DNA of 39,765 bases from an uncultured Anaerolineaceae bacterium (lineage in GTDB: Bacteria > Chloroflexota > Anaerolineae > Promineifilales > Promineifilaceae), in the NCBI GenBank assembly GCA_937967805.1, contig CALBTC010000245.1, positions 1 to 39,765 on the forward strand, written 5' to 3'. This document shows positions 1-39,765 of this stretch, in pieces (within the stretch, counting starts at the first letter, position 1; each line of letters begins with the position of its first letter). The notes under the pieces were generated by a model. The model was given only the letters and a program-made list of their open reading frames with translations. It had not been told where the DNA came from and did no database searches. The position numbers were made by a program, and so were the translations under genes.

Positions 1-1679
1 TGCGACAGGCGGTGGGTGATGAGCAGGGTGGTGCGCCCGGCCAGGATGCTGTGCATGGCCCGCTGAATTTTGTCCTCGGTGTTGCTGTCGATGGCGCTGG
101 TGGAATCATCCAGGACCAAAATGCGCGGATCGCTGAGGAAGGCGCGGGCGATGGCCAATCGCTGCCGCTGCCCGCCGGAAAGCATCACGCCCCGCTCGCC
201 AATCTTTGTTTCATAGCCGTCGGGGAAGCGCATGATGAACTCATGCGCCTGGGCCTGCTTTGCCGCCGCTTCGATTTCTGCCTGGGGCACGTCGGCCTGC
301 GCGCCAAAGGCGATATTTTCGGCAATGGTGCGCGAGAAGAGGAAGATGTCTTGCTCAATGGCGCCAATCTGGCCGCGCAGGCTGTCCAGGTTCCAGTCGC
401 GTACGTCAATGTTGTCGATGAGGATACGGCCGTCGCCCACATCAAACGTCCGGTTCAGCAGCTTGGTCAGCGTGCTCTTACCCGCGCCCGTCTGCCCCAC
501 AATCGCCACCGTCTGCCCCGGCTCCGCCCGGAACGAAATCCCCTGCAAAACGAGAGACTGTGTTGACCCATTACCTGCCACCTGCCACTTGCCACCTGCA
601 ACCTCGCCATACCCAAAACTCACATTCTCAAACACCACTTCCCCTTCCATCTCCTGCACCACGCCTGCTTTGTTCTGATCCAGCTCAGTCTCCGTCAGGA
701 TCATCTCCAAAATGCGCTCGGCGCTGGCCAGGCTTTGCTGGAAGGTGGCAATGTTGCGCAGCAAGAAGCGGATAGGGGAGCGCAGCGTGCCTAACAGGGC
801 CATAAAAGCAATCACCTGTCCTACAGAAACAATCCCCTGCATGAACAGGTAGAGCGCGTGGCCGAAGCCCAGGCCAATCAGCAGGCCATACAGCAGCAGC
901 GGCAGGTAGCGGGCCGTCACCTCACCCTCGCGCACGAAGGCGTCGCGGTACGCCCCGGCGTTGTGGCTAAAGCGGGCCTCTTCGGCCGGTTCCTGGGCAA
1001 ACCCTTTTACTACCTCAATGCCGGAGATAGTTTCCGCCAGCCCGGCGTTCATCTCGGCAAAGGTGGCGCGCAGCTCGGTGGCGACGGGGTTCAGATTGTC
1101 GTTGTAGCGGCGCAGGGCAAAATAAGTAGCGATGAGGAAAACAATAGGGAGAAGCAGCAGACGGTAGTCTAGCGTGGTAATGGTGACCAGCGGCACCAGC
1201 AGAGTGAGAATTGACTCGGTAGTGGTGCCCAGCGCCGGACTGACAAACAAGCCGATTTGCTGCACGTCGTTGGTGGCCCTGGCCATTAAATCGCCGACGC
1301 GCTGCCGGCCGTGGAAGGTCTGGCTTTTGCTGAGCAGGCTCAGGTACAACTCGTCGCGGGTGTTGCGCTCCACCCGCTGGGCCAGCACCCGAATCGACAG
1401 GCTGTTAACGATGTCGAACAGGCCGTAGCCCACGTAAGCGGCCACCACGTACAGTGCCGCTGTGGTTAGCCCGGTGCGCCCCTCGTTTTGAATCACGCTG
1501 TCGAACGCCCAACCGACGGTAACGGCCGTCATGCTTTGCGCCGATGCCATGCCTAACGTGGTGAGCAAGAAGGTGAGCAGCAGCCCCTTGTAGCGCAAAA
1601 TGTGGGATTGCAGCCAGCGCAGGGTAGAGCGGTGGTCGTAGCTGTAGGCGTCGGCAACGGTGAATTCGCTTTGGGTCAT
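1..1679 (-). CDS. ABC exporter half-transporter (TMD-NBD), C-terminus beyond window
   Basis: Reverse-strand reading from ATG at 1679 is open to the window edge (559 codons), so the C-terminus is missing. A six-helix ABC membrane domain occupies roughly residues 20-310, followed by the nucleotide-binding domain with Walker A GQTGAGKST, Q-loop IEQDIFLFS, signature LSGGQRQR, Walker B ILVLDDSTSAID and H-loop LLITHRLS. The residue after the Walker B aspartate is Asp instead of the catalytic Glu. In the family this marks the degenerate-site partner of heterodimeric exporters such as BmrCD or TM287/288, so a partner gene probably lies just beyond position 1. The start is supported by AAGAGGA eight bases upstream. 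An extra loop of about 15 residues early in the NBD is encoded by a short repeat (571-608). Substrate unknown; multidrug or lipid export is possible. Confidence 0.9.
   Translation of the reverse strand, partial: MTQSEFTVADAYSYDHRSTLRWLQSHILRYKGLLLTFLLTTLGMASAQSMTAVTVGWAFDSVIQNEGRTGLTTAALYVVAAYVGYGLFDIVNSLSIRVLAQRVERNTRDELYLSLLSKSQTFHGRQRVGDLMARATNDVQQIGLFVSPALGTTTESILTLLVPLVTITTLDYRLLLLPIVFLIATYFALRRYNDNLNPVATELRATFAEMNAGLAETISGIEVVKGFAQEPAEEARFSHNAGAYRDAFVREGEVTARYLPLLLYGLLIGLGFGHALYLFMQGIVSVGQVIAFMALLGTLRSPIRFLLRNIATFQQSLASAERILEMILTETELDQNKAGVVQEMEGEVVFENVSFGYGEVAGGKWQVAGNGSTQSLVLQGISFRAEPGQTVAIVGQTGAGKSTLTKLLNRTFDVGDGRILIDNIDVRDWNLDSLRGQIGAIEQDIFLFSRTIAENIAFGAQADVPQAEIEAAAKQAQAHEFIMRFPDGYETKIGERGVMLSGGQRQRLAIARAFLSDPRILVLDDSTSAIDSNTEDKIQRAMHSILAGRTTLLITHRLS
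571..608. repeat. GGCAGGTGGCA-type repeat inside the ABC exporter gene
   Basis: A low-complexity sequence of imperfect units (ACCTGCC / ACTTGCC) lies in frame in the nucleotide-binding domain of the exporter and encodes GEVAGGKWQVAGNGS. The same word, GCAGGTGGCAGGT on the other strand, recurs between genes at 29430-29460. This suggests a dispersed repeat that landed in a tolerant loop. Confidence 0.6.
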
Positions 1680-1948
1680 CAATCGGTTCCTCTTGTCCGC
1701 CGGAGATCGTATCAGGTTGTGGATCATTGTCGAGGGGAATCGTCCTGTTCAAACGTCCAGTTTTAATGGGATGGGGATGCAGCCGTATGTTGGGGCGGAA
1801 CTGGCGGGAAGCGATCGTTGCCTTGCAGCAACAGTTTGTTTCCCACCAGTCGCGCCCGATTGGATCGATATAGTGTTGGGGTAATTTTTACACACACCAA
1901 AGCGGTGAATGTGCATGTTTGCGCTCAACAGGAAGCTGAGCGATTTGG
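1680..1948. other. intergenic gap
   Basis: This spacer of about 270 bases separates the sugar permease stop from the exporter start. It holds the exporter's ribosome site near 1688. I see no convincing gene, terminator hairpin or RNA in it; the open frames across it have no recognisable protein. Confidence 0.4.
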
Positions 1949-2842
1949 TCAGCCGCCCTTGACCCCGGTTGAAGCCACGCTTTGCACAAACCATTTCTGG
2001 AAGAGCAGGAAGATAATGAGTACCGGTACGGTGATCATGGCGGCGAAGGCCATGATGTCGCCCCACAGGCGCGGATATTGGCCAAAAAATTGCTGCATGC
2101 CGATCATTAACGGCCGTACTTCCTCACTCCGCGTCACCATCAGCGGCCACAAAAAGCTGCCCCAGCGGAACAAGAACTGCAAAATGGCTACCGTGGCAAA
2201 CACGGGCCGGGAGAGGGGTACGACGATGTTCCAATAGATGCGCCAACGGCTGGCCCCGTCCACCAGCGCCGCTTCCTCCAAATCGCGCGGCAGACCAATG
2301 AAGAATTGGTAGAACAGGAAGATGGAAAAGGCGTCAGCGATGAAGGGGATAATTTGTACGTGGTACGTGTCCAGCCAGCCAAACTGGTTCACCAACAGCA
2401 GCAGGGGAATGGCCACAGCCTCCAGCGGAATGATGATCAGGGCGATAATGATGGAAAGTGTCAAACGGCGGCCGCGCCAGCGCAGGCGAGCCAGGGCATA
2501 AGCGGCCATGCTGTTGACCAGCAGCCCAAACACAATCGTGGTTACCACAATCAGGATCGAGTTCAGCATAAAACGGCCGAAATTCTGCCGCTCAAACACA
2601 TCAAAAAAGTTTTGTATTCCCAAATCACCCACGGGCAGAAATGCCCGCAATGACGTCACATCGCGCAGCACCTGCGTTTCGTTGGTCTTAAAGGCGGTTA
2701 CCAGCATAAACACAATGGGGAACACAAAAAACAGCGCCAGCAAAATCATGAGGATGTAGTTTAGGGCGGCCCGGCTCCATTTGCGCCACAGGTAACCACT
2801 GCTGTGCACATGTTTCTGGGGAGTCGTTTCTAATGTTGTCAT
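1949..2842 (-). CDS. carbohydrate ABC transporter permease (MalG type)
   Basis: A 297-residue membrane protein with six predicted helices, of the binding-protein-dependent transport family. The cytoplasmic EAA loop that contacts the ATPase is clear: EAALVDGASRWRIYWNIVVP at about residues 191-210. The long first periplasmic segment after helix 1 and the overall length are typical of MalG/UgpE-like sugar permeases. Its ATG overlaps the TGA of the upstream permease gene by four bases, indicating translational coupling. It should pair with that MalF-type partner to form the channel; the sugar cannot be read from sequence. Confidence 0.93.
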   Translation of the reverse strand: MTTLETTPQKHVHSSGYLWRKWSRAALNYILMILLALFFVFPIVFMLVTAFKTNETQVLRDVTSLRAFLPVGDLGIQNFFDVFERQNFGRFMLNSILIVVTTIVFGLLVNSMAAYALARLRWRGRRLTLSIIIALIIIPLEAVAIPLLLLVNQFGWLDTYHVQIIPFIADAFSIFLFYQFFIGLPRDLEEAALVDGASRWRIYWNIVVPLSRPVFATVAILQFLFRWGSFLWPLMVTRSEEVRPLMIGMQQFFGQYPRLWGDIMAFAAMITVPVLIIFLLFQKWFVQSVASTGVKGG

Positions 2843-3846
2843 GATTCTTGAACCGTCCTTTCTTCTCTAAGAAAAGCGCGCTGTACCAGGGAAATGGCCA
2901 AGACAATTAAGAAGAAAATAATGGTGATGGCCGAAGCTTCGCCAATGCGCTGGTTGCGAAAACCGACGTTGACGACGTGAAGAACGGCCGTTACCGTCGC
3001 GTTTTGCGGGCCACCCTGAGTCATCACCTGAATCTGGTCAAACAGGCGGAAGGCCAGGATGGTGGTGGAAACCACGACAAAAATGGTCGTGTTGCGCAGC
3101 ATGGGCAGGGTCACGTAGAAAAATTCCTGCACCTTGTTGGCCCCGTCCATCGCCGCCGCTTCGTATAGCTCTTCCGGTATCTCTTGCAGTCCCGCCAGGT
3201 AGATTACCATCTGGAAGCCTACGCCCTGCCAGATTGAGAGAATCATAATAGCCGGGAAAGCCAGCGCGGGATCGTTGAGCCAGTCAAACGGCCCGATGAG
3301 GCCAAATGAAATGGTCTGCAAAAAGGCATTAATGGTGCCTTCGCCGGGGTTATAGAGAAAGGTCCAGATCACCGCTACCACCACCATCGGCACCACGACG
3401 GGCACAAAGTAGATGGTGCGGAACACGTTAGAGAATTTGATCTTTTGGTTGATGAGCATGGCCAGAAAAAGGGCCAAAGCTGTCTGGATGGGCACGACGA
3501 TGATGGCAAACAGTAAATTGTTCCACAATGCTTTGGGCAGCGTGGGCAAACGGCCGTCATCGCCGGTGGTGATGTTGGTTACGGCCGTTTCCACCGCCTC
3601 CCCCATATCTGCCGCAATCTCCTGATAATGTTCTAGCCCCACAAATCGCGTTGGCCGATTGGGATTAGAAATCAGGCGCTGATTGGTAAAAGAAAAGCCA
3701 ATAGCCATCACAAAAGGTGCCACGAGAAAAACCAGCAGCAAGAGCACGGAGGGCAGCATAAATGCCCAGGCAGAACGCTCTTCTCTGCGCTGTAATGTTG
3801 GTGACCTTCCCGAATCCGTTTCAGCCCTTGCAGGAACAACGGCCAT
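2839..3846 (-). CDS. carbohydrate ABC transporter permease (MalF type)
   Basis: A 335-residue integral membrane protein with six helices, whose EAA loop reads YEAAAMDGANKVQEFFYVTL. I place the start at the ATG at 3846 (MAVVPARAE) because AGGAGG lies five bases upstream; an in-frame TTG further up would overlap that Shine-Dalgarno. There is an extended periplasmic segment after the first helix, as in MalF/UgpA relatives. It sits between the binding-protein gene and the second permease gene. No MsmX/MalK-type ATPase gene is nearby, so the ATPase is probably shared and encoded elsewhere. Confidence 0.93.
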   Translation of the reverse strand: MAVVPARAETDSGRSPTLQRREERSAWAFMLPSVLLLLVFLVAPFVMAIGFSFTNQRLISNPNRPTRFVGLEHYQEIAADMGEAVETAVTNITTGDDGRLPTLPKALWNNLLFAIIVVPIQTALALFLAMLINQKIKFSNVFRTIYFVPVVVPMVVVAVIWTFLYNPGEGTINAFLQTISFGLIGPFDWLNDPALAFPAIMILSIWQGVGFQMVIYLAGLQEIPEELYEAAAMDGANKVQEFFYVTLPMLRNTTIFVVVSTTILAFRLFDQIQVMTQGGPQNATVTAVLHVVNVGFRNQRIGEASAITIIFFLIVLAISLVQRAFLREERTVQES

Positions 3847-3868
3847 GATGTACCTCCTCAAGAAAAAG

Positions 3869-3903
3869 CACCAGAGAATGCGAGCGCGTCACATTCTCTG
3901 GTG
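3869..3903 (-). terminator. intercistronic hairpin between binding protein and permease genes
   Basis: Perfect 12-bp arms CACCAGAGAATG and CATTCTCTGGTG enclose an 11-base loop. On the transcribed (reverse) strand the stem is followed by TGCTTTTTC. It resembles a leaky terminator or mRNA-stabilising stem, commonly seen where the solute-binding protein must be made in excess over its permeases. Confidence 0.7.
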
Positions 3904-3948
3904 CAAACATGATTATTTACAAACGATGCGTGTCACAGTGACGGCCGT

Positions 3949-5328
3949 CTAGTTGAGTGGATACCCGTCGTTGGCTTCAATATCGCTGTCGATCTCTTCA
4001 ACGGCCGCATTCAATTCTTCTTCCACATCAGCACCGTCCTTGATGTTGTCAAACGCTTCGGCAAAAGCGGTCGTGATGGCCGGATAAGCCGGTGTAATCG
4101 GTCGCGGTACGGTGAAGCCTTCCTCATTCTGCTCAATAAACAGATTGAGCATCTCGCCTTCACCATACTGATCAGACATGGCCAATGCCGACTGGCGGGC
4201 CGGAACCGCGCCATTGGCATCGGTCATGATCAAGATCTGCTCCGGCTCCATCAGGAAAGAGAGAACCTCCCAGGCGGCGTCAGGATTGGGGCAGGTGGTG
4301 GTGATGCCCCAGTTCCAGGAGCCCATGCCGGTTTTGGGTCCATCGCCGAAGTCGGGCATGGGCAGTAAGAGCAAGTCGTCCCCCAATTCTTCCTGATATT
4401 GGTTAGCAACCCAGTGACCAACCCAGCTTAAAGCGGCATCGCCATCAATAAACTCGGTGTCGCCGGCTGGTTCAGGGTTGACATAACCATTTTCAAACCA
4501 ATCCTGCACCATTTCCATGGCTTCTATGGCTTCAGGACTATTCAAAACCCCATCGGCGCTCTGGTAATCATCACGGTCAATCAGGCCGGCATCGGCGCTC
4601 CAGAGGATGGGGGCAAAGCCATAGGTGAACCATTCGCCACGGCCGTAATTGATTTTCAGGTCCAGCGCATACTCTACCTCAGGCAGTTCTTGCAAGGCTG
4701 CCAGGGCGTCGTTAAACTCTTCGCGGGTCCACGGTTCTTCGATGGTGGGAATGCGAACACCGGCTTCTTCCAGGTAGGATTGCCGCGCCCAGATCGCCAG
4801 ACCGGAGTCAAATTGGCCCAGACTGTACAGGTTGCCATCCTGGAACGTTCCCTGGTCTATGATCGACTGCAAAAAGTCGTTGCGCATTTCATCGGAAACA
4901 TAATCATCCAGCGGAAGCAGGAAACCGCCCCAAACGTAGTTGTAAAGGTTCGGTCCGTCAAAGTCCAGCAGGCAGGGCAGATCGTTGGCAAAAGCCGCCG
5001 CCTGCACCTGATCGTTGTAGCTGCCCTCCGGCAGTTCAACCGCATCCACGGTGATGTTGGGATGCTCATCAGCAAAATTGCTCAGGATTTGATTCAGCGC
5101 GTCCCGCTCAGCGCCGCGTCCTGAATGGAACCACAGGGATACGGTAGTGGGTTCATCTGCCACTCCCTCAGTGGTTTCCTCGAGCTCTTCTAGCGGTTCT
5201 TCTTCGGTGAGCGGTTCGGCTCCTTCAGTGGTTTCTGTATCCGTCGTGTCACCGCCACAGGCAGCCAGCGCTAAGGCAAGGACGACGATTAATCCGACAA
5301 GTTGCCACAAAATACGAGGTTTTCGCAT
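3949..5328 (-). CDS. extracellular solute-binding lipoprotein, family 1 (sugar ABC importer)
   Basis: About 459 residues from the ATG at 5328, chosen because AGGAGG lies nine bases upstream (the in-frame ATG at 5346 overlaps that site). The N-terminus is a lipoprotein signal with lipobox LALAAC, then a Thr/Glu-rich tether to about residue 60, then a type 1 periplasmic-binding fold beginning VSLWFHSGRGAERDALNQIL. The core contains features of maltose/glycerol-3-phosphate-type binders: DAVELPEGSYNDQVQAA, LLDFDGPNLYNYVW and a C-terminal stretch on NGAVPARQSA. It is the first gene of the importer operon and should capture an oligosaccharide or sugar derivative outside the membrane. Ligand unknown. 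An ACGGCCGT motif touches its stop codon. Confidence 0.92.
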   Translation of the reverse strand: MRKPRILWQLVGLIVVLALALAACGGDTTDTETTEGAEPLTEEEPLEELEETTEGVADEPTTVSLWFHSGRGAERDALNQILSNFADEHPNITVDAVELPEGSYNDQVQAAAFANDLPCLLDFDGPNLYNYVWGGFLLPLDDYVSDEMRNDFLQSIIDQGTFQDGNLYSLGQFDSGLAIWARQSYLEEAGVRIPTIEEPWTREEFNDALAALQELPEVEYALDLKINYGRGEWFTYGFAPILWSADAGLIDRDDYQSADGVLNSPEAIEAMEMVQDWFENGYVNPEPAGDTEFIDGDAALSWVGHWVANQYQEELGDDLLLLPMPDFGDGPKTGMGSWNWGITTTCPNPDAAWEVLSFLMEPEQILIMTDANGAVPARQSALAMSDQYGEGEMLNLFIEQNEEGFTVPRPITPAYPAITTAFAEAFDNIKDGADVEEELNAAVEEIDSDIEANDGYPLN

Positions 5329-5361
5329 GAGTTTCTTCCTCCTCATAAACTAAAATCATTA

Positions 5362-5417
5362 TTTCTCCGGAAACTGCATTCCAGATGATTCGTCTATCTA
5401 AAGGTTTCCGGGGAAAC
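5362..5417. repeat. inverted repeat, CCGGAAAC family (copy 1)
   Basis: Arms TTTCTCCGGAAAC and GTTTCCGGGGAAA are reverse complements with one mismatch, separated by about 28 bases. The same pair recurs at 16440-16492. It lies upstream of the sugar-binding protein gene. Confidence 0.75.
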
Positions 5418-5581
5418 GCTAAATATCATAACAGCGTGGCTAGCACGTAGATTGAGGGGAGTGATGGAAGTAACTTGGGTTTGGTGGTGTGGTACACATG
5501 CATCGCACACACTTTGGAACCGGCATTTTCGCCAGTGTAGATTAGTTTAGGTAGCAGACAGGTGGGCGCATGTGCTTAGAT

Positions 5582-5611
5582 ATATGTAGCAGATACATAT
5601 CAAGATATAAT
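5582..5611 (+). promoter_or_regulatory. operator-like dyad and -10 box before the DUF6940-like gene
   Basis: A perfect dyad ATATGTA-GCAGA-TACATAT (5582-5600) lies directly upstream of TATAAT (5606-5611), about 50 bases before the next start codon. No good -35 box is seen, which would fit an activator- or repressor-controlled promoter. The regulator is unknown. Confidence 0.4.
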
Positions 5612-5662
5612 GACTGGGCAACGGCCGTACAAACTCTCAGCAATAAATAGGGGTATTCGCTT

Positions 5663-6262
5663 ATGCTCAAATCGAGCGTAGACATTTTGCGGGATGGGCA
5701 AGTGCAACAGGTGCAGATTCTAGACGGTGAACGGCCGTTCACCTACCAAGAAACCCTGCAAAAATGGCAAAGCGATGAATCATTCCGCACCCTTTTCATC
5801 AATCTTTTAGCCGACGCCCCATTTGCTGCCTACTTTTGGGAAACGCCGCCTGTTACGGAAAAGTTGTCGGCACGGCCGTTTGAATTTGTCCTCGTCAATG
5901 CCCCCCAACTGGCTAAGGTGCCGGCCCAGCGCCACGCCTTTGCTTCTTATTTCAGCGACGATCCTGTTGCCGATCCCGTCGTCGATTTTCCCAATCTGGG
6001 CGGCGACGCCCAACTGATTGTGCCCTGCCCCCAGGCGTCTGCCGATCAGTTTGCCCATTTGGCCATTTTTAGCCGCAGCGCCTCCCTGGCGCAGCAGCAC
6101 CAGTTTTGGCAGCGGGTGGGAACGGCTGTACAAGACCAGGTGGGAGAACGGCCGTTGTGGGTCAGCACCTCCGGGTTGGGCGTGTACTGGCTGCACGTGC
6201 GGCTGGATTTGCGGCCCAAATATTATACGTTTCGGCCGTATCGGGCGTGGCCGCAGTCGTGA
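5663..6262 (+). CDS. DUF6940-like conserved protein
   Basis: A 199-residue soluble protein with no signal peptide or membrane segment. Segments such as AYFWETPPVTEKLSARPFEF in the middle and the ending YYTFRPYRAWPQ resemble the conserved regions I recall for DUF6940. That assignment is from memory and not certain. No catalytic function is known to me. It stands alone, transcribed away from the sugar importer, with a possible dyad-controlled promoter upstream. ACGGCCGT occurs three times inside the gene. Confidence 0.7.
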   Translation: MLKSSVDILRDGQVQQVQILDGERPFTYQETLQKWQSDESFRTLFINLLADAPFAAYFWETPPVTEKLSARPFEFVLVNAPQLAKVPAQRHAFASYFSDDPVADPVVDFPNLGGDAQLIVPCPQASADQFAHLAIFSRSASLAQQHQFWQRVGTAVQDQVGERPLWVSTSGLGVYWLHVRLDLRPKYYTFRPYRAWPQS

Positions 6263-6344
6263 TGAATATCACTTGTACCACTGTCACCTTCCTGGCATAC
6301 TAACTATCTAACAATCTCACCAATTATTTTCTAAAGGAGTGAAA

Positions 6345-6770
6345 ATGGATAAGCAAAAGCTGATTGACAAATTAAACGAAGATTTGGCAGGCGAACTGGG
6401 GGCTATCATCCAGTATATCACCTATGCAGCCAAGGCCACCGGCCCTTACCGGCCACAACTGTCACAATTTTTCCTGGAGGAGGTGGCCGACGAGCAGGTA
6501 CATGCGCAGTTTCTGGCCAATAAGATTGTGGCTCTGGGTGGCGAACCAACGACAACGCCACGTCCTGTACCCGCAGCCAGCAGCAATCGTGAAATGTTGG
6601 AAGCGGTGCTGGCTGCCGAGCTGCGAGCGGGCAAAGATTACACTCAGCGAGCCGAAGAGGCTGACGCTTATGGCGATAAAGGATTGGTTGTGGCGCTGGA
6701 AGATATCGTGCGCGACGAGATGGGCCATTCTGAAGAAACCGAGCGGATGCTGCGCGACTGGCCCCTTTAG
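6345..6770 (+). CDS. ferritin-like (bacterioferritin/Dps-type) protein
   Basis: About 141 residues. The ATG at 6345 is favoured over the in-frame GTG at 6339 because AAGGAG ends five bases before it. The sequence is a four-helix bundle with the di-iron pattern of the ferritin-like superfamily: a Glu in helix A (GELGAIIQY), EXXH in helix B (DEQVH), a Glu in helix C (AAELRAGKDY) and a second EXXH in helix D (DEMGH). Such proteins oxidise and store iron or protect DNA from peroxide. It is shorter than true bacterioferritin (about 155-160 residues). No heme-ligand Met was identified with confidence. Confidence 0.85.
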   Translation: MDKQKLIDKLNEDLAGELGAIIQYITYAAKATGPYRPQLSQFFLEEVADEQVHAQFLANKIVALGGEPTTTPRPVPAASSNREMLEAVLAAELRAGKDYTQRAEEADAYGDKGLVVALEDIVRDEMGHSEETERMLRDWPL

Positions 6771-6773
6771 CGG

Positions 6774-7118
6774 CTAACTGCGCCCAACAACGAGCTGCAC
6801 GCCGTCGAGGACACTTTGCAAAATGAAGTTGGGCACGGTGCCGGCGTATTCCGTCAGGAAGTGGCGGTCGATGGTAATAATTTGGGCCACGTTGGCCACG
6901 CAGGGGTGGGGCAGGCCGGAGTCGGACTGGGCAATGAGCACATTGCCGGGGGCGGGGGCTAGTTTCCAGTCCGGACTGAGGGTGATGCATACGGCCGTTT
7001 CCAGCACGCTGCGGTTAAAAGCATCACTTTGAATAACAAGAACGGGCTGTGGCTCCGACAGTTCTGGCGGCTGTGACCACCAGATTTGTCCTTGTTTGAG
7101 AGACACGTCTACTTCCAT
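6774..7118 (-). CDS. MazF/PemK-family mRNA interferase toxin
   Basis: A 114-residue protein matching the small SH3-like barrel of MazF/PemK endoribonucleases. It opens with KQGQIWWSQPP (usual form GDIWW), then PVLVIQSDAFNRS, then a hydrophobic strand TAVCITLSP and later CVANVAQIITIDR. In the family these proteins cleave mRNA at short motifs. It overlaps the preceding small gene by 10 bases, the usual antitoxin-then-toxin order. The catalytic Arg of the first loop is not at its usual spot, so activity is inferred from family only. Confidence 0.82.
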   Translation of the reverse strand: MEVDVSLKQGQIWWSQPPELSEPQPVLVIQSDAFNRSVLETAVCITLSPDWKLAPAPGNVLIAQSDSGLPHPCVANVAQIITIDRHFLTEYAGTVPNFILQSVLDGVQLVVGRS

Positions 7119-7351
7119 GATTTGGGATATTTATAAAGGGTAAGCTGCTGGGCCACGCGCCACGGATCGGGCAGGTGGGAGGGACGATGCTGGTAGATTG
7201 CATCCAGCTGCTGGGCCACCGTGTCGCAATCAGTTCGCTCCAGTTTGCGGCTGATGTGCTGCTTGGTAAGCCGTGAGTGCTGGCTGTGCCGCTGTGCGGC
7301 CGTTTCAGCCTGTTGTAAAAGGGTGTCTAATTGTGCGATGCTGTTGTTCAT
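7109..7351 (-). CDS. probable antitoxin partner of the MazF-type toxin
   Basis: An 80-residue protein, rich in Gln, His and Leu, predicted mainly helical. It has no family I can name and no clear MazE-type AbrB fold. The assignment as antitoxin rests on position: it is directly upstream of the toxin with a 10-base overlap. Direct repeats about 57 bases upstream of its start could be its autoregulatory site. Confidence 0.6.
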   Translation of the reverse strand: MNNSIAQLDTLLQQAETAAQRHSQHSRLTKQHISRKLERTDCDTVAQQLDAIYQHRPSHLPDPWRVAQQLTLYKYPKSWK

Positions 7352-7407
7352 AGACAGTTCGGCAAGATTGTTCTAGCAATTAACGGTACAAACTTTATAA
7401 AAATGTT

Positions 7408-7436
7408 ACGTGAACGATACGTGAATGAAGTGTAAA
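7408..7436 (-). promoter_or_regulatory. 11-bp-spaced direct repeats upstream of the toxin-antitoxin pair
   Basis: ACGTGAA at 7408 and 7419, then the weaker GTGTAAA at 7430, are spaced 11 bases apart, one helical turn. They lie 57 bases upstream of the antitoxin start. Repeats of this phasing suit cooperative binding by a dimeric antitoxin. Inferred only. Confidence 0.4.
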
Positions 7437-7475
7437 CAGCTTTACCGCTTCCCGACATAGTACCAAAGGGCTAGG

Positions 7476-7583
7476 ACGGTAGGTAATCGGTAATCCGTGA
7501 TGTCGCTGCGCGACCGCTTCGCGTACGGTGGTCAGTAATCGGTATACGGCTCACCGATTACCGATAACGGTTTACCGTTCACC
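7476..7583. repeat. TAATCGGTAAT / ATTACCGAT repeat element
   Basis: A roughly 108-base element with inverted words GTAATCGGTAAT near 7483 and ACCGATTACCGAT near 7553, enclosing CGCTGCGCGACCGCTTCGCG. It reaches into the 3' end of the epimerase gene, whose final Arg codon and TAA (CGGTAAACCG) lie in it. Related words occur inside a glycosyltransferase gene at 13299-13336. Confidence 0.65.
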
Positions 7584-8522
7584 ATCCCACCAGGCCGTGC
7601 TCCAGGCCACCGCTTTGTGAATGCCGTCGCGCAGCGAGGTGGTGGGCTGGTAATCCAGCAGGGCGCGGGCTTTGCCGATGTTGGCTACGTAATGGGTTAC
7701 TTCGCCGACGCGGGCCGGCTCGATGGTCATGTCGGGCTCAATGCCCAGCGCTTCGCCGATGAATTTGGCCATGTTCACCAGGCTGTTCCCCTGGCCAAAT
7801 GCCAGATTGATGGTGTGGTTTTTAATCTCGCCGCTTACCAATCGTTCCAGCCCACGGGCCACGCCGCTGACGCAGTCATCGATGTAGGTGAAGTCCAGCA
7901 CCTTATCCTCGCCGTAAATGGTGATTGGCTCCCGGCTGCTAATTTTGCGAATGAAGAGGGGGATGACGCGCTCCATTCGCTCCAGATCGTTATCGTAACG
8001 GCCGTACACATTGCTAAACCTAAAAACCAGATAACGCAGCCCATAACATTGGGCATAGCTGTAAATCAGCGCCTCGCCGGAAATCTTGCTGGCCGAGTAG
8101 GGACTCTCCGTGAAGGCAAAGTCGGCATAGCTTTCTTCCGTGATGTAGCGGTGGATGTCGCCGTACACCTCACGCGAACTGCTGAAGATGAGCGGCAGGT
8201 TGTTATGGCGGCAAAATTCCAGCACGTTGTAGGTCATGGTGATGTTTTCCAGGGCGCGGTCCGGCTGCTCCACCAGTTCATGCACCTTGGCGTGGGCGGC
8301 AAAGTGGACCACGGCGTCCAGGTCCGGCGGGTATTCCACATGGCCGATGCCCTGCTCAAAGTGCTGCTGCGGCGTGCTCAAATCTTGCAGCAGCGTTTTG
8401 ATCTCGTTGGTCCAACTATTCGGCCGTTTGTCGATGCCAAACACGGAATGCCCCTGAGCCCGCAAGTGAAGTCCCAAATTGGTGCCAATCTGGCCGCTGG
8501 AGCCGGTGATGAGAATGTGCAT
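7572..8522 (-). CDS. NAD-dependent epimerase/dehydratase (extended SDR)
   Basis: A 316-residue extended short-chain dehydrogenase of the UDP-sugar epimerase type. The Rossmann motif GSSGQIG is at residues 7-13, the acidic NAD-binding residue follows in FGIDKR, the catalytic Ser region reads FSSSREVYGD and the active-site YSASK follows. These enzymes epimerise or dehydrate nucleotide sugars for surface polysaccharides. The start ATG has AGAGG five bases upstream. The stop codon falls inside a repeat element. The exact substrate (UDP-glucose, GDP-mannose or dTDP-sugar) cannot be told; it may supply the glycosyltransferases elsewhere in the window. Confidence 0.88.
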   Translation of the reverse strand: MHILITGSSGQIGTNLGLHLRAQGHSVFGIDKRPNSWTNEIKTLLQDLSTPQQHFEQGIGHVEYPPDLDAVVHFAAHAKVHELVEQPDRALENITMTYNVLEFCRHNNLPLIFSSSREVYGDIHRYITEESYADFAFTESPYSASKISGEALIYSYAQCYGLRYLVFRFSNVYGRYDNDLERMERVIPLFIRKISSREPITIYGEDKVLDFTYIDDCVSGVARGLERLVSGEIKNHTINLAFGQGNSLVNMAKFIGEALGIEPDMTIEPARVGEVTHYVANIGKARALLDYQPTTSLRDGIHKAVAWSTAWWDGER

Positions 8523-8633
8523 AGCTGCCTCTTTTTTGTTATAAGTGAAAAATGACGGACTCTGAAAAAGTCAATTGCGAGTATACAATAGTTAAAGCGC
8601 GTAAGGAAAATAGTGGAGGCAGTAGGAGAGAAA

Positions 8634-9376
8634 ATGACGACGCAAAATTTCCCGATCAAATTTTTGGCGCGCCGCCGGGGCTGGCTGATTGGCAGTCTGG
8701 GGGGGCGTGCCGCGTGGAGTGAGTACGGCCGTTTTCCTGGTGGGCGTGCTCATTCTGCTGCTGGTTATTGTCGGATTGGGTGTGGCAGGCTGGCATTTAT
8801 TGATACGGCCGTTGCCCAAAGGCCACAAAACACCGGCCATCCAGCCGCTGCCTACTGTTTACCGGCACGCTGACGGCCCATTCGCTGCAAAGGGTCGGGG
8901 CGGCCACGGCCGTTGGCCTGGTGGCGCTGGCAATACGGCAAATTTTGCGTCTCAGCTTTGACTTTGAGGCGATTACGCTTAATGCCTGGCTTTGTACGTT
9001 GGCGCCGCTGCTGGCGCTGGATTTGTGGTTGGGGTTTGCCTTATGGCGCAAACGGCCGTCTGGCTGGCTTGCCGTCGGCTTGGCCGGATTGGTCGGGATG
9101 GCGGCCGTTTCTTTCCCGCTGATAAACCGATTTTACCTATATCCGACGATCACCGCCGGGAATTTGCCCACGATGCTGCTGGCGTGTGCGGTGGCGGCGT
9201 TGGGTATGGCCTGGGTAGGGCAGACGGTTGGCAATTATTTTGCGACGGAAAACAAGGCGGTGGTGCGAGATACGGCCGTTCCCTCTACTTATCTTCGTTA
9301 TCTGTCTCCCGTGATTGTCGTCTTGGTCCTGGTTTTTGTGGCATTCTTCATCGCCATGGCCACGCCGCCGGTTTAA
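8634..9376 (+). pseudogene. multi-pass membrane protein gene broken by two frameshifts
   Basis: A strong ribosome site (AGGAG) precedes ATG at 8634, and the frame begins MTTQNFPIKFLARRRGW. At a run of seven G (8698-8704) the coherent reading moves to the next frame (VPRGVSTAVFLVGVLILLL, helix 1). Near 8850 it moves again to the frame that ends at 9376 (LLFTGTLTAHSL, then about five helices). Both shifts go the same way, as if one base were added each time. Joined, the product would be about 245 residues with six helices. I do not recognise the family. The shifts may be real decay, slippage or assembly errors; the second open frame alone (8921-9376) would be annotated by many tools. Confidence 0.55.
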
Positions 9377-9433
9377 GCGATGTTCTGGCTGAAAGTGATG
9401 GCCGACCATTTTGGGCGCGGAAAGCATCCGTAT

Positions 9434-10621
9434 CTATAAAACCTTAAAAAGTGCGGCGTCTAGCTCGTCATCCTGCCAGGCGTCTTGCCAGGCGAGGCTG
9501 GCGGCAAGCCGGCCAATGGCGTCTGACGATTTGGCGGAGGAGCCGTTGCCGCCAGTAGCCACATAAACTTGCCCCGGCACCACCGCGTCGATGAACGGCT
9601 TGCCGTGCGGTGTGTAGGTGATCAGGCAGCGTTTGGTGTGCCACGACTGTGCCCGCAGCCCCGGAATGATGCCTTCCAGCGCGGCGCGCATGGCGGGCAT
9701 CATGTCGTCGCTCGATCAGCGGATCAATCAGCGACGAATGTCAGGCAAGCCATGTGGTAAGGTCTGGTCGAGCCGGGTGTTGCAGCCCATTTTCAGGTAG
9801 GTACGGCCGTCCGGATACAAAATCGGCGGCAGCAAATAAATATCGGTCAGGTCTGGCGAATCAATAGCATAGATGACGGTGGGCATGTCGCCCAGCCGGG
9901 CGGCCTCCGCTTCATCCACCTCGGCCAGGATGATCGTTTCTGTTTTGAGGCGCAGGGGGAGGGGGTGATCCAGCAAATCAAAACAGTTGCTGAACCCACC
10001 GGCGGCGAGGAGCAGCCTGCGGGCTTCATACCGATTGCCTTCTTTGGTTTGGACGGTAACATGATTTGAGTGGCGGGTGACGGTGACGGCCGTTTCCCGT
10101 AAAATCGTGCCGCCCTGTTCTGCAAAAACGGCCAACTGCGCCGCAATCAACCCGCGTGGATTGATGTAGCCGGCCGGGGCATGTTCTAAAATCCCGGCAA
10201 AGCCCGCCGGAAAATGCAGCTTCGGCAGTTGGGTTGCCAACTCGTCGGCTGACAGCTCATCATACGCCACGGCAAAGCGCTGGCCGATGACCGCCGCGTT
10301 TTGCCAGTAGGCGTGCGAGCCGTCAGCCGATCCCACGTACAGCCCTCCCGTCGGCTCATAAAATTGGATGCCGCTTTGGGCTTCCAGGGCACGGTATTGG
10401 GCAATCGAACGCTCGGCCAGCGTGGCCCAGGTTAAATCCTTGCTCAGCCGCCGGGTGATTCGCCCCTGGTCGTAATGGCTGGCAAAGACGCCGTCGTGGG
10501 TTTGCAGCTTTTGCGGTTCGTCGGGGCCGAGAACGGCCGTATCCGCCCCAAATTCACGCAAATACCGCGCCGCCGCCGACCCCATCAACCCCTTGCCAAT
10601 TACCAACACATCAAACATCAT
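9434..10621 (-). pseudogene. FAD-dependent oxidoreductase (SoxA/DAO family) with two in-frame TGA codons
   Basis: From ATG at 10621 (AAGGAG just upstream) the reading gives a DAO-family enzyme: FAD motif VIGKGLMGSAAA, then ASHYDQGRITRR and GYINPRGLIAAQ. It meets TGA at 9728-9730 and again at 9716-9718. The same frame then continues in DDMMPAMRAALEGIIPGL, TPHGKPFID and the FAD-binding GGNGSSAKSSDAIG. The full frame is about 396 codons, close to monomeric sarcosine oxidase and relatives (370-390). Between the stops the residues are LIR. Relatives typically carry a Trp-x-x-Gly-like turn here, so TGG-to-TGA and GGA-to-TGA changes would explain both; that comparison is from memory. The substrate would be a secondary or D-amino acid. 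It is divergent from the hydroxyproline dehydratase. Confidence 0.75.
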
Positions 10622-10636
10622 TTGCTCCTTTTTCTT

Positions 10637-10728
10637 TTTAACGCAGAGGCGCGGAGAATTGGTCTGCGTTTATCGACGTTCATTTGCAATTCCTTGAGAA
10701 TTTAACGCAAAGGGGCAAAGAGGCAAAA
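10637..10728. repeat. ACGCAGAGGCGCGGAG and ACGCAAAGGGGCAAAG repeats
   Basis: Two repeat words lie between the divergent oxidoreductase and dehydratase genes. The first, at 10641, resembles 14066-14098; the second, at 10704, returns inverted at about 11940-11957 and in related form near 35282. They sit where promoters for both genes would be expected. Confidence 0.55.
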
Positions 10729-10801
10729 CAAACATGGAAATTCTTGCTTTTTCCTCCCAACATTGCAAAATAATTCACCATGTCACCGAAAGGAGAACCC
10801 T

Positions 10802-11830
10802 ATGCCCACAAACTGGACACCGCCTAAACATTGGCACCAAATTACGGCGATTGATGCACACACGGCGGGCGAACCGCTGCGGATTTTCACCAGCGGCATC
10901 CCGCCCATTCCCGGCGATACGATTCTGGCCAAGCGGCGCTATGCGCAGGAGAATCTCGACTGGCTGCGCACAGCGACGCTGTGGGAGCCGCGCGGCCACG
11001 CCGACATGTACGGCTGCATCTTCACCGAACCGGTGACGCCGGACGGCGACCTGGGCGTGCTCTTTTTGCACAACGAAGGGTTCAGCACAATGTGCGGCCA
11101 CGGCATCATTGCTCTGACAAAGGTGGCGCTGGATACGGGGATGATCGACAGGCCCGGCGATGCACCGGTGCTGAAGATTGATACGCCTGCCGGACGGGTG
11201 GTGGCGACGGGGCGAAGGGTAGACGGCCGTATCACCACCGTCTCATTCCACAACGTGCCCTCTTTTGTCTTTGCCCTGGATCAAACGGTGGACGTGCCCG
11301 GCCTGGGCACGGTCCGCTACGACGTCGCTTACGGCGGCGGCTTCTACGCTTTTGTGCTGGCCGAGGAGATGGGGCTTGGATTGACGGCCGATGATTTTCG
11401 CCAATTAATTGATTTGGGGCGGCGGATCAAGCACGCCGTGATGGCCAGCCTGCCCATTGAGCATCCGTTTGAGCCGGATTTGGGCTTTTTGTACGGCACC
11501 ATTTTTGTCGGCGCGGCGCACGACCCGGCGCACCACAGCCGCAACGTCTGCATCTTTGCCGATGGCGAGGTGGACCGCAGCCCGACCGGCACCGGCGTCA
11601 GCGCCCGCGCCGCGCTGCACTTTGCCAGGGGGGAAATCGGCCTGAACGAGCCGTTTGTGGTAGAGAGCATCATTGGCAGCACCTTCACGGGTGAAGTGGT
11701 GGCGACGACAGAATTTGGGCCGCATACGGCCGTCATTCCCCAGGTCAGCGGCACGGCGCACATTTGCGGCGTCAACCAACTGCTCATCGACCCGGAAGAT
11801 CCGCTGCGGCACGGCTTTTTACTCCGTTAG
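10802..11830 (+). CDS. trans-3-hydroxy-L-proline dehydratase (proline racemase family)
   Basis: A 342-residue member of the proline racemase family, started at ATG 10802 with AAGGAG seven bases upstream. The first catalytic position keeps Cys (TMCGHG, about residue 87). At the second, where racemases have Cys in SPCGTGT, this protein has Thr (DRSPTGTGVSA). In the family, Cys plus Thr marks trans-3-hydroxy-L-proline dehydratases, like human L3HYPDH, which remove water to give a pyrroline carboxylate. N-terminal IDAHTAGEPLRI and the YGGGFYAF segment are standard. It is divergent from the damaged amino-acid oxidase-like gene and followed closely by a repeat. Not likely a proline racemase because of the Thr. 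Confidence 0.88.
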   Translation: MPTNWTPPKHWHQITAIDAHTAGEPLRIFTSGIPPIPGDTILAKRRYAQENLDWLRTATLWEPRGHADMYGCIFTEPVTPDGDLGVLFLHNEGFSTMCGHGIIALTKVALDTGMIDRPGDAPVLKIDTPAGRVVATGRRVDGRITTVSFHNVPSFVFALDQTVDVPGLGTVRYDVAYGGGFYAFVLAEEMGLGLTADDFRQLIDLGRRIKHAVMASLPIEHPFEPDLGFLYGTIFVGAAHDPAHHSRNVCIFADGEVDRSPTGTGVSARAALHFARGEIGLNEPFVVESIIGSTFTGEVVATTEFGPHTAVIPQVSGTAHICGVNQLLIDPEDPLRHGFLLR

Positions 11831-11839
11831 CAAACAACA

Positions 11840-11957
11840 AACCTGACAGGTTTTCAAGGTGACTAAACCTTTTGACAAAATAGTACTGTAAACCTGTCAG
11901 GTTTTGGTTGCAGAAGGTGCAAAGTTTTTTCCTTGCCACTTTGCCCCTTTGCGTGAA
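11840..11957. repeat. AACCTGACAGGTT inverted pair plus inverted ACGCAAAGGGGCAAAG copy
   Basis: Directly after the dehydratase stop, two near-palindromes (AACCTGACAGGTTTT at 11840 and AAACCTGTCAGGTTTT at 11890) form an inverted pair. A reverse-orientation copy of the CTTTGCCCCTTTGCGT word follows at about 11940-11957. The pair could act as a transcription terminator for the dehydratase. Confidence 0.65.
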
Positions 11958-11969
11958 AATTGCTGAACG

Positions 11970-12875
11970 ATGAAGCTTCCAACACATTTCATCAAAACTG
12001 TATCCACAACCTTCACCGGGGGCGCAGAATGGCTGGCGCGGCTGCCGGAGCTGCTGGCGGAATGTGAACGGCGCTGGGGCTTGGTGTTGCATCCCACGAA
12101 TTTCACCCTCTCCTACAACTACGTTGCCCCGGCCACGCTGGCCGGCGGCACGGAAATTGTGCTCAAGGCGGGCGTGCCCAACCGGGAGCTGCGCACCGAA
12201 ATCGAGGCGCTGCGACTGTACGATGGCCGTGGCTGCGTGCGCCTGCTCGATGCCGATCCTGATGCGGGCATTCTGCTGCTGGAGCGTCTTTACCCTGGCG
12301 AAATGCTCACCATCATCACCGATGACGATGAGGCCACACGGGTTGCAGCCCAGGTGATGCAAACCCTCTGGCGGCCGCTGCCTGCTTCCCACAGTTTCCC
12401 CTCGGTGGCAGATTGGGCGGCAGGGTTGGCGGAACTGCGGCAAGCGCTTGGCGGCGGGACGGGGCCGTTTGACAAGAAGCTGGTGGAAACGGCCGAATCC
12501 CTCTACACTGATCTGCTGGTCTCCAGCAGTGCCGCTGTGCTGCTGCACGGCGATTTGCACCACTACAATATTCTCTCCGCTGGTGGTGATTGGCGGGTGA
12601 TTGACCCCAAAGGCGTGGCGGGTGAACCGGCTTACGAGATTGGCGCGCTGCTGCGCAATCCTTTTAACCTCTTTGACGAGCCAGATCTGAAAGGCGTCAC
12701 GGCGCGGCGGCTGGACATCCTGGCCGAAGCGTTAGGCATGGACCGCGAGCGGCTGCGGCAGTGGAGCCTGGCCCAGGCGGTGCTTTCTGCCTGGTGGAGC
12801 TACGAAGACGGCGGCGACCCGGCCGATTGGGAACCGACGATGCGATTGGCGGACGTGCTGGCTGAGTTGGGATAA
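11970..12875 (+). CDS. aminoglycoside/hydroxyurea resistance-type kinase (APH(6) family)
   Basis: A 301-residue protein of the protein-kinase-like phosphotransferase fold. The catalytic loop is LLHGDLHHYNILSAG (Asp base), and the metal-binding Asp is in WRVIDPKGVAGEPAYEIG. N-terminal motifs YNYVAPATLAGGTEIVLKAG supply the nucleotide-binding lysine. This pattern, with IDPKG instead of DFG, matches the APH(6)/hydroxyurea kinase family (StrB-like). Chromosomal members in environmental bacteria may act on other small hydroxylated compounds, so resistance is not established. No clear Shine-Dalgarno is seen before the ATG. Confidence 0.82.
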   Translation: MKLPTHFIKTVSTTFTGGAEWLARLPELLAECERRWGLVLHPTNFTLSYNYVAPATLAGGTEIVLKAGVPNRELRTEIEALRLYDGRGCVRLLDADPDAGILLLERLYPGEMLTIITDDDEATRVAAQVMQTLWRPLPASHSFPSVADWAAGLAELRQALGGGTGPFDKKLVETAESLYTDLLVSSSAAVLLHGDLHHYNILSAGGDWRVIDPKGVAGEPAYEIGALLRNPFNLFDEPDLKGVTARRLDILAEALGMDRERLRQWSLAQAVLSAWWSYEDGGDPADWEPTMRLADVLAELG

Positions 12876-12879
12876 AAGC

Positions 12880-12951
12880 GAAACACGAATTTTACGGATG
12901 GGCAAATAGCACAAATTTTTTTATTCGTTGGATTCGTGTTATTTGTGGTGT
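12880..12951. repeat. ATTCGTGTTATTTGTG repeat (copy 1)
   Basis: A 72-base element between convergent genes, with AAACACGAATTTTACGG on one side and GGATTCGTGTTATTTGTG on the other, able to fold back. A longer relative lies at 32793-32886. It may serve as a bidirectional terminator here. Confidence 0.65.
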
Positions 12952-14051
12952 GCTTTTTCAAGGGCGTGCAGAACCTGCTCGGCCGTTTCCTCCCAGCGAA
13001 ACTTTTTTACATTCTCAAACCCGCGCTGCACCAAATCCTGGCGGTATGTCTCGTCCTGAACCAGCCGCTGCATGCCCTGGGTGATGGCCGCCGTGTCCAG
13101 CGGATCGACCAGCAGGGCGGCATCCCCGGCGACTTCGGGCAGGGAGCTGGTGCTGGCGGTGAGAACGGCCGTGCCGCACGCCTGCGCCTCCAACACGGGA
13201 AAGCCAAACCCTTCATACAAAGATGGATAGAGAACGGCCGTTGCCCCCGAAAGCAGCGCCGCCTTATCTGCCTCAGCCACAAACCCCGTCACGACAATCC
13301 GTTCACGGATTACCGATGACTGTTTACTGATTACCTCCAAAATAGGCTGCGAGAGCCACCCCGGTTTGCCGGCCAGCACCAGCTGGTGCAGCAGGCCGCT
13401 GGCGGCGTAGGCCTGGATGAGGCGGATGAGGTTTTTGCGCGGTTGCAGCGTGCTGAGGTAAAGTAAATAGGGTGGAGTGATGTTGTATTTGTGGCGAACG
13501 GCCGTCAGCACCGCATCATCCGTTACGGGCTTCAAGGTGGGGTCCACGCCGGGGTAAATTACATCAATCTTATCGGCGGGGATGCCATCTAGCTGGACGA
13601 GGTCTCGTTTGGTGGCTTCGGAATCAGCTACGACGCGGCGGGCGCGACGGCCGTTGTGCCGCGTGCTCCAGCGCAGGTAGATAAGCTGCCGCCGGGGGTG
13701 GGCCGCTGGAAAGTGGTGATAGCCTAAATCGTGGATGGTGGCGACAGACAGACCAAAATAGCTCAGCGGAATGACATGCGCTGGCGTGAAAAAAACGTCT
13801 GACGGGCGGGCGTGCAGCTCTGCCGCCAGTCGCAAATGGGTCCACAAGCGTGGGAACGGAATGGCGACGTGCTCAACTTGCGGCAGATCGAAAAATAATT
13901 CTGGTGGAGGCGGTTGGTTAAAGTAAAGCCGAATCCTGTGGTTTTGGGCCGCTGCCAGGGGCACCAACGCTTGCAGCAAAAAAGTGGCGTATCCTTCCGT
14001 CCCTGTACGCTGCCCGCTGCTCGTGCGGCTGGCATCGATGCCGATAATCAC
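12939..14051 (-). CDS. glycosyltransferase family 4 (GT-B)
   Basis: A 370-residue GT-B enzyme starting at GTG 14051 with GGAGG closely upstream. The N-terminal acceptor domain opens IIGIDASRTSSGQRTGTEGY. The donor domain has LYLSTLQPRKNLIRLIQAY (about 190-210) and the EX7E motif in EGFGFPVLEAQACG, followed by SSLPEVAGDAALLVDP. These retain the anomeric configuration of a nucleotide-sugar donor while building surface glycans. Between GKPGWLSQPILE and VVTGF the usual short loop is extended by VISKQSSVIRER, whose DNA (13299-13336) matches a dispersed repeat. It is transcribed alone, convergent to the kinase gene. Confidence 0.9.
   Translation of the reverse strand: MIIGIDASRTSSGQRTGTEGYATFLLQALVPLAAAQNHRIRLYFNQPPPPELFFDLPQVEHVAIPFPRLWTHLRLAAELHARPSDVFFTPAHVIPLSYFGLSVATIHDLGYHHFPAAHPRRQLIYLRWSTRHNGRRARRVVADSEATKRDLVQLDGIPADKIDVIYPGVDPTLKPVTDDAVLTAVRHKYNITPPYLLYLSTLQPRKNLIRLIQAYAASGLLHQLVLAGKPGWLSQPILEVISKQSSVIRERIVVTGFVAEADKAALLSGATAVLYPSLYEGFGFPVLEAQACGTAVLTASTSSLPEVAGDAALLVDPLDTAAITQGMQRLVQDETYRQDLVQRGFENVKKFRWEETAEQVLHALEKAHHK
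13299..13336. repeat. ATTACCGAT-type repeat inserted in a glycosyltransferase gene
   Basis: CGGATTACCGATGACTG followed by TTACTGATTACC occurs within the GT4 gene and encodes the loop VISKQSSVIRER in frame. The words match the intergenic element at 7476-7583. The gene stays open, so the copy was tolerated. Confidence 0.55.
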
Positions 14052-14061
14052 GCCGCCTCCA

Positions 14062-14100
14062 AAAAAAGCGCAACGTAGAGACGCGGAGGCACAGAGAGGG
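14062..14100. repeat. GTAGAGACGCGGAGGCACAG repeat
   Basis: A short word upstream of the GT4 gene, related to ACGCAGAGGCGCGGAG at 10641. The rest of the spacer 14052-14206 shows no gene. Confidence 0.45.
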
Positions 14101-14206
14101 AGTCAAGCTGCGAAATAGTTAGGCTGTGCTCAACCGCGTTGAGCAGCTCACCACAAGCCTGCGAAATCTGCGGATACATTTTCATAACGGAAGACAAGAA
14201 TACGTG

Positions 14207-14788
14207 TTACTCGCAGCCGGGGCCAAGCGAGAGGAAATCTTGTGCTACCCAGCCTTCATCCCCGGAGATATTGTCCCGCACCTTGCGCCAGGTCAGGCCG
14301 TTGGCTTCCTGTGGCGCCTCTTCCTGAATCAGGGTGACGAAAGTGGCTTCCGGCAAGACGGTGATTTCAGCCCCGCCCGGCGTGTCGCGCAGGGTGAGTC
14401 CGTTGCCGGAGGTGCCTTCTACTATGGCGCGACAGAGAATGGGGGTGGGCGTCGCCGTCGGAATGGCGGCATCCACTGTGGGCGACGGGGAAGGTGTGGG
14501 CGGGAAAACGCTTAGCTCCGGTGTTGGCGTCAGGGTAGCTTCCCCATCTACAACGGTGTCTGCGCCTTCTTCGGCCGCCTGGGATTGCAGCTCTTGCGAC
14601 GCCATATAGCCGACAGCGGCGATAAACAGCAGGGTGCTGCCCAGCAGCGTGAGCATGGCGCGGCGTAAAATGGCCTCTCGCTCCAGCGTGTAGAAGCGCG
14701 CCCCGCCGCGCCGGATACTTTGATAGGTGGCAATCGCCAGCAGCAGTCCGGCAAAGGTCAGGACAATAGGAATAATCAGTGCACTCAT
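14207..14788 (-). CDS. membrane-anchored SH3-domain protein
   Basis: A 193-residue protein with two N-terminal membrane segments (about 5-22 and 46-66), a Pro/Thr-rich linker (TPTPELSVFPPTPSPSPT region) and a C-terminal bacterial SH3 domain (about 115-190) with NGLTLRDTPGG, TFVTLIQEE and GDEGWVAQDFLSL. Such extracytoplasmic SH3 domains usually bind cell-wall peptides or act as sensor and anchoring modules. It starts six bases after the sua5 stop and is the last gene of a prmC-sua5-SH3 transcript. Partners unknown. Confidence 0.82.
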   Translation of the reverse strand: MSALIIPIVLTFAGLLLAIATYQSIRRGGARFYTLEREAILRRAMLTLLGSTLLFIAAVGYMASQELQSQAAEEGADTVVDGEATLTPTPELSVFPPTPSPSPTVDAAIPTATPTPILCRAIVEGTSGNGLTLRDTPGGAEITVLPEATFVTLIQEEAPQEANGLTWRKVRDNISGDEGWVAQDFLSLGPGCE

Positions 14789-14794
14789 AAATTA

Positions 14795-15445
14795 TTATTT
14801 GTCCAGGCCCAACAGCGCCTGGGCTGGAATCGGTCCTTCTCGCAGAATTTTTAGCTCGTGGCCGGTACAATCTAAAATGGTTGAGGCCTCGGCATGGGGC
14901 GAAGGGCCATCGTCAATAACGGCCGTTACCCAGCCGGCCAGTTTGTTCAAAGCGTCAACGGCCGTATCGGCCGGTTCTTGGCCCGATAGATTGGCGCTGG
15001 TCACGGCCATTGCCCCGCCGGCGGCGCGAATAATGTCGCGTCCGGCCTGATTGTTGGGAATGCGTACCGCTATGCTGTCATTGTTGGAGATTTCCGCCGG
15101 CAAATCAGGGTGTTTCGGCAGCAAAAGAGTCAACGGGCCGGGCCAATACTGGTTAATGAACGTGTGGGCCACGGCGGGAACGCTGCGTACAACGCGGGTC
15201 AAGTCGCTGCTGTCGGCCAGTAAGATGGGAATTGGTTTGGAATACGGCCGCTGCTTGGCCGCATAAATCATCCGTATGGCGTCGGCATTAAACGCATCAC
15301 AGGCCAGACCATACAGGGTATCTGTGGGAATGACGATGAGATTACCCGCCCGTGCCTCAGCCGCTGCCTGGGTGATGCTCCCCGGCAGGTCGGCAGGCAG
15401 CAGTTTTGTGTGGCTTGGTGGATACGGCCGTTGCAATTTTTCCAA
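14795..15445 (-). CDS. threonylcarbamoyl-AMP synthase (Sua5/YrdC/TsaC family)
   Basis: About 216 residues. It makes L-threonylcarbamoyladenylate from Thr, bicarbonate and ATP, the first step of t6A37 modification of ANN-decoding tRNAs. Family motifs are IPTDTLYGLACDAFN, the substrate-binding KQRPYSKPIPIL, and the TSANLSGQEPA loop. No ATG is available. I choose TTG at 15445, with AAGAGG five bases upstream; an in-frame TTG at 15490 would add 15 residues encoded by a repeat element (15461-15522). It follows prmC closely, a frequent pairing in bacteria. Confidence 0.88.
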   Translation of the reverse strand: MEKLQRPYPPSHTKLLPADLPGSITQAAAEARAGNLIVIPTDTLYGLACDAFNADAIRMIYAAKQRPYSKPIPILLADSSDLTRVVRSVPAVAHTFINQYWPGPLTLLLPKHPDLPAEISNNDSIAVRIPNNQAGRDIIRAAGGAMAVTSANLSGQEPADTAVDALNKLAGWVTAVIDDGPSPHAEASTILDCTGHELKILREGPIPAQALLGLDK

Positions 15446-15460
15446 TTTTTCCTCTTCCCA

Positions 15461-15522
15461 AAAACCTAAGGGTTTGCTTCTAGAGAACAATGCTGCTTTC
15501 GTAAAACCCTTAGGGTTTCACC
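15461..15522. repeat. CCTAAGGGTTTGCTTC inverted repeat (copy 1)
   Basis: Arms AAAACCTAAGGGTTTGC and GTAAAACCCTTAGGGTTT face each other between prmC and sua5. The prmC stop TAA is formed by CCCTAAGGG of the element on the coding strand. A second copy lies at 17081-17143. Confidence 0.75.
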
Positions 15523-16355
15523 AAAGCAATCTTCACAATCCGGTCATGCCCGGCAAAATCGGGCAAAACGGCAACGTCTGCCTCTGGAAAACAACTTCGG
15601 GCCAGCTTTTGCACAGCATTACCTTGCTGCCAGCCAATTTCCAAAAAAATAGCGCTGTGGGGGCGAAGGCGGGTGGTTGCCTGTTGTAACAGCTTCCGGA
15701 TTAAATCCAGGCCATCCTCGCCCCCGTCCAGAGCCAGCGCTGGCTCGTACAATTTTACCCCATCAGCCAGCGCCTGCCACTCGCCACTGGTGACGTAGGG
15801 CAAATTGGCCACAATCAGGTCAACAGGCTGGTCGATGGCCTGCAAGAGGTCGCTCTGTTGGAACTGAATGCGCCCTGGGGCCAGCAGAGCTGCGTTTTGC
15901 TGGGCAATGGTTAACGCTTCTGGGGAGATGTCTATGGCCGTTACCTGCAAATCAGGTAAAAAGCGGGCCAGGGCAATGGCGATGCAGCCGCTGCCGGTGC
16001 CGACGTCTACGGCCGTTTCTACTTCACGCTCCCTTGCCCAGGCGACGGCCAACTCCACCAGCTGCTCTGTTTCCGGCCGGGGAATGAGGACGCCAGGAAC
16101 TACTTGCAGATCAAAATCAAAAAAAGTGGCCTGTCCGATGATGTATGGTACGGGTTCCTCCTGCCGGGCGCGGGAGATGAGCTGCCGGTAGCTTTCTTCC
16201 TGTTTCGGTGTGAGCGTCTGGTCGTGGTGTACGACGAGGTAGCTGTGTGGCACGTCCAGCAGGTGTTGCAGCAGAAGCCGGGCGTCTAGCCTGGGCGTAG
16301 GAGATGAAGGGGTGAGTTGGGAACGGCCGTAGTCCAGCGCTGCCTGAATATCCAT
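15510..16355 (-). CDS. prmC: peptide chain release factor N5-glutamine methyltransferase
   Basis: About 281 residues from ATG 16355 (MDIQAALDY). The longer in-frame start would add a hydrophobic leader of 20 residues unlike the family. The N-terminal helical domain precedes a SAM-binding domain with VDVGTGSGCIAIALA and VTAIDISPEAL. The catalytic NPPY motif appears as NLPYV, a variant. Other family signatures are GVLIPRPETEQLVELA and EPALALDGGEDGLDLI. It methylates the Gln of the GGQ motif in RF1/RF2. The last residues, VKP, and the stop lie in a repeat. Confidence 0.92.
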   Translation of the reverse strand: MDIQAALDYGRSQLTPSSPTPRLDARLLLQHLLDVPHSYLVVHHDQTLTPKQEESYRQLISRARQEEPVPYIIGQATFFDFDLQVVPGVLIPRPETEQLVELAVAWAREREVETAVDVGTGSGCIAIALARFLPDLQVTAIDISPEALTIAQQNAALLAPGRIQFQQSDLLQAIDQPVDLIVANLPYVTSGEWQALADGVKLYEPALALDGGEDGLDLIRKLLQQATTRLRPHSAIFLEIGWQQGNAVQKLARSCFPEADVAVLPDFAGHDRIVKIALVKP

Positions 16356-16390
16356 AGCCGAGAAGCATAAAGGGTGCGCGGTAAATAGGC

Positions 16391-16433
16391 AAAAAAAGAG
16401 ACTGGAATTCGACAATTTCTAATCCCAGTCTCT
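16391..16433 (-). terminator. Rho-independent terminator after cysC
   Basis: On the reverse strand, AGAGACTGG and CCAGTCTCT form a nine-pair stem with a loop of about 19 bases, followed by TTTTTTT. It lies about 65 bases past the stop of the stand-alone APS kinase gene and before prmC. Confidence 0.8.
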
Positions 16434-16439
16434 GAAGAA

Positions 16440-16492
16440 TTTCCCCGGAAACTTTGGTTTTTGCAGGTGCTTGTAAAGTGGTTCCGGGGAAA
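16440..16492. repeat. inverted repeat, CCGGAAAC family (copy 2)
   Basis: TTTCCCCGGAAAC and GGTTCCGGGGAAA form an inverted pair between the cysC stop and its terminator. It is the same family as 5362-5417. Confidence 0.75.
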
Positions 16493-16497
16493 TGGGT

Positions 16498-17046
16498 CTA
16501 TGCCGGTTGAGCTACCGGAATCAGTCCGCGTTTTTCCAGTTCACCAATAATGAAAGCAGCACTTTCTTCTACCGTTTGTTTGTCGGTGCGGACGTGAATG
16601 TCTGGATTGGCCGGGGCTTCGAACGGGTCTGAAATGCCGGTGAAGTTCGGGATTTCGCCGGCCAATGCTTTTTTGTACATCCCTTTCACATCCCGCTCAA
16701 TCACTACGTCTAGGGGAGCATCCACAAATACTTCCAGGAAGTTGGTAGTGTTGGCCCGCACATTGTCGCGGATGGATTGGTAGGGGGAGATGAAGGAGCA
16801 GATGCAGCCGACGCCGTTGCGGGAGAGCAGCTTGGCCACAAACGTGATGCGCTCGATGTTCTTTTCGCGGTCTTCTTTGGAGAAGCCCAGGTCGCGGGTC
16901 AGGCTCTCGCGGACAACGTCGCCATCCAGCCGTTCCAGGCGCAAATTGCGCTCAGCCAGTTGCTCCAGAAGTTCCAAAGCAATAGTAGTTTTACCCGCAC
17001 CAGACAGGCCGGTCATCCACAGTACAAATCCTTGTTGTTCGGTCAT
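16498..17046 (-). CDS. cysC: adenylylsulfate kinase (stand-alone)
   Basis: A 182-residue P-loop kinase that phosphorylates APS at the 3' position to give PAPS, the universal sulfuryl donor. Walker A is GLSGAGKTT (about residues 13-21); the LDGDVVRESL and GFSKEDREKNIERI segments and ISPYQSIRDNVR are diagnostic, as are FVDAPLDVVIERD and KGMYKKALAG. Length is normal. It lies downstream of the fused sulfurylase-kinase gene with a repeat element between them. Two APS kinases and no PAPS reductase in the window point to sulfation rather than cysteine synthesis. Confidence 0.93.
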   Translation of the reverse strand: MTEQQGFVLWMTGLSGAGKTTIALELLEQLAERNLRLERLDGDVVRESLTRDLGFSKEDREKNIERITFVAKLLSRNGVGCICSFISPYQSIRDNVRANTTNFLEVFVDAPLDVVIERDVKGMYKKALAGEIPNFTGISDPFEAPANPDIHVRTDKQTVEESAAFIIGELEKRGLIPVAQPA

Positions 17047-17080
17047 AATAAATCCTCTTTGCGGTTATTTTTCGCGTCCA

Positions 17081-17143
17081 GACCCTAAGGGTTTGCTTCC
17101 TTTTAACCGAAGTTTTTAAGAATCAAACCCTCAGGGTCTTTGC
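17081..17143. repeat. CCTAAGGGTTTGCTTC inverted repeat (copy 2)
   Basis: GACCCTAAGGGTTTGCTTC at 17081 and CAAACCCTCAGGGTC at 17124 are inverted with one mismatch in the stem. It lies between the fused sat-cysC gene and the separate cysC gene. Confidence 0.75.
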
Positions 17144-17188
17144 AGTAAAATACCAATCGAACGCTTATTTTTGAAGTAAATATATTTT

Positions 17189-19143
<1,955 letters not shown>

Positions 19144-19920
19144 TTAAGGATTAGGTGTAGGTAGATCTTGATTTACAGCTTTTTTCTTAGTCAAGTAAAA
19201 AGCACTTTGTCCCTCTGTTTCATCACCGTGTTCAAATTTTTCCAAGAAAAAGCCGCTCTCTTCGATCATGGAAAGCAGAAATTCATGATTATAGCGGACA
19301 CAGTGAAGATCAGCTTTCCAGTCAATGTTTTGGTAACCTGGGGGATTTACCGTTTCTACAGGCACATCTTGCTCTGAGAAAGCTGTAAAAAAAAGATTAC
19401 CATTTACAACGAGAACCCGATTTAATTCGTGCAGGTAATGTCTCACATCATTTTGGAGCATATGAGAAAATACAGAGTAGAGATAAACAATATCAATTGT
19501 TTCACTTTCTATAGGCAGTCTAAATTGGATGTCTATTAGCTTGCCATTCGGATTGTAACGTTTGTTCTGTAGATCAAGATGAATGAAACGAAAGTTTGGA
19601 TATTGGCGGGCAATATGTTTTTGGCACCATTCAATAGCTTTATTATTAACATCAACTCCAATATAAGAAATGTTATCTAAAGTATTAAGTAGTCCAATGG
19701 CCAATCGTCCGAAGCCACATCCTATATCGAGCAGGACAGAGGCTGTTGACAAATTGAAGCAAGCTTTTAAACGCTCTACTTCTTGATTAGCTGACCAGAC
19801 AAAAAAGGTGTTTTCACGGAATTGGTGTCCTCCCGTGCGTAGGTGAACAGCAGGAAGCGTTAAACCTTCATACTCAACGCTTTCCTTTCTCAAACTATTT
19901 AGCCAGTTTTTTATGCTCAT
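19144..19920 (-). CDS. class I SAM-dependent methyltransferase (A)
   Basis: A 258-residue methyltransferase. Motif I is VLLDIGCGFGRLAIGLL (about residues 62-78), motif II YIGVDVNN, and motif IV region IDIVYLYSVFSHM, followed by YLHELNRVLVVNGNLFFTAF. The N-terminal HLRTGGHQFRENTFF and the C-terminal EGQSAFYLTKK resemble methyltransferases found in polysaccharide and nucleotide-sugar clusters. Substrate unknown; O-methylation of a surface sugar is the contextual guess. Base composition is AT-rich compared with flanking genes. Confidence 0.88.
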   Translation of the reverse strand: MSIKNWLNSLRKESVEYEGLTLPAVHLRTGGHQFRENTFFVWSANQEVERLKACFNLSTASVLLDIGCGFGRLAIGLLNTLDNISYIGVDVNNKAIEWCQKHIARQYPNFRFIHLDLQNKRYNPNGKLIDIQFRLPIESETIDIVYLYSVFSHMLQNDVRHYLHELNRVLVVNGNLFFTAFSEQDVPVETVNPPGYQNIDWKADLHCVRYNHEFLLSMIEESGFFLEKFEHGDETEGQSAFYLTKKKAVNQDLPTPNP

Positions 19921-19945
19921 TACAAGAAACTCTTACTGATTTGTT

Positions 19946-20821
19946 TTAACGTTTTTGCAGAATATAAACTGCCTTAGCTGTAAACATCTCACGTAGATAA
20001 GGAAAGTTATTAAACATTCTGAAAATATTAGTTGCCAATTTATTCTCTTCTTTTCGCCAATTTGGTGGCAACAATTTAGCTAACTTAATATGCCAAATAG
20101 TCAAGGAATTAATGATTTCTAAAAAACGTTGGATAGTTAAGTGATTAACAAACGGAATAAGTTTGCCATTGCCTAAATCAAGCCTGGTCTCCACTGGTAA
20201 ATGACAATTAATAGCAATGTTTTCTTTTTCAAGACGTCGAGCTACATTTAAGACAGTTTTCTCTGAAAAAAAGACTTGACACCAAGGCACCGTGATCCAA
20301 TTGACCATGTGGGCACCCCAAGGGGCATAGAAAGGGGGAAAATATACGTACAAATAACCACCAGATTTTAGAACACGAGCCAACTCTTTCATTGCAGCTG
20401 ATAAATTGTCAATATGCTCAAACGTATCCGCTGCTACCATTGCATCAAAGGTCTCATCTTTGAAAGGCAAACTTGCGGCGTCAGCAGTTACGAAAGAAAT
20501 CTTTTCCTGCAAATTTTGTACGGCAGAATTAAATATTTTCTTTGTGCTCTTGATCTGGTCTTCGCTAATGTCTAAAGCTGTTATATGAGATACTTCTGCT
20601 TCGAGCAGGAAATTGAGATTTGCTCCTAATCCGCAACCTATATCAAGAACATGTTGATCTTTTAGGTCCATTTTTCCAAATTGTGCGAAAGAAGATTTTG
20701 CCCTGCTGGCAAAGAAGGAGTTATATGTTTCTGGACTTGACTTGGCTTCTAAAAGAGATTTGTGCTGATTTGGCACAGCGTTATTTAAGTGAAATAGAAG
20801 CTTTTCTCCAAGAACACTCAT
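19946..20821 (-). CDS. class I SAM-dependent methyltransferase (B)
   Basis: A 291-residue methyltransferase of the UbiE/Methyltransf_11 type: HVLDIGCGLGANLNFLLEA (motif I), ITALDISEDQI (motif II), FVTADAASLPFKDETFDAM and AADTFEHIDN, then ELARVLKSGGYLYVYFPPFY. The C-terminal 100 residues are basic and partly hydrophobic. It lies 25 bases upstream of methyltransferase A in the same direction, so they are probably co-transcribed. The substrate is likely a lipid-linked or nucleotide sugar, by context only. One line of its sequence (20041-20100) is 33% GC by my count, far below the window's flanks. Confidence 0.87.
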   Translation of the reverse strand: MSVLGEKLLFHLNNAVPNQHKSLLEAKSSPETYNSFFASRAKSSFAQFGKMDLKDQHVLDIGCGLGANLNFLLEAEVSHITALDISEDQIKSTKKIFNSAVQNLQEKISFVTADAASLPFKDETFDAMVAADTFEHIDNLSAAMKELARVLKSGGYLYVYFPPFYAPWGAHMVNWITVPWCQVFFSEKTVLNVARRLEKENIAINCHLPVETRLDLGNGKLIPFVNHLTIQRFLEIINSLTIWHIKLAKLLPPNWRKEENKLATNIFRMFNNFPYLREMFTAKAVYILQKR

Positions 20822-20839
20822 GTAACAAAACCTAATAAT

Positions 20840-21391
20840 TTAGCGAACTGGAAGTTCAACAACACCTAGATCGATTTTGTCATTTGGTTGCAAGTTGAGA
20901 ATGAGCGTTTCTCCCGTATCGGCATCATCAATTGGAAATGAAACATCAGGGGTAAAAAACACAACAGCGTATTCGGCTGGCACAATGTCCCGAAAGACAA
21001 ATTCTCCACTATCTTCAAGGATAGCAAATGGAGCCATCTGCCGATCTAAACGGACGATAGGCAACCCGGTATCTGTATAGATAATTTCACCCAAATAAAC
21101 AATGCTTTCTTCAGGCGCTTTACCTGTTCTCTGATTTATGAAAACACCACCTAAGGCCGCTAATCCTTCTTCAGGTTCTGGAATTTGTACCGAGGATTCG
21201 GATTCTGCCACGATCAGACCGCTGCCATCTATAAGTTCTGGTAGAGGATACGCAATTTCTGCCGCAGGATATGCTCCATCTTGATTAGGCGGTTGGGTGG
21301 GAACGGACGTTTCGATACCAGTTTCGGCGGCACCACAACCAAACAAAAAAACGAAAAATAATAGAGCAGAAAATCGGAAAAAATAAGGCAC
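20840..21391 (-). CDS. lipoprotein with carboxypeptidase-regulatory-like domain
   Basis: A 183-residue predicted lipoprotein. I start at GTG 21391, with GGAGG five bases upstream, giving a signal peptide FFRFSALLFFVFLFGC that ends in a lipobox cysteine. A longer in-frame start adds 27 residues ahead of it and would spoil the signal. After a Pro-rich tether, the segment with LGGVFINQRTGKAPEESIVYLGE and GEFVFRDIVPAEYAVVF resembles the beta-sandwich carboxypeptidase regulatory domain common in exported anchoring proteins. Function unknown. It is encoded between the methyltransferases and a secreted repeat protein. Confidence 0.75.
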   Translation of the reverse strand: MPYFFRFSALLFFVFLFGCGAAETGIETSVPTQPPNQDGAYPAAEIAYPLPELIDGSGLIVAESESSVQIPEPEEGLAALGGVFINQRTGKAPEESIVYLGEIIYTDTGLPIVRLDRQMAPFAILEDSGEFVFRDIVPAEYAVVFFTPDVSFPIDDADTGETLILNLQPNDKIDLGVVELPVR

Positions 21392-21532
21392 ATTAGCCTC
21401 CAATTTAGTCAATAATCTAGTGGTTGTGACATTCAAATTCACGAATGTATGCAAGAAAGAAAGGTTTGTCAAATTAGCATATCATTTATTTAACAAAAAC
21501 ATGGGGACAGAAACTGCTCAGAATAGCCAAAT

Positions 21533-21566
21533 AAAAAGTCGGGACAACTTTTGCCCCGACTTTTTT
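21533..21566 (-). terminator. Rho-independent terminator after the secreted repeat protein
   Basis: AAAAAGTCGGG and CCCGACTTTTT make an 11-pair stem around a short loop, with A/T tracts on both sides so that it can act in both directions. On the reverse strand it lies about 20 bases after the stop codon at 21588. Confidence 0.9.
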
Positions 21567-21587
21567 AATCATTAAATTTTAAATCTT

Positions 21588-22967
21588 TTAGGGGCAGGTA
21601 TAGTTAACGCCCATATAGTTTAGTGCAATACCAACACCAGAATTTGCATGGCTGGCGAGAACAATAATATTTCGGTTACTCTCCAACGTTGCACCACCAT
21701 AGAAGCCAAGCGTGGTGGCTGCGTCTGAGGGCATGTAAATGTTATACGGTGCGCCAGCCGGTACTGTATATGTCTTAGATGCATCGCCAGTACTAGGATT
21801 CGAACTGGAATAGTTAACTGTAACCGATGCAGAGGATGTACCTAAATTGATCACATTGATCCCCGTTTTCCAGGTGGTGCGATTATGTACAACTGGCAAG
21901 GCAACACAGCCAGTAGCGCTTGATTGCAGAGGTGCTTCATAAGCAAAGGCCTGTTGACTGCCACCAGAGAAGCGGGACGATGAAACAACCGCAGCAATAT
22001 TTGATGCAGATGAAGTAATGGTTGCCGATCCAAAAAGATTGTCAGGAAGACTTCCGCCACCATTTAGAGTAACATTGGGCGTGTAGAAAGTGTATCCTTC
22101 CCCAGGTTGAATGTTATTTCTTGTAGCTGTCCACGGGCCCCCAGCTACCCCATTTGCACTGGAAAATACAACGGTGACATTCGTAGCAACACTACCTCTG
22201 TTCACGACATTAATCCCGGATGCAAAACCGTTGAAGTTTTTGTAGAACAATGGTGCTACAACATTTGTACCTAACTGGCTCGTACTGAAAGCCCGATATA
22301 TTAATTCAGCCTTATTTGCTGGACCTGTACCAGGATCGCGAACGGCCAATGCAGTGCCTGCCAATGGTTGAGCACCAGTTACAACGGCGACACCATAATC
22401 ATTACCAAAACCACTGTAGCTGCTAGAGTTCAGATTGAATATTTTGTAAGAATAAGGCTGAATGGTTGCAGAATCACTAGCATTTGCTGTAGTTGAACCA
22501 TTTTTGTAAAAGTTGATATTTACAGATTGTTCTGTGCTTGAGGCATTCTGAACGACGATTTGCGAATTCCAATTGCTGAAATTCCGATAAATTAAAGGAA
22601 AGGTTAAGGTAGTGTCTGGACTATCTGTACCAAGATAGTTGTCACCAAGCTGTTCAGTGTTGTCCGTAAGACCAACGGTGGCTGCTACGGGCACATCTGA
22701 ACTTACACGGGCTGAATATTGACCAGACGCTAGGCTAGTTGTTGGAATGTAATAGTTTAAGCTACCAAAAGCACTAATTGTGCTTGCAGGTAGGGTACCA
22801 GCCGAACTTCCGTCAGAATTAAAAAACTCAACCGTTACAGTACCACTTGAGCTTGATAAGCTCACAATGTCAATACCCGTATTAAACGCAGCTGCTGCAT
22901 TAGAATAACTGACTAGAGTTAATACTAAAGCCGCAATCAATGTCATAAAACCTAAATATTTTTTCAT
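21588..22967 (-). CDS. secreted surface protein with four similar beta-rich repeats
   Basis: A 459-residue exported protein. The Sec signal MKKYLGFMTLIAALVLTL is cut after about residue 26 (AAAA-F). The mature part is four units of about 85-115 residues, each starting with an aromatic/Asn segment and GI-V-N (FNTGIDIVSL, WNSQIVVQNA, FASGINVVNR, WKTGINVINL). A V-V-F strand, a proline or glycine turn with Y-Y/F, and a closing VAA/IVVLAS strand follow. Ser, Thr, Asn and Gly dominate, with almost no Cys, typical of S-layer-like or adhesive proteins and rich in glycosylation sites. The ribosome site AGGAG is nine bases upstream. It has its own terminator. Family not recognised. Confidence 0.8.
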   Translation of the reverse strand: MKKYLGFMTLIAALVLTLVSYSNAAAAFNTGIDIVSLSSSSGTVTVEFFNSDGSSAGTLPASTISAFGSLNYYIPTTSLASGQYSARVSSDVPVAATVGLTDNTEQLGDNYLGTDSPDTTLTFPLIYRNFSNWNSQIVVQNASSTEQSVNINFYKNGSTTANASDSATIQPYSYKIFNLNSSSYSGFGNDYGVAVVTGAQPLAGTALAVRDPGTGPANKAELIYRAFSTSQLGTNVVAPLFYKNFNGFASGINVVNRGSVATNVTVVFSSANGVAGGPWTATRNNIQPGEGYTFYTPNVTLNGGGSLPDNLFGSATITSSASNIAAVVSSSRFSGGSQQAFAYEAPLQSSATGCVALPVVHNRTTWKTGINVINLGTSSASVTVNYSSSNPSTGDASKTYTVPAGAPYNIYMPSDAATTLGFYGGATLESNRNIIVLASHANSGVGIALNYMGVNYTCP

Positions 22968-23091
22968 TGTATGAGTCTCCTAAAGTTTGATCATCAATAT
23001 TCCATAAGATTATGATCGCCGTTACTCATACTATAGTTTTTTTACGCAGGCCACTATAACCCATTTGTAGTATTATTTCGGTAATAAAGGA

Positions 23092-24117
23092 TTATTTGTT
23101 CGTCGCTGGCTCTCCGTTCGTTTTTTGGGCGATCAATAGATGGGATGGGAAGAAAAGGATTGCTAAATTTCGCAAAATGGGTATTTTCTCCGACGCTTTA
23201 ACCAAGTTGTCAAATTTAGATGATTTTCCATAGGCTGAAACTAATGGCATCATAATCTTGTAGGTTTTGCCAAATGCAGTTCTCGCGTGTTTCCGTAGTT
23301 CAAACCAAGATAAAAGGTAAGCACTTGTATAAGAAATACTTCTAAACTTTTTGACATACCAAGGTTGTAATCGTCTCGGCCAAAAACCCACCCAATGCAG
23401 CTGGGCGTGGGGCTCTGGAAAAAACAAATCGAAACGATTGCGAGAATCACCACAAAATATCCCCTCAGTTTTTAGGACGCGATTTATTTCTGCAAAAGCA
23501 TCATGAATAGTGAAGAGGTGCTCAATCACGTTTAGTGCAACAGCCAGTGAGATAGAATCTGTGCAAATAGGTAATTTTTGAGCTGTTGCTCGAATAAGAA
23601 TTACATTTTCTATATTCTGTTCAGCAAAGTGTTTTTTCGCTAGTACCAAGTCTACTAGGGATGGGTCGATGGCAATCACCCATTGGTATTGTTTTGCTAA
23701 TATTGCACTACTTGCACCAACACCGCAGCCTACATCAAGTGCCAAGAAGTTGTCGGGTACTTTATAGCTGGTTCTTATTCGATTGTGAAACATGCTAATC
23801 ATATGTTTGCCCCTCGTAAAAAGGGTAGACTGGTAATCTTTATATAGTTCTATAAACTCGGGGGGGGCAGATGTGTGTTGAAATCGTAAGTGCATTAATT
23901 GAGAGAAATTTGTGCCTTCGAAGCGATCCAACATTTCTGTAGCCAAACGAGCCTCTTCATTGTCCGTTTCATCATGAGGCAGTCGAAAATCAAGTATCCC
24001 ATTTCTGTAAGGGTATTTTTGGTGGCAAGAACTGCATCTTAAATTAATTAGCTTTCCCATACAGATGGGACAGCATAGATAAGTATGGAAAAAGTCTTCC
24101 AGTGATTTAATTTTCAT
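23092..24117 (-). CDS. zinc-ribbon class I methyltransferase (C)
   Basis: A 341-residue protein with an N-terminal Trm112-like zinc ribbon (CCPICMGKLINLRCSSC, about residues 14-31, with YRNGILDF following) and a methyltransferase domain: LALDVGCGVGASSAILA, VIAIDPSLVDL, RATAQKLPICTDSISLAVAL and NVIEHLFTIHDAF. A C-terminal extension of about 100 residues is Lys/Arg-rich. Such ribbon-methyltransferase fusions occur in glycan and natural-product clusters. AAGGG lies upstream of the ATG. It is divergent from the sulfotransferase gene. Confidence 0.85.
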   Translation of the reverse strand: MKIKSLEDFFHTYLCCPICMGKLINLRCSSCHQKYPYRNGILDFRLPHDETDNEEARLATEMLDRFEGTNFSQLMHLRFQHTSAPPEFIELYKDYQSTLFTRGKHMISMFHNRIRTSYKVPDNFLALDVGCGVGASSAILAKQYQWVIAIDPSLVDLVLAKKHFAEQNIENVILIRATAQKLPICTDSISLAVALNVIEHLFTIHDAFAEINRVLKTEGIFCGDSRNRFDLFFPEPHAQLHWVGFWPRRLQPWYVKKFRSISYTSAYLLSWFELRKHARTAFGKTYKIMMPLVSAYGKSSKFDNLVKASEKIPILRNLAILFFPSHLLIAQKTNGEPATNK

Positions 24118-24190
24118 ACAAAATCCCTTTTAGATTTGAGTGTGTTTTTTCATACCAACGACCCCACAATGAACGGGTGATAAATACATT

Positions 24191-25015
24191 ATGATTCCTA
24201 ACTTTCTTATAACTGGCGTTCAAAAAGCAGCAACGTCTTGGATTGCAGTTTGCCTGGGTGAACATCCCCAAATATTCATTCCCGAAAGGAAAGAAATTTT
24301 CTATTTTGACAAACATTATTCGCGAGGGTTGAATTGGTATGAGGCACAGTTTTCAGGTTGGTCAGGCGAAACGGCCGTAGGCGAAGCAACCCCCAATTAT
24401 CTTTACGAACCTAATGTACCGGAACGAATATACAACACCTTAGGCAACATAAAACTTATAACTAGCCTAAGACATCCGGTAGATAGGGCTTATTCTGCTT
24501 TTTGGCACTATGTTCGTCGCGGCTTAATTCCACAAGATGCCGATTTCAAAACTGAATTTGAGCAAGATGGGCAATTTGCCCTCCGCACAAGAGGAAACTA
24601 TTTTGAACAAATTCGCCGCTATTCCTACTATTTTCCTCAAGAACACCATTTAATTGTATTTCAGGAAGAGATGAAAGCTAGACCATCCAAGACTTTGCAG
24701 AAATGTTATGCTCTACTTGAAGTCGATGTCAATTATAGACCAAAGAAGATGGGTGAGCTTATAAACCCGGGAGATCGTGTCCTTCTGTTTCATAACTATA
24801 TTTATAAGATTAGAAAATTGCTCGATAAATTGCCGCGAAACGTTCGCTACAAAATTGTCAAGCGAGCAAGTAAGGTGCAGGAGCGCATGCCTGAATTGCA
24901 AAAGCCACCACGGCTTGATCTAGATCTGAGGCGTGAACTGTATGAAAAGCACTATGCTGCGGATGTTCGGCAACTATCGGAGTTTATTGATGTAAATATC
25001 TCTTTTTGGTCATAA
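24191..25015 (+). CDS. PAPS-dependent sulfotransferase
   Basis: A 274-residue cytosolic sulfotransferase of the carbohydrate/heparan type. The 5'-phosphosulfate-binding loop is ITGVQKAATSWIAVCLGEHP (about 7-26), and the 3'-phosphate site is LRHPVDRAYSAFWHYVRRG (about 97-115). EIFYFDKHYSRGLNWYEAQF and GEATPNYLYEP match the catalytic segments of this family. It transfers sulfuryl groups from PAPS, the product of the sat-cysC and cysC genes in this window, to a hydroxyl or amine on a glycan. Its stop codon abuts that of the convergent flippase gene, with no spacer. It holds the only ACGGCCGT of the AT-rich block. Confidence 0.92.
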   Translation: MIPNFLITGVQKAATSWIAVCLGEHPQIFIPERKEIFYFDKHYSRGLNWYEAQFSGWSGETAVGEATPNYLYEPNVPERIYNTLGNIKLITSLRHPVDRAYSAFWHYVRRGLIPQDADFKTEFEQDGQFALRTRGNYFEQIRRYSYYFPQEHHLIVFQEEMKARPSKTLQKCYALLEVDVNYRPKKMGELINPGDRVLLFHNYIYKIRKLLDKLPRNVRYKIVKRASKVQERMPELQKPPRLDLDLRRELYEKHYAADVRQLSEFIDVNISFWS

Positions 25016-26464
25016 CTATTGGCGCTTTTTATAGAGTAATTGAATGTAATACCAGTCCTTGCGGGAAAAAGTGCCTAGAAGCAAAGAAGCAATTACATAA
25101 ACAGCCAGTCCAAAAACCACTGCATAAAAAACGGACTCATCTCTTAACAATATGATGATAGCGGCCATCAGCAAAGCCACCATCAAGGGACGCACAATAG
25201 TTGAAGCAAGATTAAATTCAATTCCCCCCCGCCTGACCCAAAGATACGTGAGGGAGAAGTTAAAGAAAGCAATGATCGGTCTGCTAATTGCGGCACCATT
25301 AATGCCAAAGCGAGGAATGAGGAACAGGTTGAGCGAAACGTTTGCTATGAGGCCGATGCCGGTGATCCAACCGAGCTGCTTCTGTTTATCTTGAACCAAG
25401 AGATACCTAGCATTAGGAATATGTAAGAATAGGAAGAAGATCTCCCATATCATCCATTGCAGAGCGGCCGACGCCGGTTCAAATGCTTCCCCAAATACAA
25501 AGATAATAATGGGCCTGGCCAACAATGAGACAAGCGTCGCCAGAGGCAGCATTGTTAAAATGGCATAACGGTTAATTTTGATATAAAAATCAAGAAACTT
25601 GTGCCGGGATTCCTGGTAAAATCGAGCCATTGTTGGATAGATAGCGATTCGGGTTGCCGCAGACAAAATTGAAAATCCAAAGAGGATCGTTTGTGCTGCG
25701 CCATACCAACCTAGCTGAGTCTCATTGAGAAAAATTGATACAAGGAAGGTGTCTTGTTGATCGTTTAAATTGTAGAACACCCCTATCAAGATAAACCCAG
25801 AAATTTGGTGAAGTTGGTTCAGAATGAATTGAAAATCTAATTTAAACTTTGTGCTTTGTTGGAGTTGGCTGAACAATCGTCTGCTGGCAGGGATGAATGG
25901 AAGCAGACCGATAATTGTTCCCGTAGGGATCATCCACGCAATTAATTGTAGGTCATTTCCAAACAAATAAATCGCGCCAACGCCGCCAATAAGCTTAGAT
26001 GCGCCGCTTACAAAACCCGCAATTGTCGGTGGCAGCAACCGATCATAAGCAATGAAAAACGCTTCAAGAATTGTGAAAAGTGCTTCAGGGAAAATGGCGA
26101 TGCTTAATATACGGATCACCGTTTTTGTGTCGGCCGCGTAAGGTAGATTTAACGAAAGTAGTAGCAAAACCACTCCATATCCCGCCGCTGCCAAAACAAA
26201 CCGGATAAAGAGATAGTTGGCTAGATATTTCTGCCCTTCATTTTGGCGAGTGGCTAATTCCCGAATTAGTAAATCATGTAAGCCCCAGGCTGATAGGGCT
26301 AACGACACAGCCATATATGATTTAGCTAGTCGAAACACCCCCGCTTCTTCAGCCCCAATCAGGCGGGCAATAATGATGAACAATAAGGCGTCACCGGCCT
26401 TGGCGGTTAAGCGACTTAAAAAGGAAAGAAAGAAGTTATTAAATACTTTTCGCGTTGTGGTCAT
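25016..26464 (-). CDS. Wzx-type oligosaccharide flippase (MOP superfamily)
   Basis: About 482 residues from ATG 26464 (an earlier in-frame start at 26497 is possible). It has 12-14 hydrophobic helices without large soluble domains. The opening FFLSFLSRLTAKAGDALLFIIIA with RLIGAEEAGVFRLAKSY matches polysaccharide exporters of the PST/Wzx family, which flip lipid-linked oligosaccharides across the membrane. The gene start overlaps the end of the upstream GT2 gene, giving a GT4-GT2-GT2-flippase operon. Nothing resembling a Wzy polymerase is present. Confidence 0.87.
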   Translation of the reverse strand: MTTTRKVFNNFFLSFLSRLTAKAGDALLFIIIARLIGAEEAGVFRLAKSYMAVSLALSAWGLHDLLIRELATRQNEGQKYLANYLFIRFVLAAAGYGVVLLLLSLNLPYAADTKTVIRILSIAIFPEALFTILEAFFIAYDRLLPPTIAGFVSGASKLIGGVGAIYLFGNDLQLIAWMIPTGTIIGLLPFIPASRRLFSQLQQSTKFKLDFQFILNQLHQISGFILIGVFYNLNDQQDTFLVSIFLNETQLGWYGAAQTILFGFSILSAATRIAIYPTMARFYQESRHKFLDFYIKINRYAILTMLPLATLVSLLARPIIIFVFGEAFEPASAALQWMIWEIFFLFLHIPNARYLLVQDKQKQLGWITGIGLIANVSLNLFLIPRFGINGAAISRPIIAFFNFSLTYLWVRRGGIEFNLASTIVRPLMVALLMAAIIILLRDESVFYAVVFGLAVYVIASLLLGTFSRKDWYYIQLLYKKRQ

Positions 26465-27362
26465 GTGCTTGCCGAGATTTAACTGTGTGCCATCCATCAA
26501 GTAAACCCCGTAGATAAGCAGATGCCGCTTTGTGATTGCCGATGGCCAGAAAGCTTATAAGGCGTTTAACAGCACTGAATGCCCTGAAAACTAAAATGGC
26601 ATGCCTATTACCTATTGAGGCGTGCGTATGAAAAAAAAGGATGCTGCTCTTAGCGATCATATAAACTCTGGCTGGGGCATCTTCCCCACCGGAGCTGACA
26701 GAGACTCGGTGGTGTAAATGAGCATCAGAGACAAGCCGCAATCGAAGCCCCGCTAACTGGCATCTCAACGAAAGGTCTAGATCTTCATAGTACATGAAGT
26801 ACCGCTCGTCAAAAAAGCTTAATTTTGCAACTAATGGCAGATTTACCAGCAGGCAGGTTCCCAGTAAGTAATCTACGTCGCGGGAGGTCTGCCATTGTGG
26901 ACCATCCATTTCTCCTTGGCCGCGATTTCTTACTTCTAACAATGTAGGATGGCGTTCTCCACCAGCAAACCAGATTCGATCAGGCTCTGACTTGTAATAG
27001 ATTTTGGGGGAGAGTAGGGCGATATCTGGCCGTATTTCTCTGTGGAGCCGAGTTAGCATGTCCTTTTTGGGAAAGGCATCGTTGTTGATGAGCAGCGCAT
27101 GCTCAAAGCCTTTCTGTAGCGCATAGCGCAGGCCAACGTTGGCTCCTTTAGCAAAACCCAGGTTTTCTGGCATTGCAATTAAAGGGATACGAGGGATAGT
27201 GCTTTGAAAGTACTCTGATGAATTGTCTTCCGATCCATTGTCGATTAAAAGAAACCGTTTGTTTGGATAATCCATTCGCTGTAGTGAATTAATGCATTCA
27301 ACGGTTATGAGGGGCTGCTGCCAATTAATGACGATAATCAGGATAGGGGGATGATCTGACAT
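26439..27362 (-). CDS. glycosyltransferase family 2 (rhamnosyltransferase-like)
   Basis: A 307-residue GT-A enzyme. N-terminal ILIIVINWQQPLITVECINS, nucleotide-binding LLIDNGSEDNSSEYF, the metal-binding NND in HALLINNDAFPKK, and GTCLLVNLPLVAKLSFFDERYFMYYEDLDLSLR are all typical of dTDP-rhamnose-type inverting transferases. It has no membrane anchor except weak C-terminal hydrophobicity. The spacer to the next gene upstream is six bases, and its 3' end overlaps the flippase start. Donor sugar inferred only. Confidence 0.9.
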   Translation of the reverse strand: MSDHPPILIIVINWQQPLITVECINSLQRMDYPNKRFLLIDNGSEDNSSEYFQSTIPRIPLIAMPENLGFAKGANVGLRYALQKGFEHALLINNDAFPKKDMLTRLHREIRPDIALLSPKIYYKSEPDRIWFAGGERHPTLLEVRNRGQGEMDGPQWQTSRDVDYLLGTCLLVNLPLVAKLSFFDERYFMYYEDLDLSLRCQLAGLRLRLVSDAHLHHRVSVSSGGEDAPARVYMIAKSSILFFHTHASIGNRHAILVFRAFSAVKRLISFLAIGNHKAASAYLRGLLDGWHTVKSRQAHDHNAKSI

Positions 27363-27368
27363 GATTGG

Positions 27369-28226
27369 TTAGCGGCTTGCACCCCAACACCAGGCAATTT
27401 TTGTGAGGTAGATAGCCGGGATCGTTAACCAATTTTTTCTGAATAGACTTAAATGCTTTGAAATAATTCTAAAGGTGGCGAACATGGCGATAATCGGCGA
27501 AAATATGAAAACGCTGTGGCGATTTTGCAGGAATTTTGAGCCTTTGAACAGGTCTGGATATTGCATTCGGACTTGCCGCATATGGTAGCCAGATCGGGCA
27601 CAATCATGCCACACGGCCGTAAAATTGACGCGAGCGTGTTGGTGATAAATGAGAGCTTTCGGCTCAAAATAAAGGGTGTATCCGGCCGCGTTCATTCTGG
27701 TTGTCCATTCAATGTCCTGTCCGCGGACCAGACCTTCATCAAGCAAGCCGACGGCGTCAATTACTTTCTTCTGTACGGATAAATTGAGCGTGGGCAAGTA
27801 GCGCTTCTCTCCCGGCGGATTTGTAGAGAAAAACTCGTGAAACAGCGTCAAATTATAGCTTAGACTCCAATAATTTGATCCCTTTGGCGCTACGCCGCCT
27901 CCGACGACCGCATGCCCTTTTGACTGGATGCGCAAATGCGTCTCTAGCCAGGTGGGTTCTGGTAAACAGTCACTATCTAAAAATAGAAGCATCTCATATT
28001 TCGCGTGTTGAATACCAATGTTGCGGGCTCTGGCGGCATTAACGGGTTGACCCGTGTCTATTAACTGCACGAGCGAATCATTGACAGTCTTATGTAGCCG
28101 CAAATCATCTTTGCCCACAATCAATATCTCGCCGATGGATTGACGTTCAGACTGTCTCTTAATTTTTTCCAGTACAAGATCAAGTATGGGAGAGTTTAAG
28201 CTGGGGATGATGATAGATGCGTTCAT
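27369..28226 (-). CDS. glycosyltransferase family 2
   Basis: A 285-residue inverting transferase: ASIIIPSLNSPILDLVLEKI at the start, NAARARNIGIQHAKYEMLLF, the DXD motif as LFLDSDCLPEP, then NLSVQKKVIDAVGLLDEGLV and GQDIEWTTRMNAAGY. The C-terminal hydrophobic stretch (about 235-280) suggests membrane association. Its ATG overlaps the stop of the GT4 gene by four bases. One ACGGCCGT lies at about 27613, so this gene marks the edge where the motif returns. Confidence 0.89.
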   Translation of the reverse strand: MNASIIIPSLNSPILDLVLEKIKRQSERQSIGEILIVGKDDLRLHKTVNDSLVQLIDTGQPVNAARARNIGIQHAKYEMLLFLDSDCLPEPTWLETHLRIQSKGHAVVGGGVAPKGSNYWSLSYNLTLFHEFFSTNPPGEKRYLPTLNLSVQKKVIDAVGLLDEGLVRGQDIEWTTRMNAAGYTLYFEPKALIYHQHARVNFTAVWHDCARSGYHMRQVRMQYPDLFKGSKFLQNRHSVFIFSPIIAMFATFRIISKHLSLFRKNWLTIPAIYLTKIAWCWGASR

Positions 28227-29377
28227 GATGATGTGGCTTGAGCAACTGGCTCATCCCTCAATGCTTCAACCTTACTGATAAGGGCGTGCCACGAAAAACG
28301 GCCGTTCCCCTCCCAAATCCTCTCACGAAACACATCCTCCAAATCATGATCAAAATAATACGCGATCGCCTCCGCCAACGCCTGCGGATCTTCTGGCGGC
28401 ACAACCAGCCCAGTACGGCCGTCTTCCACCACCTCGCCTAAACCACCCACATTTGTTGTAATGACCGGTTTTCCCCGCCCAAAGGCCATTTGCACAATGG
28501 CACTTTGCGTGGCGCTCCGGTACGGCAAAATTACCACATTTGCCCGGTCGATGCACGCAGCCAGAATCTCATCAGGCAAATATTCATCTATTAGCGTCAC
28601 ACAGTTTTCGAGCTGCAGGCGAGTAATTTGTGCCCGGTAACCAGCCAGGCCGCCCTGCCAAAACTCCCCGGCAACCAGCAAATGCAACGGCCGTTGCAAC
28701 AGCGCCATTGCCTCCAACAGCACATCTAACCCTTTGTACGGCCGTACCAACCCGCAAAACAGCAGTAAGGGACGATCATCCGGCAGGTCCACCGGCAGTT
28801 CGGCTGCCGCTTCACTGCCTAATGCGGCATAGGTAGGCAGGGGTGATACCATAATGCGAGCCTGTGGTAAGACCGATTGTAAAATTGCCCGGTCTGCCTG
28901 CGAGTGCACAATGAAGCCATCACCATTGCCCAGCACCGTTTTCAGCACATAGGGCAGCAGCACCCGGCTCAGCTGCCCCTGCTCGTGCGGACGTACATTG
29001 TGGCAAATAAAGAATAATTTTGGTCGCGGCTTTAGCCGCCGAATGCCCCAGCCCAAGCCGGCCCAAACGGGCGCAAAATAAGGATGCCACCAGGGGATTA
29101 TGACCACATCGGGTTGCCACTCCTGAATTTGGCCCAACACGCGCCGCCAGGTAAGCGGATTGAGCGGATCGAGATTGTAATATGCTTCGGTTTGTAACGG
29201 CCGTTTACTCGGGTCCTTATCACTTTTGCCGGGAAACAGCCAACCTGGATATTGCCGCGAAAACGAAAGCAGCAGCACCTCGTCTGTTTCCCGCAGATGC
29301 TGCGCCAGCAGCGTAGTGTAGTGCGCAATACCGCCCCGATAAGGATAGGTGGGCCCAATTAAACAATACCGTGTCAT
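28223..29377 (-). CDS. glycosyltransferase family 4 (GT-B)
   Basis: About 384 residues from ATG 29377 (MTRYCLIGPTYPYRGGIAHY); the longer open frame would translate a repeat. The donor domain shows LLFCGLVRPYKGLDVLLEAM and VVILPYRSATQSAIVQMAFG, then KPVITTNVGGLGEVVEDG and GLVVPPEDPQALAEA. It is a retaining transferase for nucleotide sugars. It heads the GT4-GT2-GT2-flippase operon by start overlap. Several ACGGCCGT copies (about 28299-29198) place it in the resident background rather than the AT-rich island, so the operon straddles the boundary. Confidence 0.91.
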   Translation of the reverse strand: MTRYCLIGPTYPYRGGIAHYTTLLAQHLRETDEVLLLSFSRQYPGWLFPGKSDKDPSKRPLQTEAYYNLDPLNPLTWRRVLGQIQEWQPDVVIIPWWHPYFAPVWAGLGWGIRRLKPRPKLFFICHNVRPHEQGQLSRVLLPYVLKTVLGNGDGFIVHSQADRAILQSVLPQARIMVSPLPTYAALGSEAAAELPVDLPDDRPLLLFCGLVRPYKGLDVLLEAMALLQRPLHLLVAGEFWQGGLAGYRAQITRLQLENCVTLIDEYLPDEILAACIDRANVVILPYRSATQSAIVQMAFGRGKPVITTNVGGLGEVVEDGRTGLVVPPEDPQALAEAIAYYFDHDLEDVFRERIWEGNGRFSWHALISKVEALRDEPVAQATSS

Positions 29378-29399
29378 GGCAAGGATTATAGTGATCAGT

Positions 29400-29508
29400 T
29401 GGCGAGTTTGCGAGTATGCCAGTGGCAAATAGCAGGTGGCAGGTTGCAAGTGGCAGCGCACTGTTCACTTGCAACTTTTCACTTTTCACTTTTCACTTCC
29501 CCCCGCTA
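29400..29508. repeat. GCAGGTGGCAGGT and TTTTCACTTTTCACTT repeat region
   Basis: Between divergent genes lies a run of related short words: GGCGAGTTTGCGAGT, GCAGGTGGCAGGT, GTTGCAAGTGGCAG, then AACTTTTCACTTTTCACTT. The second word also occurs within the ABC exporter gene at 571-608. This region should contain both divergent promoters. Confidence 0.6.
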
Positions 29509-29518
29509 CAATTCCCCC

Positions 29519-30382
29519 ATGATTTTAGTCACAGGCAGTACGGGCTTCATCGGCCGTTCCTTAATGGCCTGCCTGGCGCGGGAAGGGATTGAGGCCAGAA
29601 CCTACCACGGCCGCATGAATGATCCAATTACCTTGCGGGAGGAGTTGACCGACATTGCCACGGTGATTCACCTGGCGGGGTCTGAAGCGCGTGGGCGGGA
29701 CCGGCTGTTGCACCATGTGGATGTAGACGGCACGGAGCGGTTGGTGGAAGAAGCGCGCCGCGCCGGCGTGCAGCGCATCATTTTTGCCAGCCGCCTGGGA
29801 GCCGACCCGGCCAGTATGCATCCCTTGTTACAGGCTAAAGGGCAGGCGGAACGGATTATTCAGCGCAGCGGCATCCCTTACACCATTTTGCGCTCGGCTA
29901 CGCTGTACGGCCGTAACGACCGTTTCTTCGAGCTTATCGTCGGCCTGGCCATCTGGTCCTGGCCGTTTGTCTGGCTGCCCGGTGGCGGCCATATGGGAAT
30001 GCAGCCACTGTGGGTTGAAGATTTTGTGCGCTGTCTGGTGCTGTCGCTCAATCGACCTGACCTCATCAACAAAACCATCTCTATCGCCGGCAGCGAGCAG
30101 CTGCCTTATGCAACGCTGGTGCAGCGGCTGCTCAACGTGGCCGGTTATCGACGCTTCCCTCTGTCTGTGCCCATGTTGTTGTTTCGGCCGCTGAATAAAC
30201 TTTTATTCTACTGGTGGTACTGGCCACCCGTCAGCCGCTACTTTATGGACCGCTTCTTTGTGCCAGAAATTGCCGATCATGATTCAGTGTACCGGCAGTT
30301 TGGCTTTCGTCCAGCCCGCATTCGCGACACCATCAGCTATTTGCGCCGCCCCGGATTGGCCCTGCGCATTTTCCGGCGCTAG
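29519..30382 (+). CDS. atypical short-chain dehydrogenase (NDUFA9/NmrA-like)
   Basis: A 288-residue NAD(P)-binding protein. The Rossmann motif GSTGFIG is at residues 6-12, with VIHLAGSEARGRD and RIIFASRLGADPAS replacing the catalytic Ser-Tyr-Lys set. YTILRSATLYG and PLWVEDFVRCLV follow, as in the complex I NDUFA9-like and quinone-interacting groups of atypical SDRs. These often act as NAD(P) sensors or in quinone/lipid-linked redox steps rather than as classical dehydrogenases. ATG at 29519 starts the conserved motif almost at once. It is followed, 25 bases on, by the esterase gene in the same direction. Confidence 0.85.
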   Translation: MILVTGSTGFIGRSLMACLAREGIEARTYHGRMNDPITLREELTDIATVIHLAGSEARGRDRLLHHVDVDGTERLVEEARRAGVQRIIFASRLGADPASMHPLLQAKGQAERIIQRSGIPYTILRSATLYGRNDRFFELIVGLAIWSWPFVWLPGGGHMGMQPLWVEDFVRCLVLSLNRPDLINKTISIAGSEQLPYATLVQRLLNVAGYRRFPLSVPMLLFRPLNKLLFYWWYWPPVSRYFMDRFFVPEIADHDSVYRQFGFRPARIRDTISYLRRPGLALRIFRR

Positions 30383-30407
30383 AGGAAATTTTTGCTAAAA
30401 TAGGGCT

Positions 30408-31433
30408 ATGATGAAATGGTGGGGGATGCTGATTTTATTTTTGCTGTTGATGGGTTGTGGAGCAAGACGGCCGTTACCCGCCGTACTAAACATTACTCCA
30501 ACGATTACATTGCCCGCGTCAACGGCTACATCCACACCAACTGCCACGGCAACCTCAACCAATACCCCAACGCCAACTGCAACCGCAACTGCAACGCCTA
30601 CGGCTACAGACACGCCAGAAGCCACAGCCACAGCCCCATCGACCAGCACGCCGCAAGTACAAACGGCCGTTCCCAACGTCACCCGCCAATCTACCGTGCA
30701 GCGCTGGCAAGGCGTGGCCGAATACAGCTTCTTTAGCCCGTCACGCCAGCAAGAGATTTTGTTTACGCTGTACACGCCGCCCGGTTACGAACAGTCTGAC
30801 CAGCGCTACCCGGTGCTCTACTTTTTGCACGGCAGCCAGGGCAGCCATATCTTGTTTTGGAATGCCATCAGCCGCGAAGTTGAGGCGGCCAATGGGGATG
30901 CCGGTATCTGGCTGGCGCAGCTCATCGAGAGCGGGCAACTGCCGCCCTTCATTGTCGCTGCTCCCAGACGGCCAGACGGTCACTGGGATGAGGCCAACGA
31001 GGCGCTGGTGACGCAGGAGCTGATTCAGGCGGTCGATGGCCACTGGCGCACGATTCCCCACCGGAACGGCCGTTCCCTGGCCGGCTTCTCACTGGGGGCG
31101 GCAGGCACGATGCGCTATGCGGCGCTGCATCCTGACCTCTACTGCAACGCCATGCCCCTGGCCGAAAGCGGCGTGGATGATGCTGCCAGTTTGTGGGAAC
31201 AAAACGTAACGGCCGTTTTAGACAGCGGTCTGGAAGTAGCGCTGGTGGTGGGTGAGCAGGATATGCGGGCGGTCAATGCCTCAACGGCCGTTGACCAACT
31301 GCTCACCGAACTCACCATCCCCCACCAACTGCGCATCGTCCCCGACGTGCCACATAACTTTGGCCAACTGTACAACCAGGTTGGCGTCTGGGCGTTGCAG
31401 TTTCATGCCGCCTGCTGGGAGATTGGGGACTAG
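30408..31433 (+). CDS. esterase-family lipoprotein with Thr-rich linker
   Basis: A 341-residue exported protein: signal MMKWWGMLILFLLLMGC with lipobox cysteine, a Thr/Ala/Pro linker (about 30-85) built of TAT/TPT words, then an alpha/beta hydrolase of the esterase D/antigen 85 type. The oxyanion segment is YFLHGSQGSHILFW, the nucleophile elbow GFSLGAAG, the acid is probably Asp in GEQDMRAV, and the histidine is in VPHNFGQL. It would deacylate a carbohydrate or ester outside the membrane. The final residues EIGD and the stop codon are encoded by the repeat at 31419-31480. Confidence 0.88.
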   Translation: MMKWWGMLILFLLLMGCGARRPLPAVLNITPTITLPASTATSTPTATATSTNTPTPTATATATPTATDTPEATATAPSTSTPQVQTAVPNVTRQSTVQRWQGVAEYSFFSPSRQQEILFTLYTPPGYEQSDQRYPVLYFLHGSQGSHILFWNAISREVEAANGDAGIWLAQLIESGQLPPFIVAAPRRPDGHWDEANEALVTQELIQAVDGHWRTIPHRNGRSLAGFSLGAAGTMRYAALHPDLYCNAMPLAESGVDDAASLWEQNVTAVLDSGLEVALVVGEQDMRAVNASTAVDQLLTELTIPHQLRIVPDVPHNFGQLYNQVGVWALQFHAACWEIGD

Positions 31434-31480
31434 AGATTGGAGATTAAAACAATCTCTAATCTCCAATCTCCAATCTCTCT
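31419..31480. repeat. GAGATTGG inverted repeat at the end of two convergent genes
   Basis: GAGATTGGGGACTAG and then AGAGATTGGAGATT on one side face AATCTCTAATCTCCAATC and CAATCTCT on the other. The hairpin lies between the esterase and the glycosyltransferase and encodes the last residues of both (EIGD then TAG on each strand). It may also terminate both transcripts. Confidence 0.8.
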
Positions 31481-32730
31481 TCAATGAGCGCCACCGCCTT
31501 GCCAATCCCATCTTCCGCCCGAATTTTCTCCCCCAGTGCCGCTGCGTTTTGCCGCATGGTTTGGTGGGAAACGGCCGTGTCAATCCCGTCTGCCAGCTTG
31601 TGCGCCGTTAACTTCGGCCGCGTGATTGGTTTGGGCCCCACGCCCAGCGAAGCCACTCGCTGCCCCCAAAACGGCTGGTCGGCAAAATGGGGTACCACAA
31701 TTGAGGAAGTGCCGGCGCGCAAGCCGGCGGCCGTTGTGCCCGCTCCGCCATGATGCACCACCGCCGCCATTTTAGGAAAGAGCCAGCTGTGTGGCGCCGC
31801 CGGCAGCTGCAAAACCGTCTTGGGCAGCTGCATCTCCCCTAGCCCGGCCCAGCCAGAGAGCAAAATTGCCCGCTGGCCGCTCATCTGCACCGCTTCCAGC
31901 ACCAGGTCGTTCATCTTTCGCGGATTGCGCCCCGTCATGCTGCCAAACCCAATGGCCACCGGCGGCGATCCGGCACCCAAAAAGTCCAACAAATCGCCTG
32001 GCGGCTGCCACTGTTCATGTTCATCCAGAAACCAGTAGCCTGCTGTATGGAAATTGTCAGGCCAATCGTCGGGGTGAGGGACGACGTGGGGACTGTAGCC
32101 ATGAATGATCGTCATTTTTTGCCGGTCGGCACGATTTTCAGCGCGGGTTTGGGCCGGTAAGCCTAATAGCTCGGTGCGGGTACGGTTGGCAATGTCACCG
32201 TACAGGCTCCAGGCGGCCGTTTCGATGAACAGCCTGCCAAAGAAATAGTTGATCCAACTGTTGCGGTTGGGCAGGGGCGCGTTGAGGAGGACACGGCCGT
32301 CTTTGGTCGTAAACAGCGTCGGCTGCAAAGGGGCGCTGACGTGGGCAACCCCCAGCTTCTCGGCCATCCCCACCGCGTACACATCAGACGTAAAGCTGCT
32401 GACAATTAAATCGCTGCCCTGGCACGCTTTCCAGGCGTCGCGGGCAATTTGCATGCCGTGTTTGTCCAGCAGTTGCCCCATGATGCGCATCTGCATCACC
32501 GGATTATGCCCTTTTTCCACCCAATCCCGTCCACCCTGGCTGGCCATCAGCGCCTGCATGTCGATCCGGGTGGGGAGGGGGATAAGGCCATGCTGCTGAA
32601 TCCAGCCGGCAAAATTGGCCCCGGCCAAAATGCGTACCGTGTGCCCCCGCTGGTGAAGCGACTTGCCCAGGGCAATGGCCGGCTGCACGTCTCCCCGCGT
32701 ACCGTAGGCAATGAAGGTAATCACACTCAT
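31456..32730 (-). CDS. UGT-like glycosyltransferase (GT1, macrolide/sterol type)
   Basis: A 424-residue GT-B enzyme. The N-terminus ITFIAYGTRGDVQPAIALGK is the classical opening of sterol/macrolide/rhamnolipid glucosyltransferases. VAIGFGSMTGRNPRKM and the donor-site HHGGAGTTAAGLRAGTSSIV followed by PHFADQPFWGQRV are the GT1 signature. It probably glycosylates a lipid or hydrophobic small molecule. The C-terminus RLEIGD and stop lie in the convergent repeat. It is transcribed away from the TetR operon. Confidence 0.9.
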   Translation of the reverse strand: MSVITFIAYGTRGDVQPAIALGKSLHQRGHTVRILAGANFAGWIQQHGLIPLPTRIDMQALMASQGGRDWVEKGHNPVMQMRIMGQLLDKHGMQIARDAWKACQGSDLIVSSFTSDVYAVGMAEKLGVAHVSAPLQPTLFTTKDGRVLLNAPLPNRNSWINYFFGRLFIETAAWSLYGDIANRTRTELLGLPAQTRAENRADRQKMTIIHGYSPHVVPHPDDWPDNFHTAGYWFLDEHEQWQPPGDLLDFLGAGSPPVAIGFGSMTGRNPRKMNDLVLEAVQMSGQRAILLSGWAGLGEMQLPKTVLQLPAAPHSWLFPKMAAVVHHGGAGTTAAGLRAGTSSIVVPHFADQPFWGQRVASLGVGPKPITRPKLTAHKLADGIDTAVSHQTMRQNAAALGEKIRAEDGIGKAVALIEERLEIGD

Positions 32731-32792
32731 GGCGCAATTTTACGCTGATGTTTGTCCATGTCCAACGGCTCTCAAGGTTTCAGGAATGGTTT

Positions 32793-32886
32793 AAAAGCAA
32801 TCACGAATGGGACGAATAAACGAATGGCACAAATATTTCTGGGGTTATTTGTGCTATTTGTCGATTCGTGTTATTCGTGATTTGTT
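32793..32886. repeat. ATTCGTGTTATTCGTG repeat (copy 2)
   Basis: AATCACGAATGGGACG at 32799 faces ATTCGTGTTATTCGTGATT near 32864, giving a large fold-back element. It is the family of 12880-12951. It lies between the GT1 gene and the TetR promoter. Confidence 0.7.
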
Positions 32887-32894
32887 TTTGGTCC

Positions 32895-32946
32895 TTGACA
32901 AACGGCTGGGTGTTGAATACAATATTGATTGAACGTTTGATCAATA
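32895..32946 (+). promoter_or_regulatory. sigma-70 promoter with overlapping TetR-type operator
   Basis: TTGACA (32895-32900) and TACAAT (32918-32923) are separated by 17 bases, a near-ideal promoter. Starting inside the -10 box is a 24-base dyad TATTGATTGAAC-GTTTGATCAATA (32923-32946) matching 10 of 12 positions in each arm. It covers the expected transcription start, so the TetR-family product should repress its own operon. Confidence 0.85.
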
Positions 32947-32961
32947 GAAAATGTGAGAATT

Positions 32962-33546
32962 ATGCCCAGAACAGCGGAACAAAACGAAGAGATACGGGCC
33001 GCCACCAGAGCGGCCATTTTAGACAGCGCCATGCGTCTGTTTGCTGAAAAAGGATATGCCCACACCACCACGCGCAATATCGCCACGGAAGCGGGACTTT
33101 CTGTCGGGTTGATGTATCACTATTTCAGCAACAAAGAGAGTTTGCTGCAGGCCGTGTTTGACACTGTGATGGCCCGGATAGATGAGGCGATTACGGCCGT
33201 TCTGCAAAACAACCCGCCCGGCGAGCGATTAGCTGGCCTGCTGCACACCATCTTTGACCTGCTGGCCGGTGAGCCGGAGTTTTGGGCGTTGTTTTATATG
33301 CTGCGTACCCAGCCGGCTATCATGGCCGTATTGGGTGACGATTTTCGGCAGCGAACCGCCAGCTTGCGCGCCTGTTTTGTTGAGGAGTTAGAGCTAACGG
33401 ACCGGACAGATCCGGAATTAGAAGCTTATTACCTGTACAGCGTGGTTGAAGGCACCATCCAGCAATATTTGCTGGACCCGGCCAGCTATCCCCTGGCAGC
33501 TATTGTAGAAAAAATGATAGTTCAATTTGGAGGTAAACAAACATGA
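32962..33546 (+). CDS. TetR/AcrR family transcriptional regulator
   Basis: About 194 residues from ATG 32962 (the in-frame GTG at 32953 is an alternative). The N-terminal helix-turn-helix is canonical: AILDSAMRLFAEKGYAHTTT, then RNIATEAGLSVGLMYHYFSN with KESLLQAVF. The C-terminal ligand domain includes PEFWALFYMLRTQPAIM and GTIQQYLLDP. It opens a three-gene operon, each joined to the next by a four-base overlap. An operator-like dyad sits on its promoter. Ligand unknown; the SRPBCC protein encoded next could share it. Confidence 0.92.
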   Translation: MPRTAEQNEEIRAATRAAILDSAMRLFAEKGYAHTTTRNIATEAGLSVGLMYHYFSNKESLLQAVFDTVMARIDEAITAVLQNNPPGERLAGLLHTIFDLLAGEPEFWALFYMLRTQPAIMAVLGDDFRQRTASLRACFVEELELTDRTDPELEAYYLYSVVEGTIQQYLLDPASYPLAAIVEKMIVQFGGKQT

Positions 33547-34049
33547 ATCAGTATGAAGTTTCCGTCTCGCGCGTGATCGACGCGCCGCCGGCGGCCGTTT
33601 ACGCGGTGTTTGCCGATTATCATCAGGGCCATGCGGCCGTTTTGCCCAAGCCGTACTTCACCGAAATGACGGTAGACAAAGGTGGCACCGGGGCCGGCAC
33701 CGAAATCACCGTCAAAATGAACGTCTTAGGCGGGAAAGTCACTTACCACATGGTGGTAACCGAACCGGAACCGGGTCGTGTGCTGCAAGAGGAAGACAAA
33801 GCCGCCGGCGTGCTCACCACCTTTACGATGGACCCGGTGAACGATGGACAGGCAACCAACGTCACGCTTTACACCCGTGCCAAAACAGCCCCAGGACTCA
33901 AAGGCTTCATCGAGAAGCTCATTACGCCGCCCATCTCGCGCAAGATTTACAACGAGGAACTGGATTTGCTGGCAGCATATGTGCAAAAGGGACCGGTTTT
34001 GGCTGGCAGAAAAACAATCACCTTTCCCAAAAGAGGAAATAACAAATGA
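33543..34049 (+). CDS. SRPBCC-fold (START/Bet v 1-like) protein
   Basis: A 168-residue protein with the hydrophobic-pocket fold of polyketide cyclases and activator proteins: VSRVIDAPPAAVYAVFADYH at the start, then GTGAGTEITVKMNVLGGKVT and TEPEPGRVLQEEDKAAGVLT. It may bind or modify a hydrophobic ligand. It overlaps the TetR gene by four bases and the following gene by four bases, so its level is tied to the repressor. Confidence 0.88.
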   Translation: MNQYEVSVSRVIDAPPAAVYAVFADYHQGHAAVLPKPYFTEMTVDKGGTGAGTEITVKMNVLGGKVTYHMVVTEPEPGRVLQEEDKAAGVLTTFTMDPVNDGQATNVTLYTRAKTAPGLKGFIEKLITPPISRKIYNEELDLLAAYVQKGPVLAGRKTITFPKRGNNK

Positions 34050-34867
34050 AGTTGTCAACTGAGGATGCAGACCTGTTTTTTGAACTTATGTTCCCGCTGC
34101 AATTTTATGTCAATCAGAAAAAGGGAATTCTGCCTGATGTAGCATCCCTTCAAGATTACATGGCGCTGGATGTAAAAGATCAAGCGGCCGTTCGCGATGC
34201 TTTGTGGCAGGAGTCATCTCTAATTGCCCAGTATGTAGCCGAAAACCCCAACAAGCTGTCGGAAGAGCATCTCGCTCTCGTTGCAAACTGGCAATTGCGC
34301 GTGGTGGATCGTTTTGTCCTGGAGCGCCTGCTCAAAAAGCACGCCATTTTCATTGCCGGTGAAAAGGTGTATGCGGTTTTGGGGCTGCACAATTCGTTTG
34401 CTGAAATGGTTCCCAAAGAAGCGCTGCCAGTTTTTATTGAAACGGTTTTGCTGCCGTTTAGAGACGTCATTATTTACGACGGGCTGATACGTGGCGGCAA
34501 CATCATGATTGGCCGCAACATGGCTGCCGGTTTCAAAGAAACTTACATGGCAGCCAAGCGTAAGGGCAACATTATCGCCAGCTTGAATCCAGAGGTGCAG
34601 GCACGGCAGGCAGCCAAAAAGCCCAAACCGCTCAAAGATTGGCAGCCACTGCTCAATTCATTGTCAGATGAGGCCAAATCGTTGCGTGCCGAAAGCGGTT
34701 CGCCGCCGACCTGGGGGCCGGCGTTTAGTTTGGTGAAGGCGAGTCTGGCTTTTGCGGAAACGGCCGTCGCCACTCCTCAAGATGATGATGCCCTTTGGAA
34801 AAGCTTTGAGCGCATCGTACGCAGCGTGAACAAGCTCGAAAATGGCATCTTCCAGACGATGGATTAA
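34046..34867 (+). CDS. conserved hypothetical protein, third gene of the TetR operon
   Basis: A 273-residue soluble, mostly helical protein I cannot assign to a named family. It has no signal or membrane segment. A recognisable middle region is HAIFIAGEKVYAVLGLHNSF followed by LLPFRDVIIYDGLIRGGNI, and a Lys-rich segment KKPKPLKDW follows. The ribosome site GAGGA lies in the preceding gene. Its tight coupling with TetR and SRPBCC genes suggests a common response, not a known one. Confidence 0.8.
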   Translation: MKLSTEDADLFFELMFPLQFYVNQKKGILPDVASLQDYMALDVKDQAAVRDALWQESSLIAQYVAENPNKLSEEHLALVANWQLRVVDRFVLERLLKKHAIFIAGEKVYAVLGLHNSFAEMVPKEALPVFIETVLLPFRDVIIYDGLIRGGNIMIGRNMAAGFKETYMAAKRKGNIIASLNPEVQARQAAKKPKPLKDWQPLLNSLSDEAKSLRAESGSPPTWGPAFSLVKASLAFAETAVATPQDDDALWKSFERIVRSVNKLENGIFQTMD

Positions 34868-34881
34868 GGCTTCCCCCGTAC

Positions 34882-35256
34882 TTAAATCCCTAGAGAATAA
34901 CGGCCGTACACCACAAACAAAGTCAACAGTAAAACGACCACCGTGGCCATGGCCATCCGCCCCTCACCCCGCCTCAGGCGTAAATTGACGGCCCCAGCCA
35001 TGATGATGGCCAGTCCTATCGCTGCCAGTGGTGTTAGCTGAGGCAAGAACCCGGTGGCCTGGGGCAAAACCAGCCCGAGCCCGCCTAGAAGTTCCAGCAC
35101 CCCCAGGATTCTAAGAAACCCGGATGGAAAATCGGCAGCGTATGCGGTGAAGCTGCCCTGCATCAACAGTTCCCGCGACTGCCTCAATTTCTGAGCGCCC
35201 GTCGCGATGAAAAGTAATGCCAAGAAAATTTGAACGATCCATAACGCAATATTCAT
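34882..35256 (-). CDS. DoxX-family membrane protein
   Basis: A 124-residue protein with four hydrophobic helices. IALWIVQIFLALLFIATGAQKL, RILGVLELLGGLGLVLPQAT and LTPLAAIGLAIIMAGAVNLR are typical of the DoxX/DoxD-like family, whose members include quinone-linked or redox-associated membrane proteins. GGAGA lies upstream, inside a tandem repeat. It converges on the TetR operon. Confidence 0.87.
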   Translation of the reverse strand: MNIALWIVQIFLALLFIATGAQKLRQSRELLMQGSFTAYAADFPSGFLRILGVLELLGGLGLVLPQATGFLPQLTPLAAIGLAIIMAGAVNLRLRRGEGRMAMATVVVLLLTLFVVYGRYSLGI

Positions 35257-35263
35257 CTACCTT

Positions 35264-35450
35264 TCTCCTTCAAAAATAGCTTCACGCAAAGTCGCAAAGA
35301 CCGTTTGGCGCACTTGGTGGCTTGGCGTGAAACTTTCATTCATGGTGTTGAGCTTGCGCTCATGTCGTCTCCTTCAAAAATAGCCTCACGCCAAGCCGCA
35401 AAGACTGTTTTGGCACCCTTGGCGGCTTGGCGTGAGATTTTCATTTATGG
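35264..35450. repeat. tandem duplication with hairpin-forming unit
   Basis: Two units 104 bases apart begin TCTCCTTCAAAAATAGC (35264 and 35368) and end TTCATTCATGG / TTCATTTATGG. The second contains perfect 15-base arms CTCACGCCAAGCCGC and GCGGCTTGGCGTGAG (35385-35436); the first keeps a decayed form. The word CACGCAAAG also belongs to the family at 10704 and 11957. The unit carries the DoxX ribosome site. Confidence 0.8.
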
Positions 35451-35551
35451 ACTTGTTATCGTAGATCTTGATTATATGTTGCCAACCCCCGATCCCCAAG
35501 CTACACTCGCTGGCAAACTTGCCTGCACACAAACTCGCAAACTGGAACGCT

Positions 35552-36490
35552 ATGCAAAACGGCCGTTACGTACATATTTTCTTCCTCGATGGCGTCGGAT
35601 TGGGCGAGGCTGATCCGGAAATCAACCCGTTTGTCACCGCCAAAATGCCCCATCTCACCAACCTGTTAGGCGAGGGATGGTACCTTGCCCGCCAACCGAT
35701 CATAACGGAGCGGGCCAGCCTGGTGCCTACCGATGCCAACCTAGGGATGCCCAACAAGCCGCAAAGCGCCACCGGGCAGGCAACCATCCTCACCGGGCGC
35801 AACGTGCCCCAACTGGTGGGCCAGCATTACGGTCCCAAGCCAAACCCGGCTGTGCAGGAAGTGATCGCCCAGGGAACCCTGTTTAAAGAGGTGGTGGACG
35901 CGGGCGGGCGGGCGGCGCTCATTACGCCGTACCCGCAAGGCTACTTCGATGCCGTTACGCGCGGCAAGCGGCTGCTTTCGGCCGTGCCCCTGGCGGCAAC
36001 GGAGGCAGGATTAGATTTGATGACAGCGGATGATTTGCGCAACGGCCGTGCCGTCAGCCCCGGCTTTACCGGGCAGGGGTGGCGCGATCATTTGGGCTAC
36101 GCCGACATCCCCCTGCTGGCGCTGGCTGAAGCCGGGCAGCAAATTGCCCAGGTGGCCCGCCGCTACCAGTTCAGCTTCTTCGAGCATTGGCCAAGCGACC
36201 GGGCCGGGCATCGCGGCACGCTGGCCGAAGCCGCCGCCCACCTGGAGATGATCGACGACGTTTTCGCTGGCCTACTGGACGCCTGGGACGATGAGAATGG
36301 CCTGCTCATCCTCACCAGCGATCATGGCAACATTGAGGACAAAAATCAGCGACAGCACACGCGCAATCCCGTGCCGACGCTGCTGATCGGGCCCGATCAC
36401 GTCCATCTCGCCGCTCAAATCCACGATCTGCGCGACATCGCCAAAGTCACCCGCACCTTTTTACACCTGCCTGCCCGCGACTTTTCGTAA
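35552..36490 (+). CDS. metalloenzyme of the alkaline phosphatase superfamily (phosphopentomutase/iPGM-like)
   Basis: About 312 residues from ATG 35552. Metal-ligand motifs of the superfamily are present: HIFFLDGVGLGEADPEINPF (first Asp), KPQSATGQATILTGRNVPQL (nucleophile Ser/Thr), LLILTSDHGNIEDKNQRQHT (Asp-His and His), and a PVPTLLIGP strand. It lacks the long inserted domain of full-length phosphoglycerate mutase and resembles the short metalloenzyme subgroup, whose substrate is often a phosphorylated sugar. The exact reaction is not readable. An ACGGCCGT begins five codons in. Confidence 0.85.
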   Translation: MQNGRYVHIFFLDGVGLGEADPEINPFVTAKMPHLTNLLGEGWYLARQPIITERASLVPTDANLGMPNKPQSATGQATILTGRNVPQLVGQHYGPKPNPAVQEVIAQGTLFKEVVDAGGRAALITPYPQGYFDAVTRGKRLLSAVPLAATEAGLDLMTADDLRNGRAVSPGFTGQGWRDHLGYADIPLLALAEAGQQIAQVARRYQFSFFEHWPSDRAGHRGTLAEAAAHLEMIDDVFAGLLDAWDDENGLLILTSDHGNIEDKNQRQHTRNPVPTLLIGPDHVHLAAQIHDLRDIAKVTRTFLHLPARDFS

Positions 36491-36554
36491 GTTTTATTAT
36501 AATTCGGAAAGGGTAAGGTATTGTTGATTCAAACATGATAACAAGGATTCTTGT

Positions 36555-37064
36555 ATGACGATTAGTTCAGAAAAATTTCGCGAAGCGCTGCGCCTGTTTC
36601 CGGCCGGCGTGACCATTGTGACCATTAAGGCGCCCGGTTACGAAAAGCCACACGGCCTCACGGTTTCTGCTTTTGCCTCCATTTCGCCGGAGCCGCCGCT
36701 CATTATGATAGCCATCGACCATCGTGCGTCCGGGCATGAGATGTTGCAGCAGGAAGGCGCAGTTTTTGCCGTCAATATTTTGTCGCAGGAGATGAGCGAA
36801 CTGTCGAACCGGTTTGCCTGGATTAAGGATGAAGACCGGTTTGCCGTGGGGAATTGGGGAACGGCCGTAACCGGTGCCCCCATCCTGCAAAACGCCCTCG
36901 CCTGGCTCGACTGTACCATCTACAACCGCTCTGAAGCCGGCACGCACACCATCTACATTGGCGAAGTGCAGGCGTCGGCCACTCCCGGCGCCGGCCCGCC
37001 TCCCCTCATTTACTGGAATCGCGGCTATCGTTACCTGAAGATTAGTGAGGAACCGACAGATTAA
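36555..37064 (+). CDS. flavin reductase-like protein (FMN-binding split barrel)
   Basis: A 169-residue protein of the HpaC/FRE family. The FMN-binding motif is LRLFPAGVTIVTIKAPG, with GLTVSAFASISPEPPLIMIA and AVNILSQEMSELSNRFA later. Members reduce FMN or FAD with NAD(P)H to supply two-component monooxygenases, or carry flavin themselves. AAGGA lies seven bases upstream of the ATG. It is convergent with the lipoprotein gene, ending six bases away, and no partner monooxygenase gene is nearby. Confidence 0.88.
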   Translation: MTISSEKFREALRLFPAGVTIVTIKAPGYEKPHGLTVSAFASISPEPPLIMIAIDHRASGHEMLQQEGAVFAVNILSQEMSELSNRFAWIKDEDRFAVGNWGTAVTGAPILQNALAWLDCTIYNRSEAGTHTIYIGEVQASATPGAGPPPLIYWNRGYRYLKISEEPTD

Positions 37065-37069
37065 TTGGT

Positions 37070-37996
37070 TCACGGCCGTTCATAAGCCGATAAGTTCTCT
37101 GTACGTATTACCGTTGCTGGTGGTTCGTAAGTTTGCGTGCCAAAACGGGAAAGCAGCACTGCGCCAAACAGCAAAACGGCCGTTCCCCCCAGCAGCAGCC
37201 CGCCAATCCAGGGCAGAGCATACAATCCCATCAACAGCAGCGTGCCGCCAAACGTGGCCCAGCCCGGCGAGATCGGTTGCCCCAACTGCACTGCCAGCCA
37301 GCGCCCCAACTGCGCCCCCATTGAAATAATCCCTAAACCCCATACCAGGAAAATCAGCAAACTCAAGATGATCACCAGGGGGAGCAGCACAATCGTAAAG
37401 GCCATCATCACCAGCAGGGTGGGCAAGATCAGCAGACCCAGCAGACCCAGGGCTGCGGCGGGCAGCCAGTGCGCCGTGGCGGCTTCGGCCACGTTGTGCA
37501 AGGGTTGCGATTGCCAGCGGGTGAGCAGCCCGCCCAGCGCCGCCAGCAGCAGCGCGCCCACCAGCCAGCGGGCCGTCGCTTGCCAACCGGCGAGCTGTGA
37601 AGTCTCCTCCAGCGGCAGCGCCAGCCCGGTGATGGTTTCGCCCTGGACAACGGCCGTATTTGCCCGCCGCGTTGTGCCGCCGCCGGCTTGTAAATCGCCG
37701 CCAACCACGGCCTCCGGTCCTAATGTGACCGCTCCGTCCAGCACGGCCAGATCGCCGGCAATGCGGCCGTTCGCCAGCAGCTCGCCGCCAACTACGTAGA
37801 CCGTCCCGTTGACCTGAGAGCCGGCGCTGAATTCGGCCGTGCCTGCCCGCAGCAACACGTCTCCCGGCAGGTTTGTTTCCGGGCCAAAGGTGTGGCTGCC
37901 CTTAAAAATCAGCGTGCTGCTGTAAACACCATCGTCGCAGCCGGCCAGCAGCAAGACCAGCAAAAAGATGCAAACAGATCGGATTAACTTTTTCAT
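37070..37996 (-). CDS. bactofilin-like lipoprotein with C-terminal membrane helices
   Basis: A 308-residue protein. ATG 37996 gives a lipoprotein signal (RSVCIFLLVLLLAGC); the longer in-frame start lacks one. Residues about 25-115 are short repeated beta turns of the polymer-forming type (GDVLLRAGTAEFSAGSQVNG, then GRIAGDLAVLDGAVTLGPEA). A hydrophobic region of five or so helices follows (about 145-290). It overlaps the MFS gene stop by four bases. Such bactofilin-plus-membrane proteins are common in Chloroflexota and other groups; function unknown. Confidence 0.82.
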   Translation of the reverse strand: MKKLIRSVCIFLLVLLLAGCDDGVYSSTLIFKGSHTFGPETNLPGDVLLRAGTAEFSAGSQVNGTVYVVGGELLANGRIAGDLAVLDGAVTLGPEAVVGGDLQAGGGTTRRANTAVVQGETITGLALPLEETSQLAGWQATARWLVGALLLAALGGLLTRWQSQPLHNVAEAATAHWLPAAALGLLGLLILPTLLVMMAFTIVLLPLVIILSLLIFLVWGLGIISMGAQLGRWLAVQLGQPISPGWATFGGTLLLMGLYALPWIGGLLLGGTAVLLFGAVLLSRFGTQTYEPPATVIRTENLSAYERP

Positions 37997-39276
37997 GGTT
38001 TGACCCCCCATTTTAATGGCCGTATCGCCAGCAGCAGCATTCCCAGCAAAAAGAGCAGCGCCAGCGCCTGCACGATGCGCAAATGTTCGTCCAGCGGCAT
38101 TCCCTGGGTTTGCCAGCGAATGGCCAGGGCCGTACTCAGAAAGGTAGCGGCCCAACCGGAGCAGGCGACGCCGACGGCCGTATTGCCGCTAACGGTTTGC
38201 GGCGTGGACAGGTCGGCCCACAGGGCAAAGTTGACGACGGTGTAGAGGGAAACGGCCGTCGCATACAGCATCGGCGTGCCCAGGGCGGCAATGGTTGTTT
38301 GCGGCAGCAGCCAGACACGAAAGGTGTAAGAAAGATGCGTCAGGGCAAAGAGGCCAAAAATCCAGTAAAAAAGGTGGCGTTCATTTAGATAGCTGTACAA
38401 AATACCGGCCACTAGCGCGGCGACGACGTGGGTGACGGCAATGATCAGCCGCGGCGTTTGGGTCACCGCCTGCCACGCCCCATCCACCAAAATCGGCGTA
38501 TCGATCATGCGCAAAAAGCCGAGGCTGTCGACAAAAAAGATGGCGAAGAGCAGCGCCACAAAGCCCAGGAAGCGGCGGTCAATCCGGCCAGAACTGCTGC
38601 GCAAAAAGCGACCGCGCCCAAACCGGGCCCGTTTTTGATTTTCGGCCAGCTCGGCCACCCAGGTGGCAACAAAAGATCGCCCGCTGCTGGCCAGAACCAC
38701 AATGCCGCCCAGCGCCAGAACGCCCGGCACCATGATCAGCAGCATGGCCCGGCTGAACGGCTCGACTTGCCAGCTGCCGGGAAAAGCCGCCGCGGCAAAG
38801 TAGGCTACGGCCGTAATCGCCGCCGCCACGTACCCCCGATCCCGCACCGGGATCAGATCAACGGTCAGGCTGAAGGTGGTGGGCACGCCCACGCCCAGTG
38901 CCAGGGAACAAACGACTATCCAGAGCAAAAAGTGGGATTGGGAGGCGACGTGGGGGGCAACGGCCGTTAAGACCGTTTGCACCAACACCACTCCCAGCGT
39001 CAACTGGAGTTTGCGCAGAAGATGGGTACTCCAGCCGCGCCGCTGCATAGCAAAACCTACCCCCAATGCCACCAGGCTGGTGAGCAGCGCCAGCAGCGCC
39101 ATCTGCTGCGTCACGGCCAGTGCGGGCAGCCCCAACACCTGTTCGCCCAAATCCTTCAGCCCCAGCTGCACAAAGGTGACGTTATAAAAATAGCCGATGG
39201 CCATCATGCTGATGAACAGCCCGTAACCGGCCACCACCGGCCAATTGCGGGCGCGAACGTACAGAAAAAAGTCCAT
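37993..39276 (-). CDS. MFS transporter
   Basis: A 427-residue polytopic protein with about 12 helices in two bundles. PVVAGYGLFISMMAIGYFYN, GVPTTFSLTVDLIPVRDRGY (the arginine-rich loop between helices) and RFGRGRFLRSSSGRIDRRFL (central loop) fit a major-facilitator exporter or permease. Substrate unknown. It is translationally coupled to the downstream bactofilin-like lipoprotein. Confidence 0.82.
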   Translation of the reverse strand: MDFFLYVRARNWPVVAGYGLFISMMAIGYFYNVTFVQLGLKDLGEQVLGLPALAVTQQMALLALLTSLVALGVGFAMQRRGWSTHLLRKLQLTLGVVLVQTVLTAVAPHVASQSHFLLWIVVCSLALGVGVPTTFSLTVDLIPVRDRGYVAAAITAVAYFAAAAFPGSWQVEPFSRAMLLIMVPGVLALGGIVVLASSGRSFVATWVAELAENQKRARFGRGRFLRSSSGRIDRRFLGFVALLFAIFFVDSLGFLRMIDTPILVDGAWQAVTQTPRLIIAVTHVVAALVAGILYSYLNERHLFYWIFGLFALTHLSYTFRVWLLPQTTIAALGTPMLYATAVSLYTVVNFALWADLSTPQTVSGNTAVGVACSGWAATFLSTALAIRWQTQGMPLDEHLRIVQALALLFLLGMLLLAIRPLKWGVKP

Positions 39277-39299
39277 AAAAAGTAAGTGATAGTGAAATA

Positions 39300-39701
39300 T
39301 TAGCAGTCCGGATGGTCAGGGCGGATTTTGGCCTGCACCAGGGCACGCAGCGTGATTCGGATGGTTTCTGGTGGCGCGCCTTTGCTCAGGAACGCGTTGG
39401 TATCGGCTTGCAGTGCCTCTTTTTGGGCTTCCGGGCGGCTGCTCATGGCGATGATTTGCAAAGACGGCCGTTCAAAGCGCACCAAGCGGAGCAAATGGGG
39501 CAAAGGCAAACCGGGCAGCTCCCAATCCAGCAGCAGCACATCAGCCGGATGCGTAGAGACGGCCAATAACAGCCCGGTAGCATCGGCCGCTTCCCCAACG
39601 ATGACGATGCCCGGCTCCTGTTCCAGCAGCATATGCAGCGCGCGGCGGACATGGGCCTGGTCATCGGCTAACAAAACACGGAGTGTGCGCATGTCTTCCA
39701 T
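39300..39701 (-). CDS. single-domain response regulator
   Basis: A 133-residue CheY-like receiver without an output domain. Acidic pair in RVLLADDQ, phosphoacceptor Asp in DVLLLDWELPG (about residue 59), Ser in IIAMSS and the conserved Lys in NAFLSKGAP are all present. The start at 39701 has GAGAGG seven bases upstream. It lies just downstream of a putative promoter and is not next to a histidine kinase gene in this window. Confidence 0.9.
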   Translation of the reverse strand: MEDMRTLRVLLADDQAHVRRALHMLLEQEPGIVIVGEAADATGLLLAVSTHPADVLLLDWELPGLPLPHLLRLVRFERPSLQIIAMSSRPEAQKEALQADTNAFLSKGAPPETIRITLRALVQAKIRPDHPDC

Positions 39702-39709
39702 TTAAATAC

Positions 39710-39753
39710 CTCTCTCCTCGTATAATATGAATATCAAAGGGGCCAGCCCTTTG
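39710..39753 (-). promoter_or_regulatory. promoter and dyad upstream of the receiver gene
   Basis: On the reverse strand a perfect dyad CAAAGGG-N5-CCCTTTG (39735-39753) is followed by TATTAT as a possible -10 box near 39722 and then the ribosome site GAGAGG. No clear -35 hexamer is seen, so the dyad may be an activator site. Confidence 0.45.
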
Positions 39754-39765
39754 ACCTAATGTAAA

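What the first reader, a model, noticed from the sequence alone, without database searches (positions are those of the whole stretch)
1..39765. ACGGCCGT palindrome is about 100-fold over-represented
I counted about 64 copies of ACGGCCGT by hand (the count may be off by a few); equal base frequencies predict about 0.6 in this length. At least 15 are the longer AACGGCCGTT. Copies occur in genes on both strands, in all three reading frames (Thr-Ala-Val, Asn-Gly-Arg, Arg-Pro all occur in the esterase gene alone), and between genes. So codon preference is not the cause. It resembles the cyanobacterial HIP1 octamer, whose role is debated. A methylation target, repair or nucleoid-binding site are possible. 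I know of no description of this motif for Chloroflexota.
Basis: partly seen in the sequence, partly recalled or inferred. Interest (0 to 1): 0.9.

Follow-up and report, generated by a model that had tools for sequence, protein, structure and literature searches.

The report
Genome-wide iterated octamer in Chloroflexota
An uncultured Chloroflexota group carries one eight-letter palindrome, ACGGCCGT, thousands of times per genome, kept nearly unchanged by evolution and apparently tied to a DNA-methylating enzyme that has mostly lost its partner cutting enzyme; it looks like an independent counterpart of the long-unexplained HIP1 repeat of cyanobacteria.

Summary
The count is exact: 64 ACGGCCGT in 39,765 bases (0.77 expected); the next palindromic octamers have 4. 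It is genome-wide: 2,887 to 15,176 copies in 14 of 30 related genomes examined. Of 396 genomes of the class, 18 are rich in ACGGCCGT alone, one in TCGGCCGA (7,668), one in GCGGCCGC (12,040), and four in CGGCCG without one fixed flank. So CGGCCG is constant and the flanks are lineage dialects. Third-codon G/C positions inside the octamer are identical in 495 of 505 comparisons, against 23,712 of 30,130 outside: sites are maintained. A roughly 670-aa methyltransferase-like protein, X, is in 19 of these 20 octamer genomes and 31 of the other 376. In 16 genomes X lies beside a PF12183 (NotI) endonuclease gene, a family whose known members cut GCGGCCGC or CGGCCG (recalled); only 2 of 28 octamer genomes examined keep such a gene. 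Best reading: a HIP1-like system built on an orphaned NotI/EagI-type methyltransferase. Methylation and the maintenance mechanism are inferred, not shown. X is not in the window; the window's own genome is not held.

The parts
1..18530 (.). 35 copies of ACGGCCGT, first bases at 426, 1522, 2110, 2984, 3550, 3581, 3941, 4639, 5621, 5731, 5872, 6148, 6991, 7998, 8725, 8805, 8906, 9052, 9272, 9803, 10086, 10533, 11223, 11726, 13165, 13234, 13498, 13647, 14919, 14958, 15424, 16009, 16323, 17633, 18519
   Evidence: exact pattern count; GC 0.565 here
18531..28200. octamer-poor low-GC stretch with 2 copies (24371, 27613): by ORF content (my reading) methyltransferase, sulfotransferase, flippase and glycosyltransferase genes, probably acquired later
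   Evidence: GC 0.421, 2 octamers, 5 CGGCCG
28201..39765 (.). 27 copies of ACGGCCGT, first bases at 28298, 28415, 28687, 28738, 29197, 29907, 30467, 30663, 31066, 31209, 31284, 31571, 32293, 33193, 34760, 34900, 35559, 36042, 36861, 37072, 37176, 37650, 38174, 38252, 38807, 38960, 39464
   Evidence: exact pattern count; GC 0.569 here
17189..19111 (-). sulfate adenylyltransferase / APS kinase gene (my reading), used as the query that found the relatives; carries octamers at 17633 and 18519
   Evidence: 80 loci kept, best matches 96, 94 and 89% identical; alignments of this region

Best explanation
ACGGCCGT is a highly iterated palindrome (HIP) of a Chloroflexota (Anaerolineae) lineage. It works like cyanobacterial HIP1 but arose separately and has a different sequence. 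Its fixed core, CGGCCG, is most likely the target of protein X, an amino-methyltransferase derived from a NotI/EagI-type restriction-modification system whose endonuclease most octamer genomes have lost. Sites are kept at about one per 470 to 650 bp by a process that needs the methylated octamer; my best guess is methyl-directed strand choice in mismatch repair, which preserves sites and favours mutations that complete one. Shown: genome-wide excess, fixed core with changing flanks, exceptional conservation, co-occurrence with X, neighbourhood of X and NotI-family genes. Inferred: that X methylates CGGCCG or the octamer. Guess (about 0.3 on its own): the repair role.
For: Genome-wide: 14 of 30 genomes hold 2,887 to 15,176 copies against 40 to 459 of the reversed pattern. 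Same core, three octamers: ACGGCCGT in G002 and G008, TCGGCCGA 304 in 200 kb of G122, GCGGCCGC 309 in 200 kb of G021, expectations 5.0 to 9.4, mean spacing 625, 474, 654 and 643 bp. Conservation: 246 of 269 octamers identical over 14 informative pairs of relatives; third-codon G/C positions 495 of 505 inside, 23,712 of 30,130 outside; A/T 105 of 112 against 8,547 of 13,952 (pairs share genomes and are not independent). X: found from weak PF01555 hits; in 14 of 15 octamer genomes of the first set (G011 lacks it) and 19 of 20 against 31 of 376 in the class survey (Fisher 5e-18 without correction for kinship). X has intact motifs DPPY and DPMMGGGTT in the 46 sequences compared and passes PF01555's cut-off (40.7 and about 55 bits). 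Specificity: PF12183 (NotI) genes in 17 of 61 genomes, 16 of them within about 400 bp of X on the same contig (positions; E-values). Orphan state: NotI gene in 2 of 26 octamer X carriers and 15 of 30 other X carriers (Fisher 0.001); CGGCCG obs/exp median 1.0 with a NotI gene (16 genomes) and 4.9 without (35). Alternatives without coextension: m5C PF00145 absent from 11 of the 24 octamer genomes examined; Vsr in 5 of 27 genomes; D12 enzymes tested are Dam.
Against: No methylation data. X is absent from the octamer genomes G011 and G161 (both in short contigs) and is split by an apparent frameshift in G122, carries one in-frame stop in G015, and is partial in G001, G004, G013, G331 and G237. Seven sampled X carriers without a NotI gene show no clear CGGCCG excess (G016, G088, G179, G193, G234, G309, G380: 0.7 to 1.9). 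G024, G227, G300 and G367 are rich in CGGCCG without X at the cut-off used. G021 and G264 keep a NotI gene and yet are full of sites. X and octamer share ancestry, so co-occurrence may be partly kinship. The NotI/EagI specificities are recalled; neither of two NotI-like proteins tested matched a solved structure. A and T flanks do not fit the GmeC rule of Elhai's model (PMC4390886).
Confidence: 0.62

Rival explanations
1. DNA-uptake dialect: the octamer is an uptake signal for natural transformation, spread and kept by biased uptake and recombination; flank changes are dialects, X only marks self DNA.
For: Dense, conserved, in all frames, lineage dialects with a constant core. In Synechocystis, methylation by the HIP1-core enzyme raises integrative transformation (PMC6604393, passages).
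Against: Known uptake sequences are not palindromic (recalled); the link with X and with NotI genes has no role in it. No competence genes were searched.
Confidence: 0.12
2. Binding site of an abundant chromosome-organising protein, with the link to X being shared ancestry.
For: A palindrome suits a dimer; close pairs under 50 bp are about half as frequent as random in G002 (0.036 against 0.077), G008 and G122.
Against: Thousands of sites would have to switch flanks together with the protein in G021 and G122; spacing is otherwise near random (CV 0.88 to 1.01) and G021 shows no deficit of close pairs.
Confidence: 0.09
3. Another, unfound enzyme of the same lineage makes and keeps the sites; X's co-occurrence is phylogenetic coincidence.
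For: Core-rich genomes without X (G024, G227, G300, G367) and X carriers without excess. G024 and G367 share an m5C enzyme at 71% identity, which could be a second CGGCCG enzyme; G227 has none.
Against: NotI-family genes beside X in 16 genomes point to CGGCCG independently of the octamer; X tree: octamer label needs 2 changes, shuffled mean 15.1.
Confidence: 0.13
4. Compositional or codon artefact.
For: Phase 0 is preferred in genes.
Against: Order-1 Markov expectation 6.0 against 639; noncoding copies; synonymous-site conservation; neighbours in the class have tens of copies.
Confidence: 0.01

Closest known systems
HIP1 (GCGATCGC) and alternate HIPs of cyanobacteria (Elhai 2015, PMC4390886: outline, sections 7 and 9, part 1 of section 18)
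   Same: One octamer palindrome at about one per kb or denser genome-wide; hexamer core kept while flanks change between lineages (there GCGATCGC and TCGATCGA); deviations at the outer bases; methyltransferase for the core present; many genomes also carry Dam and few GATC sites.
   Different: Core CGGCCG instead of CGATCG; other phylum; A, T or G flanks, so the GmeC rule does not fit; candidate enzyme is an unrelated NotI/EagI-linked type instead of the m5C or m4C CGATCG enzymes.
NotI/EagI-type type II restriction-modification (PF12183)
   Same: X lies beside a NotI-family gene in 16 genomes; core equals the EagI site, and the G021 octamer equals the NotI site (sites recalled).
   Different: 26 of 28 octamer genomes show no PF12183 gene, and sites are hugely enriched instead of avoided.
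alpha-class m4C methyltransferases M.CbeI / DmtB (PMC3425538, passages)
   Same: DPPY motif in a cytosine-N4 enzyme with a GGCC target; motif I before motif IV, as in X.
   Different: They are D12 proteins of another size; X has PF01555-type halves in the reverse order and about 390 residues between the motifs.

Membership tests
Highly iterated palindromes (HIP) | One palindrome vastly over-represented genome-wide | tested here: met
Highly iterated palindromes (HIP) | Present in all reading frames and in noncoding DNA | tested here: met
   phase 0 preferred
Highly iterated palindromes (HIP) | Sites conserved beyond their surroundings | tested here: met
Highly iterated palindromes (HIP) | Deviating sites differ mainly at the first and last base | tested here: met
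   met in G002 and G008; in G122 and G021 non-octamer CGGCCG are near expectation (84 against about 75; 41 against about 62)
Highly iterated palindromes (HIP) | A methyltransferase for the sequence is present | tested here: inconclusive
   X co-occurs and its neighbours suggest CGGCCG, but its specificity is untested
HIP1 proper | Sequence GCGATCGC in a cyanobacterium | tested here: not met
   CGATCG is at or below expectation in the octamer genomes sampled
NotI/EagI restriction-modification | Endonuclease and methyltransferase genes side by side | tested here: not met
   not met in 26 of 28 octamer genomes; met in 15 other genomes and in G021 and G264, except that G370 has the two on different contigs
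Dcm/Vsr-like very short patch repair | m5C enzyme plus Vsr nuclease | tested here: not met
DNA uptake sequences | Preferred uptake during transformation | not testable with these tools
   needs cultures; competence genes were not searched

The most novel reading that the evidence does not exclude
The octamer is a 'self by presence' mark: DNA is copied, repaired or tolerated properly only if it carries enough octamers methylated by the orphaned NotI-type enzyme. Host chromosomes and the mobile elements that live in them are then driven to accumulate sites, and the dialect of flanks separates lineages. Four stretches of IMG/VR contigs hold 3.0 to 3.7 octamers per kb, at or above the densest same-size host windows examined, though the search that found them favours dense contigs and the octamer-poor stretch of the window shows that a lack of sites is not lethal.
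Probability: 0.14. Interest if true: 0.95.

Novelty: new variant of a known kind. Interest (0 to 1): 0.8.

Why it matters
The origin and use of HIP1 have been debated for decades on cyanobacteria alone. A second, apparently independent system in another phylum, with three octamer dialects on one core, genomes with the same enzyme family with and without its endonuclease, and a density close to that of HIP1, allows comparative tests: does loss of the endonuclease precede accumulation, does the flank follow the enzyme, do genomes lose sites after losing the enzyme? It also names one gene to express and one methylation mark to look for in existing long-read data of activated sludge.

Tried and rejected
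m5C methyltransferases (PF00145): not coextensive. PF01555 in general: too many and too varied; only its weakest hits led to X. D12 enzymes (PF02086): widespread in the clade (26 of 30) but the three tested are Dam by TIGR00571, and G009 has no good match. Vsr: 5 of 27. X in plasmids: 131 records, all under 60% identity. Solved structures for X: only short matches to methyltransferase cores, best CcrM E 4.8e-4; model pLDDT 85.2 but no Foldseek match at E 0.001 or better, so the fold adds only that both motif regions lie in a methyltransferase-like protein. NotI-like proteins in the PDB by sequence: none relevant. Elhai's GmeC rule as it stands: rejected, since A and T flanks occur. Papers with methylation data on Chloroflexota: PMC6329791 (passages) reports GANTC, TTAA and GCWGC for CL500-11 relatives; PMC12772301 (passages) gives no CGGCCG; neither concerns this lineage as far as I saw. 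Two more literature searches for NotI/EagI and one for the NotI fold gave no text confirming the family's specificity. An ORF extraction was wrong because loci were not turned to the match strand; one search repeats it correctly.
Full report
Observation. The window holds exactly 64 ACGGCCGT where base composition predicts 0.77; the next palindromic octamers have 4 copies. 64 of the 101 CGGCCG carry exactly the A...T flanks, and the one-base variants of the octamer number 0 to 8 each, so a GC-rich hexamer does not explain the excess. The copies occur in all three frames of the esterase gene, and 7 of 64 lie outside 41 main ORFs that I chose by hand. A low-GC stretch at about 18530 to 28200 has only 2 copies, as expected of DNA acquired later.

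Extent. The window's own genome is not held. A search with the sulfate adenylyltransferase/APS kinase gene kept 80 loci; the octamer is dense in L001 to L010, L012, L013 and L015 and rare or absent in the more distant ones. Whole-genome counts in 30 genomes: 14 hold 2,887 to 15,176 copies, G024 1,727, G014 646, and the other 14 at most 287, with 4 to 459 copies of the reversed pattern. In 396 genomes drawn from the class, 21 have at least 1,000 copies and all others at most 657. The same 396 were counted for TCGGCCGA (G122 7,668; G367 2,070; G024 1,326; others below 1,000) and GCGGCCGC (G021 12,040; the next, G159 with 2,249, has 1,515 of the reversed pattern, so composition explains much of it). 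Taken together, 18 genomes are ACGGCCGT-specific, one is TCGGCCGA-specific and one GCGGCCGC-specific; G024, G227, G300 and G367 are rich in more than one of the three. In 14 to 42 kb of sequence, G024, G227 and G300 have 10 to 18 times the expected CGGCCG with no fixed flank; G367 was not sampled. I did not count CCGGCCGG genome-wide.

Statistics in large samples. G002 (400 kb): 639 octamers, order-1 Markov expectation 6.0. G008 (400 kb): 839, 9.4. G122 (200 kb): TCGGCCGA 304, 5.3. G021 (200 kb): GCGGCCGC 309, 5.0. Mean spacing 625, 474, 654 and 643 bp; coefficient of variation 0.88 to 1.01; pairs closer than 50 bp are about half to a third as frequent as random in G002, G008 and G122, but not in G021. 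CGGCCG without the full octamer: 266 in G002 and 376 in G008, above expectation (130 and 204 for all CGGCCG at order 0); 199 of the 266 and 204 of the 376 keep one correct flank. In G122 (84) and G021 (41) they are near or below expectation. Changes inside the core are rare throughout (0 to 22 for any single variant). The next bases out also have preferences that differ between genomes: A/T in G002, C/G in G008, T or A in G122, C/G in G021.

Conservation. Over 14 informative pairs of relatives 246 of 269 octamers are identical in the partner (0 of 1 in the least informative pair); third-codon G/C positions inside octamers agree in 495 of 505 cases, outside in 23,712 of 30,130; A/T positions 105 of 112 against 8,547 of 13,952 (two further pairs had no alignment). 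With other octamers of the form A, six G or C, T as control, agreement was 0 to 58% against 64 to 100% for ACGGCCGT in 15 pairs (which counts gap-split sites as lost). Pairs share genomes, so these are not independent samples, but a roughly tenfold lower change at synonymous G/C positions leaves little doubt that sites are maintained.

The enzyme. Several octamer genomes have few DNA methyltransferases. PF00145 is absent from 11 of the 24 octamer genomes examined. The D12 enzymes tested are Dam. The weakest PF01555 hits in G001, G002, G008 and G013 led to one protein of about 670 residues, X, with PF01555 halves in the reverse order, motif I (DPMMGGGTT) before motif IV (DPPY), and both motifs conserved in 46 homologues. 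X is in 14 of 15 octamer genomes of the first set and in 19 of 20 in the class survey against 31 of the other 376 at 45% identity or more (where only up to three candidates per genome were scored). On the X tree the octamer label needs 2 changes, against 15.1 in shuffles. Homologues are plentiful (1,580 at E 1e-20 or better among 7,997 scored, 120 listed) and named 'DNA methyltransferase' in Candidatus Leptofilum.

What X recognises. The most frequent neighbour of X in the loci examined is a protein of about 290 residues (12 of 44 loci) that matches PF12183, restriction endonuclease NotI, in four tested members (E 6.3e-7 to 2.7e-58). Genome-wide, 17 of 61 genomes have such a gene and in 16 it lies within about 400 bp of X; G370 has the two on different contigs; G201, G216 and G222 have a stop inside it. 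NotI cuts GCGGCCGC and EagI CGGCCG (recalled; no paper confirming this was found). A methyltransferase paired with such nucleases should protect CGGCCG-type sites, which is the octamer's core. NotI genes occur in 2 of 26 octamer X carriers and in 15 of 30 other X carriers; among 51 sampled X carriers the median CGGCCG obs/exp is 1.0 with and 4.9 without a NotI gene (kinship not corrected). So site enrichment goes with an orphaned enzyme. G104, with an apparently intact pair, has 1 CGGCCG in 20 kb where 14 are expected.

What does not fit. G011 and G161 are octamer genomes without X; both are in short contigs. X is split by an apparent frameshift in G122 and has one stop in G015; G001, G004, G013, G237 and G331 hold pieces at contig ends. 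G016, G088, G179, G193, G234, G309 and G380 carry X, no NotI gene and no clear CGGCCG excess. G021 and G264 keep a NotI gene and are full of sites. The core-rich genomes G024, G227, G300 and G367 have no X by the cut-off used; G024 and G367 share an m5C enzyme (71% identity over 317 residues), G227 has none.

Mechanism. Elhai's model (PMC4390886, section 18, part 1) lets a GmeC-dependent mismatch-repair step create and keep HIPs. The density and the outer-base pattern fit such a ratchet, but A and T flanks do not contain GmeC. This last step is a guess. Vsr-type repair is not general here (5 of 27 genomes); MutH-like enzymes and competence genes were not searched.

Mobile elements. The seed favours dense contigs. 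L379 has ParA, anti-repressor, transglycosylase and FtsK-like genes, L367 a helicase loader and replication genes; L416 and L375 gave little. Whether they are phages, plasmids or host pieces is open.

Verdict. It is a new variant of a known kind: a second, apparently independent highly iterated palindrome system, in another phylum, with a candidate enzyme of NotI/EagI type.

Noticed in passing
window 18530-28200: Low-GC (0.42), octamer-poor block with methyltransferase, sulfotransferase, flippase and glycosyltransferase-like ORFs between octamer-rich flanks: looks like a later acquired surface-polysaccharide island (my reading of ORFs).
   Followed up: partly
L379, L416, L367, L375 (IMG/VR contigs): Octamer densities of 3.0 to 3.7 per kb in contigs classed as viral, at or above the densest host windows examined.
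   Followed up: partly
G024, G227, G300 (L239, L238, L237); G367: CGGCCG 10 to 18 times expectation without a fixed flank in the first three and without X; G024 and G367 share an m5C enzyme at 71% identity.
   Followed up: partly
G021:C49:10800-13973 (L181, L196): X, a NotI-family gene and a 63%-identical fragment of X's N-terminus lie in a row, as if a restriction gene had recombined into the X locus.
   Followed up: no
octamer genomes: GATC is mostly at 0.6 to 0.9 of expectation in ACGGCCGT genomes that carry Dam-like D12 genes (exceptions G013, G161, G402), while most other relatives have 1.1 to 2.8; cyanobacteria with HIP1 show the same pairing (PMC4390886, section 9).
   Followed up: no
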